Below, one piece after another: positions 1 through 64,000 of a stretch of 64,000 nt of DNA. Every line of letters begins with the position of its first letter. The first letter of the stretch is position 1. The notes beneath the pieces are model-generated. The model made no database searches and was not told the origin of the DNA. It saw only the letters and a list, made by a program, of their open reading frames with translations. The DNA comes from Tetradesmus obliquus (Eukaryota > Chlorophyta > Chlorophyceae > Sphaeropleales > Scenedesmaceae): NCBI GenBank assembly GCA_030272155.1, contig CP126203.1, forward strand, positions 372,001-436,000, read 5' to 3'. A program made the position numbers and the translations under genes.

Positions 1-710
1 TCAAAGGGAGCTACCCCCCGCAAATGGTGACCGCTGTTGCTGTTGTTTGCCTCCCGCATGCAGGACCACCTAGCTCACGGGTCACCACAACCCACGTCAG
101 GCTTTCGTGTCTTTATGACTGGCAACCTATTGGCTGCAGCTCAGCATGCAAGTGGCAGCTGCAAGTCATGGTTGCTGCAAGATGTTTTGCTCGAACTGTA
201 TTGGTGCTGTGCCCTCACCTAGTTTGCAGCGGTTTGTGGCTGCAGCATGTGGTGTTGTTTGTACGAAGTTGTCGGTGTAAATATTGTGTTTTACATGCCA
301 TTTGTCTTGTGCTGTGAAAACAATGCAAATGTGGCAAAAACAGCGTAATCTGGCATGATGGCTACACCAGAGGAATATAACGAAATCAGTGGAATATGGC
401 AACGTCAGTGGGAGTAAAACGAAATCGGTAACTAAGTATAAGATATTGTTATCTCGGATTATGGGCGCAAATGGAGTGAATATGCAAAACCAGTAGGATA
501 AGACAATCGGTGTGGGTACCTTTTCTCTCGAGAATCACATGGTATCTTGCTTGCGGCGGGTTGGGCGGCCGCATGCAGTGGCCCTTGCTGCATAAGGGGC
601 TATCAGGGGCAAGCTGCGCTCATGTATCCACTGTCGCCGCCGTTGTTACTGCTGCGCTCCTGCTGCTGCTGCTACTGCTCCTATTGCTGCTTGCTCTTCT
701 CCTGGTGCAG
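1..710. other. 5' flank/intron of the oxidase gene, first exon not identified
   Basis: No exon could be supported here. The stretch ends in a pyrimidine- and CTG-rich tract with the acceptor AG at 709-710. It probably holds intron and perhaps a short signal-peptide exon of the downstream oxidase. Small reading frames here (for example from the ATG at 24) lack family resemblance. The predicted upstream part is short, because the family normally starts only a few dozen residues before the first exon seen. Confidence 0.5.
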
Positions 711-3700
711 GCGGTAATTACCAGTACCTGAGGGAGATGCCTGTCTCAGTCTCCCACATCATGCAGAACACTGGCAGAGACGAGTACCTGCTGATCGAGT
801 GAGTAGCTGCTGAACAAACACAAGTGGTTCAAAGTTTATAGAAACAGCTTTCTGACACACCCAAGATGTCAATGTGCTTGTGTGCCTGCTGTTTGTTGCT
901 GTCATGTATTCAGTGGGTCCAGCTGTAACAGCGAGACCGCTGTGACTTCAGTAGTAAGTAGGCAACGCGTTGCCTACTATTTCTGCTGCGGGGCCACCTG
1001 TACAACACACAGATTGTAACAAAGTTTTCAAAGGCTGCAGCGTGAAACAGGCGATGATGCACATGCTCAGCCAACCAGACTATGCGCACAAGCAGGTGGC
1101 TGGGCTGAAGATATTGCGTGTGATGACCACACTTAACGTCTGTGGCTGCATGCAGCACGCGGTGACATGGTTTACAATGCTGCTGCTGCTGCTGCTGCTG
1201 CTGCAGGTTCCTTGACTTTGACCACCCTCCCACCTGGGACGGCAAGAGCACCAGCTACCTGTACTTCAGGCACAACAGCAGCTACAAGGCAGTGCCAAAC
1301 AAGAGAGACGCTTCTTGCGGTGAGGCAGCTCAATTGTTGCTGCAGACAGCTGGCATAATGAAAGGAGAGGGGAGCTGCAGTGCTTCAATGCAGCATAGCT
1401 GGCTTCTACTTTGTGAAAGCTTTCGTTATGTGATGCCGTGTGCTTTGCACGCATCGGCAGATGTCAGCAGGGTGTCTGACTGTGCAACATGAATGCACAG
1501 ACTTGGACGCGGAGCGTGAACGTTTCCTACTGCTGGCGGCTGCTGCTGCTGCTGCTGCTGTTGCTGCAGGCATGTGGCACCGTATGCCTGACGGCGACTT
1601 CATGGGCTTCTCAGGTGAGGGCAGGGGACAATGGTTACAGTCAAATAACTGATAGATTATGGAGCGATATATGATAGTGTTGCTATCGCCAGCTATTAGA
1701 CAATGTGCTGCAAAGCAATTGCCACACGCTGCGTGTAAATGCACTGCGGTGCAGTTTGCTTTGCTCAGACCTTGCCGCTCGCATAGCACACAGCGGTAAC
1801 ATGTGCTGCCCAGGTGGCGCTGCATTCAGTGATGCTCGGCGGGGCAGCAATAGCTGGCTTCCAAGCGGGTGTCCACACCAGTCGGTTACATGGTGTGAAG
1901 TGACATAACATACCATAACACAACATAACACAGTGTACTGTGACGTCTATTGCTGGCTAGCCAATTGTGCATTTCATCAGGCATGCATGGTGCTCAAACT
2001 GGCATGTCGGTCACCATTAAATTGTGCTGCAGATGCAGCAGATGTCGCTGCCGCTGATGCTGGTGCTGCTGCTGCTGTTTCTGCTGCCATTGCTGTGTCC
2101 CACAGGCTACTTTGGTGCCTCGGGTGTCAACCACGCGTCTGTTTGGGCGACCATGTGGTACCACAGGCATGCAGCAGCTGCCGAGGACTTTGGGGATCTT
2201 GCAATGCCCTACGGTGCGCCTGACAAAGCCGCATGCTGTTTGTTGCGTTGCATTGAATCGGCACATTTCATGTTGGGTCTTGGGTGTTGATCATTCACTT
2301 TACGTTACGTTGCTGATTCAAGCCAACAGTTACGTAATGCACTGTAACGTAATTATATAAATCATTGGTTCAGGTTGCGCACGTGACAGCTTTGGCCTCT
2401 GAAGCATATGCTGATTCACCGGCTTGTGGTTGTGTCTGAAGCTCTGGTCACACACGGTGTTGTGTACCGGTGTCCTCACTGCTGTTGCTGCTGCAAATGC
2501 CGCTACCTGTTGCAGGCCGCTGGTATGGTGGCAATGTATTGATGCCTGACGGCACCTCCTACGTGACTGGTGGTGATCTGGGGCCCGGTAGTCCACGTGC
2601 ACTCGGTAAGCGGATTGCAGTGGTTCCACCTCACAACTGCATCAGTCGCGGTTCTGTTGTGACATCTGATCTCTGTAGACATCAAACTCACAGTTTTGCA
2701 CTGTGAGGCAGCGTGGTCCCAGCAGGTTGCGATGCAAGTAAATTGATATTTTTATTTACCTGAATGATCTTCAACCTTTCAACCCTTTCAAGGTATACAA
2801 CAGGACGTTTTTGAAATCAAGTGGCTTCAGATGTCTGCGTTGTGCTGAGTGCAGCTCAGAGCCCATGCATTTGTCTGCTGCAATCAGATGAGCAAATCAA
2901 ACATCAAGTTCAACTTGCTTGCAGGTGCTGACATTTGGGACCCAGCAACCGAGACGTATGTGGGCCGCTACAACAACATGGGCCAGAACACCCCCTTCCT
3001 GCCACTCAACCAGCCACTCTTTGATGCCAGCACCTCTGGCGGGTATTATCCAGGCCTGTGGATCCTGCCCAGTGGCGCGATGCTGTTTGCCCAGGCCACC
3101 ACAGTGCAGGTGAGCCACCAGTCACAAGTTCGACAGCATCCCCGGCAAATTCTGGCGTGCGTGAATCAAGGAAGATGGCTCGTGAGCCGTAATTCACATC
3201 ACTGGAAGTCGTGACAAACCCCCTACCACGGTGCAGGTGCAGGTGAATGAATGCATGAATGACTCCCGTGCTGCTCCATGGCTCTCGCTTCTTGGTCCTC
3301 AGGCTTGGCGTCCCGGCAACACTTGATTTGCGGTGCAGGTGATCAACCCGCTCACAGGCGAGGCGCTGGCTGCTGCGCCGCCCACCCCCAAGACCATCTA
3401 CTGGGAGTACCCGCTGTCAGGCACACAGGTCAGGCCTGAGCATGTGCTGCTTCTGGTGTCGTGGTGCAGCATACAGATTCTTGAATTGCGCTCCCACAGA
3501 CAGGGCTGCAGAGTGGCAGTGTAGCCCTCACAGCAGACAGCAGGGCAGGACAACACAGCTGGCTATGGCTGCTCCGAGAGCAGCTGAAACAGCCAAGCTG
3601 TGTTGCTGTTATGTGTGCAGGTGCTGCTGCAGCATGAGGCTCTCAATCCCAGCCAGAAGAGCACGTTCTACTTCATGGTGTTTGGCGGCGCCAACGCGGC

Positions 3701-4272
3701 CACGTACTACAAGCCCTGCATAGACTTCAGCCTCAGGGTCCAAGTGGATGTGGACTGCACTGTGTCACCATGCAGCCACAGCATGGGCCAGTGGGAGGAG
3801 GAGACCATGCCAGGTGCGGGGGTGTGTGTGGGCGCCTCAGCAGCTGCGGCGCGTTACAATAAATCGATCACTTCCATGACTCTAGGAAAAGCAACCAAGA
3901 GAAGCCGCTTGGCATGCCAAAATCACCAGGGTAGATGGCATGTTGCAGCAGCAGCGGATGATGCGGCTCACTCATCACCTGCCAAGTGTCAACACAGCAG
4001 GCAGCACCATGTCTGTTGACATGGCTGGAAATGCTGGAGCCGCGAGCAGGTGTCTTCTTGAATCAGCTGCACGGTTTTGTATTGCGCAGCTGTCCTGCAG
4101 TGTAGCATCATCATCAACATCATCATCATCATCATCGGCAACGGCAGCAGCAGCAGCAGCAGCAGCAGCAGCTCCAGCAGCAGCATGGGAAGCGTTAGGG
4201 CAGTTCAGCCGAATCACCATAGCATGATCTGGCAATGAGACCTGGCCCATGCGCGTAACGCTGTGCCGTTGC

Positions 4273-4327
<55 letters not shown>

Positions 4328-7300
4328 ACTGCTTCTGCTGCTGTTGGCTGCAGGCCCGCGCTGCCAGCATGACAGCACTGTGCTGCCCAATGGCAAGGTG
4401 CTGCTGATCAACGGCGTTGAGGAAGGCTTCTCAGGCTTAGGCTACTTCCCGGTGAGTTGCACTTATTGTTACATGAACATGTCCTGTTTTGATGGATATT
4501 GCTGTGTCTGCGGAACAGCGGGGTGCAGCAGGGCTATCCTGACCTGGTTATGCTGCAGAGGCAGCTGCTGGCGTGGACAGTCGAAAGTTTGATGCATGAC
4601 GGCCTGCTCCACTGCCAGGCTTGGCACCAGTGCTCTGTCTGTGACCAAACATAACAAGCGTCCTCTGCTGGTGCGGATGCATTGCTGCATGTCCGTCTAC
4701 AACAGAACACCAACAACGTGCCAATCAACGAGCCGTGGATATACGACCCAGCGGCACCTGCTGGCAAGCGCTACCGTAGGACCGGCGCATACACAGACAT
4801 TCCCCGGTTCTACCACGCTGCCGCTGTTATGACGTCGTATGGTGACGTGCTGCTGGGAGGGTCAACCATTGCTGCTGGCTTCACGTCTTACCACATGGCC
4901 GACTTCAACATCACTACATACAAGCACCAAGACTTCAGGTTGGTTTTCGTGGTTCAAAACAGTTGCAGCCGCGCACACCGGGCAGCAACGCGAGCCGCCT
5001 TTGCAAGCGTCAGCAACAATTCGTCCCGGTGCTTTTGATGCAAGCCCATAACGCGATTGTGTTGTTATTGCAGGATTGAATACTTCGTCCCGCACTACAT
5101 CACCGGCCTGCGCCCAACGCTGGAGTTTGTGCCAACTGTCGTCGAATATGGCACCAGCTTCACCGTCACCCTGGCAGCAAACACGAGCGCGACAAGCATT
5201 GCAACCGTGGCACTGGTTGATGCCGGCACCACCACGCACTCCAGCAACATGGCCACTCGCAACCAGAAGCTGGAGTTCAGTGTGTCCGGTGCTCATGAGC
5301 TCACGGTGACTGCCCCCTTTAACACCTTCATGGCGCCACCCAGTGAGTTGCTCGCTTAGTGTCCGTGGAGCAATCTTGCAATTCGTGGGTCACTGGCTGC
5401 TTGTTATGCAGCCAACACCTTCAAGGCGCCACGCAGTGAGTTGCCAGCTGCATTCAATGCTGCAGGCACATGCATGTGCCACCATGCATGAGGCATGCCC
5501 CCAATGGACTTGCAAGCCAGCCTGTTTAGCGTGTTGACTGCTGTTGAGTTGTGCCTCACCGTCAAGCGGCCGCAGCCGATCTTGATGCGTTGTACGGTGT
5601 TGATAATGACAGGTTAACACAAATACTTACGGCGTTGTGATCAGTGGATGTGGCGGGGTTGTATGTAGTGTAGTTGTTTACCCAGCAAATCCAGCGTCAT
5701 GGCTACATCATGATGTCAGCTGTCCTGTCAGAAGTAATGACTGGTCTTGCGTTGCTGCCTGTAGCTTTCTACTGGTGTTCTGCAGTCGGCTGATTTGCTC
5801 GTGACTCAAGTGTGCGCCTGTGCTGTCCTGTTCCCTGCCGCCTTCTGCCTGCTGTTTTGCTGTCGGCTGCTGCACTCCCGTTACCAAAACCCTTGTGCCT
5901 GCCTGTGCTGTTGATCTCTCCTGCAGCCTTCTACCTGCTGTTTGTGGTTGGCCAGGACGAGAAGTACTCCCAGGTGAGGCAGTGGTGCTGCTGGCAGTGC
6001 AGTAATAGTTTCTTTTTATTTTCCTCAGGCCCTGCTGAATGCTGCTGTGCAAACATTAGAGACATCACTTGTGCGAAGATTGCAGTGCATTGACACACTC
6101 CGCGACGACCAGCCAGGTCTCTCTAGCGCTCGCATGCTGCAGGCACAGACTGAACAGGTACAGTATACAATGTGCAATGCACGGCGCTCCAGCTGAATTC
6201 ATGGTTACTATTAAGAGTGTTATTGAATATGGTTTTCTTGTAATCCAGGGCCACTGGTTCAAGCTGAAAGGCCCCTGGAGCACCACCCCGCTGTCCCTGC
6301 CACACAATGCACAGTTTGTCAGTGCGGCATCCACGCAGGCAGAGACAAAGTTCGGTGAGCAGCAGCACATCCTCGCATATGACGAGGCTGTACACATGTG
6401 CCTGACACATGTGTCCTTGCAATGTCAACTATCCATGGCAACATACGTGCTGCTGTCAGGCGGGGCAGCACAGTGATCTAAGCCAAACATTTTCAGCCCA
6501 TCACGGCGCATACCATATTGCACCCTTGAGTGCCTGAATCTCCACTCACCTGAGCTCTTGTACACTATTTTCAATATTTTTATATTATAATTATATGAAA
6601 TATGTATTTTGCCTGCACTGCAGTGCCCTGGTCTGTCAGCGCGCTGGGATCAGAGGCCAGCCTGACAATGCAGGTGCCCCAGGCTCGCGGCTCAGGCCAA
6701 TACGGCATGGCCCTGCAGGCAGTGGACTCCCAGCCCATCCTGCTAACAGGCCCTGCAGTCACTCTGGACGAGGGTGAGTTTGAACACCTACGTTACTCTG
6801 GTGTAAATTGCAGTGCAACATGAAGTGCAGCATGCATGAAACACTTCCGTTGACCGGCCCTGCGCACACCCTGGATGAGGGTGAGCTGAAATACCAACAT
6901 GACATGACAAGTTTGTGTTACGGAGTACAACATCAAGTGTAACGCTTGATGATTTGACAGCCCGAGAAATTGTTTTATGTTATAAGATTTGACAGCAATT
7001 ATGGACCATATTTGCACTTTTGACAGGGCTGAAAATAAGGTATTTTGAACATTTGACACTCCAAGTAACCCTGTTCTGTCAATTTTACGCTGTAAGACCC
7101 TGGCTTCCAACTCTTCAAGCTTGTTTAACAAAATGCAGCTCAACGAGTTACCAGTGATGCAAGCTTGATGCCCAGGTCCTTGGCCCAGCATTGTTTGCTG
7201 GCAGTTGCCATGGTGCTGCAGCAGCAGCTGCTTTGGTGCCTGCTGCTGCCGCTGCTGCAGGCTGCGCACCACTGCACTGCATGTATACTAGCAGGTGTGC

Positions 7301-9030
7301 TGCAGGCAGCTCTGGTGCGCGCAGCTCCTACGCCCTTTGCACTGCCTGCTGTGCTGCCTGCCTCTCAGCAGCAGATGTGTTTACCAACTTGCAGGCAGCA
7401 GAGTGACATTGGGGCAAGGTTGCCTTGATAGCACCATTACTCAACAGTAGTCACAGGTGCATGATGTTATCGGTCAGTGCTGTGCAGCGTTGATCGATCC
7501 TGCCTTGGGCTCTTGGCGGGCCGGTGTGACCTGGACCGGAACGAGCGCCTCACTCGCCCCGCGAGAGATTTTGTGAGCTTTTCGCGACTGTTTGGCACGT
7601 TTGCTTGTAATATAAAATACAAATTGACAGTGGAAAAAGTTAATTTATATTAAGAATTGACAAAGCCGACCTAAAAAATACAATAATGATTTGACAGTCT
7701 GAAAAATATGAGTTTTGTCAATTCATCATGTGTCACTACGGTACAATCGATTGACACCAGCGCCTGCCAGTAGCCCACATGGCAAGCAGGCCAAGCTCCT
7801 GGTATTGCCGCACACCTCCCTCAGAAACTGTTCTCCTTGATCAACTGTACTTTTGCAGGCGCGCGCATGCACTTATTCAGGTAAACAGGCGACGCCGGCC
7901 TCTGACAACTCTGCTGCTGCTGCTGCTGCTGCTGGTGCTGCTCTGCACGCATGTTTCTGCAGGCACCCGCATGCATCTGTTTGTGTGGGCGCGCACGCCA
8001 GCAGCCGTCAGCCAGGTCAACTTGGAGTTCCTGCTGCTGGATTCAGCGGAGGAGCGGGCTGGGTATAGGTTTGATGACTTCAGCATGACCACGGGCGTTG
8101 TCAACCCCAACTACGAGCAATTCCCATTGGTGAGTGTTTTTCAAACTGTGCATTATGCGTGGCATGGATTCTGTATACTGCTGAACACTCAGAACAGAGC
8201 ACAATGCGGCGACAGCCACACAACTGGTGCTTATACGTCACCCCTGTTATCATGCTGGTGCACACCAGGCTGTACAGTGGCTACACCAGCACTTGCTGAC
8301 TCCCATGCTGCTGCTGCTGCCGCCAGGGTGGGCTGGTGGTCAACGCCACCGGCTCGTACCGCCCCGCACTACGCATCACCGGCATGGCCCCTGGGATGGC
8401 GCTGCACCTGGACGACTTTGAGGTGGGGGGGCATAAGCGGCGGGCACGCAGCATTGAGCTGTGGGCAACACACAATTACAACCATAATGCAAGCTGCACA
8501 TGGACCTCTTCGAATGGGCGCAGCGCATACGTCACACCTATTACGCATAAAGAGCACCCATGGGTGCAGGTGGCCGCCTGTCTTTTCACCCGGCCTCCTG
8601 CTCCGTTGCTTAGTTGTTTGGTGTGTGCATGCTGGTCCTGCAGGTGTCCACGATCACGGCTGCTGCATATGCCTCTTCTCTGGCAGCAGCACGAGCCGGC
8701 ACACACACCACAGGGCAGCTCAGCACCCGCCGCCTGCAGTCAGCAGCCGCGGATTCCGCTTCTGCCGCCCCCAAGCTCCGCAAGATTCTGCAGAAGGCAC
8801 CTCCAAGCAGCCCAGCTGCTGAGCAAATCCGTGAGGCAGCACAACACACCGCGCTGAATGCATATTTGGGCAGCATGTACCTGGCTCCGCTGCCTGCTGC
8901 AGATGAGCAGCTGAAGGCTGAGCTGGAGGAGCGTGAGGTTGCAAATGTGACGCTGTTGGATATGGAGATGCCAGGCATCCCGCGTTACACGGAGTGGGCG
9001 CACCAGCATGTGCATGCCATCAACCCCTAA
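711..9030 (+). CDS. Galactose/glyoxal oxidase-like copper radical oxidase with C-terminal carbohydrate-binding-like region (5' partial)
   Basis: Probable secreted copper radical oxidase that turns primary alcohols or aldehydes of sugars into aldehydes or acids plus peroxide. Seventeen exons agree in phase: 711-798, 1207-1319, 1570-1614, 2106-2213, 2516-2605, 2925-3109, 3339-3428, 3621-3813, 4354-4451, 4706-4938, 5074-5342, 5927-5973, 6249-6354, 6624-6773, 7963-8129, 8327-8422, 8644-9030, giving 820 residues in the window and a TAA stop. Family marks: the DASCG cysteine (codon 1316-1318), GRWY tyrosine (2524-2526), RFYH Tyr-His (4811-4816) and TTTHSSN histidine (5237-5239) match the Cys-Tyr cofactor, second Tyr and two His copper ligands. 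The 5074-5973 exons match the DUF1929 early-set domain (LRP..., YLLFVV). The last exons resemble a jelly-roll CBM ending in LHLDDFEV. Exons 1570-1614 and 2106-2213 are the least certain. TGTAA motifs at 9278 and 9285 may be polyadenylation signals. Confidence 0.88.
1180..1206 (+). repeat. (CTG)n tract forming the 3' end of an intron
   Basis: About nine CTG units run directly into the CAG acceptor of the exon starting at 1207. It acts as the pyrimidine-rich tract of the intron. The same design is seen at several other acceptors in the window. Confidence 0.85.
4278..4353 (+). repeat. CTG microsatellite before an acceptor
   Basis: Twelve CTG units (4278-4313) followed by degenerate CTG/TTG/CTA units lead to the acceptor CAG at 4351-4353, just before the exon coding the LPNGKVLLINGV blade of the oxidase. 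Confidence 0.9.
5409..5443 (+). repeat. Duplicated exon end plus donor site (oxidase gene)
   Basis: The last about 25 bases of the exon ending at 5342 and its donor GTGAGTTG recur about 92 bases downstream inside the intron with two or three differences. The duplicate keeps the GT of the donor. Confidence 0.75.
6848..6888 (+). repeat. Duplicated exon end plus donor site (oxidase gene)
   Basis: The end of exon 6624-6773 (GGCCCTGC...GAGGGTGAG) recurs about 100 bases into the following intron, again with the donor GGGTGAG intact. Divergence is higher than in the 5409 copy. Confidence 0.65.
6945..7765. mobile_element. AT-rich intronic insert with iterated TTGACA motifs and short inverted ends (candidate)
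   Basis: Both flanks of this intron segment are AT-rich and carry repeated TTGACAG/TTTGACA motifs (about 6955, 6993, 7022, 7050, 7624, 7655, 7690, and in reverse near 7077 and 7715). Left TGATGATTTGACAG and right (reverse complement) TGATGAATTGACAA form an imperfect terminal inverted repeat. Similar ACGG..TACAA strings lie just outside both ends and could be a target duplication. No coding sequence is recognised inside. Element identity is inference. Confidence 0.35.
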
Positions 9031-10140
9031 GCCTGCATGATCCATTGGCTACTACTCAAATCAAGGCTTACCTACTTGTATTTGCGTCCTGTCATGTATC
9101 AGAGCAGTGTCCTGGTTTCAATACTACACGTGGGGTGCAGTATGATGATGGGTAACATGATGATGACGTGGGGTGCAGTGTTGGAGTCGATTGCTGAAAA
9201 TGCTCCCTCACAACATGCAGCGGGCACTGTACAGACTTGTCATAGCCTGCGGGTGACAGTAATTGCGGCACAGGAGATGTAAGCTGTAAAGCAGTGTTGG
9301 GTAGATGCAGCCGCCCATAGTTGTGGCGGGCATGCATGCATGTGTATGTAGGCTACTGTCATTCTCAGACACGTGTGCGTGCGCTATGATAAATGCAACG
9401 TTGCGCCCTGTGCATTGCAAAGCGATATTGCACACATGGTGCACTCGATCGATGAGTGTCTCCAGGCACCCTTGTGCATTCTCTTGTGCGGCGACTTCAG
9501 GAGGAGCTTTGGTACTGTTGTCTCGCAACAAGACCAGTTGCCTCAGGTCGTTCACTCTTTGCCCAATGAGCCTGTAGTTGGCTCCCCAAACGGGTGAGGT
9601 TACTTGTGCAATTTGCATAGTGTGCATGTGGTGACATGCTCTCATCGTCCCACGTGATCAGCCACATGCAACAATGATGCACCAAGTTGCTGTATAAGTG
9701 TAGCGCAAATGCCGAGCACCCGCAATCAAGTCGAGATACATGTGCAATGGGTTGCGCATTGTATGCACGCTTGCGTGTAGGTCTTTCCACTACCTGCTAG
9801 ATATATGTGCTATGTACACATGTGGTTACTGGCCAGTAGACAACACCATGGTGGCAATGCGTTGCAGACGCTCGTGTGCCACGCAAGGGTTCATCATAAT
9901 CATGTCACCAATTGATGACATAGCAACGTCGCCAGCGGCCCCGCGCCCCAAATGCATGTTTTGTGTGTTTGTGACAAGTGGGGATTTCTGAGGAGCAGCA
10001 CAAGCCACTCATGCATGAACATGATGTCGGACATCGGCGCGGTGTCACAACCATCGTAAAAGGCAGATCTCCATAAACCTTACTGGATTGGGTGGTTGCC
10101 CAACTAGCATGACATTGTGGATGGTTGAAGCTGAGCACTG

Positions 10141-10160
10141 CGCGGCGTGCACACGCCGCG
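10141..10160. repeat. GC-rich hairpin
   Basis: Arms CGCGGCGTG and CACGCCGCG pair perfectly over 9 bp with a 2-base loop. It lies in intergenic DNA; function unknown. Confidence 0.8.
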
Positions 10161-10420
10161 TGTACATGTAAATCAGCCTAACACGCTACACTGTAACTGA
10201 CGTATACGGTGTACGTACGTCGACGCGTTGCAGCTATTGCTGGGCACCATGCACACTGCACTGATAGCGGCCTGTCTCGAGGAGTTCGATTCAAATGTTT
10301 GCTCCTGATGGCTGCTGCGTTCACGAGCCAGCAAGCTTGCCAGCTCAAACAGGGCTCCTATTACAGTGTAACAGCCGTGTAGCAGCATTTAAAGTATGCT
10401 ATATGCAAACTCTCTGTGAA

Positions 10421-10440
10421 TAGCAGGTAATTACCTGCTA
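10421..10440. repeat. 20-bp perfect palindrome
   Basis: TAGCAGGTAATTACCTGCTA reads identically on both strands with no spacer. Isolated in intergenic DNA. Confidence 0.9.
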
Positions 10441-10800
10441 CCTATCACTGACGCCCGGCAAAGATGTGGTGTGACTCCTTTGGCTGGAGTGCTGGCACGG
10501 CAGTAATGCACTTCAAGTGTGCCTTGGAATCAGATGAGGCAGGAAGCCCAACGTGTGACAAGTGTGTCATGTGACTCAACGACTGAGGAGTCAAGGCTTG
10601 ATTCATTGACTGTGCCAGAATCATCCAAGATGGGGCTGTCATCTTGCTTTGCCTTTGTGGGTTGGACCCAGTGAGATGAGTGACACGCAGATACCGTCGA
10701 CCTCTTATCTCCATAGAGATACGCAGTCTGAACTCCATTCAGGCTGGACTGCTTGAACTCTGACCTGGCTCTGTTGGCCCCGCACTATGGTCAGCGGGGA

Positions 10801-10862
10801 TGCAGAATCTGCAGAGCTGCTGCAGAGTCACTGCAGAATGTGCAGAGCTGCTGCAGAGTCCA
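10801..10862. repeat. 31-bp tandem duplication
   Basis: Two adjacent 31-base units rich in TGCAGA differ at about two or three positions. No coding frame is supported across them. Confidence 0.8.
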
Positions 10863-11806
10863 CTCGCCAGGCCAGTCTGCACGTTCTGTATTCGGGTACT
10901 GCTGCACTGGCAACAACAACACGCGCATTCATTGTATTTGCTTACCAGAGGGTAAAACCATAGTATTTCGTGTCCCGTGACAACACCCAACACAATCGAA
11001 ACTGCCCAGGCGACGTTGGCGACCATAGCGCAACCCTGTTGCTGTACGGTTGCTGGAAGCACACTTTGCCTAGTGAGGTTGTGATGACAACACAATACAT
11101 CTTGGACACCCATTCGCCCCAGCAAGTCCACAAAGCACCTCGCAACTTGTGGTTACAAGCCCTACCAGCCAGCTTGGCGCTGCTGCTGTTGCATGCATGC
11201 AGTGCGCTCTCAGAGCAGGCTGCTGGCCAAGTCCGTCCTGACCAGGTACTGATCTGCAAGATACATACGTCGCAGCAGCACAATGCATTGTTGCATGTGC
11301 GCCATGTCTACGTTACGTCACATGCTACATGGGGCCCCCACCATTTGGAATCGTTGCAGACATCAGGCAATTGCTACCCAAGCTGCAATACTTGATTGAT
11401 GTGATTGATTGATGCTGTACAGCGCGTAGTTGTTCCACGTACACTGCCACACCCTGTTGCCGCTCCATTGGGGCGCGGGGCCGATGGCGTACTTATAATT
11501 TACATCGCATGCAGGTTACACCGGGCGCACCCTCTCATATAAAGTAAGCTATGGCTTGATGGGTAACATGATGATGATGACTGCAACGCCCTGTTCAGAT
11601 GGTACATCACAATCAGGAGGAATGTTGGCAGCATGATGCGCACTCTGTATGTATGCAAGCGCATGTACCTGTAGCAGCTCAACATCAGCACGAACTGAAC
11701 TAAAGCATGGACGCATCCCCACCATGCAGCGTGTATCAACCTTGCCTCACATCTTGACCTTGCGCAGCAACACGTCAATCTGGTGCTAGTATTTGCAGAT
11801 GATATA

Positions 11807-11863
11807 TGTGGCTCATACCATCTGAGATGGCGCCCGGACCCACATGTAACCATCCTCTCTCAA
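11807..11863 (+). repeat. Dispersed repeat, single arm
   Basis: Copy of the family with core GATGG(T/C)GCC(A/C)GGACCCACATGT; here it runs TGTGGCTCATACCATCTGAG through ACCATCCTCTCTC. Related copies lie at 15904-16014, 26602-26655, 34252-34300, 42178-42200 and 44003-44060. Confidence 0.8.
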
Positions 11864-12124
11864 TATCACTTGCAAGTGGCTGGTGACGATCACTTGTATT
11901 GTGGCAGAGCACAGGGCTTGCAGCGCCACAACAGCAGATCCTAATCATCCACGTCCAAGTCAAATCACTAAAAACATCCTCTTGTGTATAATGCAACAGA
12001 CATGTGTAGGAAACCCCGTCCAGTTGAGGCAGCAACTTGAGCCAACGGCACAACGCCTGTGAAGCATTCTCAAGCTGGCTAGCCCTGCTATTCAGCATGC
12101 TGCACATTCTTTATTGAGATCCTT

Positions 12125-14753
12125 TTAGTTGCTCTGGCTCGAGTTGTTGCTGCTGGTGCTGCTGTTGCTGCTGCTGGCCGCAGGAAGCACTGCCACTGTC
12201 ACATTCGTGGGTGACACTGCAGCAGGTGTGCTGGCTGCCGTGGTGTCGACAGTCCCAGTCGGTGCTGTGCCGTTTGCGACCTTGCTGTTGCTGCTGGTGA
12301 CGATGATGTCAGCTCCAGCTGTCTTGACTACATCACTCGTGGGGGGTTCAGCCATGTTGGATGGATAAACCCTGATAAAGTCAATCAGCATTTGACTGTT
12401 GATGGTGGCCACGTTTGGGTCCACCAGCTGGCCTCCCACATTGTATGTTGTCTCCAGGAAGAAGGGCTGGTCAAAGGGCCACTCGGAAACATCAAAGCGG
12501 CTGACAGCAAACGTCTTCTGGCCATCCACAAACCTGAGGACATCAATAGCAGGAGCAACAAGCAGTTGCGTAAGGGTCCAGGCATCATAATTGATGGCGT
12601 CAGCCACAACAAACGTGTCAGAAAAATAGCACTTTGGTTGGACGCATCAGACCATGGGGCAAGAGGGTAGTGCCCCGGCTTCATATGCACCAAGGTGAAT
12701 CCCTCAGTCACGTTTTCTGCAGGTGGCATGCATCTGCCTCATGTGCAATGCAGCAGGCCATTAGGAAGGTCCAGGAATGCCTGATGCATGCTGAACTTCA
12801 TGGCTGGAGCATCCTGTGCGACCACAACTCAATTCATTCACTAGTCGAGCATGCAGGCTGCTGCCTGATGCACATGCAACAGTTGCATCGCCATGCAGCG
12901 CTTGCAAACCAGCTGCCATTCACAAGTTATGCATGCCAAAAGCAGTGGTGCAGCCGAAGGGCAGCGGTGGCTGCTGGAATGAGGCCTTATGGTGCTGCAT
13001 TACTTTGTCATGTGACGCACCAGCTTCCAGTGGCTTGTTGTACCCATGCATGTGCACATATATGTCTAGTGAAATGCCTTTGAAGAATATATTCTACAGC
13101 CGTATATACGGCCCTGCTGATTGACATGAATTGCAAACGCACCCACCAGCGCAAGTAGTCGCAGTTTCATTCCAGCTTGTGCACGCGCCTACATGCCTAA
13201 ACCTAAGCCCCATACCCACCAGCGCATGTAGTCGCAGTTCCACCCCAGCTTCTACACGCGCCTAAACGCCTAAACCCAAGCCCATACCCACCAGCGCAAG
13301 TAGTCGATGTTCCATTCCAGCTTTCACACGCGCCTGAATCTCTAAACCTAAGCCCCTGAACCCCAAACCCACCAGCGCAAGTAGTCGCAGTTCCATTCCA
13401 GCTTGTACACGTGCCAGTCTAGCGATGTGTCAGCCAGCGGCGTCTCACTGACCCTCCATGCGTGCTGCCCATACTCCCTCAGCTGGATGCCATGGGATAC
13501 GCTGGTGCTCATGTCGCGGTGGTCAGCAATGCCGATTTCGCCACTGGCGGGCCACTGCAGCAGTGCAAGCGGCACGGCAACAGTGCTGGGAACAGCAGCA
13601 GCGCAATGACTACAGCAGGAGTGTGGGATAAAATGGCAGTACAATGGATACGGCAGCAGTGTTGCGCAGGTTTGGCACAGGAGAGCATAGGCTTGCCTGA
13701 TTCTGATGCTGATATTACGTACAGGTTGCAGCTGGCATGCACCCAACTCAACAGGGCTCGAACAACTTGTGACTTGTAAGGCACGTTGCCGTTCTTCTGG
13801 ACGCATTGCGGGCCGCTACAATTGTCTCATTGGCTTGCTATTGCGGCTCCTCCTTTGTTCCTTTGTATGTCACCCAACTCAACAATATAACGTTATGACG
13901 CAGCGTCTCACCTTGCCGTACTTGCCGCAGTCATCCTTCCACTCGCAGCGTGGCGCATCAGCCGCCTGGTCCTGCGGCTCCGGAAACAGCCGCAGCCCGC
14001 CACGCGTGCCCAGCACGGCAGGGAACTTGATGCGGGCCTCGATAACGAGCGAGGTGCAGTTGCCTGCAGACATACAGGCACACAGACGGCAGCATGTCGT
14101 CAAGCAGAACACACAGCTGCACCCCGCCACGCGTGCCCAGCACGGCAGCGAACTTGATGCACGCCTGAAGCAATGGGCGAGGGGCATTTGCATGGAAGCA
14201 GACACAGACATGCGGCCAGCGCACGGTGCGCCAGCATTGGGGCAAGTGTCTGGACAGCACACCGCAGAGAAAGCCACACAACGTGATGTGCGCCTTGATC
14301 GCCAGTGAAGTGAAGTTGCTTGAAGACATACATGCATGATGACGGTGGGCGAGTGATGGGTGCCCTGCAGTTGCCTGAAGACATACATGCGTATGGACGG
14401 CGCGTTTTACATCAACAGGAGGGACAGCTGCAGCCCATCACGCGTGCCTGACACGGCAGGGAAGGTGAGAGATGGGAGATGGCAGTCTGGTGATGGTAGC
14501 AGCACACGTTTGGCCAGCGCACATTGTTTCAGCATGAATGCCGATGAGATAGCTGCTTGTACAATGAGAGAAAGTTATTCCAGCACTACACTCTGGTGTA
14601 GCGGGCCACTATGTTGCATTATACTACATTACACCCCATCACACCCCATCACGCTGCAGCGCAACCTACTGGCATCTCCCAGCCTCAATCACGAATAGCT
14701 GCACCCAGACTCCCTCCATATCTTTCTGTGATGTGATGCTGACTCTTTTCAAT

Positions 14754-14794
<41 letters not shown>

Positions 14795-17396
14795 TGCACC
14801 AGCAGCAACACACCTGTTGGTGCGTCTCCTTTGGCCAGCGCTAGGGGTGCCTTGAAGATGCGCTTGCTCTTGGAAGTAAGGCCACCAGATGTCCATGAGG
14901 TTTTGGTGCTGTTGAAAGGTGCCTCGTTGGGCATGCAAGTGATCTCCGTAGGATAGTAAACTGCCTGAAGCCTCAGCACTGTGTTGTTGGGGGCTGCAGA
15001 GTCAGGTATCACTGCCACACTTGTGGCATCAGAAGTGAAGCACTGATTGCAAAAGTAACAACAACAGCAAGAGCAGCAGCGACACAGGCAACAACCATAT
15101 GTGAGCGGATGGGCAGGTAGAAACACGTTGCCATTAACTTGTGTGGTAGAGCACCAACGGCAGGCAGTGAGGGGTGTATTGTTCAGTGCTTCGTGTTGAC
15201 ACTGCCCTGGCTGGAGGCAGCTGGCACCAAGTGTCAGTACATTCTCCGCAAGATAAATAGAGGGGTTACACGGTGTGTTCATGCGGCATGCGCCACGCCA
15301 GGCACCTGGTACAACAGGAAGCTGCACGCCACGCTAGGCCTGTGCCGCCTACAAGTGCCAGCATACACGCATGCGCACAGTGTTACACACGCAGGGCAAC
15401 AGCCGCTGCAGAGAATCTGCCAGCAGAGCTTCCCTGGCTGCCACACGTACACAGGGATTAGGGTTTGCATCAACATGCAGAGCTGGTTCAGCGGCTATGT
15501 ATGCCTGCTTCTCACCAGCCGAGCCCAACGCAGTAGCAGTCCCAGCCCTCGTCCAAGTTCAGGGTATTGCTGTACCCTTATAGCCTTGAACCCTACAACC
15601 CAACCCTGAAACCAAACCCCACCTGCTTCTCGCTGAGCCCAAAGCCGTAAAAGTCCCAGCCCTTGTCCAGTCCGTTGCCCACGCGAGGCGTCCAGCTCAC
15701 ACTGCTGACGCTGCTGAAGCCATCATAGAACACCTGCGAAAAACACCCACACAGCACACGAAACACAACCGGGAGAGGTGCAGCTGTATGAGGGTTGGGG
15801 TGGTTTGGGCAGCGTGAATTTGCACAGATGAAGCAGCGACGGTTTCCTGCAACTCAACAATGAACACGTGGCGCTTGCACTTGGTCAACGTGAGTTTTTG
15901 ATAGGGGCCCGGCACCACATAAGACGGTATGAGCCACAACATGACAACTGTGCACATACACACAAAGCGGTCCACCCTGTTGTGGCTCAGACCATCTAGA
16001 TGGTGCCAGGACCCACATGTAACCAGTCTATCTGTAAAGAGACATACCTCTGTGAGGGGCACCAGTGGAGGCAGTGGCGGCACAGGCTTTGGGGCATTGG
16101 CTTCCTTCCATGCCTTTTCCCTGGGCAGCAGCACCTGGAAGTAGTAGACTGGCCTGCAGCGGATGGCGGCAGCAGCAGCGGCAGCAGCAGCAAGTGAGGT
16201 CCGCGCTCAGAGACACCAGCCAACGTAGCTGTATCCTGCACTTGCTGTGTCTAGCTCACAGCCGCAGTCGTTGCCTGCTGTTGCAGCCACTGGACAGCTG
16301 CTCAGATGTGGCCAATGCCTGTGGGGGGGCGGATGCTGAGTGACAGTGTGCTGTAGTCTGGTTGAGACCCTGGCACTAGTCATCTGGTCATGGCTGAAAC
16401 TGAGAGTAAGACTCAATTTGAAACTGAAAATAAGCCAAAGCAGGCACTGCTCATGCAGCTGCTGCACTGAAGACATGTCTTGAGCAGTGTACACTGCAGA
16501 CGGCGGCAACACCTGCTCGTCGCACAGCTGGCACCTAAAATTACATTGCGTTCCGTTACATACTCCACTCAACCGGGAGTGACGACTCACCCCACCACAG
16601 CTGGCACGACAATGACAACGCACAGCGCCACCCAGATGAGTGTGTTGCGCAGCTTTTTTGTGGGTGGCAGTGGCTCGTCTTTGAAAGGGTTTGCTCCTGC
16701 TGGGATCTCCGCAGCTGCTGCAGCAAATATGGCTCCCGTGTCTGCACCACCTGCAGCAGCATGAAGCATGATAATATGCACGTGAGCTGCAGCAGCCAGG
16801 TCCACGGGCTGTGCCGATGACCCTATGGCTCACAGTCTCTTGCAGACATGTGACTAGCTGCCATCAAGTCTCCGCTGCGACCTTTGTCAAAACAATATCA
16901 AACCACCAATGATAGCATGCTGGTGTGTTCACACTGCAAGGTTCAACTAGTGCCTGACTGTGAAGGTCGTGTGCCGCCCAGCAAACAGTTCATGACAGGC
17001 TGCCAACGTCATCGGCCAGAGAGTCGCAACCTTGGTGTGCAAGGCAGCTACGAAGCAAGCTGCTGCATCATGCAAATGCACAGACATGCGCCTGCAGTCT
17101 GCGGCATGCAGCACTCAACACACGACCGCCCAGCCAATGTAGCAGCAGGCTGCTGGGCTGCTGGGCTGCTGGGCTGCTGCTGGAGCCAATGGCTGCTATT
17201 GGCTGCTGGCTGCTGCTGGGGGGCCTTGCAGGGCTGGCTGTATCTCACCATCCCTGGAGCCAATGTGTAGCGTGATGTCGGGACCTTCCTCCTTGCTGGT
17301 GTTGCGAGTCCTGCCAGGGAACCAGGACCAGTTTTCCTCGCTCACTTCAGACACCTGGCCCAGGCTCTGGCTGCTGGCGGAAGGCTTCATAGGCAT
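12125..17396 (-). CDS. Type II membrane GH16-family protein with degenerate catalytic motif
   Basis: Single-pass protein of 498 residues with a C-terminal GH16 (beta-glucanase/transglycosylase fold) domain facing the lumen or outside. Eight exons, all in phase: 17396-17249, 16750-16591, 16153-16048, 15733-15623, 15042-14814, 14063-13912, 13554-13373, 12533-12125; start ATG 17396, stop TAA. Residues 1-85 are cytosolic, 86-102 (TLIWVALCVV...) a membrane anchor after KKLR. GH16 marks: FYDGFSSV, SLVIEARIKFP, DYLRWFVDG, WPFDQPFFLETTYNVGG and FIRVYPS. The catalytic site reads WPASGEIGIAD (E308, G310, D313) instead of the usual ExDxxE, so the central Asp is Gly and the acid/base Glu is Asp. A Ser/Thr/Asn-rich tail (about 424-498) has several N-glycosylation sequons. 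It may be inactive, a lectin-like binder or a regulator; the first exon is the least certain. Confidence 0.87.
13142..13416 (-). repeat. Four tandem copies of an exon 3' end with donor site
   Basis: The 3' end of the GH16 exon 13554-13373 and its donor (GTGGGT on the minus strand) recur three more times in the next intron at about 13142-13188, 13214-13263 and 13287-13334, spaced 72-77 bases. Spacers contain degenerate CCTAAACC-type telomere-like strings. Each copy keeps the GCTG|GTGGGT junction, so four competing donors exist. Confidence 0.88.
14119..14470 (-). repeat. Degenerate duplicates of the GH16 exon 14063-13912
   Basis: Fragments resembling the exon that codes EARIKFPAVLGTRGG lie in the intron upstream of it (in gene sense): about 14119-14167, 14283-14335, 14366-14392 and 14429-14470. 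Shared strings include CACGCGTGCC.AGCACGGCAG and CAGTTGCCTG(A)AGACATACA. Several carry the exon's acceptor side. Confidence 0.7.
14757..14797 (-). repeat. (CAG/CTG)n microsatellite in GH16 intron
   Basis: About 13 CAG units on the plus strand (CTG in gene sense), starting about 20 bases after the donor at 14813. Here the tract sits near the donor, unlike the acceptor-linked tracts elsewhere. Confidence 0.9.
15904..16014. repeat. Foldback form of the dispersed repeat
   Basis: Two inverted arms (15904-15940 and 15979-16014, GTTGTGGCTCA.ACC.TCT...GGTGCC.GG.CCC) flank a spacer of about 38 bases within a GH16 intron. This suggests that the single-arm copies elsewhere in the window are parts of a MITE-like foldback element. 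Confidence 0.7.
16553..16590 (-). repeat. Short relic of the retroelement-like tail repeat
   Basis: On the minus strand ACTCCCGGTTGAGTGGAG followed by TATGTAACGG resembles the ends of the repeats at 22191-22300 and 47700-47775. It overlaps the donor of GH16 exon 2. Confidence 0.45.
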
Positions 17397-18628
17397 GGTC
17401 ACCTGGGCGGCAATTGCCAGCGCGCATGTGAGACAAATTCAGTCATTCTTCATATTACTGTTGCATGTGTATCGGCATCTGAGCCTCGTGTCGTGAACAG
17501 AGATTGCGCGTGTGCTTTTTGGCATTCACGAGTACTGCGTGGCGGGCGCATGCAGCGTCAGTTAGGCCTCTTGTCATGCACTACAGCTTGCTTATACGTA
17601 AACATATTCTTATCACAAATCATGCACGTGCATCGTGCTCTGGACGTAAAGTTCATGCAAGGCTGTCCTAGTGCAGCAGCATTTTCACTTCTAGCACTGC
17701 CTAGGATAACCACCCACCGGCTGAATTGGTGGCTTAGGCTTACAAAATAAAGGACTACAGGCGCGGTATGTGCTTAGCGATAGCCCGGGCGCCTTGGGTG
17801 ACAAGGGGCGTGAAGGAGTGTCTACGGCTACGACACTGCAAGAATACAAGCATGACCGCGCATGATGAGCTGCAGAACCTTTTGATGGTGGAAATGCAGG
17901 CGCTTGACATGAGTCTGGAAGCAAAAGCAGAGCACCAGCACCAACTGGCAGCGTGCGAACCCTGATAACAGTTTACAAAAACATGACAGATGACATAGAT
18001 ACACGGCGATAAAAAATTTAATTTTACTTTTCAGTGTTTATGTATGGCGACATTGCTGCTTAATCGTGGTCAAAGAGGCGAATGCATGTCTGGTGGTGCT
18101 GGCAGTGCCAGGTCTTAGACCTCGCCCCTGCGGCGCGGCATGGTAACGCATGACACATGCGGGTGCGGTTGCCGCTGCGTGCGCAGAGGCATTTTCGAGA
18201 AACGGCACTTAAAGCGGCCTGTTACCAACCCAGCTGCTAAGCCAGTGCATACAAACAAGGGCCGGGGCCAAGGTGTTTTCTTTGGAGACAGTGTTAGGCA
18301 CGCCACTCATCTGCTCTTGCCCCACTGCTGCAGCATGTTACACAGCTGCCGGATGCACAGGCACCAGCTGAGATGGCGCAGCCAGCCAGGTACAGCTGCT
18401 GCCAGTGGCAGCAAGAGGAGACTGCCAATTTACGGCAGGTATCACGCACAACAATTCAATGGCCTGCAAGCAAAGTAGCAGCTGCCCTCGTAGCATGCCG
18501 CACCATCCAACTGCTACTCCACATCCCCATGTCTGCAACTGCCACACTGACACATCAACACGCACCACAACTGTGGCACAAGCCCTCGCAGGGACCACAG
18601 GCATGCCTAGATATAGGCACAGGGCTTT
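17397..18628. other. Intergenic spacer upstream of the GH16 gene
   Basis: No gene is supported. It should contain the promoter of the GH16 gene that starts at 17396 on the minus strand; no TATA-type or other motif stood out. Confidence 0.5.
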
Positions 18629-21600
18629 CTAGGCCAAAGCCATCCAGCACCGCACTTCACAGCAGGCTGCCACCTGCTGATAATCCAGCGGCGCAGCTGG
18701 CAGCTGCCACAGCCACTCAAACACGTCCCACTCTTGCTCCTCAAACGACAGCAGCAGCAGCTGCCGCACAGCAGCGGCGTCCAGAGCAACCTGCCGCGCC
18801 GCTGGCAGCTTGTCGTACAGCAGCTGCAGCAGCTCAAGTGGCAGGACCGACTCAATCCCTGCTGTCAACAGCCGCACAAGTGCAGATCCCTCGAGCCGCT
18901 GCACAACTGGCAGCTGCAGCACCGAGCACAGTAGCGCATTGGCACTGCCAGAGCTCTGCTTCTGCGGCGCTGCTTGGAGCAACTGCTCAGCGCTCTGCTG
19001 GTCTATCTGCGCTGCTGCTGGTAGCTGGCCAACCAGCTGCACACCAGATACGGAGCCACGCTCAACACACGCTGTTAGGAGCTCTGCAACTGCACCTGCT
19101 GCAGCTGCCTGGGCATCACGCAGCTGAAACAGCTGCTGAGCAGCAGCTGCAGTGATGCGCCTAGCATCCAGCTGCGACAGCGCGTCAAGCAGCAGCTGCT
19201 GCATGGCTTCACTGCTGATGCTGATGCCCTCCGCTGTTATGACTGCACATGTGCCAATCACCTCGTCGCTGGCTTTCACATTCAGTTGCAGCAATTTCAG
19301 TGTGTGCACACCATCATACAGGTTGAACTCATCCAGCGAGACCACGGATGCTTGTGGCAGATCTACCAGGAAGTTGAAGATGTGCAAGTGGCCTGCCTGC
19401 AGTGACTGGCTGAACAAGCCAGCCATCGCTTGCCTGCTCAACTGCTGTGCCCCTGGCAGCGTCAATATGCTGCTCACTGCTCCCTCATTGCCGGCCTCTA
19501 CTGCTACTGCTAGCACACTTGCTACCGCATCTGGTGGCAGCTGCTGCGCCGCTGGAAGTGCTGATATGGCGCACTGCTCCCTCACTGCCAGCCTTGACTG
19601 CTGCTGCTAGCATGCTTGCTACTGCAGCTGCTGGCAGCTGCTGCGCCCCTGGCAGTGCTGATATCCTGGTCGCTACTCCCTCATGCCGGCCTCAACTGCT
19701 GTTGTTAGCACGCTTGCCACTGCATCTGCTGGCAGCTGCTGCATTGCTGGCAGCGCCAGCAGCTGCTGCTGCATCTCACCATGAAAGACAAAATGCTCCT
19801 GCGGCTCCGTATCATGCGGCGGCGGCTGCTGCTCCTGCACTGCATACTTGAGCACCGCTGCTGCTGTCTCCACAGATATCTGCCCAGCTGCAGGCGCTCT
19901 CAGCAGAACCGCTATAGTTGAAAGCCACCATGACCGCTGCTTCTGCCGCAACATTGCCAGCAGCAGCTGTTCAATGGCGGCTGTGCTGAGCTTGCTGACT
20001 GCTGGCAGCTCAAAGAAACGGTCAAGCAGCCGCAGGTCACCTTTAATGCCTCGCAGGCAGAAGTCGAGCACTGCGTCTACTGGCAGCTGCTGGGTTGCCG
20101 GCAGGTCCCGAACTGCGCTGCGTAGAACATCGGAATCAACGCTGTTGCACAGCGCCTCCTGCAGGAAAGCTGTGTAGCCTTCGCTGCCATCAATCTGGTG
20201 TGACGCTGGCGTCAGTCCTGCTATATCTCTTACTGCGCTGCCGTCGTCGCTGTGAATGGCTTCACGCAGCAGCTGCAGCAGCTCGCCGCCTGTCAGCTGG
20301 CTGCCAAGCTGCATTGGCTCCAGATCCTCTAATGCTTCATACACGCCTTCACCCCACGAGTCGCACAGCAGCTGCTGCACCAGCCGCACAGCATCGCCAG
20401 GGGCAAGCTGCTGCGCTGCCTGCAGCTCTGCAAGCTCCTGCACCAGCTGCCGCTTTTCTGCTGCACCCGCAGCTAGCAGCGCATCACACAGCACGCGCGA
20501 CGGCAGCTGCTGCGCAGCAGGCACTGCACGGATCACGCACTGCACAAAGCGCAGGTGGCCACGCCTACGGGCGAGGCTCACAAGGCTTGCTAACTCGGCT
20601 GGCTGCATCGCTTTGACACCAGGCAGCTTGAGCAATGCTGCAAAACCAGACACCGCCCGTGCTGCTGCATCTTCATCTTCTAGATCATGCTCTTATTCCT
20701 CATCCGGTTGCTCCAGCTGGATGCGCAGGCACAGCAGCTTGGCCTCTGCCTGGGGGCTGAGCTGCTGGGCTGGCGGGGCATCTGCAACGCCATCTACAAG
20801 ATCATTGTGCCCACGTATCATGGCTGTGGTGAGCAGGTGCTCTACCAGCTGCACCATGCTGCTGTTGCTGCTGCTGTCGGTACTGCTGCTGCCCGCAGCA
20901 ACACTGCTGCTGCTGCTGCTGCTTTGAGCATACATCAGCCTGTTGTTCTCACGGCAGGCATGCTGTATGCATCCTGCCTGTCAAGAGTCAGACAGGTTGA
21001 CAGCTATCAGCAGCAGGTCCTGCAGCTGCGCTGATGCCAGCGTGCGCACCAGACTTTCATTCTGGCCGCTCTGCAGCATAAAAAAGCAGCAGAGTTGCAG
21101 TGACAGCACAGCAGTGACCAGTTGTCGTTGCTTCAGTCTTCTAGGGCTGATGCCACAGCACCTGGTGTGCAGAGGCAGGTGTGCTGTGACCAACATGTAA
21201 CTCAAGCGCACTCACATGCGTCTATAGTGAGCACCGCCGTCATGTGTGCTCTACATGCCCACACCATGTGAAAGGCAGCGTCACATGCGTACAGCAGCGT
21301 CAGCCTGGCAGCAATCACCGCAAGGCGCCTACGTACACTGGCAGTATCTGATGGGTACTCACCCACTCTGATGGCTGGCCGCAGAGCCGTGCAATGTAGA
21401 GCACCATGGCTGCCTCGTCTTCAAATTTGCTGCAGGGTCACTACCCGCCAACTGCATCAATCAAGCTGTCCATGCCCCGCAGCCGTTGCTTTGCAGCAGC
21501 AACCAGCTGTTCTGCTGAAAGCTGCATGCCACGTCTAAAGGCAATGCCTGGAACAGCCTCCTGCAAGTCGGCAGGCAGGTCCTGGCACAGCTGCAGCAGT

Positions 21601-21938
21601 GCGTGCGTCACTCTTGGCGCAGCTACCACTGCAGGCCCAGCTGTGGCCAGGAGCCACTCCAGCGGCTCCGTAAACACATCTATCAACATCAAAGCACAAC
21701 TGTGGTAGCGAGTATCCGCGTGTTTCATGGAGTGTGACCAGCATCGCAGGCCTGTTGAGGCAGCAGTAGCTAGCAGGCTGGCTAGCTGCAGCTGCACATG
21801 CCTCTGCACATCCTCCAGAGTTAGCCTGCTGACCATGTGCAAATGAACCAGCGTCTTAACGTCATGCACGTAACCTATGCACAGTGTAAGCACCTGCTGC
21901 TTAGCTGAAGAGAACTGGGCGTTCGTCATACAAGCCAT
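18629..21938 (-). pseudogene. Broken BTB-like, Leu/Ala/Gln-rich helical-repeat gene
   Basis: The minus strand carries one long, nearly continuous frame with repeated helical units built on LPxAQQLPxDAVxSxLxxAVEAG. The N-terminal part (21938-21364, then 21070-20936) has a stretch ending in LLIAVNLSDS...ACRENNRL that recalls the end of a BTB fold; this is a weak match. The frame is broken at TAG-TGA (21441-21436), TGA (20981-20983), TAA (20693-20695, inside an acidic run PDEE*EHDLEDED), a one-base loss near 19673 giving TAG, and a two-base loss near 19600 that restores frame. Other genes here use TAA, TAG and TGA as stops, so recoding is unlikely. A partial second copy lies at 22944-23333. Unrecognised introns or assembly errors could explain some breaks. 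Confidence 0.6.
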
Positions 21939-22190
21939 CGACGTCGGAGCTACAAAGGACCTTAGAAAGAACACGCAGCATGGATATACTGAAGTTTCTA
22001 CCGCTCTGCACACATGCAAAGCATGTCAGCTGTCACAGTGACACGCGGTGAAATTCAAATCAATGTGACTGTCAGCTGCAGGGCAGCAACGTCCAAATCA
22101 GTGATTGATCGTGCTTAGCTCCACATTATAATCATTCCTTATTCAGTTTTCGTTCGTGCTGTATGGGCTTGGCCACGCGTCAAGAGTTGC

Positions 22191-22300
22191 ATTACATTAC
22201 ATTACATTACATTACATTACATTACATTACATTACATTACATTACATGCTCCACTCAACGAGGAGTGGGAACCCCAGTCAGGAGCCAACGAGTTGCATTC
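22191..22300 (-). repeat. Retroelement-like 3' end with (TAATG)11 tail
   Basis: Eleven ATTAC units (22191-22245) are followed by a segment whose minus strand reads TTGGCTCCTGACTGGGG, then CCCACTCCTCGTTGAGTGG and the tail. The same segment, with a short TAAGGTAATG tail, occurs at 47700-47775, and a relic at 16553-16590. A short tandem tail after a shared end is typical of non-LTR retrotransposon 3' ends. No reverse transcriptase is present. Confidence 0.55.
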
Positions 22301-22321
22301 TGCAGTTAATTAACTGCAGAA
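22298..22321. repeat. 24-bp perfect palindrome
   Basis: TTCTGCAGTTAATTAACTGCAGAA is self-complementary and overlaps the start of the larger palindrome by two bases. Confidence 0.9.
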
Positions 22322-22385
22322 TAGGGTCAGTCACTGCTGTCTCTGCATGTTATAACATGCAGAGACAGCAGTGACTTACCCTATT
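22320..22385. repeat. 66-bp near-perfect palindrome without spacer
   Basis: Arms of 33 bases meet at 22352/22353 with one mismatch; the inner 46 bases (22330-22375) are perfect, from GTCACTGCTGTCTC to its complement. No loop bases separate the arms. Could extrude as a cruciform; no gene around it. Confidence 0.93.
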
Positions 22386-22943
22386 TGTGCTACAACACCA
22401 GAAGTAAAGACTCGAGCTAGCTCAAGCTATGAAATCATGCAAGGCGTGGCCAGTCATTACTGCATGCCTGCAGCACCAGCTGCCTGGCGTGGTCAGGTCC
22501 CACTGACTTCCAAGACAGTCCTGCGAAGTTTGCAGGAGCAGAGTATACAGCAGCTGCATGGAAGCACTGATGGAAGTTACTGGGGTAAAATCTAGTATAT
22601 GCGCTTTTGTCACTGATACACATCATTTCGGATGGCTGCTGACCACAGCTGGCAATGCATCTACCGCAGCGCCAGCTGTGACACATCCACTGACCAGTGA
22701 TCACTGCGCTAGCAGCTGCTAAGCATCTCATTGCGCACCACAGCCGTGGCTCCAGCCCTTACGTTTAGAGAGTTGCAGGATACGCACTTTTCAAAGCATA
22801 TATGATTACATGCGATATATGTATCAACTGGTTGTGTGTCAAGGGACGGGGACACAGCCGGTGTCTCCGGCGAGTTGCAGGCAACCGCTGGATTCAACTG
22901 CACTAGTAATCGGCCAGTTGTCACAGAACCACAGGCAAGCCAG

Positions 22944-23333
22944 GCTAGGCCAAAGCCACCAGCACCGCACTTCACAGCAAGCGGCCACCTGCTGATTATC
23001 CAGCGGCGCAGCTGGCAGTTTCCTAAGCCACTCAAACACGTCCCACTCCTGCTGCTCAAACGACAGCAGCAGCAGCTGCCGCACAGCAGCGGCGTCCAGC
23101 GCACCCTGCCACGCTGCTGGCAGCTGGTCTCACAGCAGCTGCAGCAGCTGCAGCGGCATGTCCACTCAATTCATGCCTTCAACAGCCACACAAGTGAAGG
23201 TCCTTTGAGTCGCTGCACAGCTGGCAGCTGCAGCACCGAGCACAGTAGCGCATTGACACTGCCATTGCTTAACTCCTGCAGCGTTGCTTGCAGCAGCCGT
23301 TCCGCACTCTGCTGGTCTATCACCTGCCGGTAA
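22944..23333 (-). pseudogene. Partial duplicate of the repeat gene's 3' part
   Basis: This segment aligns base by base with 18629-19028, including the block coding LLLLSFEQQEWDVFEWL and CEVRCW. A one-base deletion near its end changes the frame of the terminus and other indels break the upstream part. It is a truncated copy in the same orientation. Confidence 0.75.
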
Positions 23334-24264
23334 GTGCATACCAGCGCTGGCGTATATGAATGGCCTGATCAGCCGCAGCAGTTGTTGCATAATGGCTCAC
23401 TGCTGGCGACATCGTGTTATGGGTTAGCTGAATAGAATGACGCGGAGTGATGCCCTAATGTTTGCTTTCACAATTCTGCTGTATATCATGAGTGCAGACA
23501 GTACCAGGACCATGTGCGAACCTGGCCGCACAATTTAGGGTTTAGGGTTTGGGTTTAGGTTCAGTGCACAGTTTAGGGTTGAGGGTTTAGGGAAAACGTG
23601 CATTCACATTTTGGAAGTTATATAAGTTACCTCGCTCGTTGGAGTGCACAGGTAGCTATAGCTGCTATGGATACACTGATTTTCTTTACAGCAGAGCTTG
23701 CATTTGGAAGCATATGCAGACCATGCAGCGCTAAGGGTTGCTGAAGTCTTGCTGCAATATATATCTTGTCGTTGCGAGCATCAGCAACTCGATCGTGAAC
23801 TCTGGGCCTGCCACAGGCACACTGGGAAGTGGGCTGCTGACAGCTGTCCACAATAGGCATGTGACAGCATCATACGCAAGGGCAAAACATGCGTAAAATG
23901 AAAGTTGAAAGTTGAAATTGTCTACGCTACGCGTAAAATGAAACGCTAAAATATCAAGCCGTCGTTTAAAAGACATGTCTTATGCTTGCTGAAAGCTTTC
24001 AAGACGCTGGGTTACATTGCACGGCCCTGACGCGTGCGCCACAAGTGACCAAGTTAATCTTCAGATACGCTCTATCGTATTAGTTCTGTTATTTAGCTGC
24101 AAATTTAACTATACTGATACAGTCGTTGAGGGTATGCGTACGCCGTAGTAGCCAAACTTCTTTCAAAGAACAGTGCACTGCCATTCGACAGCAGTACAGT
24201 CACGCGGTTGGCGCCAAAGTGTATCGGCGCTCCAGTAAACGTTTTGTTCGCTACATTCACTAAC
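23334..24264. other. Spacer with telomere-like repeats upstream of GT2 gene A
   Basis: No gene is supported. It contains the telomere-like tract (23533-23592) and AT-rich DNA, and should hold the promoter of the glycosyltransferase gene starting at 24265. Confidence 0.5.
23533..23592 (+). repeat. Interstitial telomere-like (TTTAGGG) repeat
   Basis: Two perfect TTTAGGG units are followed by degenerate TTTGGG, TTTAGG and, after a short gap, GTTTAGGG-TTGAGGG-TTTAGGG. This is the plant-type telomere unit, in degenerate internal form. Confidence 0.85.
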
Positions 24265-26249
24265 ATGGATGGCCAAGAAGGCTCTCCCACGCATGCAGCC
24301 CGCCTAGCCTCTGCGTCAGGCCTGAAGCATAGGATCCCTCATAGCCAGTCTGGGCAGGCAGGCCTCGATGTACACCTAGCGCCAATCAGAACAGCAGCAG
24401 AAGCAGGGAATCCCTATTACGTAAGGCCGTGTGACCCTGTCTTGGACCACAGCAACAATGGCAGCACACATTCCCCACAGCAGCAGCACATGCAGCAGGA
24501 GGGCCTGCATATTGAAGATGCTGCAGCAGCAGCACACAATGGCCTCACAGCAGACCCCTTTACCGAAGTGTTGGATGTCAGCAGGAGCCCCACCGGCAGT
24601 GTCACAAGCAGCAAGATGCTGCGCAGGAATCCAAGCATGAACTCAATCTCTACGCACTACTTTGTATCTCAGAAGAAGCTGGACGTCTCTACGATAGCAG
24701 GCAGTGAAGATGGCACTACTGCCACGGCCGAGCCGGAGCCGGAGGTGCCTCCACGCATCACAGTGCACACCAAGATGCACATCAACGCCATGGTGTGTGC
24801 CGGGCTGGCCGCCGTGCTCATCATGAGCTACTACGGCAGCATCACAACCATCCTGCGCTTCAAGCGCTGGTACGCGGTGGTGGTGCTGCTGCTGGTGCCC
24901 GTGGGCGCCTACTTCTTCTCCTTTGCGGTCAACACGGCGGTGTGCGGCGTGTTCAGCGTCTTCCTGGGTGAGTGCAAGGCTCCAGGCATCCAGGTCAGCA
25001 CATGACGCCAGGAAATATGCTTGTGCATTTGCTGACACATGTGCAATGCATGCTGCGAGGGCTTCTGACAGTACAGGTTGATGCAAGCTTTGCAGTTCTG
25101 CTCGCCACCTCCCCAAAGGCATCGTTGGTACTTACGCGCGTGCTGCTTACTGTGTCCACACCCATGATGACAGGCCATCTGCTGTCTCACTGCTGCCTCC
25201 TGCCACCTCCTGCTGCAATATTCTGCTGTGTCTGCCACCAGGTGGCACCTCCCCGCTGGTGCAGAACACACAGAATTACAGCTCCATCAAGACACCCATC
25301 CCCCGTGGCGCGAAGCTGCCGCAGATCATTGTGCAGATGCCTGTCTACAAGGAGAGCCTGGAGGAGACCATACAGCTCAGCTATTTTAATGTGAAGTGGG
25401 CAATGGACTATTACACATCCAAGGGCGGACGTGTGAAGTTCATAGTGTGTGATGATGGCTTCCAGGTGAGCAGGGCACTGTACAACTATATAGGCCTACA
25501 GTTGGCTGTCTGTGCAGCTGTGGCGTGTACTTTGTAGCCGCTGGGTGCCACCAGATGTTCACAGAGAGGTTGCATGTTGCATGTAAGCGTTCAGCGAATT
25601 CTGAGGTTGTGATCTGTGTGGCAGCACGCAGCTGTCCCACCACTGATGACATCAGCCTGGCAGTGCCGTTGTAAGCTGCAGCATGTCATCAAGTGCTCAT
25701 GCTGCAAGCTGAAAGTTTGCGCGTCCTGTGCTCTGGCTGCTTAGTGACCTCATTGCTGAGCATGGCGGTTCGGCTGTCATTTGCACGCTGGGACGCGCCT
25801 GTATGAAGCAAAGCCAGCTCAATCATTTGGTGTGCCCCTCCTCTATGCTGTGCTGCAGGTCATCAGCCCGGACGAGGCCGTGGCTCGCTCCAACTTCTAC
25901 ACCAAGCACGGCATCGCCTACGTGGCCCGCCCGGCCGCCACCCGGCGCGGCACCTTCAAGAAGGCCTCCAACCTCAACTACCAGCTGGCCATCAGCCAGC
26001 TGGTGGCCTCCCTGATGAAGCAGCAGCCGGGCCTGACAGCAGAGGCCGCGCTGGAGGCTGTGTGGGAGCAGTGGGGGCGCGAGTTTGTGGCGCAGGGCGA
26101 CCTCACCATGGACGACGACTGCCTCATACTGCTGATCGACGCAGACACAAAGGTATGCTGCACATGATGCCGCAACATCTAGTCCGAAATTCCTGGATAC
26201 GACTCGTATCTTTGGACGCAGAACATCTTCTCATCCTGCTGACACGCGC

Positions 26250-26281
<32 letters not shown>

Positions 26282-28968
26282 GTTGTTTCAGCTCTCACTG
26301 CCGCAGGTGCACCTGATTCCTCATGCCTGAATCTTGTTTGCGTTTTCCGTCACCTATGTAAGTATTGCATGCAACTCTGCTGCTGCTGCTGCTGCTGCTG
26401 CAGGTGCCGGAGGCCTGCATGTACGACACTGTGGGCGAGTTCCTGCAGTGCCCAGAGGTGGCCTACACGCAGCACTACACCACACCCTTCACCGAGCAGA
26501 ACAGGAACTACTGGTGGGTCCTCTGACTGCCTTTGACACAGTGCCGCTTGAAGCTGCACATAGCCATAGCCCTCTGTTTTGAAGCATGTTGCCACCGAGC
26601 AGAACATACCATCCAAGATGGTGCCAGGACCCACATGTAACTATCCTCTCTCAAAATAACATGTGCGCTGCCTCCATGCAGGGAGGGCTACGTGTCAAAC
26701 TTCACGCGCACCATCTACTTCCAGGGCATCGCAGTGTCCACCGCATTCGGGGACACCTCACCCCTGGTGGGACACAACGCCTTCCTGCGCTGGTCGGCAC
26801 TGCGCGCGGTAAGAGCGGTGTAAAGCGCCACTTCAGACGCCTTCAGCATGCGTGCACAGGCTCTGATGCAAGTGAATAGCTATTCACATTCCCAGCTGCA
26901 CCGTGTGCCGGCTAAGTCAGCTTCAACAGAATGTTGTGCCGTCTGGCCGTCTTGCAACTGCCTGCTGTCTTGTGTGTGATTCCTGTGGCTGCAACAGTTT
27001 GGTTCCTATGACTGCATCTGTGTTCGCATGGGCTAGTAAGCGTCTGCCTACATAGTGGCTGTTGCGGCATTTCCATGCAGCTGCTGGGTTACAGCCAGCA
27101 GCTTGCTCGATGCCGAATTGACTACCAGCTGGAACTCCTTTGAATCAGCTGACTGCTAATCTGCGCATGCACCCTGCTGCCTGCCTTTGCCTGTACCCCG
27201 GCGACTTGTCATTACACATATGTTTGCCTTGAACGTCAGATTGGTTACTCTGATGAGACCTGCCGCCCTGGTGAGGTCAAGGTGTGGGGCGAGGACAGCG
27301 TCAGTGAGGACTTTGACATGTACATCCGCCTGGCCAGTGTGGGCAGCTTTGGGCGCTACGTGATGTACACAGGGGAGGAGTTCCAGGAGGGCATCTCCCT
27401 GACCTACATGGACGAGGTCGTCAAGTTCAAAAAGGTGAGCTGGCAGCCTGCAAGACGGCTCAAGGGTGACGTGCATTAGTTACAGGGGTGTGAAGCCTGC
27501 AACCAGCTGTTGAAAGGATGTCATGTAGCTGTCAGACCTCTCTGGTTACACTTCCAAGAGCAGCTAGGCACATCAACACGGCAAGGAAGACAGGATGTGT
27601 GTGCTTTGGTTTGGAAACATACGCCTGACTCAGCCCGCAGTCCAGTGCTGAACTCTGCTCAGCGTGTGCAGATGCCTTGAGGTCACTTCAGCGCTGAAGC
27701 AATGCAGCAGCGGCTACCCACACAGTGCTGCATCATTCTGCAACAACAACTGCAACTGGCTCTGCTGCTGTGCCGCTGCAGTTTGCGTACGGCGCGTGTG
27801 AGCTGCTGTTCAACCCCTTCAGGGAGTGGATCAGCAAGGGCCCCATCAACAAAAAGTTCAGGCTGTACATGGCCAACAAGAACATCCGCTGGTACCAGAA
27901 GTCCAGCATGCTTGCCTACCTGTCATCCTACCTGGTGAGCAGCAGCAGCAGCAGCAGCCACGTCACGCAGCTGAGCAAGATTATGATGCCGTACTGAGCA
28001 CTGCCAGCTGGGCTGCAGCCAGCTGATCCTATGCACTTTTGCAGTCCAACCACAAGTGTCTGTTGCACCTGTACCTGCGACTGCACTGACACAGCTGCCG
28101 CGAGTGTGCCCTGGCTGCAGGCCATGGCCAGCGCCTTCTACTTCTGTGTCCTGGAGGGAGTCATGTCGGTGGTTGACGCCAGCTGGCACGACTACTTCAT
28201 GATGCGCGGCTTTGACGTCATGCTCACCTGCACCATCATCTTTGCCGGCATCGGCACATTCGCGGGAGGCATCTTCTACCAGTGGCGCTGCAAGGCCGCC
28301 GAGCAGACGCCCAGCATATTCAAGCTCTGCTGGGACAATATCAAGTGGTGAGCGGCAGACGCACTTGATCATACATACCAGCATTCAAGAAGATACAGAT
28401 GACACATACCGCGGTCGCTGCACCTGCGGGCAAGGCTGCAGGTCATCAGTCGGGAGTGGTGGCATTCAGTGAAAACGTGATCGAAGTGACTGCCTGGGAT
28501 TCATGTTATCACCTCATCGCAGGCTGAACGTGCAGTGCATTGTTCTGCCGCCAAGTCCCTTGCTTCACACGTTGTTGTTTTGATGCGCCACAGCCACTGC
28601 ATGGTTTGAGCAGCAGGGCCACTGCATGTGCTTGCTGCTGCAGGATGCCTGCTACTGCGCTGTTCTTTGCCAGCGTGCTGTTCCCGGTCACGGAGGTGTG
28701 CTTCATCTACTTCTTTGGCATGAAGGCCTCCTGGGGCGCAACAGCCAAGGAGGTGCAGAACAAGACCAGCTGGCAGGCCCTGAAAGAGACGCTGCTGGGC
28801 TACAAGTGGGAGTACCTGCTGTACTTTGTGATGCTTGGCGCCTACTCAGTGTGCCTGTGGAAGTTTGACCTGGGGCTGTACAAGGGCTGGTCAATGATGA
28901 GCTTCTGCTGCGGCCACATCCTGGGCCCAATCCTGCTCAACCCTACCATTACTTCGCTGACTTGGTGA
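24265..28968 (+). CDS. Processive family-2 glycosyltransferase A (fungal Cps1/hyaluronan-synthase-like)
   Basis: Multi-pass membrane polysaccharide synthase of 785 residues. Nine exons in phase: 24265-24967, 25242-25465, 25859-26152, 26404-26513, 26682-26808, 27240-27434, 27782-27934, 28121-28347, 28644-28968 (TGA). The N-terminal about 170 residues are low-complexity; membrane segments at about 175-196 and 203-234 precede the cytosolic catalytic core. Core motifs: QMPVYKE, VCDDG (D305-D306), GTFKKASNLNYQ, LLIDADTK (DxD, 403-405), VGHNAFLRWSA, VSEDFD (E509-D510), FQEGISLTYMDE and NKNIRWYQK (585-588). Four or five membrane helices follow. The block order matches fungal Cps1-type GT2 proteins, whose products include hyaluronan-like glycans; the product here is unknown (UDP-sugar donor by family). 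At the usual QxxRW position the Gln is replaced (KNIRW). Chitin synthase is a less good fit. TGTAA at 29107 may be a polyadenylation signal. Confidence 0.9.
26378..26403 (+). repeat. (CTG)n tract at intron 3' end
   Basis: Eight CTG units end in the acceptor CAG at 26401-26403 before the GT2 exon coding VPEACMYDTVG. The equivalent tract in gene B is shorter and in gene C about three times longer. Confidence 0.9.
26602..26655 (+). repeat. Dispersed repeat copy in GT2 A intron
   Basis: Contains ACCATC.AAGATGGTGCCAG followed by GACCCACATGTAACTATC, matching the copies at 11807 and 15979. It is absent from the corresponding intron of gene B, so it was inserted (or lost) after the duplication. Confidence 0.8.
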
Positions 28969-31298
28969 TGCCGCATCATCGCCAGTGCGGCTATTACAAG
29001 CAGTGATGCTCAGCGGTTGAACCACGGTGACATGTGCGATGCCGGTGTGCAGTGCTGCTCAGCATGATGACATGTGCAGTTCCAGCGTGCGGTGCTGGTC
29101 AGCAGCTGTAACAGCCAGTGGCTTGCTGACAATTGCATGGGCACTGCACACAGGGCTTGGTTTCAAGCGCAATCGCCTGATTGGCTGTTGATGTTCAGAG
29201 CCTGTGGCTGCTATCTTGCCTTCGAGGCTGCAGCTGTCGAAGCGATTGTGCATGATGTCATTGGCATCGTCATACAGAGAACCTGCAATTGCATGTGTCC
29301 AAAAGAGAGTAGGCGGCATCATTGGCAGTGTTGCAATCTGTTGCATCTGTGCAGCAGCACCAGTGGCAGCGGCACTGGCTCTGCAGCATGACTGAGCACC
29401 CCGAGCTCAGTGTCAGTTGAGACCGCTGCCGCTCCGGAAATTGTGTCCATACAACCTGCCTTATTACAAGCAGTGTTACGTATGGTGTTGGCAGGTTGCT
29501 CTTCATACCTCTCAGGATTACTGGAGGCTGTGTCTGCTCTGTATAGGATTTGTATTCCCTGGGTTTGTACTACAAGTGCAGTGTGTCAGAGATGCGTGTC
29601 AGGGGTCATTGTGGGAAAAGTGAATGTGTTTTGTGTATTGTGTGCGGATTTTCAAGTTGAACAAGTTGAACATGGTGTAGGCAGCAGGCCGGCACAAGTC
29701 AGGATGAAGCGAGCTGGTTGGCTCGGGAGGTGGTGGGGAAAACTGTAATATGACAGATTTATGCATAGCAAATGCACAACCGTTCACCTGCAAGCAATGC
29801 TGGTCCAGAAGCCCCCCTGCCCGAAGGCTTCTGGCGCTCCAAGTGGGCTGTCCACGCAGGCACGTCTGTCCAGCACCAGGCATCATAGCATCATGCGAAG
29901 TTCTCACCTGTAGGCGCAAAGAAGGTTTACAGGGCAGCGGCAGCGTCAGATGAGCAACGCCCGGGCAGGGCTGCCATCTGCGCGCACCGCACCCCCTTGA
30001 AGTAGTGCCAGGTAGACCGTGGTGTAGGTTCCAGTGATGACACTAGCAAGACACAAGATACAAACAGCAGGTGTTACGTATGTTTGTTTGTTTGTTTGTT
30101 TGTTTGTTATGTTTGTTTGTTGTATGTGTGTTCACTGTGTATTGCTTTGTGTGTCAATTGGATCTCAAGGGACTATCATTGCATCGATGGCACGTGTCAG
30201 CACAGCATAGTTGAGGATTGGCACAAACGCTGCCTAGTCAAAAACATCACAGCACAAGTTGTGCCGTGTGTTGCAGCATAGCACGAGAGAGTTGCGTGTT
30301 GTATGACGGCAATGTTTGCGTGTCATGTGCGACCAGCTCACAAGTTGGGGCAAGTGTTGATTTATGTTCTTTGTTATTGGAAAGCCAAATTGCTTTAGGT
30401 GTCCTGAAGTGGCCTAATAGATGTTGTGCACAGTCAGCAGTTGTACACTTCCACAATATATGCTGAAGGCGCCGGAGGGCAGCAAGCTGCAGAGCACTGT
30501 ATGTCATACCTCATAGTGTACACATGTACATGCATGTCAGCTTTTGCATCAGACAGGATCCGCCAGTTTGTGTATATCTATGTCGTCTGCACGGCAGAAA
30601 GGCCTTCGAGGCTCTCTGAGGTCAAATCTGAGAAGCCTCCACTCTGATCAGACAGATATCTGTAACTGCTCTGTAACGGTTCTGTGTGGCCAGATGCGGT
30701 TTTGAACTGTTGGCCAATTGTTGGCCTCCAGCGGTGCCGTTGCATCATGCAAGTTGCCACCAAGCTGCGCTGCTAGCATCAGATACATCGACTTGTACAT
30801 CAATGGCACCACGGATTCTTACATTGTTGCGTCTCGAGAAGTGCCACCAGCAGCAATTGCGGAATACTATCAGGCCTACACTTAGGCTGCACACGCCCAG
30901 CCTGGCAGAGTCTGCAGCGGCTGTGATCTGGCTGGTATGCCATGCAGACATATTCCTTGCCCATGGCATGATAAGAAAGGCGACGTAGATGGTTGGTCCA
31001 CAATTGTGGTTCGGTGATTCTTGTTGTTTGTCCTGTTGTGCATGCAAGTTTCAGCAGTGCACGAGCCTCCGTGACAGCTACAGCCCGCCACGACGCACCA
31101 CAACCCTAGCACTCGACAGTTCAACCACTGATATGCAGACTTGTCTTGAAGCATATATATTCTTATTTAGCACGCCACTTGGTCTTTTTGGTCAGCTGCT
31201 GTTGACGACAGCAGTAACCAACAACACCACGGTTCTTTGCAGCTGTTGTTGTCGCCTTGCATGCGTATTACGTGGCCGTGTGTTTTTCATCGGCGCAA
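28969..31298. other. Spacer between GT2 A and the active-site GH16 gene
   Basis: The first about 700 bases belong to the inverted duplication. A TGTT microsatellite lies near 30077-30125. On the minus strand, 30050-29960 could be a terminal exon (acceptor TTGCTAG, then a short hydrophobic frame with TGTYTTVYLALLQG-like residues and a TGA), but no upstream exon was found, so it is not called as a gene. Confidence 0.5.
30077..30125 (+). repeat. (TGTT)n microsatellite
   Basis: About nine TGTT units interrupted once by TGTTA. Intergenic. Confidence 0.9.
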
Positions 31299-32777
31299 AT
31301 GAATCCTTCGTGTCACACGGACCGTGAGATGGCTGAGTGGCTGGCGCTGCATTTGGAGAACAACAGGGCTTTTCAGGCCAGCAAGAGCAGCACGAAGCAA
31401 ATCAGTCCCTGGCAACGCAGAGCGCAGCAAGCGGCCGTCATAGCAGTTCTAACACTCCTACTAACCAGCGTTGTGCTGGCCATAGTCCTGCCGATCACTA
31501 TCCCGCGAGCTAGGCGCGCAGCAGAGGCAGCTTCAAGAGCAGCAGCAGTGTCAGCTGGCAGCTGCCCCACAGCCCCAACCGTAACTCGCTTAAGCACGTC
31601 TGACATGTCTTTGGTGTTTGAGGATACGTTTCAAACCTTCAACACCAGCACTTGGCGATATGACTTGGGCGATGGCTCCATTTATGGTCTGGAAGGCTTT
31701 GGAAATGGGGAGGTGCAGGCAAGTGAGGCAGAGTGCAGCAGCTTGCAGGAATCTGCGGCCACTGGCAGCAGCTTCCGAACTATTGTATGATTTCAGCTGC
31801 CTGTCTGTTGCAGAGCAGTTCTGAGTATATAAACCTTACTTTATGTGGTGTCATCTCTGCTGTGCAGAAAGTGCTGTCACACGACGCACTGTCACGTAGA
31901 GAGATTTGTCACTTCTGGTTATTCACATGCACTTCAGTTATGCCACGCTAGCGTATCACGCCTTCCATGGTTCAACCCGCTGCATGCCACTTCGCTCCTT
32001 ATCCTATGTGCCTGACAGGAAGCTAAGCTGCTGCTGCATGCACCCTGCTGTATTCTGCAGTGCTACACAAACTCAGCTGACAACTTGGACCTAGTCCCTA
32101 ACCCAGAGTGTCCACCCAATACGGACAGCCTGCTAAGAATCCGCTCAGGAAAACTCCCAAAACCACAGACCTGCAGTAACCCTGGGCTGCAGCCCAGCCA
32201 ACGTGATTGGACTAGTGCTAAGATCGACACAAAAGGGCAGCTGCTGCTGCAGTGGAAGGCACCGCAAGTCAGCAGCAGCTTGCAGGAAGCACGCAGTGGT
32301 GCCAGTGCACTGCAGTTTGACAGCCAGGGAAAGCCCATTGGCCCCTGCAGCTCTGTGCTTGTAGAAGCACGCATGAAGGTGAGGCTGGCTGGCTGCAAGA
32401 CAGCAGCAGGCATCTATGGCTGGCCAGTATTAGGGGCTTCAATTGCAGCCCTACTCAGCAGCAATAGGGCACGAGGCAGGCCGGCACCAGGAGGGAAAGA
32501 AGCAGGGGCAGTAGACGTCCCTGCAGCATTGCCATGTTCAGCGACATTTCACCACACACACGGCCTGTAGCAGCACTGACATGAGCAGACTGTTGGTCCT
32601 AGTGCCCATCTATGGTAGCAGGCACACAAGCATGCGAGCACACTGCGCCCCTCACCCCATCCCGCCTGCATGGAACTTCCATGGAGCTTCCATCTGGATA
32701 GGCGTATCCGAACCCACGCACACGCACCCACACAGCTGCACACCTGCACACCCACACACCCAATGCATGCTCGTCCC

Positions 32778-32810
<33 letters not shown>

Positions 32811-33439
32811 GCTGCAGGTCCCCATGACTGCTGGGCGCTGGTCTGCATTCTGGGTGATGCCGCATCCAGGGCGCGGCCCTGGCTGTTACCACACCTTCTG
32901 CTGTACCTGCTGTTTCAAAACCTTTGTTGCTCCTTGCTGTACTGCAGGTGCCGATGTCTGCTGGGCGCTGGTCTGCATTCTGGATGATGCCGCAGCCGCA
33001 GCCAGGGCGGTTCCCGGGCTGCCAGGCTTGGGTGCCTGGCGAGGGTGAGTGTGGAGCTTTTGGCGGCTGGCCGCGCTCTGGGGAAATCGACATAATGGAG
33101 CATGTGAACGCTGATCTTAAGGTGCTCGGTACGCTGCACTGGGGGACGCAGAGCGGGCAGCAAGCGAGTGAAGGCGGCAACAAGGCCTTGTCAGCCGAGG
33201 AGCTGAAGGGATGGAATGTGTACCAGCTGCGGTGGAGCTGCGATGCGATTGAGTGGTACGTGAACGGGCAGCGCATGCATTTTGTGCAGCGGGCGTGGGT
33301 GCAGCCGCAGTGGCCGTTTGATGAGCCGTTCTTTTTAATATTCAATACGGCGGTGGGCGGGGCGCTCACAGGGTATGCAGATGCAGATGTGAGGACAGCA
33401 GAGATGCTGGTTGACTACGTCAGGGTGTATGCTTCATAG
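31299..33439 (+). CDS. Type II membrane GH16 beta-glucanase/transglycosylase with intact active site
   Basis: Predicted glycoside hydrolase family 16 enzyme of 409 residues acting on beta-glucan-type chains at a membrane or wall. Three exons in phase: 31299-31718, 32061-32378, 32948-33439 (TAG). Residues 1-44 are cytosolic, about 45-68 (AAVIAVLTLLL...) an anchor. Family marks: VFEDTFQTFNTSTW, VQ-CYTNSADN at the first splice, SSVLVEARMK, AGRWSAFWMMP, then WPRSGEIDIMEHV with E292 nucleophile, D294 and E297 acid/base, followed by WYVNGQRM, WPFDEPFFLIFNTAVGG and VDYVRVYAS. Exon junctions after VQ and within the EARMK region match or lie close to those of the GH16 gene at 12125-17396, so the two are paralogues. 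The first intron uses a GC donor (CAG|GCAAGT). It sits inside the loop of the GT2 inverted duplication. TGTAA at 33677 may end the transcript. MAEW at 31329 is an alternative start. Confidence 0.92.
32778..32818 (+). repeat. (CTG)n tract at a duplicated acceptor
   Basis: CTG units end in GCTGCAG at 32818, the acceptor of the duplicated exon start described at 32819-32885. Confidence 0.85.
32819..32885 (+). repeat. Duplicated start of the GH16 catalytic exon
   Basis: This segment codes PMTAGRWSAFWVMP, nearly the same as PMSAGRWSAFWMMP at 32951-32992, and is preceded by its own acceptor. Splicing here would run out of frame with the EIDIME motif, so it is a decoy or relic of the true exon start at 32948. 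Confidence 0.9.
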
Positions 33440-34945
33440 ATTGCACAGAGGCTGCTGGCGCTGGTTGCGTGGCCATGATTTTGGCTCATGGGAGTGTGCA
33501 ACACATGAGATGTTCCAGTCAAGACTTATAGCTGCGGGTGTTGTGTTGAATAGACATGTACATACCATCAGATTGCTGTGTCGGCAGCATCTGCGTTTCA
33601 GGCTGGGTTGCCGCTTGCATCGTTGTTAACCGTTGCCGGCTGTTGTCTGGGCTGTTGAGCACAGCAACGGCATCCCTGTAAATCAACCCTCAATCATATG
33701 TTATGTGCGCCGCACAGGCATTCTGCGATAACTGCTGTCAATCATTCTGCATCCAACATGCTCATTGTTGTAGAAGGACACGACTTCATGCTTAAGGCTC
33801 AAATAAGTTTGCCACCCTATCTGTTACATGATAGCTTGCCAGGCAGGCTGAGCTACCGTGCATGGTGCACTTCTTCAGGGGCTGTAGTGTGGTTAAGTCG
33901 CTTAGTAGTACAATAGTACTATTGTCTATGCTCCAGTAGCTTGGGTATGATGCAGTTGCTGGCAGTCTGAAAAGCATGTTGTCCCTGCGTTGTACAATTG
34001 TTGAGGTGGTATACTATACACAAGCTCTGTGTCAGGGTGGGGGTTAGAACAGTGCTCCAAGGTTTAGGTTTCTGGGTGATGCCACAGGGTTTCAAACAGC
34101 CAGCGGCTCGAACCCTGCGAGCAACATGGGGAACTGCGTCATGTAAATACATGCAGGGTGAGATGCATAGATGCACAGCACCGTACACACCGCCCAGCCT
34201 GTGACAGATGACAGCATGGAACGCCACATCCTGCATGCTGCACACATCACTGTTGGTGCCAGGACCTGCATGCACCTACATGCAAATATCTTCTCTCTTT
34301 TCTGCAGCAGGCGGGACAATTTGCACCAAACCGGCCCCTAGGTTATGTAGCACTGGATTTGTTACCTTGTGACATTCGACGGCCACATCGCCTGCCCACG
34401 CTTGACAGCGTTGCAACATGCTTCCTTTCTCTCGTTCAAACCTGCCTACTCACGGCATTTCATAACCTGTAGCTGTAACTGTTATGCTGACACAACATAA
34501 AACTGTTATAACCGCTGAGCACAGAGGCGCACACAGTGCCTCAGGCTGACTTTTTGACACAGCAGGCGTACACACAGAAGCTGCAACACATTTCCATCCT
34601 GAACTCACAACTCACGGCATGCTGCGGCTGTAGCAGATCACACCACGAAGCTCACAGTTGCGTCTATCTGCGCCTACCAGCCTGTCCATAGTACGCTGCT
34701 GACCGTAACTTGGCTAGCCGCGCATACACATGCAAGCTCTCAGCATGCCAGATCATCACCAGGGATTCCCTGCAATATATGCTTTTAAGACACACACACA
34801 CCCTAATTGCCACCCTCAAGCAGTCCTTTCCCTGCTGCGAAGTCCTACTGCTGGCAGAGATAACTGGCCAACAGCATGTGGCATCCAAGCACAGTCAACA
34901 AGACTGCCCGGGAGCACCCGCACACGAGTGACCTCTAACAAAGCA

Positions 34946-35365
34946 GTGCACAGACACATTTGTGACCACAGGCGACCCTCAAAGCCATACACATGCAGCA
35001 CTTCAGGCATTCCTATGCTGCATTACTGTTGCTAAAGCATATGCAACATGCAGCAATTCCTACACACATTGGACCCCTAACATTCAGTGCACGGACACAT
35101 TTGTGACCACATGCTAGCTTCAAAGCAACCTGCATGCAGCAGCATAGGCAGCCCAATGCTGTGTTACTGTTGCTGAAGCATCTGCAACATGCAGGGAACT
35201 CTACACAATTTGACCCCTCATATTCAGTGCATGGCCACACTAGTGACCACATGCTAGCTTCATAGCAATCTGCATGCAGCACTGAAGCAGACCACTGCTG
35301 CATCGATGATTTGAACATTGCTAGAGCATGCCAGATCATCTGTAACGTGCAGCAGCTGTGTTTAC
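34946..35365. repeat. 140-bp tandem repeat, about three units
   Basis: Anchor strings CA.GGACACATTTGTGACCAC recur near 34950, 35090 and 35230, with the intervening GCATGCAGCA and GTTACTGTTGCT strings conserved. Units diverge by substitutions and small indels. Confidence 0.8.
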
Positions 35366-35419
35366 GACACTTCTGCATCAGCAGTCGACAGAACCGCCTA
35401 CAAATCTCAGCCGCGGACG

Positions 35420-38400
35420 TGGTAACAGATGTCTGGGAGCACAGAACACATCTGCGCAGTTCCACTTGCAAATCCGCACACAACACACAACACTTCTTCA
35501 CCTTCCCACACAAGCCCCTGACACCCATCTCTGAAACACTGCACTTGTAGTACTAACCCTGGCAACACAAACCCTATAGAGAGCAGACACAGCTCCAGTC
35601 CTCAGAGGTAAGAAGAGCAACCTGCTATCACCTTACGCTGCACTGCTGAATGTAAGGGATGTATGGATATAACCTACCAAGTGGCAGCAGCCTGAACTGA
35701 AACTGAGCTCACGCATGCTGCATAGCCAGTGCTGCTGCCCCTGGTGGCGTTGCACAACCAAATCATGTGCGCAGTGCCCATGCATTTGTCAGCCGGCCGC
35801 TCAAATGACCGCCACAGCTGCTGACCAGCACTGCACGCTGAATTTGCACATACCATAATGCTGACCAGCACTGCACGCTGAATTTGCACATACCATGATG
35901 CTGACCAGCACTGCACGCTGAATTTGCACATACCATAAATCTGACCTGCACTGCACGCTGAATTTGCACATGTCACAGGCGCTGAGCAGCAATGCTTGTA
36001 ATAGCCGCACTAATGGTGATGCGGCATCACCAAGTCAGTGCAGTGATGGTAGGGTTGAGCAGGATCGGGCCCAGGATGTGGCCGCAGCAGAAGCTCATCA
36101 TTGACCAGCCCTTGTACAGCCCCAGGTCAAACTTCCACAGGCACACTGAGTAGGCGCCAAGCATCACAAAGTACAGCAGGTACTCCCACTTGTAGCCAAG
36201 CAGCGTCTCGCTGAGGGCCTGCCAGCTGGTCTTGTTCTGCACCTCCTTGGCTGTTGCGCCCCAGGAGGCCTTCATGCCAAAGAAGTAGATGAAGCACACC
36301 TCCGTGACCGGGAACAGCACGCTGGCGAAGAACAGCGCAGTAGCAGGCATCCTGCAGCAGCAAGCACATGCAGTGGCCCTGTTGCTCAAACTATGCAGTG
36401 GCTGTGGCGCATGAAACAGCAACCTGAAGAAAACAAGGGACTTGATTACAGATTGCATGATGCACTTGCGTGTTGAACATGGCATAAGTTATCAATAAAT
36501 GTCAGGCGGTCAGCGCGATGAAGTTTACTAAATGCAGCCACTGAAAACAGAGCAGTCTTCAGCCCTTTTGCATCTCCCGCTCACCACTGCTGTTGAGGAT
36601 TGTTTTTATCAAAAGGCCGCCACTCCCAACCAATGACCTCCAGCGTCGGCAGGTGCAGCGACCGCGGTATGTGTCATCTGTATCTTCTTGAATGCTGGTA
36701 TGTATGATCAAGTGCGTCTGCCGCTCACCACTTGATATTGTCCCAGCAGAGCTTGAATATGCTGGGCGTCTGCTCGGCGGCCTTGCAGCGCCACTGGTAG
36801 AAGATGCCTCCCGCGAATGTGCCGATGCCGGCAAAGATGATGGTGCAGGTGAGCATGACGTCAAAGCCGCGCATCATGAAGTAGTCGTGCCAGCTGGCGT
36901 CAACCACCGACATGACTCCCTCCAGGACACAGAAGTAAAAGGCACTCGCCATTGCCTGCACCCAGGGCACACTCGCGGCAGCTGTGTCAGTGCAGTCGCA
37001 GGTTCAGGTGCAACAGACACTTGTGGTTGGACTGCAAAAGTGCATAGGATCAGCTGGCTGCAGCCCAGCTGGCAGTGCTCAGTACAGCATCATAATCTTG
37101 CTCAGCTGCACGACGTGGCTGCTGCTGCTGCTGCGTGACGTGGCTGCTGCTGCTGCCGCTCACCAGGTAGGATGACAGATAGGCAAGCATGCTGGACTTC
37201 TGGTACCAGCGGATGTTTTTGTTGGCCATGTACAGCCTGAACTTTTTGTTGATGGGGCCCTTGCTGATCCACTCCCTGAAGGGGTTGAACAGCAGCTCAC
37301 ACGCGCCGTACGCAAACTGCAGCGGCACAGCAGTACTGTATGGGTAGCCGCTGCTGCATTGCTTCAGCGCTGAAGTGACCTCAACGCATCTGCACATGCT
37401 GAGCAGAGTTCAGCACTGGACTGCGGGCTGAGTCAGGCGTATGTTTCCAAACCAAAGCGCACACATTCTTTTTTCATTGCCGTGTTGATGTGCCTAGCTG
37501 CTCTTGGAAGTGTAACCAGAGAGGTCTGACAGCCACATGACATCCTTTCAACAGCTGGTTGCAGGCTTCACACCCCTGTAACTATTGCACGTCACCCTTG
37601 AGCCGTCTTGCAGGCTGCCAGCTCACCTTTTTGAACTTGACGACCTCGTCCATGTAGGTCAGGGAGATGCCCTCCTGGAACTCCTCCCCTGTGTACATCA
37701 CGTAGCGCCCAAAGCTGCCCACACTGGCCAGGCGGATGTACATGTCAAAGTCCTCACTGACGCTGTCCTCGCCCCACACCTTGACCTCACCAGGGCGGCA
37801 GGTCTCATCAGAGTAACCAATCTGACGTTCAAGGCAAACATATGTGTAATGACAAGTCGCCGGGGTACAGGCAAAGGCAGGCAGCAGGGTGCAGGCGCAG
37901 ATTAGCAGTCAGCTGATTCAAAGGAGTTCCAGCTGGTAGTCAATTCGGCATCGAGCAAGCTGCTGGCTGTAACCCAGCAGCTGCATGGAAATGCCGCAAC
38001 AGCCACTATGTAGGCAGACGCTTACTAGCCCATGTGAACACAGATGCAGTCATAGGAACCAAACTGTTGCAGCCATAGGAATCACACACAAGACAGCAGG
38101 CAGCTGCAAGACGGCCAGGCGGCACAACATTCTGTTGAAGCTGACTTAGCCGGCACACGGTGCAGCTGGGTATGTGAATAGCACTTGCATCAGAGCCTGT
38201 TCACGCATGCTGAAGGCGTCTGAAGTGGCGCTTTACACCGCATGCTTACCGCGCGCAGTGCCGACCAGCGCAGGAAGGCGTTGTGTCCCACCAGGGGCGA
38301 GGTGTCCCCGAATGCGGTGGACACTGCGATGCCCTGGAAGTAGATGGTGCGCGTGAAGTTTGACACGTAGCCCTCCCTGCATGGAGGCAGCGCACATGTT

Positions 38401-38943
38401 GTTTTGGCAGCATGCGTTGTTGCACAAACAGCACCAATCAGTGGCCTCTTGGTTCAAAACCAGCATTCACCATGCCTATTGTCTGCTGGTTGCCCATGGT
38501 GCGCTGGGCTTGACGTCGTCTTTTGCATTGCGGTGTTACGTGCCACACTGCCAAAACATACCCACTCAGGGAGGGCAGCATTATACAGACTGACTCGCAT
38601 AGCTGTTATAACAAACCATGAATATTTCTGTTCTGCTTGGTGGTAACATGCTTCAAGGCATGGGCTATGTGCAGCTTCAAGCGGCACTGTGTCAAAGGCA
38701 GTCAGAGGACCCACCAGTAGTTCCTGTTCTGCTCGGTGAAGGGTGTGGTGTAGTGCTGCGTGTAGGCCACCTCTGGGCACTGCAGGAACTCGCCCACAGT
38801 GTCGTACATGCAGGCCTCCGGCACCTGCAGCAGCAGCAGCAGCAGCAAAGTTGCATGCAATACTTACATAGGTGACGGACGACGCAAACAAGTTTCAGGC
38901 ATGTGATCGATCAGGTGCACCTGCGGCAGTGAGAGCTGCGACC

Positions 38944-38977
<34 letters not shown>

Positions 38978-40520
38978 CGTGTCAGCAGGATGAGACGATG
39001 TCCTGCGTCCAAAGTTACGAGTCGTCTCCAGGAATTTTCGGACTAGATGTTGCGGCATCATGTGCAGCATACCTTTGTGTCTGCGTCGATCAGCAGTATG
39101 AGGCAGTCGTCGTCCATGGTGAGGTCGCCCTGCGCCACAAACTCGCGCCCCCACTGCTCCCACACAGCCTCCAGCGCGGCCTCTGCTGTCAGGCCCGGCT
39201 GCTGCTTCATCAGGGAGGCCACCAGCTGGCTGATGGCCAGCTGGTAGTTGAGGTTGGAGGCCTTCTTGAAGGTGCCGCGCCGGTTGGCGGCCGGGCGGGC
39301 CACGTAGGCGATGCCGTGCTTGGTGTAGAAGTTGGAGCGAGCCACAGCCTCGTCCGGGCTGATGACCTGCAGCACAGCATAGAGGAAGGGCACACCAAAC
39401 GATTGAGCAGGCTTTGCTTCATACAGGCTCGTCCCAGCGTGCAAATGACAGCCAAAACGCCATGCTCAGCAGTGAGGTCACTAAGCAGCCAGAACACGGG
39501 ACGCGCATACTTTCCGCTTGCAGCATGAGCACTTGATGACGTGTTGCAGCTGACAACGGCACTGCCAGGCTGATGTCATCAGTGGTGGGGCAGCTGCGTG
39601 CTGCCACACAGATCACAACCTCAGAATTCGCTGAACGCTTACATGCAACATGCAACCTCTCTGTGAACACCCAGAGGATACAACGTATACGCCACAGCTG
39701 CACAGACAGCCAACTGTAGGCCTATATAGTTGTACAGTGCCCTGCTCACCTGGAAGCCATCATCGCACACTATGAACTTCACACGTCCGCCCTTGGATGT
39801 GTAATAGTCCATTGCCCACTTCACATTAAAATAGCTGAGCTGTATGGTCTCCTCCAGGCTCTCCTTGTAGACAGGCATCTGCACAATGATCTGCGGCAGC
39901 TTCGCGCCACGGGGGATGGGTGTCTTGATGGAGCTGTAATTCTGTGTGTTCTGCACTAGCGGAGAGGTGCCACCTGGTGGCAGACACAGCAGAATATTGC
40001 AGGAGGTGGCAGGAGGCAGCAGTGAGACAGCGGATGGCCTGTCATCATGGCTGTGGACACAGTAAGCAGCGCGCGCAGAAAGCACCGACGACGCCTTTCA
40101 AGAGGTTGTGAGCACAACTGCAAAGCTTCATCAACCTGTACTGTCACAAGCCCTCGCAGCATGCATCGCACACATGTCAGCAAATGTACAAGCATATTTC
40201 CTGGCGTCATGTGCTGACCTGGATGCCTGGAGCCTTGCACTCACCCAGGAAGACGCTGAACACGCCGCACACCGCCGTGTTGACCGCAAAGGAGAAGAAG
40301 TAGGCGCCCACGGGCACCAGCAACAGCACCACCACCGCGTACCAGCGCTTGTAGCGCAGGATGGTTGTGATGCTGCCGTAGTAGCTCATGATGAGCACGG
40401 CGGCCAGCCCGGCACACACCATGGCGTTGATGTGCATCTTGGTGTGCACCGTGATGCGTGGAGGCACCTCCGGCTCCGGCTCGGGCTTGGCAGCTGTTGG
40501 CCCTTCAATCTCTGATGCCA
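35420..40520 (-). repeat. Right arm of the large inverted duplication
   Basis: Reverse-complement counterpart of 24740-29660, containing all but the 5' part of GT2 gene B and its 3' flank. Differences include extra intron sequence at about 36380-36640 and four rather than about two 40-bp units downstream of the gene. Confidence 0.8.
35821..35980. repeat. 4 x 40-bp tandem array
   Basis: Four exact-length 40-base units (CTGACCAGCACTGCACGCTG plus AATTTGCACATACCAT-type half) follow GT2 gene B. The counterpart downstream of gene A near 29060-29110 has about two degenerate units. Confidence 0.95.
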
Positions 40521-40788
40521 CTACTGACATGTCCAGTTTCTTGATTTCGCCAAAATAGTGCAGTAGGGAGCTGGAGCTGTCAACCCTGCGCATTGGATCA
40601 GGCTGGCGCAGGCTGTTGCGTGCTGGGCTGCTGCCGCCGCTGCTGCTGCCACCGCTGCGGCTGACTGCATCATGTGCTGCGCCTATTTCTGTGGCTCGCA
40701 GCTGTTGGTCGCGCAGGCCTGCCGCATCTTGGCGTACATGCGGCGTTGCTGCGAGCTCTGGGCCCACGTGCAGCACGACGTCTCTCAT
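36027..40788 (-). CDS. Processive family-2 glycosyltransferase B (fungal Cps1/hyaluronan-synthase-like)
   Basis: Paralogue of gene A in opposite orientation; 732 residues with this start. Exons in phase: 40788-40245, 39973-39750, 39366-39073, 38824-38715, 38376-38250, 37821-37627, 37316-37164, 36955-36729, 36351-36027 (TGA). Every exon after the first has the same length as in genes A and C. Motifs sit at VCDDG (252-254), DAD (350-352), SED (E456-D457) and KNIRW. From the PEPEPEVPPRITVHTK segment onward the protein is almost the same as A, while the first about 110 residues differ (Ser-rich SSSGGSS, then LLHYFGEIKKLD). The ATG at 40788 lies after a possible acceptor (GCTCGCAG), so an upstream exon may exist. 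The gene is head-to-head with gene C and tail-to-tail with the GH16 gene. Confidence 0.88.
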
Positions 40789-41608
40789 ACCGAACTTGTA
40801 CAGCTTCACACTCCTGCGAGCAGCATTAACAACACCCTTCGGATCGTTTTGCCGTCACTGAGTTGCTCAAAGGCAGCATGCATGCATGCATGGGCCTCAG
40901 GGTGCTGTTCATCTGTGGGCTAATCCGGTCCACGGAGTTTGTATAGAGCTTCAACTTGAGATGCTCACCCATCTAAATGCTGTATGCAATGATTTGAATG
41001 ATGAACGAGTTGCTTAGTTTTTGCGGCAGCTCACCGTCAGCTTTGCGTGCGGGACGGCGAGTATGCTGCAGCTGGCTGGCTGACATGCAGCGAAGCAAAG
41101 ACTTAATGTTCAACCTTTACGTGGTCTTAAATTGAATGTTGGAATATGCCTGTCAAGTCGCAGTGGGCGCTGACCAGTTATAACCAACGAGCGTGAACTT
41201 CGAGGCGCGCCAACCCTGTCAGAGCTCAATGCATACTGCAGCTGACAGCGCATCGTGCTCGTTCAACACACGATATTCAAGCGACCTCTTATTTTATGTC
41301 CTTCCGACAGAGCTGCTAAAAGCCTGTATATGCTGCCGCAGCGCTGCCAGCTGGGCAGACCGAGCAGTGAGTATACGTGCATCACGCGTGGTACAGCTTT
41401 CCTCGTTGCGGTAAGATAATTCATTAGAGCATAATGAGCAAAAGAACTTGACTGAACTTTCAGCCTTGCTCTGCCTCGAGCCAAGCTATACAGTGAGCCC
41501 TGTATCTGCACATTTGTCTGTTCTTGGAAGCAATCCGGTAACCCCTTGACAACGTGCACTGCATGCAGGTGCTTCGACGTTGTGAAGAACCCATTTGACT
41601 GAATCAGC
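40789..41608. promoter_or_regulatory. Divergent promoter region of GT2 genes B and C
   Basis: About 820 bases separate the two divergent start codons, so both promoters must lie here unless gene B has an upstream exon. No clear TATA box or operator-like repeat was seen. A GCATGCATGCATGC-like run occurs near 40876-40891. Confidence 0.45.
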
Positions 41609-43580
41609 ATGGGCTCTGCGACAGCAGATGTGGTGTTGCAGATAGCCAGCAGTGGGGATGGCAGTACTGCTGCAGCTGGTCAGATGGAGCAGAATGACAG
41701 TGCTCTTCAGCGCCACCACCTGGAGTCTCCAAGCAGCAGCAGCATGAGCAGGAGCAGCACAATTAAGTCAAAACAGCTGACCATCTACTCTGCCAATTCC
41801 ATTGCCCAGCACTACTTCGGCTCCCAAAAGCAGCTGGATGTCTTGTCAAGACCTTCAGCTGTGCCCTCCGATGACGGTGCCGCTTCTGCAGCAGAGGAAG
41901 AAGCCCAGGCGCCGCCCAGGAGCTTCGTGAAGATCAAGCTGTACATCAACGCTGTGGTGTTGGCAGCCCTGATAAGCCTGACGGGTCTGGCCTACTTCAA
42001 CAACATGCGCACCATCCTGCGGCTCAAGCGCTGGTACGCGCTGATCACAATTGTGCTGGTGCCGATCGGCCAAATCTTCTCTGCGTACGCCATCAACGTG
42101 GCAGTGAGCGGCATCTTTGCTCTGTTCATAGGTGAGTGGCAGCTGGCTCACTGGACTGCATTATGTCATTTGAGGATATGATAGTTACATGTGGGTCCTG
42201 TTGCTGTGACAGCGTGACGCACTGTGCATGCAGCGTGGGCAACGCAGCTTATAATGTGCTTTGTGTTGAAGGCACTGTGAAAGCTGCATGCGTATGTAGC
42301 AGTGGTGTACTGGTGGACTGCTTAGCTGCCCACACCAACTGCAGCACGCCAGCCATGCTGAGGCAAGAGCAGCCAGCAAAGAGTTCTGTCAGGCTGCAGT
42401 GGAAGCAGCAGCAGCAGCATGCGCGGCAGCAGCTCGTCGTATGAAGCTTCATACATCGCTTAAGCAATCATCTCGTGCTGCTCCTGTTCTTATTGTGCGG
42501 GCCTTCTGTTCCGCTGCCTGCCGTTTTCTGACACAGCTGGGACATCGCCGCTGATCAAAAACACCCAGACATACAGCTTTCTGAAGACACCCATCCCTCG
42601 TGGCGCGAAGCTGCCGCAGATCATTGTGCAGATGCCTGTCTACAAGGAGAGCCTGGAGGAGGTCATACAGCTTAGCTACATCAACGTGAAGCGGGCGATG
42701 GACTATTACACGTCCAAGGGCGGGCGCGTGAAGTTCATAGTGTGCGATGATGGCTTCCAGGTGAAACTGGCATTTTTGATGTGAAGTAGGCAATTCATGA
42801 CAGTGTGAGGGCTGCCCAGAAACAATTTACAATCAAGGGTTTGGGGCGACTGGCACTGTTTGCAAGTCACTGCAATGCAAACATGACTGCCATTCTTCTC
42901 ACACATTGCTTTATGTGCACTTTGCGCAAATGCGTCAGATGTAGGTTGTGCCTAATTGCGCAGCCACACACAGGAAGTGTCTTCGTCCTCGCGCCAGGAG
43001 AATTGAGTATCGATTGCAAGCACCTGACTGGCATAAATGCTATGTAGCTGAAATTGCGATCGTACACACCTCTCCCAGCGCCTCCAACAAACCCTGATGA
43101 GTTTGAATCGATACCGACAGCAAAGCCATGTCAGCTAACCGCCATTCAATACTGCCTCATGCATTGCAGGTGGTAGAGGCAGAGGAGGCGTTGGCACGCT
43201 CCAAGTTTTACGCGGCCAACAACATCACATTTGTGGCCCGCCCGCCCGCCAACCGGCGCGGCACCTTCAAGAAGGCCTCCAACCTCAACTACCAGCTGGC
43301 CATCAGCCAGCTGGTGGCCTCCCTGATGAAGCAGCAGCCGGGCCTGACAGCAGAGGCCGCGCTGGAGGCTGTGTGGGAGCAGTGGGGGCGCGAGTTTGTG
43401 GCGCAGGGCGACCTCACCATGGACGACGACTGCCTTATACTGCTGATCGACGCAGACACAAAGGTTGGCTCAAGCAGAGGCTGTGAGCTGAGGAACATGC
43501 CAATGTGCATCTTCTACGGTTCAACAGCACGCTGCATCAGCCGTTGCAGTTGGCGTGATGACAGCATCCCCTGCCCAACA

Positions 43581-43653
<73 letters not shown>

Positions 43654-46593
43654 AGGTGCCGGAGGCCTGCATGTACGACACTGTGGGTGAATTCCTGCAG
43701 TGCCCAGAGGTGGCCTACACGCAGCACTACACAACACCCTTCATCGAGCAGAACAGGAACTACTGGTGGGTACCAAGCATTGCCGGTATGTAAACATTAT
43801 GGTACATACCGCGGTCGGCCAGTGCACCCTGAAAGTTCAGACATGTTGAAATTCATAATAGACTGCATGAAACCCTGTACGGGTTTTTGTGGGGGGAACG
43901 TAGCGGTGCGTGTAGCATTCTAGCAGCTGTCAACAACCCAACAAATTCATGTTTATGGTGTCCACACTCTTGATTTCTGGGCTTCAACCAAGTGCTCATC
44001 ACGTTGTGGCCCATACCTTCACAGATGGTGCTAGGACCTACATGCCCTTCTTCTCTCAGACAACTCCATGGGGTGGTTTCACTGGGTGGGCTTGCTGGAT
44101 GTTGCTGCAGGGAGCAGCTTGTGTCAACCAAGCATCAGGCATACCTCAAGCACCGATCGGTGTCTGCAGGAAAACACTAATTTATGGGGAATTGCGGTGT
44201 GGTGTGTGCTGCCGCCTTGCAGGGAGGAATATGTGTCAGCTTTCACGAAAACCATCTACTTCCAAGGCATCGCAGTGTCAGTTGCCTTCGGTGACAACTC
44301 ACCGCTTGTGGGACACAACGCCTTCCTGCGCTGGTCGGCACTGCGTGCGGTAGGTTACCACTGGGCCAAAGCGCAAAGGTTTGGATGCATGTGCCCTGTT
44401 GATGCTTGACACGTCTGCCACCTTCACACAGCAATGTGCAGCAGTCGAGATGCATCTGCCATCATGCCATATGGCAGCATAACCCTGTGTTGAGTTCTAC
44501 GGGTAATCTGCAGGCACCTGTGTCATGATCATGAGGGTGGTCACAGCTCTGCCAGGCTTTCACTCTGCATGAAAGCATCAATCACTGCCAGTGCAACTTC
44601 CACAGCAGAATGATCAGTTCACGAGCTGCTAAGATATGCTGCGCCTGACGCCTTTGTGGCCCGGTATGCTTTAACTGTTTGCCCCAGATCGCCTTTACGG
44701 ACGAGACATGCCGCACCGGCGAAGTGAAGGTGTGGGGCGAGGACAGCGTCAGCGAGGATTTCGATTTGTACATCCGCCTCGCCACTGTGGGCAGTCTAGG
44801 GCGCTACGTGATGTACACAGGCGATGAATTCCAAGAGGGCGTCTCTCTGACCTACATGGACGAAGTCATCAAGTTCAAAAAGGTAACAAACAAACAACAG
44901 CTCACCGTCTTACAAAATGTAGGTATTACAACGTCATGCTTGAGGTAGCTGGGGATGGGCTACACCTCAGTGCATGTGGCCTAGTACAGGTCACATGCAT
45001 GTGTAACACCCCGGCTCTGGTCATATGACACATGATCCGAAATGTGATGGCATCACATTTTCATGAGTTTGCAGTGCAGAAATTATTGCCGCTATTCTAA
45101 ACTAGAGGAGGGGGGGAGGATGTGTGAGAGTCAGGTAGGGGTGAGACTAGTAGTTAACGTTAACGTTAAGTACTAAAACGTTTTAGTATGTACATCATGG
45201 TGATAGTATCAATACAAAAATCACTGAATAATCTTTGTGCTTCGTCAACAATTTCATGAGAAGCATATTGTTTACGAATTCTTTTGGCTGGTACTTGCCA
45301 CAGTGTTCAAACAGCATGACACCTCAGTTGCTTCCTGCTTGCAGTTTGCGTACGGCGCATGTGAGCTGCTGTTCAACCCCATCAAGCAGTGGCCCACCAA
45401 AGGGCCCTTTGACAGCAAGTTCCTGGCCTACATGCGCAACAAGAACATCCGCTGGTACCAGAAGACCAGTCTGCTGGCATACCTGTCATCCTACCTGGTG
45501 AGTCAGCAGGCATTAACGTTTCAGCGTTGCTTTGCTTTGCAATGTGAGCCTGCCATTGGCGGCCCAGCAGATAAGTTTGCCTGTGTGTCACCTCCGTGGC
45601 GCGAGTCCTCCTGTGCAATGCTGAACTATGCGGAGGCAAAAATGCCAGGTGAAAAGCTGTGTCAGTATACCTTGACACTCCAAGTATATGGTATTTGACC
45701 TACGTTGCTCAACCAATTGTTGCCTACCTCACAGGGCAACGGCACAGCAGACTGTAGGGTTGCTGTGTGATGGTCAGATTGGCACTTGAAACGCATGTTG
45801 TTGACTGCCGACAAATTGGACGCATGCATTTTCCTTGGGCACTTCCGGTGCAGATGCATGGTGCGGGCTGCTGCTTGCTTACAATGTTACAGCAGCCTGC
45901 TTGTGTCCAGTGCTGCCATGTGGCTGTTTGTTCATAGTCTACCACAGCCTGCCACACTGGCTGCATGCGTGTTGCTCAGGCCTTGAGTTGGCACAACAAC
46001 GTGCTTTCTTTTGTTTGCTAGGTTGCTTTCCGGCACGTCTAACACCCGCGCTGCTCGCAGCAAACGGTCAATCTTAGGTTGACCACGTGACATTGATTGC
46101 CAATGCTACTGCAGGCCATGGCGGCTGCGTTCTATGCGTGCATGCTTGAAGGCGTTCTGTCAGTCGTGGACCCTGGATGGCACGACTACTTCATGATGCG
46201 TGGCTTTGACGTCATGCTCACCTGCACCGTCGTCTTCATTGGCATCGGCACATTCTGCAATGCCATCTTCTACCAGTGGCGGCGCCTGGGCGCTGAGAAG
46301 CAGCCCAACATGTTCAAGATCACTTGGGACAACCTCAAGTGGTGAGTGTGACGACTGGAATGTCTCATAATAACAAAGTATTACCTGATATAACGAGTGA
46401 TGAGTGTGGGTGTGCACATGAGTATTGGTGTACCAGCTGCAGCTGCAAGAGCCACACAACATGTTGCGCAGCCTGCTTGCTCATCAACTGCGACAGTGCT
46501 GCTAATGCAGCTGCAATCCTGCAGCTCACGCCACTTCACGCCGTGCTTTATCTGAGTATTCATTCAGTCGCCAAGAGCCTGACAGGGGCTGTG

Positions 46594-46625
<32 letters not shown>

Positions 46626-46633
46626 GCTGCCGC

Positions 46634-46688
<55 letters not shown>

Positions 46689-47036
46689 CCTGCTCTGCTC
46701 GCCTCTTGCAGGATCCCTGCAAGCGTGCTGTTCTTCAACAGTGTGCTGTTCCACATGACGGAGGTGTGCTTCATCTACTTCTTTGGCATGAAGGTCTCCT
46801 GGGGTGCAACAGCCAAGGAGGTGCAGAACAAGTCATGGTGGCAGGCGCTGAAGGAGACGATCATTGCCTACAAGTGGGAGTACCTGCTGTACTTTGTGAT
46901 GCTTGGAGGCTACTCGGTGTGCGTGTGGTACTACGAGATTGGGCTGTACAGGGGCTGGTCAGTTTTGGGGTACTGCATAGGGCACATCTTAGGCCCCATT
47001 GTGCTCAACCCTACCATCATGTCACTCAACTGGTGA
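41609..47036 (+). CDS. Processive family-2 glycosyltransferase C (fungal Cps1/hyaluronan-synthase-like)
   Basis: Third member of the family, 725 residues. Exons in phase: 41609-42131, 42537-42760, 43170-43463, 43656-43765, 44223-44349, 44688-44882, 45345-45497, 46115-46341, 46712-47036 (TGA). Motifs: QMPVYKE, VCDDG (245-247), GTFKKASNLNYQ, LLIDADTK (343-345), VGHNAFLRW, SEDFD (E449-D450), KNIRWYQK. Membrane helices flank the core as in A. It is the most diverged copy: TSPLIKN for TSPLVQN, GPFDSKF for GPINKKF, SWW for TSW. Exon 3, however, holds a tract of about 210 bases almost identical to A and B, pointing to gene conversion. Its introns differ in length and sequence, including a long CTG tract before exon 4. 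Expected at the plasma membrane or Golgi, making an extracellular glycan. Confidence 0.9.
42178..42200 (-). repeat. Fragment of the dispersed repeat
   Basis: On the minus strand CAGGACCCACATGTAACTAT matches 26627-26646 exactly. It is a short piece in intron 1 of GT2 gene C. Confidence 0.7.
43584..43655 (+). repeat. (CTG)23 microsatellite forming an acceptor
   Basis: About 23 uninterrupted CTG units end in CAG, the acceptor of GT2 C exon 4 (start 43656). It is the longest pure CTG tract in the window. Confidence 0.95.
44003..44060 (+). repeat. Dispersed repeat copy in GT2 C intron
   Basis: GTTGTGGCCCATACC..TCACAGATGGTGCTAGGACC followed by TACATG and a TTCTCTC tail; more diverged than the 26602 copy. 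Confidence 0.7.
45155..45188. repeat. Adjacent palindromes in GT2 C intron 6
   Basis: TTAACGTTAACGTTAA is directly followed by the 18-base perfect palindrome TACTAAAACGTTTTAGTA (45171-45188). Confidence 0.85.
46599..46686 (+). repeat. Compound (CCG)n(CTG)n microsatellite before an acceptor
   Basis: About nine CCG-type units pass through mixed units into about 15 CTG units, shortly upstream of the acceptor at 46711 of GT2 C exon 9. Confidence 0.92.
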
Positions 47037-47699
47037 GTCAAGCATGCATATGCGCTGCCCAGCTACTGTGTGATGCTCCGGGCGGTGCCGGAAGCTGCTG
47101 TGTTGTCACAAGGCCAACTGCAGCCAGGCTTGACATATCGCTTGCAGCGCCAGTCCGCCCATCACGGCTGCGCCACAGCAGGGGCTAGACCAGCCCTGAT
47201 TAGCTGCCGGCAACAGCTGGTGCTGCAGCAAGTGTGTAGCGATTGCGGCGCCAGCGCGCCCCTCACAGCAGGGGCTAGGTCAGTTCCGATCAGCTGGTGG
47301 TGCCAGCAAGTTGATCTTGGATAGGTGCCCGCCACCATAATGTTTAGGAATGGTGAATGTGTGTGCAGTCAACAAGGAAAACCAGGATCACCTGTCGTTG
47401 GGAAGCTGCAACCCGACGGTGTCCGCCTTGCAAGATTGGTGAATGCATGTGCATATAACGCAGGCAGTGGTGTGTGAGATGATGCATTGCCGTGCCTGCT
47501 ACAATTAAACAGCACACATTGCAAGGGCATGCATCCTCAGTATCAAACATAAGTGACTGCATGATGTGTTGGATCCTGAGTGTCACGTCAATGCTGCTGT
47601 TGCAAGCAGGTGTGGCAGCGTGTAGTGCTGTAGCTTCCTCTTGTTTGTGGCTTCTTCTGGCTTGTTGGACGATGATGGGTTGTTCTTCGATGTTTCCTC

Positions 47700-47775
47700 C
47701 CCCTGTGAGCCTCTTGTTGGCTCCTGATTGGGGATCCCACTCCTCGTTTAAGTGGAGCATGTAAGGTAATGTAGC
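47700..47775 (+). repeat. Retroelement-like 3' end, second copy
   Basis: GTTGGCTCCTGATTGGGG..CCCACTCCTCGTTTAAGTGG leads into AGCATGTAAGGTAATG, matching the reverse complement of 22191-22300 with a shorter tail. An open frame of 47492-47764 ends in this segment but no retrotransposon domain was recognised. Confidence 0.55.
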
Positions 47776-48515
47776 TTGATGTTTCAGTGGCAGGGCTGCA
47801 CATGGCCCTACAGAGTGAGTGTACACATGTGTCAGCAGCTACCCAGGCTGCTCTGTAGCAGGAGAGGGTGTGTGTGGCCAGGGGCGCCAACACACCTGGT
47901 AAGCACGTTTCGTGCTGCAGGAATCATGAGGACTGACAGGTGTTAGTTTGACTAGGCTGTTTTCATCAGCGTTCAAGGGTTTCCTACCTGGGTCGCACAA
48001 GGTCATGAGTATCAGCTTGCCACATAGCAGTCACGCAATGACTGCATGGCTTCACTGTAAATGGCAGCTGTCTGTGGAGACTGCAGCTGTTGTATGCTGT
48101 GGTTGCATGTAATCAGAGGAAGAGACAGATATGTTGCATATTAGGTGTGTGTACATCTGCCAGCGCATGTTGCTGGGAGCCCCTGCGGTCTGGGCGAGAG
48201 TAAGCATTGCATCTGACCTTCACGTTGTGTTTCACTTAGTTATACTGTGAACCTAGATAGAGTCGGCTGCTGCTTGGCAGCTTATCATGCAGGTTTTAGT
48301 GCACTGCACAGTTTACACAGCTCAAGTACACTTTAGAAGCAGAAGTACATGTGGTATGACCGTGGTGATGTTGAGATGCAGTGTAGTCAGTTACGCTTGT
48401 GGTGTTACGTACACACCAGTTGTATGTGTGTACAAAACTCTGGAACCAGTGACATAGGCAGCTTGTCATGTTAGCAAGCCACTGGTTATTGATGAGGCCT
48501 GGTGCCGACAATTGC

Positions 48516-48652
48516 AGTGAGTCCTGGTGATGACCAGCGCGCTAACAGCAGCTGCAAGTTTGCAAGTTTGTCGATTGCAGCTGTTTGTATACAAACAACA
48601 AGTACGTACTTGTTGTGGTGGCCAGCTTCTTGTTTCACCGGGACTCACAGCA
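48516..48652. repeat. Foldback with nested palindromes
   Basis: Outer arms GTGAGTCCTGGTGA and TCACCGGGACTCAC (one mismatch) enclose GTTTGTATACAAAC and the perfect 18-mer AACAAGTACGTACTTGTT. Confidence 0.75.
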
Positions 48653-49168
48653 GGCTAGTTGTGGTGAGTGCTTCTTGCTATATTGTGGTTGCAGTGGCAC
48701 GTCACAAGCAAGCTTCAAGCAAGGTTGCAACAATTGTAGCATCCATGGTTAACGTTGCTTGACAGTGTGCACACTGCACCGTGCATGCACCGTTCTTGAT
48801 GCAATTGCATCACACTTGCAAGTGTAAAGAAACAATTCTGCACGCAGTCAACATGGCACTACTCTGCACTGCTGCCACCTTCACTGCTCTCCTGCACAAT
48901 AGCTGTGGTTGCTCATACAATTGGCATATATGTAATGCGTTCAGTCCAAATCAAGCAAATTCAGCCGTGCGGCCAGCATCAGCAGCACGTTGTGTGCATG
49001 GAGCACTTGGCGCTGCTTTTCAAGCCGTCAGCCTCGGCAGCATGGACAGAGCTGCCAGCTTCTTGCCGACCTTAACCCTGATCCAGTATAACCCAGGCTG
49101 AAGTGTTCCTAAAACTTGCAACGTCCATAGAGAAGGCAGCGTCGAAGCTGTGTCACTGCTGCATCTTT

Positions 49169-49930
49169 AGCGCAACAGCGACACGGAATTTTGTGACACT
49201 TAGCATGCAGCAGGCCGAGATTCCTGCAGATTATATATTCTAATGTTTCTCAGTTCATTCAGGTTGGAGTAGAAGCACCTCAAGAGGCCTTGCCACGGCT
49301 ACTTGGTGTACACCACATGTGGCGCCGGCAGTTGCACCGCTTTTCGTGACGCTTGGCATGCCGCAGGCCAAGATTTTATTGGGCATTTTCCGGCGCTCTC
49401 CTCTCCCTTATAGCTGCTCGGCCCAAATACATCTGTTTAAAATCGTGCCAAGAATCTGTGGCGCTGCTGCATTTTTGGCGCCGGCAGTTGCACCGCTTTT
49501 CGTGACGCTTGGCATGCCGCAGGCCGAGATTCATTGGGCATTTTCCGGCGCTCTCTCCTCTCCAATATAGCTGCCCGGCCCAAATATATCTGTTAAAATC
49601 GTGCCAAGAGTCTGTGGCGCTGCTGCATCTTTGGTGCTGGAAGCTACACGGATTTTTGTGACGCTTGGCATGCCGCAGGCCGAGCTTCAATAAGCGTCTG
49701 GTGGAACTCAAGCCATATTCACGTATTTTTTAGTCGCGCTTCAATGCTTTGGCAGCATTCTCCGAAGCTGTGTGCCTGCTGCAACCCTGGCGCTGGAAGC
49801 TGCACCGCTTTTCGTGACAGTGGACATGCCGCAGGCTGAGCTTTTAGGAACACTTCCTGGGCCTCTGTCCTCTTCTATATGTTTTCTGAAAACCTATATT
49901 TGACCAGCCGCCCGGCCAGCATCAGCGGCG
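49169..49930. repeat. 156-bp tandem (satellite-like) repeat, about five units
   Basis: The anchor GGCGC(C)GGCAG/GGCGCTGGAAG..GCACCGCTTTT starts at 49321, 49477, 49633 and 49789, an exact 156-base period, with an older unit near 49169. The first two full units are nearly the same; later ones are diverged. Flanking DNA (48850-49100 and 49930-50260) contains another shared repeat around GCCACC.TCACTGC..TCCTGCACA. Confidence 0.9.
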
Positions 49931-50628
49931 CGTTCTGTGCATTACGCACCTGGCGTTGCGTTTAAAACTGTCAACTGGGTGACAGGCTCGCACCCGGCCA
50001 GCACCAGCCCTGCCAACTTCATTATCTTCCTGAACACCAGCTGTGGTTTACTCTTACAATTGGCTTATACATATCTGGGGAAGTCTGAAACATTCAGATG
50101 CGGCCGTGCGGCAATCACCAGCAGCATGTTCTGTGCATGGAGCAGGTGTCTCTGCCGTGACAATGCTGCCTGTAGCCAGCCAGATCGATCTAGACCAGGA
50201 GCTGCCACCCTCACTGCCTTCCTGCACACCAGCTGTAGTCTCCTCCAACATTTAAGTTTTCTTTCGCAGCAGGCTCCGCCAATCACACATGTTTACCAGA
50301 TGTGTACAAGGCAGTTCAGTATTGTTTGTTGAACAGTTGTATTACTTGTGCAGCAATCACTGGCAAGCTGCATTGCATGCAGCTTGTGCAACAGTATGGT
50401 TAGCAGGGCCGCTCAGAGCTGGGCACCTGCTGTCACGTTGAAAGCTGCTGGTCATGCGGAAGTATGGTACACTGCTGAGAAAGGGACACAGCAGGTGATG
50501 CACTGCATTTAGTCCGATGCAGCACCTGCTGTGTCTCTTTGTCGGCAGTGTACCCTTAGTGTACCCTGCGAATAGCTGTCGGTGGCGTTTTGTGCTGTAA
50601 CACAGTGACAAGCAAGTGCCCCCCAAGC

Positions 50629-50919
50629 TTAGGGAGCAGACTACTTGTAACTGCCACAGTGACTTAGTTTGTCAGGGGGGGGGGGGGGGGGCAGGGGCAT
50701 TTGTCACAACATGCAGGTCCCACCCCCTACCCCCGGGGGGCGGGGGGCATTTCAGAACCTTTGATGGCCAGTTTTCACAGGGAAACGGGGCCTTCGGAGG
50801 GGGGGGACCAGGGGCAATGTTTGGCGAAAGCCCTGGTGCCAATGCCCCTAGGGGTGGGGGCATTGTCGAGGCCTGACAAACGAAGTCACTGTGGCAGTTA
50901 CAAGTAGTCTGCTCCCTTA
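50629..50919. mobile_element. MITE-like element with 44-bp terminal inverted repeats
   Basis: TIRs 50632-50675 and 50873-50916 match over 43 of 44 positions, beginning GGGAGCAGACTACTTGTAAC. Both ends are flanked by TTA (50629-50631, 50917-50919), a 3-bp target duplication as in PIF/Harbinger elements. The interior of about 197 bases is G-rich on the plus strand and starts with a run of 17 G that overlaps the inner end of the left TIR. No transposase is encoded. Confidence 0.85.
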
Positions 50920-51329
50920 TTTCCGCGATCCTATGTGCACTGCTCACCTACTGCGAGTATATGAGACATGGCGTCTTTTGTGCTGTGCTTGGAAAAGGAA
51001 TGATACAGGCACCACTCACACACCACTGCTGCACTTAGAAGCTCCGCAATGCTTGCCAATGATAAGTGGGAAAGGCAATTGCTCATAGGTGTTACAGAAT
51101 TTGGGCAATAAGACGTTTCCAACGCAATTACAAGAGTCCTGGAAATGTTTGTACGTACTACCCGGTCAGAACCTGTGCTGCAGGGTGCTGCAGGCCTGCT
51201 GCCAGCCTTGGCATGGCAGCAATGACTGCCAGGGACCCTGCTCAGAAGTTCCTGCCAACCCAACTCCAACAGCAGCGTTGCACAATGCCCAGTATGAGAT
51301 CCTGTACTACGCTGTGGATAACCTCTATG

Positions 51330-51465
51330 CTGTCAGGATATCCAGATGATTATCCAGTGCAATTACAGGATAAACACATAATGCCGGATATCCGCCATCC
51401 CATGAGGGATATTCAGTTTATCCTTGAAATATTCACCAGATATTCGAATATCCTGTGGGATAAAC
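51330..51465. repeat. GGATA-rich foldback
   Basis: GGATATCC occurs twice, GGATAAACACA twice, and GTTTATCC pairs with GGATAAAC about 45 bases away. Looks like a small degenerate foldback element. Confidence 0.5.
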
Positions 51466-52059
51466 ACAGCCTGGCGTCGGTAGGGGTCGTCACCTACAGA
51501 CGACAGGCCCATTGCCTCAGCCTTTAACCTAGTAAGCTGTCCATTGCTTCCGGAACTGGTTGAATGATGCTGATAAACGCAGCCGTTGCAGCAAACCATT
51601 GAATGACACCGTCACAGGCAGTTACGAGCCAAGGGCACTCCACGACAGAACCTCATGCATGTGTGCATACGCCTTGTCACAATCAGGCGGGGGTCTTCTG
51701 GCTCAGCATTGCTTGAAGGTGCGCAGCTGTGCATGACCAGCGTGCTTCGGCATCCTGGCTTTGTCTAGAATTGGTCATTTTATAATCAACAGCAGCAGCT
51801 GCTGCAGCAGCTGCTGCCACGCCTGCCCACTGAAGGCGGCTGAAGGACTGCTGGCAAAAAGTGGTGGGCAGACATGCTGCCACAGGTACCTAGGCGTTAT
51901 AACAAGGAGCATGCTCTGCCGCTGGCCGCCAGCGGCAGCGCACCTTTTCCCCAGGGCATCATGCAGCTACGCTGATGATTCCTGTATTCGCATCATTGCG
52001 GCAATTTACGAAGGATGCTTGCCGCATATCCTAGGCAGGCTGCATAGCACACGGCTAGC

Positions 52060-55000
52060 TCAGCTGCCCAGCTTGGTTGAGGCCCGCGCAATGTAGCGCA
52101 GCAGTGTGCCGTCACTGCCTGAAGTCAGCTGCAGCTGCTGCAGCACCTCGCGCACCCCGAGGTCCAGCAGCTGCTCCCTGCAGGAACAAAAATGCGTAAC
52201 AATACAACAGGATCATGTAAGTAAAGAGGGTACGTGGGACTGGCGCAGCACCTGCAAGCATAAGCAGCTGCGGGCGATACACAGGGAGCAGCACCTTGCG
52301 CACCCAGCGGTCCAGCAGCCGCTAGAGGCACATTGTAAACAAATATCAAGGGCAGCACAGGCAGGGCGGTTTGGTTGCCGCGGCTCACACACATTCCAGG
52401 TCATACGGGGTCTGAGCCTGCCCCTACCACCACGTTTGTCCATAAATCAGCACATACACCACAAGCAGCCAACTCACACCAGCTGGCAGCTTGCACCCAC
52501 CTGCATTCCTTGTGCGCACACATGTTGCCGATGGAGAACAGCGCAATCTTGACCGGCGAGTTGCCCTCACCGCCCGTGCCGTGCCGCCTGCCGTCTGCAG
52601 TACTGTCTGGGCCCAGCACCGTCTCAAGCAGTGCTTGCAATGCGCCAGTCTGCAGAAGCAGCAGCAGCACAGTGGTGGTGTCAGCAGGTCAGCGCCGCCA
52701 GCAGCTGGTCAATAGCACACCGCCGCCTGCTGCTGCACATCAACTTTCTTCATCCTGTAGGCTGCTTCTGCTATGCTGCAAACATTCCCCTGCCACCGCT
52801 GTCTGCTGCTCTACCTGCCGTTGCCAGCCAGCAAGCACGCCACCTCAAAACTCACCGCAACGCTCCCGGCGCAGAGGTGCCCGCTGTTGCGCACAAGGTT
52901 GCCCAACACACGTGCTGTTGTTCCACCTCCTCTCCCCTTCAACCAGTCTCTAAACTGTCAGACTCACCGCGATGATCTCGCCGCAGAGGTGCCCGCTGTT
53001 GCGCACGAGGTTGCCCAGCGCCCCTGCTGCATTGGCACGCGTCTTTTCTTCGTCATCGCGCAGCAGCGCCACCAGTGGGCCCACCGCAGGCGCCAGCGCC
53101 TCGTAGAGGCTGGCATTGTGGAAGGCGGCATTGCCAATTGCAAAGCACGCAAACTTCCTGCAGGCCGGCAGGCGTGATATGTCACCATGAGCAGGCATGG
53201 TTCAAATCTAGTAAGTTCTGCAGGTGATGTGCCAAGGAATCGGCAGAAACATGCTGGGTATATTATTCGCTGCAAGGTTGGAACCCAACACCGACTGCGT
53301 GCCAGGCGCAGCGCGTGACTGGCATGCTGTACGCGAGGCTGAGGGGCTGCAGAGCCACCGCAACGCAGCTGCCACAGCCTGGCCACACCCCACCTTGCGC
53401 CCTTGTCTGAGGCGCTGCAGAGTTTGATATGGGGCGGCACGATGCTGTCTGCGCACCGCACTGCCCTCCATGCAACAACACGAGCACAGCACCGATGTAA
53501 CTACAAGCTAGCAGACTCTCATGAACCCACCTTGCGCCCTTGTCTGAGTCGCTGCAGAGCTCGATGAGGGGCGGCAGGATGCCGTGCCGATCCAGTGCAG
53601 GGTAGAAGTAGCCGCTGTGGCGGCACATGTTGCCCAGCAGGTTGGCCACGCGCGCACGCACGCCTGCAGCAGCGGACAGCAATTCAAGTTGTTCAAGCCT
53701 GCGCAGATGCATTTCGTACGAAATGGCATGACATATCCTGTGCAAGCGCCTCAGCAGCGGCCGCCCCACCAAAATAAGCAGCAGCAACCCCCTAGCGCGT
53801 GACAACCCCAAACCCCACCTGAGTCATGGTGGCTCAGCAGCCGCCGCAGCACTGGCAGCAGGTTGCTCTTCGCAAGCGCCTCATACGTCGCTGCGAGCCC
53901 GCCCTGGCCCCCGCCCGCCTGCTCGCGTGGCGAGGCGCGCGCGAGCTGGCTGCAGATGAGCAGCACATCCACTAGCAGTGGCGTGGGGTTCGAATCGCGC
54001 AGCAGTCGCTGCACCAGCGCAGGGGACAGGCCGCCAGCCTGGCAGGTTGCAGAGAAGGCAGCGAGCGGCAGAGATACACAGCGATTGTAGGTTGATCACC
54101 AAGATACAACAGTGTATGCAAAGGCAGTAGATGCAGGGGACAGGCCGCCAGTCTGGCAGGAGGTGACGTGTGGGAATGGCGGGCGGCAGCAGATATAGAG
54201 CCGTGTGGGGTGAGCACCAAGGGAGCAAGCGCACGCGCATGTCAAGGTGATGCATGTCACGTTTATGTTGACTGCAGCAAGCTGTAATGGCAACTGCGCA
54301 ACTGCAGAGCATTGCAAGAGCCAGGCTGCAATGCTGCTGGCTGCAGTACACTACATCTCAAGCAGCACCCCATCCACTGCACGCCCTAAACTGCTGCCAA
54401 ACCCACTGGTCCGCCATCCAGCACCCACTGTAGTGCAAGCACCAAACCACAGCACCACCCACCTGGATGTACTGCGCTGAGAAGGCTTGCTGCGCTGTGA
54501 GCACCAGCCGGTTGACCAGGTTCATGGGCAGCAGCAGCTGGCGCGGCTCCAGGCCCTCGCAGACAGCCAGCAGCAGCGCCATCGCGCCCTCCTGCAGCAG
54601 GGCATCCAGGTAGGGCCGCGGCAGCTCCACGCCTGCAATGCACGCGGCACGACAACAGCAATTGATAGGTGCTGACTAGGCGCTGGCTACATCCAGTTTC
54701 AAGTTGCGCATTAGGTGGCCAGGTAGTCGGTGCAGCTAGAAGACAGCCCAGCTCCAGCCTGCTGCTGCAGTGCTGTGGCCTACCTACAGCTTGCAGGCAC
54801 AACAAAAGACCCAAGCCAGCATGGAAACCAGCAGCTGGCTAGCAACAGACCGCTGGCAAGCTGCGCAGGGAATATCTCTTACATCCTCCAAGCCTCACCT
54901 GGTGGTGTGTTGAGTGGGACTCCCAGCAGCTCTGACACCGCGCCAACCAGCCGTGCGACGCCCTCCCGCCCGCCGCCGGACTGGCTGGGCCAGGCCTGCA

Positions 55001-58000
55001 GCGGCAGCAGCAAGCGGAACACGCAGAAGTTGCATTGTCACCTCCATCAACGTCACCACAGCAATATAACTCCTCAATGCAGGCTGCAGCAAGTGTTGCA
55101 GTAGACCCGACTCTGAAGACACTCACGACTGTGCAAGTGCACAATGCCTGCATCTGCTGTGTTAGCTGCTGGTCCCCAAACACGTGCTGCAGCAGCCTGC
55201 AATCATCCCAATAACCACGGCGCCAACATTACGCCAGGCTTGCCGGGGCACTTCATGAAATGTATGCAAGGTCACCACAGCCTGCAGCCTCACCAGCAGC
55301 GCAGCAATGTGCCGCTCATGCAGCAGCCCCAGCACAGCACTCAGCAGGCCCTGCTGTTGCTGTTGCTGCGAGCCAGCTGGCGCGCCGCGCACTGACGGCA
55401 TCAGCAGCACAGCTCCCTCGCAGTCTGGGGCAGCAAGGTGCTGCAGCAGCTCCAGCAGAGACAGCACGCCTGCAGCAGCAGCAGCAGCAAAGCCTCAGAA
55501 AATGTCCACCAAACGTCTTACACATGCACACCAGCTGTGTTGCTTCAGCAGCTAGTGCCCAGCAGCGTTGAGTTGCTGCCACCAACTGCTCTTGGCTGCT
55601 GCGCGCCAAGCCCTCAAGTCACACAGTGCGTCTTCTTCTCTGCCGTCGAGCATGTTCTTGCCTGGCCGCTGCCGCTGCTGCCGCTGCTGCTGCTGTGCTG
55701 CAGCCACCTCTGCCCTGCTTACCTGCAGGCGACAGCTCCATCAGCGGCCCGCTCTTGCCGCTCACTGCTGTCGCTATGCCTGCAGCTGCTAGCCCGGCCT
55801 GCTGCGCCTCCAGGCTGGATGCGCTGCTGCCCCCAAAGGCCAGCAGGTGTGCCACCAGCGTCACAGGCCCATCCAGCAGGCCAGCTCTGCACACGTGCAG
55901 ACATGCAGGGTCGGTGCCAACAGCGGCAAGTGCCATGTGATGCAACAGCGGATGCCGAAGTTTATCAGGAGCAGTGCGCGCATGGAATGCGTTTGCAGCT
56001 GCGTGTGTGCTGCGCGTCCTTGAATGCGCCTTATAACCATACTCAAAGCACAGCAGTAATAAACACGTTCAAAGCACGGCTGCCAGCAGCACACATGGAA
56101 AAATGCATTTCTGCACACATGCAGGTCTTCGTTTCAGGCTGCAACATGTTCACTAACCAGCCCACCTGCAAGGCACTCCTTCCAGCAGCTCATACATGGG
56201 CGGCCCGCTGCCGCCAAACCTGTACTTGAACAGCCGCAGCAGCGCCGTGAGCTTGTCGGGACTGACCAGCCCCATAGGCGGCACTGCCAGCTGCTGGCCC
56301 CACTGCAAGCCCAGCAGCTGCCCCTGCAAGCTGCTGCTGGTGCCGTCACCCCAGCTGCTCTGAGATGACAGCAGGTACAGGCTGATGTATGCGGCGATGG
56401 CTGCAGCAGCTGCAAACGGCACGCGCACGTCTGAAGCGTTGTGATGCAGCAGGGCTGCAAGGCGGCAGCAGCGGAGCAAGCACAAGCGTATGATGTAGCA
56501 GTCAGAAGTTTGCACAACGCTTGCAGCAGCAGCTGCTGGTGCGGATTGTGAAGTTTGCAGCAGCATACCAAGTGTATTGCAGCTGCCAATCCATGCTACC
56601 GAGCAGTCAGCCCGCGCATGCCTTGTTGATATGCATCACACACACCTGACAGCTTCACAACCACAGCATCAGTTGCTTGCGATGGCCCCAGCGCCTGCAC
56701 TGCGCCTGCCAGCCTTCGCCGCCGCTGCTGCAGCGCGGGACCTTCAGTGCCAGCAGCAGCCGCAGCCAGCCCTGTGCCGGCAAGCACAGCTGTCACGCTG
56801 GCCGCAACGCCAGACACAACTGCCGACAGCACCATCAGCGACACTGCTGGGGCGCCACTGCCGGTGCTGCTTGCTGACCGCAGCAGCACCTCGTGCACGC
56901 CAGCTGCTGCAGCTGCCTCACAGAGGGCGGGGCAGCAGCGGCAGCAGTGCAGCAACACCTGCGGCACCAAGAGGCAAGCGCCAGCAGTGGCAGCTTCAGT
57001 GAGCGTTTGACATGTATGCAAACAACTTGAACCACTGCTGCTGCATCCAAAACCACATCAGCACCATCACAACGAAGCCAGTGCCAGTGCACCCACACAT
57101 GCCACACACATGTGACAGCTTCAGCCGTCATCACACAGGGACAAAACATGTGGTAATGCTCTCATGCGGCCCAGCCTCACCTGCAGAGACTTAGCGTCCT
57201 GCTGTGCAGCCTTGCCTGCCACTGCAGCCAGGCTGCCTGAGGAGGCTGCCAGCGCCTCACCCAGCACGCCCCGCACAGACTGCCAGGCAGACGGCCAGCA
57301 GGGAAAGCAGCAAAGACAGCAACACACGTTAGTTTGCAGCACAGCTAGAATAGCAAGGCACTTGTCAACTAGTTGCAGAAAAAGTGTTCAACTGCTCAGA
57401 GGCAGGAATGTGTGGGGCTGCACAGGATGCCGAGAGCGAAAGAGCTGCTGTCAGTATACACCAAGGAGAATTTCAGTACATACAGTTCCTCCACACATAT
57501 ACATATGGCGCACATGCCATGTGACCGGTCGCTTTGTGCATGCAAAATTCTGTGGGAGGGACGCATGCCTTGAGACAGGTTGCTTCAACTTTCGTGCATG
57601 TGAAACAAGCATCACAGGACTGCGGTCCCACCTCGAGCAGGTCTCCATCCGTGTCCACGCCCTGGTCGGGAGCATCAGCCAGCTTGGCAGCAAGCATCTG
57701 AGCTAGCGGGAAGTGATCAGCCACACACGCGCCATTCACACGGCCAGGCTGCACATGCACGAGCGCAGCCAGCGCCCCGAGTAGTGCGTCGCTTGCCGCC
57801 GCTGCTGCCGCTGCTGTGTTGCCCCTGCTGCTGTCTGCGCGCATGCCGGGCGCAGGCACAGCCGCTGCCTCGGCCTCTGCTAGACAGCAGCACAGCTGCG
57901 ATGCTAGGCTTGTGTTCAGCGCTCGCTGCAGCACATCTTCCGCTTGCCGCAGGGCAGGGCCACGCACTCTTCCGCTAACACACAGCTGCGCCCGTGCAAG

Positions 58001-61000
58001 GCTGCCAGTCAAGCAGGCGGCTGCTGCTGCCACAACATTCCAGCGGCCAGCAGCAGCCTCTGATGCGCCAGCACCTGCAGCAGCCGCCGCTGCTGCCATG
58101 CCGGGTTCTACCAGGGACAGCAGGGCGCAGCAGAGCTGTATGCACTCCTCGAATGCTACGAATGCATAGCCCACTGCTGCTTTCTCCTTGGCTGCTGCTG
58201 ACTCTGCTGCTTGCAGTGCCTTAACTGCTGCAGTTGCGAGGCCCCAGGCTGCAGGGCTAACGCCACAAGCTGCTTCTGCAACAGCTGCCACAGCTCGCTG
58301 CAGACACAAAACAGCAGTAACAAGCAGCACAGTCAGCGCATCACAGATCTTGGCGCATGCGGCTGCAGCTGCACTGGCACAGGTGCGTGCTGCAGTTGCA
58401 CAGCTGCTGCTGTGCTGTGCCCCACTGCACAAGTAATTGAGAACAGCATGCCCATTTACACCATGGTTCCTCTGCGCTATGACAAATACGCAGTAGCAAC
58501 AGATTCGCGATTGGATGCCACCATTCTCACCAGCAGCGCAGGAGCCTGCGCCTGGCCCTCAGAGTAGCCCAGCAGCGCGCCAGCAGCCTGCAGCAACCTT
58601 GGCAAATGCTGCGCATGCAGCCATGACTGAAGGCTGCTTCTGCTGCTGCCACCGTCGCCACTGCCGAGCTTTGGCGGCCGAAGCAGCTGCAGCAGCGCCG
58701 GCAAGGTGGCGCCATCCCTCCAGGCAGCTGCTGCGTTGTCTCTACTAAAGCGTGCCGACTCTGTGAGAGCAAGCAGTGCATCCACAGGCTGCCCGAGTGC
58801 AACAGGCTGCTGCTGCTGCTGTTGCTGCTGCTGACCTGCCATGCTGCTGTGGTCCTGCTGTTGTGGCTGCTGCTGCTGCTGCGTGGTGCTGCCGTTGGCA
58901 TACTGTATGAGGCTGCCGTTGGCTTGCTGCTGCTCCTTGACCACTGAAGCAGCAACCAAAGTGCGGCAGGCAATGCACAGCTCTCAGGCTGTTGCCACCT
59001 TCACCTAAACATTTGCACTTGCAACCTTCGAAACATCTGTGGCTTGCTATGAGCATGCTGCCATGACATCAAGGTGACATACAATGTACAATGAAGCGTC
59101 CTACGCCTGCCAAGACTGCGGGCATCAACAAAAGCATGCACACTCTCTGCAGTAGATCACCTGGTGCTGCAGGCAGGCGCCTGTTTGCTGCTGCAGGGTC
59201 CCGCCGAGTGACAGACGGCGTCTGCGCCATCTGCGCTGGCGGTGTGCACGGCTTGGCGCCAGCGCTGCTGCTGCCGTTTGCTGGTGGCGGGGTGCCCACA
59301 GCTGCTGCTGCCGCCCCCTGCGTGCCGGCCCTGTTGGGTGTGTTGCTGCGGTGGGCGGCTGCAAGCACTGCACCAGCCACAGCCCCATCCTCACCCTGCA
59401 GGGATGAATGCAGAAAGCAATTGTTGCTAAGTTTATAAGAGCTGGCGGCACCAACCATTAAGTCAGCATCTGTTGGCTGCACGGATCAATACAGCATGCA
59501 GCGTACTGCCTGACAGCCCCCACCAGTCAGCATGCCCATCTTCACAACAAACATAATAGGGATGCTGCTGCGGGAAACATAGACTCTCCGCATTGTACAG
59601 TGCATCACATGCACAGCTGTTGCAGTGCCATGCGCAGGAGCAGAACCCGCACCTTCCAGGCCCTGCTGCTGTCTGCCAGCTCCACTGCATCTGCCAGCGC
59701 CCGCTCCCGCTTCAGCCGCTCAGCTGCTGTTTCCCGCACAAAAGGATGCTCCAGCAGCTCAGGCCAGCCCAGCCTGCATACGCAACCAACCCAGCGCATT
59801 GAAACAGCAGAAGGTCCAACTTGAGCGTATACGTGCAGTGCTTCAGTCAATTAGCAGCAGCAGCAGCAGCAGCAGCAGCAGCTACGGCATATGTGCATAC
59901 GCCTACCCAGCATATTCACCAAGCATCAAGCATGTTGATCAAAGCAATTCTGCGAACCAGCTGGCTGCGCCGCACCTGTCGCTGGGCTTCTTGTTGAGCA
60001 GGCCCTTCAGGAAGGACTTGAAGTCGCCGCTGATGTTGGTTGGGAACTTCACGGGGTCCTTCACGATGTGGTGGATGAGGCTGTAGATGCTGTTGGTGTA
60101 GAAGGGGGGCTGGCCCACAAACAGCTCGTACAGGATCACACCCAGCGACCACAGATCCACCTGCGCAGGTCAGATGCGAGGAAGCCGCGCAGATGCGGTG
60201 AGACGTGCACAGCAATGTACATGCAGCAGAATGATCATGCAAGTTGCAGGGGCACAGGGCATGATTGCTGTCTGGCGCGCCATGATAGTACTGCATGCCT
60301 ATGCACGCAGCCTCGACCTTGCTCTCGCCGCTGCTGCTGCCACTGCGCAAGTTGCTTCGCTAGCAAGAGTTTCTGCTGCTGCTGCTGCTCTGCTGAACCT
60401 CTGGCAATGGCTGCGACTGGCTGATGTGTGTTCTTATCTGATCTGCTGCCCACGCACCGTGTGGTTGTACGGCTGCTCCTGCACCAGCTCTGGCGCCATG
60501 TACAGCGGCGTGCCCTTGATGCTGGTGAGCACCATGGTGTTGCAGCTCATGGCACGCGCAAAACCAAAATCACAGAGCTTCACTGTGCCGCCTGAGCCGA
60601 TCAGGATGTTCTGTGGCTTCATGTCGCGGTGGATGATGCGGTTCGAGTGCAGGTAGTGCAGCGCCCGCACCAGCTGCTTTGCTATCGACTGCACCACCTC
60701 CTCTGGCAAGCACTGGTCATCCTCCAGGATCTCAAACAGCTCACCCTGTGCAAACTCTGTGCAGCAGCGGCAGCAGCAGCAGAAGAAGGCACGACAGCAA
60801 CAGGTGGCAGCGCTTCACAACGCTAGGCAGGGTACATGGCCTCGTGTGTTCTAGACATGCTGCTTATGCTTCCCTGCAGCGGCAGCTGCTGCTGTTTCCT
60901 GCGAGTGCTGAACACTGCTGCTTACACTGCTGCTCACGTGCTGCTGCTCTGCCTGCTGTGTAACCTCGGAATTTGTAAACTGGTATGAGCCACCAGCATG

Positions 61001-61577
61001 ACTAGCAGCAGCTCAAGCACAAGTACCTTGGCCCAAGCAAACGGCTCCCACAACTGATTGCTGTTGCAGCTCCAGCCATTCTGCTGCATCATACTCTGCA
61101 GTTTAACCTCAACTGCAGCTGTCTTGCTGTGCGCAACCCATGGCAGCATCGTTGCTAAAAGAGGTGCAAGCATGTGCTGCTGCACGTTGTTGCTACCCAC
61201 CTGTCACAACACAGAAGTCGGTCTTGGTCTCGAACGCATCAAGCATCTGAATAATGTTCTCATGCCGCAGCTGCCGCAGGATTTCAATCTCCTGCCGCAG
61301 GTTGCGTATGTCTTTTTCCGACTTGCCATGCTTGACAATGAACTTCATAGCAGTGATCTGGCCTGTACATCGCCGCCTTCCCTTGTAGACCTGCATAATC
61401 ACAATCAGATCATAGCAAGCTTCTCCTGCAGGACTGCCGTAGCAGGTGCATCATGCCTACAGAGCAGCAACCAGTGCTGGCGGCGGTACTGCTGTGGACC
61501 GCCTGATTCACCTTGCCAAAGGAGCCCTCCCCGACAAGGTCAATAACATGGTAGTTTTCCAGACCCGTAGGCAGCAT
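52060..61577 (-). CDS. FUSED: FUSED-type serine/threonine kinase (TIO/STK36 family)
   Basis: Kinase of 1450 residues from 21 exons, all in phase: 61577-61512, 61390-61201, 60756-60458, 60160-59976, 59773-59653, 59395-59161, 58943-58531, 58297-57632, 57279-57181, 56958-56646, 56454-56166, 55886-55723, 55469-55294, 55186-55127, 54995-54899, 54632-54463, 54038-53819, 53663-53531, 53157-52968, 52649-52501, 52177-52060. Kinase domain about 9-255: GEGSFGK (16-22), K38, E56, HRD 128-130, DFG 148-150, GTPLYMAPE (167-175), [11 protein letters not shown] Gln-rich linker (58800-58900) and Ala-rich helices follow. The C-terminus has the ARM-like signature of plant [66 protein letters not shown]. Family roles are phragmoplast cytokinesis in plants and central-pair cilium assembly in animals; which applies here is open. 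Exons 8 and 10 boundaries are the least certain. Confidence 0.92.
52288..52325 (-). repeat. Duplicated part of the last FUSED exon
   Basis: GAGCAGCACCTTGCGCACCC..GCGGTCCAGCAGC.GCT resembles 52141-52175 within exon 21 and lies in the intron just upstream in gene sense. Confidence 0.6.
52850..52918 (-). repeat. Duplicated exon end plus donor (FUSED exon 19)
   Basis: Matches 52962-53030: the segment coding [13 protein letters not shown] and its donor, with GCAGAGGTGCCCGCTGTTGC conserved without change. Lies about 112 bases into the intron downstream of exon 19. Confidence 0.88.
53388..53447 (-). repeat. Duplicated exon end plus donor (FUSED exon 18)
   Basis: Matches 53525-53584, the end of the exon coding [15 protein letters not shown], with the donor (CCCACCTTGCGCCCTTGTCT on the plus strand) intact. 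Located about 137 bases downstream in gene sense. Confidence 0.88.
54133..54160 (-). repeat. Duplicated exon start plus acceptor (FUSED exon 17)
   Basis: GCAGGGGACAGGCCGCCAGT followed by CTGGCAGG repeats 54019-54046, which spans the acceptor of exon 17. Only the AGC/AGT base next to the acceptor differs. Confidence 0.85.
59855..59882 (-). repeat. CAG microsatellite in FUSED intron 4
   Basis: About nine CAG units (CTG in gene sense) between exons 4 and 5, about 80 bases upstream of the acceptor of exon 5. Confidence 0.85.
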
Positions 61578-63225
61578 CCCAGCTGCTACTCGCTCCTGAA
61601 GGCCTACACCTGGGCCTGCCTAGCCTAGACAGCAACTGCTGTGCCAATCAGCATCATGACAGACGACGCCTGCGAGACTTGAACGCCTTCGTTAAGATTA
61701 TTATGCAGCAACAACAACATCAATCATGATTTTCATCAGCGTACGCCCGCAAGCGAGCACAAGTCGACTGGCGTGGCATCATCGAACGTCGTGCAGACTT
61801 GACCGCGGCAATTTGAGCCTCAATAACGCTGAGCAGAAACATATAACACGACTTGCTGAAAGTGATGCAAGCAGTACACGCATGTCTGAAGTGCGTTTCA
61901 AACCTATGTTACAGTTTCAGTCCTTCTGTCGGATGATAGACAGGGGTAGCTTACTCCTGATTGCCAATTCTATTGTTGTATCACGTTAAAATCATCCGAT
62001 GTGGCTGCTGGATGTGGCAGCTCATACTTTGACGCACATCATCTGATGCTGAGGACAATGTCCTCAGGACACGAGGCATGGCTGCTAGCTGAGGCAGCTC
62101 ACACATCCAGATGGAGCAACACGCCTATGATTTGATCAGATCTTGTGGTCAGTGTGGCTGTTGGACGTGCTCAAAGGCGATAGCTAGCTCACTGAGCACC
62201 CCCTGTCCTGTCTCAGCTAACTGCCCTGTTCTGCTTGCCAACATTTCAAGTAGCCGAGAGCGTATAAAGAAAGTTGCCGATTGCATTCATTCAGCGTATT
62301 GCAGGTTCACCCACAACCACTGAACAGCAGAACGCTGTCAGCATGCCAACACACATGTGATCTCACTGTTAAAAGGCGTCTCACAGCTGCTGTCACTGCG
62401 CAGCATAATTTAAATACTGTCCTACAGCTCCTCGAGTCAAGGATCGTCAGACGACGCACAGAATATATATGCAGTGCTGAGTTACAGGAGTATGCAGCAT
62501 ATATGCAGCCTGCATGTACTACTTGGCCAAGCTGTACATTAATCATGGCCAATCTTCCACTGCTGTTTGTCCTAGCCTTCCCTGCGGCACACACCCGCAG
62601 GTCCCGTGCACACAACCAACTGGCAAACGCCCTGCAGCACACACCCGCAGGTCCCGTGCACACAACCAACTGGCAAACGCCCTGCAGCACACACCCGCAG
62701 GTCCCGTGCCCCCAACCAACCAGCAGACACCCTGCGGCACACACCCGCAGATCCCCAGAACCAACCAGCAACCCCCCCGCAGGACACACCCGCAGGTCCT
62801 GCCATCACCTCGAGCAACACTCCCTGCAGCGGCACCAGTCCCATGCTCCACCCTGCAGCTGAGGGCTTTGTGCAGCACACATGCGCTCAAACTGGCCTTC
62901 AAAGATACAGCGACTTGCACCACCGCCAGCCAAACAGCGCTGCTATTGCTTAGCAGACTTCCTGCAAGGCACTTTCCGCAGCTTGCAACCTCCCTGCAGC
63001 ATCCCAAGTCAGCTCATGCTCAACCACCAACCATCAACGTCAGCCTCCATACTGCCGCAGCATCCCCCAACACAGATCCGTCAAGCACCTCCTCGGCAAT
63101 CACCCGCCATCCAGTCCTGCAGCACAAGCAGAGGCTTGCAGCAGGGCAGGCAGGCCATGCAAATGCCATCCACACATCTACACCTGCCGTGCTGTCAACA
63201 CACAGCAGTGTTAGATGCTTTCAGT
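61578..63225. other. Spacer upstream of FUSED
   Basis: No gene is supported. It should hold the FUSED promoter. A 50-bp minisatellite lies at 62591-62800; the open frames crossing it come from the repeat. Confidence 0.55.
62591..62800. repeat. 50-bp minisatellite
   Basis: Units start with ACACCCGCAGGTCCC at 62591, 62641 and 62691 (exact 50-base period), then diverged ones at 62741 and about 62784. The first two units are the same. Confidence 0.93.
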
Positions 63226-63314
63226 TCAGTCATCGCCACCTCCATAGTTGCCCAGCAGTCCTGCAAGCACATAGCTCTCCTGCTGCTGAGGGGCCTGCTG
63301 CTGCTGGTAGCCTG
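63226..63314 (-). CDS. Possible 3'-terminal exon of a gene entering from the right
   Basis: On the minus strand an acceptor (TTGCTTGTACAG) is followed by a short frame coding YQQQQAPQQQESYV then LAGLLGNYGGGDD and TGA. Codon content (polyQ, acidic end) looks like a real C-terminus but the family is not recognised and no joining upstream exon was found before the window edge. Confidence 0.35.
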
Positions 63315-64000
63315 CTGTACAAGCAAACAGCATGCATGTGTGCATGGCAATGCATGTAATGGTTGTGCAATGATGAGTGGCAGTGGACACACAAGTCGCA
63401 AGCATGTTCAGACAATGCAATGCATAGCACGAAGAGGTTGAATGCATCAAGGTAAGGTAACAGGGGCAGCACAAAGCAGCAGCAGGCAAACAGAACAGGC
63501 AGACACAGAATGTAGATGAGTGTGATGCAAGGAAGCACAGGAAAAGCATGCAGCAACATTACAAGCAGCCATTAGACAAACCACACATCAAACAAAATGC
63601 ACATCATCGATGCAAGACAGGTGGCCAGACAGAGCAGCAGTAATGTGCAAGTGGCAGGCAGCGAGGCAGACGAGGCATTGTGGAAGCAACAGGCGGCAGG
63701 GTGAGACAGGGAGCACATGTAAAGCAAGCATAGAGAAGCATTACCATTCATATAATGTGTGTGTGTGTGTGTTTACGTGTTGATGGGCGCCAGCGAAGTA
63801 GCGACGGCGGCGGCGTTTGAAGCAGCAGACGACGCGCACCCAGGCGACGCACATGCGAAGCAAGAAACAGGCAGCGGCAGAGGCAGGCAGGCAGGGGCAG
63901 ACAGGGCAGCGGGGCAGGTGCGGGAGGGGGAGGAGGAGGAAAGGCAGCAGTACAAAGAGCGGGCGTCAGTGGGCTGTTTGGTGCAAACAGCAGCAAGATC
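63315..64000. other. Right-edge region, nothing certain
   Basis: Contains a (TG)n run (63758-63772) and Pro/Ala-rich minus-strand frames that may belong to the gene entering from the right. No exon can be supported. Confidence 0.4.

What the first reader, a model, noticed from the sequence alone, without database searches (positions are those of the whole stretch)
5317..54160. Recurrent duplication of exon edges together with their splice sites
At least nine short duplications were seen, each copying 25-70 bases of an exon edge (usually with the GT donor or AG acceptor) into the adjacent intron: 5409, 6848, 13142-13334 (three copies), 14119-14470, 32819, 52288, 52850, 53388, 54133. They occur in four unrelated genes. 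This suggests a local mechanism, for example slippage or template switching centred on splice junctions, that supplies spare splice sites and could drive intron sliding or alternative splicing. I know of no named system that matches.
Basis: partly seen in the sequence, partly recalled or inferred. Interest (0 to 1): 0.8.

Follow-up and report, generated by a model that had tools for sequence, protein, structure and literature searches.

The report
Exon edges copied into neighbouring introns
In the parts of this intron-rich genome that were read, stretches of about 120 bases straddling the border between coding and non-coding DNA have often been duplicated, leaving apparently silent copies of exon ends with their splice sites inside introns, and why this happens mainly at those borders is not known.

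Summary
Seven of nine listed duplications join an exon edge to an intron copy; an eighth (52288) stops 2 bp short of the junction; one (54133) is intron-only. In 314 kb (window plus two other contigs), 71 of 386 predicted internal exons carry a copy of part of themselves in an adjacent intron; controls gave 0, 1 and 0. Copies are direct, abut splice junctions, and imply a unit of 122±18 bp: about 50 bp exon, 70 bp intron. Duplications touching exons far outnumber those inside introns or between genes (98 versus 17 loci).

Best reading: small tandem duplications straddling splice junctions. Of copies ≥92% identical, 28 of 48 still share intron sequence; of older ones, 11 of 54. Copies show stops and frameshifts, so a coding role is unsupported; use of their splice sites is untested. 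Why exon edges are favoured is unexplained: a simulation of random births with slower exon decay, with or without gene conversion, did not reproduce it. Gene models are my own prediction without RNA evidence; 0.3% of the genome was sampled.

The parts
5321..5351 (+). exon end plus donor (source edge; galactose/glyoxal-oxidase-like gene, exon 5074-5342)
   Evidence: self-alignment; gene model; Pfam
5414..5444 (+). intron copy of that edge, offset 93, 94%; also present in the paralogue at C13:354916-361937; my gene model calls 5412-5435 a small exon
6746..6939 (+). tandem duplication with offset 107 across donor of exon 6624-6773 (6746-6827 / 6853-6939), intron part still recognisable; shared with paralogue
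13141..13415 (-). 72-bp tandem array across donor of exon 13373-13554 (GH16-domain gene); three extra copies in the intron
13986..14066 (-). acceptor-side source edge of exon 13912-14063
14113..14194 (-). intron copy, offset 127, 83%; weaker copies at 14366-14401 and 14424-14477
15622..15669 (-). additional donor-side source edge (exon 15623-15733), copy at 15504-15555, 81%
32812..32867 (+). intron copy of acceptor-side edge, offset 130, 91%; my gene model calls 32818-32853 a small exon
32942..32997 (+). source acceptor edge of exon 32948-33439 (GH16 domain)
52140..52175 (-). exon start next to acceptor (exon 52060-52177, kinase gene), source
52288..52323 (-). intron copy, offset 148, 89%
52850..52917 (-). 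intron copy of donor edge of exon 52968-53157, offset 112, 85% (longer pair 52803-53029 at 71%)
53389..53448 (-). intron copy of donor edge of exon 53531-53663, offset 137, 88%; my gene model calls 53394-53414 a small exon
54019..54221 (-). intron-internal duplication, offset 114, 76%; not an exon edge in my gene model

Best explanation
These are remnants of small tandem duplications, about 120 bp per unit, that straddle an exon-intron junction (about 50 bp exon, about 70 bp intron). Because each unit carries its own splice site, one intact junction remains next to the exon; the second copy falls inside the intron and is removed by splicing, so the event is nearly harmless. The intron part of the unit decays fast, leaving the exon piece with its splice site as the visible 'copied exon edge'. 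Repeated events build arrays. Shown here: the copies, their direct orientation, junction anchoring, copy distance, edge excess by locus, and stops and frameshifts in the copies. Inferred: tandem origin of copies whose intron flanks no longer align; that copies are spliced out; and that duplication starts preferentially at junctions, for example by fill-in of staggered breaks or backward template switching. The cause of that preference is not shown.
For: 71 of 386 exons versus 0, 1, 0 in controls. The best upstream copy starts within 6 bp of the exon start in 49 of 60 exons; the best downstream copy ends within 6 bp of the exon end in 57 of 68. Copy distance 122±18 bp for 72 nearest partial copies, exon part median 50, remainder median 68; among 163 anchored copies distances pile up at 100-160 and again at 200-260. 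Tandem origin: of copies >=92% identical, 28 of 48 retain intron homology (20 of these 28 in multi-copy sets), versus 5 of 23 (86-92%) and 6 of 31 (<86%); spacer-versus-flank similarity above null (mean z 1.18, 16 of 52 with p<0.05); acceptor-side copies keep acceptor-like upstream sequence (mean 0.97, n=27, versus 1.22 for real acceptors and -0.99 for random intron, p=1e-5); donor-side copies are followed by intron-start-like sequence (n=36, p=0.001 versus mid-intron). Direct orientation: 329 alignments in 167 loci versus 6 inverted pairs within 900 bp. Drift: 5 stops in 663 codons; 17 indels in 40 copies, 15 not multiples of 3. Junction preference: 98 loci with exon sequence versus 12 intronic and 5 intergenic, against an expected share of about 0.27: 0.34: 0.11; exon share of the unit narrower than random placement, KS p=4e-7, n=50.
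Against: 20 of 48 copies >=92% identical show no clear intron homology, more than simple decay predicts. Only 16 of 52 spacer tests are significant singly. The exon part is measured from alignments that may stop early, so the junction-centring test may overstate. Per window, intron interiors hit nearly as often as edges. No outgroup showed a junction clearly before and after a copy; the one paralogue difference could equally be a loss. Gene models are ab initio.
Confidence: 0.5

Rival explanations
1. Ordinary random tandem duplication everywhere; exon edges stand out only because exon-interior events are purged and the exon half of an edge copy decays more slowly.
For: Exon interiors are depleted; about 21-27% of random 85-165 bp units would straddle one junction with 20 or more exon bases or span a whole exon; short-unit repeats (offset <=90) show no edge preference and offsets above 160 little; the extra copy in the paralogue reads, by eye, as a plain tandem with decayed intron part; per window, intron interiors hit nearly as often.
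Against: Expected exon-touching: intron plus intergenic about 0.27: 0.45, observed 98: 17, and 28: 1 among copies >=92% identical, where decay should matter little. Simulation with calibrated decay gives a ratio of about 0.8. Exon share of units is narrower than random.
Confidence: 0.2
2. Old junction-spanning duplications whose exon parts are kept alike by gene conversion between exon and intron copy.
For: Some pairs have about 5% exon divergence with strongly diverged intron flanks; in the paralogue the two copies are identical and the exon there carries three bases otherwise seen in the intron copy (by eye).
Against: Five simulation settings with conversion did not produce the shortage of intron-internal pairs. 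The three-base difference has other explanations.
Confidence: 0.12
3. Exchange or repair between diverged homologous chromosomes, in which exons are the only matching islands, so joins fall at exon edges and bring in a different version of the intron end.
For: Both flanks look like genuine intron ends even where they do not align; one paralogue intron aligns poorly although its exons differ by about 5%.
Against: Copies with intron homology are the majority among the youngest, 28 of 48. No second copy of the flanks exists in this genome at three loci tested. Allelic diversity is unknown.
Confidence: 0.1
4. Assembly artefact: two haplotype versions of the same junction written one after the other.
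For: Unit size is near a short read length; some pairs have high exon identity with different intron flanks; no reads could be inspected.
Against: Identity grades from about 70 to 100%; copies carry frameshifts and stops; two window duplications are shared with a paralogue at an offset of about 20 kb, spacer included.
Confidence: 0.06

Closest known systems
Tandem genomic duplication as a source of introns (AGGT model; potato RdRp case, PMC4974935, abstract and outline seen)
   Same: Small tandem duplication involving splice sites; the potato case crosses an intron-exon boundary, as here.
   Different: There a new intron is gained in a single case; here existing introns hold extra copies at 18% of sampled internal exons, with a preferred unit and position.
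Small tandem duplications made at breaks with 3' overhangs by CST/Pol alpha-primase fill-in (PMC8355091, abstract and outline seen)
   Same: Would give direct, adjacent copies of the stretch between two staggered ends, with no lasting sequence family.
   Different: The abstract names no focus on splice junctions; nothing of this was tested in this organism.
Intron gain with short direct repeats after break repair in Daphnia (as told in PMC3443670, passages seen)
   Same: Direct repeats near intron ends, attributed there to staggered break repair.
   Different: Those repeats are described as short and flank gained introns; here exon pieces of roughly 20-100 bp lie within existing introns.
Tandem exon duplication (recalled)
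   Same: Exon sequence with splice sites repeated in the neighbouring intron.
   Different: Here most copies are partial exons with one splice site, with stops and frameshifts.

Membership tests
Tandem duplication | copies in direct orientation, close together | tested here: met
   329 direct alignments in 167 loci versus 6 inverted pairs within 900 bp
Tandem duplication | whole unit, including the intron part, repeated at birth | tested here: inconclusive
   28 of 48 of the youngest copies yes, 20 of 48 no; residual similarity mean z 1.18, 16 of 52 significant
AGGT tandem-duplication intron gain | duplicated exon segment supplies donor and acceptor of a new intron between the copies | tested here: not met
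   Anchored copies adjoin an existing junction and lie inside an existing intron; sequence and gene models only, no RNA
Introners (transposon-derived introns) | same element repeated at many genomic sites | tested here: not met
   3 of 3 duplication loci searched had no match outside their own local array (the search skips simple repeats); in the 314 kb, 9 of 53 spacers match other places, the two with most hits (88 and 34) holding CTG repeats
Tandem exon duplication | complete exon with both splice sites duplicated | tested here: not met
   Best upstream copies reaching the exon end 15 of 60; best downstream copies reaching the exon start 14 of 68; that minority may be true exon duplications
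Minisatellite arrays | short-unit tandem repeats without preference for junctions | tested here: not met
   Offset <=90 loci show no edge preference (3 versus 3.2 expected), offset 90-160 loci do (27 versus 14.5)
Functional alternative exon ends | copies used in mature RNA | not testable with these tools
   No RNA data; stops, frameshifts and unit lengths spread over all three frames argue against coding use

The most novel reading that the evidence does not exclude
Splice junctions themselves are hot spots of small tandem duplication in this genome: a process tied to transcription or splicing (for example paired nicks about 50 bp inside the exon and about 70 bp inside the intron, filled in and rejoined) repeatedly copies junction-centred units of about 120 bp and so lengthens introns with exon debris.
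Probability: 0.35. Interest if true: 0.85.

Novelty: new variant of a known kind. Interest (0 to 1): 0.68.

Why it matters
How introns grow, and how new splice sites arise, is an old open question. A genome in which 18% of sampled internal exons have pieces of themselves lying in the next intron, at a preferred unit and position, would let the process be watched: strains can be compared for new copies, and RNA can show whether the duplicate sites are used. If junctions really are duplication hot spots, that would link DNA breakage or copying errors to gene structure. If the excess proves to be retention rather than birth, the copies still give a natural series of duplicated splice sites of different ages.

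Tried and rejected
BLAST self-comparison for unit sizes: it drops matches near the self diagonal, so its lower limit of about 85 bp was an artefact; replaced by my own aligner. A first lenient scoring gave long matches near 58% identity and was dropped. A tabulation using one representative per cluster (the target) undercounted young full-unit arrays: it showed 2 of 20 exon-touching loci >=92% as full; the per-edge recount gave 28 of 48 with intron homology. I therefore dropped the idea that copies are bounded exactly at the splice site at birth. The simulation was not rerun against the recount; its failure to give the shortage of intron-internal pairs stands.

Insertion of a repeated element with a long target-site duplication: rejected, spacers are single-copy at three loci searched. 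Splitting of one exon copy by insertion of another (note): not needed, since left and right pieces are simply short relative to the exon. Coding function of copies: argued against by stops and frameshifts; mismatches by codon position (59, 64, 114) do not decide, because working paralogues look alike (64, 46, 130; 10, 14, 24). In pairs where both copies were called exon, 1 stop in 937 codons; the gene finder avoids stops, so this says little. Telomere-like motifs in some spacers: not enriched in introns.

Rows dropped before counts: genes with under 300 coding bases; exons under 40 bp and first or last exons; heavily masked windows; pairs with intronic extension over 40 bp or d over 165; 20 alignments without a junction; 11 EE_all loci (4 of them >=92%) left out of the 98: 17 ratio.
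Full report
SETTING. The window is C13:372001-436000 of a 104,662,953-base genome in 17 contigs. No annotation or RNA was available, so I wrote a small gene-finding hidden Markov model, trained it on window plus fetched sequence and compared window predictions with Pfam: of five proteins submitted, four matched above the curated cut-off (galactose-oxidase-like early set, GH16 twice, protein kinase) and one, which I read as GT2-like from recall, did not. Sequence used: window 64 kb, C1 200 kb, C5 50 kb, 0.3% of the genome.

THE NINE PLACES. Self-alignment finds duplications at all nine. Seven join exon edge, splice site and intron copy; 52288 is exon sequence ending 2 bp short of the junction; 54133 is intron-only in my model. 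Types differ: 13141-13415 is a 72-bp array with three extra units, 6746-6939 a tandem pair at 68%, others show little beyond the exon part. Three copies are called small exons by my gene model.

MORE THAN CHANCE. With introns of other genes as control, 33 of 431 donor windows and 36 of 414 acceptor windows match their own intron at p<=0.0025, about 1 expected each; exon-interior windows 14 of 1003, intron-interior windows 117 of 1803 (window plus C1). Per exon, 71 of 386 have a piece of themselves in an immediately adjacent intron, controls 0, 1, 0; by region 51 of 252 (C1), 8 of 80 (window), 12 of 54 (C5). A wider search reaching past short predicted neighbours gave 107 exons, 21 on both sides.

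GEOMETRY. Best upstream copies start within 6 bp of the exon start in 49 of 60 and best downstream copies end within 6 bp of the exon end in 57 of 68. For 72 junction-anchored partial copies in the nearest register, copy distance is 122±18 bp, exon part median 50 (5-95%: 26-76), the remainder, read as intron part, median 68 (44-109). Over 163 anchored copies distances pile up at 100-160 and again at 200-260 bp; a third peak is not clear. Compared with random units straddling one junction, the exon share is narrower and lower (median 0.40 versus 0.54; KS p=4e-7, n=50); alignments that stop early could contribute to this. Inverted pairs are almost absent: 6, against 329 direct alignments in 167 loci.

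WHERE ELSE. Loci with offsets 90-160 are in excess at edges (27 versus 14.5 expected by rotating annotation; mixed exon class 34 versus 17.3; exon-only to non-coding 16 versus 10.1) and short inside introns (9 versus 27.0), between genes (2 versus 9.1) and wholly inside exons (4 versus 14.7). Offsets up to 90 show no edge preference (3 versus 3.2), and above 160 only the mixed class is raised (15 versus 8.4; edge 6 versus 6.1). One count per cluster, offsets 85-300: 98 with exon sequence in at least one copy, 12 intronic, 5 intergenic; among those >=92% identical 28, 1 and 0. Random placement would give roughly 0.27, 0.34 and 0.11 of all positions. This shortage of equal-sized duplications inside introns is the strangest part and is not explained.

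TANDEM ORIGIN. Many copies look as if only the exon part had been copied: homology ends 1-13 bp into the intron in 31 of 42 donor pairs and 1-16 bp in 25 of 33 acceptor pairs, even in some pairs of 95% identity or more. But by edge, 28 of 48 copies >=92% identical keep clear intron homology, falling to 5 of 23 and 6 of 31 in older classes. Spacer and flank keep weak collinear similarity (mean z 1.18 over 52 pairs, 16 with p<0.05). Flanks of acceptor-side copies score like real acceptors and flanks of donor-side copies like intron starts, even where they do not align. Together this suggests that intron sequence was part of the unit and decayed. Twenty of 48 young copies without clear intron homology remain a difficulty.

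FATE. In 44 pairs whose second copy is not called exon, exon-part mismatches by codon position are 59, 64 and 114; 79 synonymous and 126 non-synonymous changes; 5 stops in 663 codons. Forty such partial copies have 17 indels, 15 of them not multiples of three. Unit lengths are spread over all three frames (22, 25, 25). So these copies are not held as coding sequence; use of their splice sites is untested.

PARALOGUE. A paralogue of the first window gene lies at C13:354916-361937. Two window duplications (5321/5414 and 6746/6853) are shared with it, spacer included, so they probably predate the pair and are unlikely to be assembly errors. The paralogue has an additional acceptor-side copy and a roughly 60-bp array after a donor that the window gene lacks; gain or loss cannot be told. 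Calibration: paralogue exons differ 1.8, 2.6 and 4.4% at codon positions 1-3 and aligned introns 6.1% with 23 indels in 2207 bp; the GT2-like pair 0.4, 0.9, 2.4% and 4.3%. At least one paralogue intron aligns far worse and was outside these figures.

MODELS. A simulation with such rates, uniform births and no conversion gives about as many intron-internal as edge pairs (ratio 0.8) and almost all pairs >=92% identical full-length; adding conversion at five settings left the ratio at 0.8-0.9. Its target table was later revised, so I rest only on the edge-to-intron ratio.

LITERATURE. Searches listed no title or abstract start reporting genome-wide, junction-centred duplications; the library lacks most subscription papers. 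Nearest: a potato tandem duplication crossing an intron-exon boundary (PMC4974935, abstract and outline seen), a review of intron-gain mechanisms (PMC3443670, passages seen) and small tandem duplications by fill-in at break ends (PMC8355091, abstract and outline seen).

VERDICT. Tandem duplication straddling splice junctions is the best account; preference for junctions is shown statistically in a small sample with unproven gene models, and its cause is open.

Noticed in passing
window 6939-7743: A stretch of about 800 bp similar to places on many other contigs (C1, C8, C6, C2, C12 and more), a likely dispersed repeat; it begins where the 6853-6939 copy ends.
   Followed up: no
window 24719-28466 versus 40493-36613: Two genes that I read as GT2-like form an inverted duplicate at 94-95% identity including introns; a third (41609-47946) matches in exon-sized pieces only.
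   Followed up: partly
introns of window, C1 and C5 samples: Many introns end in CTG repeats: 118 of 561 hold CTGCTGCTG in their last 60 bp.
   Followed up: no
predicted introns, all samples: GC donors are frequent: 17 GC against 243 GT between exons of at least 60 bp; ab initio models may inflate this.
   Followed up: no
window 49144-49880: Intergenic tandem array with a 156-bp unit.
   Followed up: no
L016:9132-9175: A 44-base stretch found without a mismatch on several contigs; on C8 six hits lie 10,568 bases apart (one step 22,036), suggesting a long tandem repeat there.
   Followed up: no
L003:9320-9420 (copies to C1:1019859): A young array of about 118-bp units over a donor, 97-99% identical; the exon reads like a Clp protease by recall.
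   Followed up: partly
window 13141-13415: The intron part of the 72-bp unit resembles plant-type telomere repeats (by recall); the TTTAGGG motif is not enriched in introns overall.
   Followed up: partly
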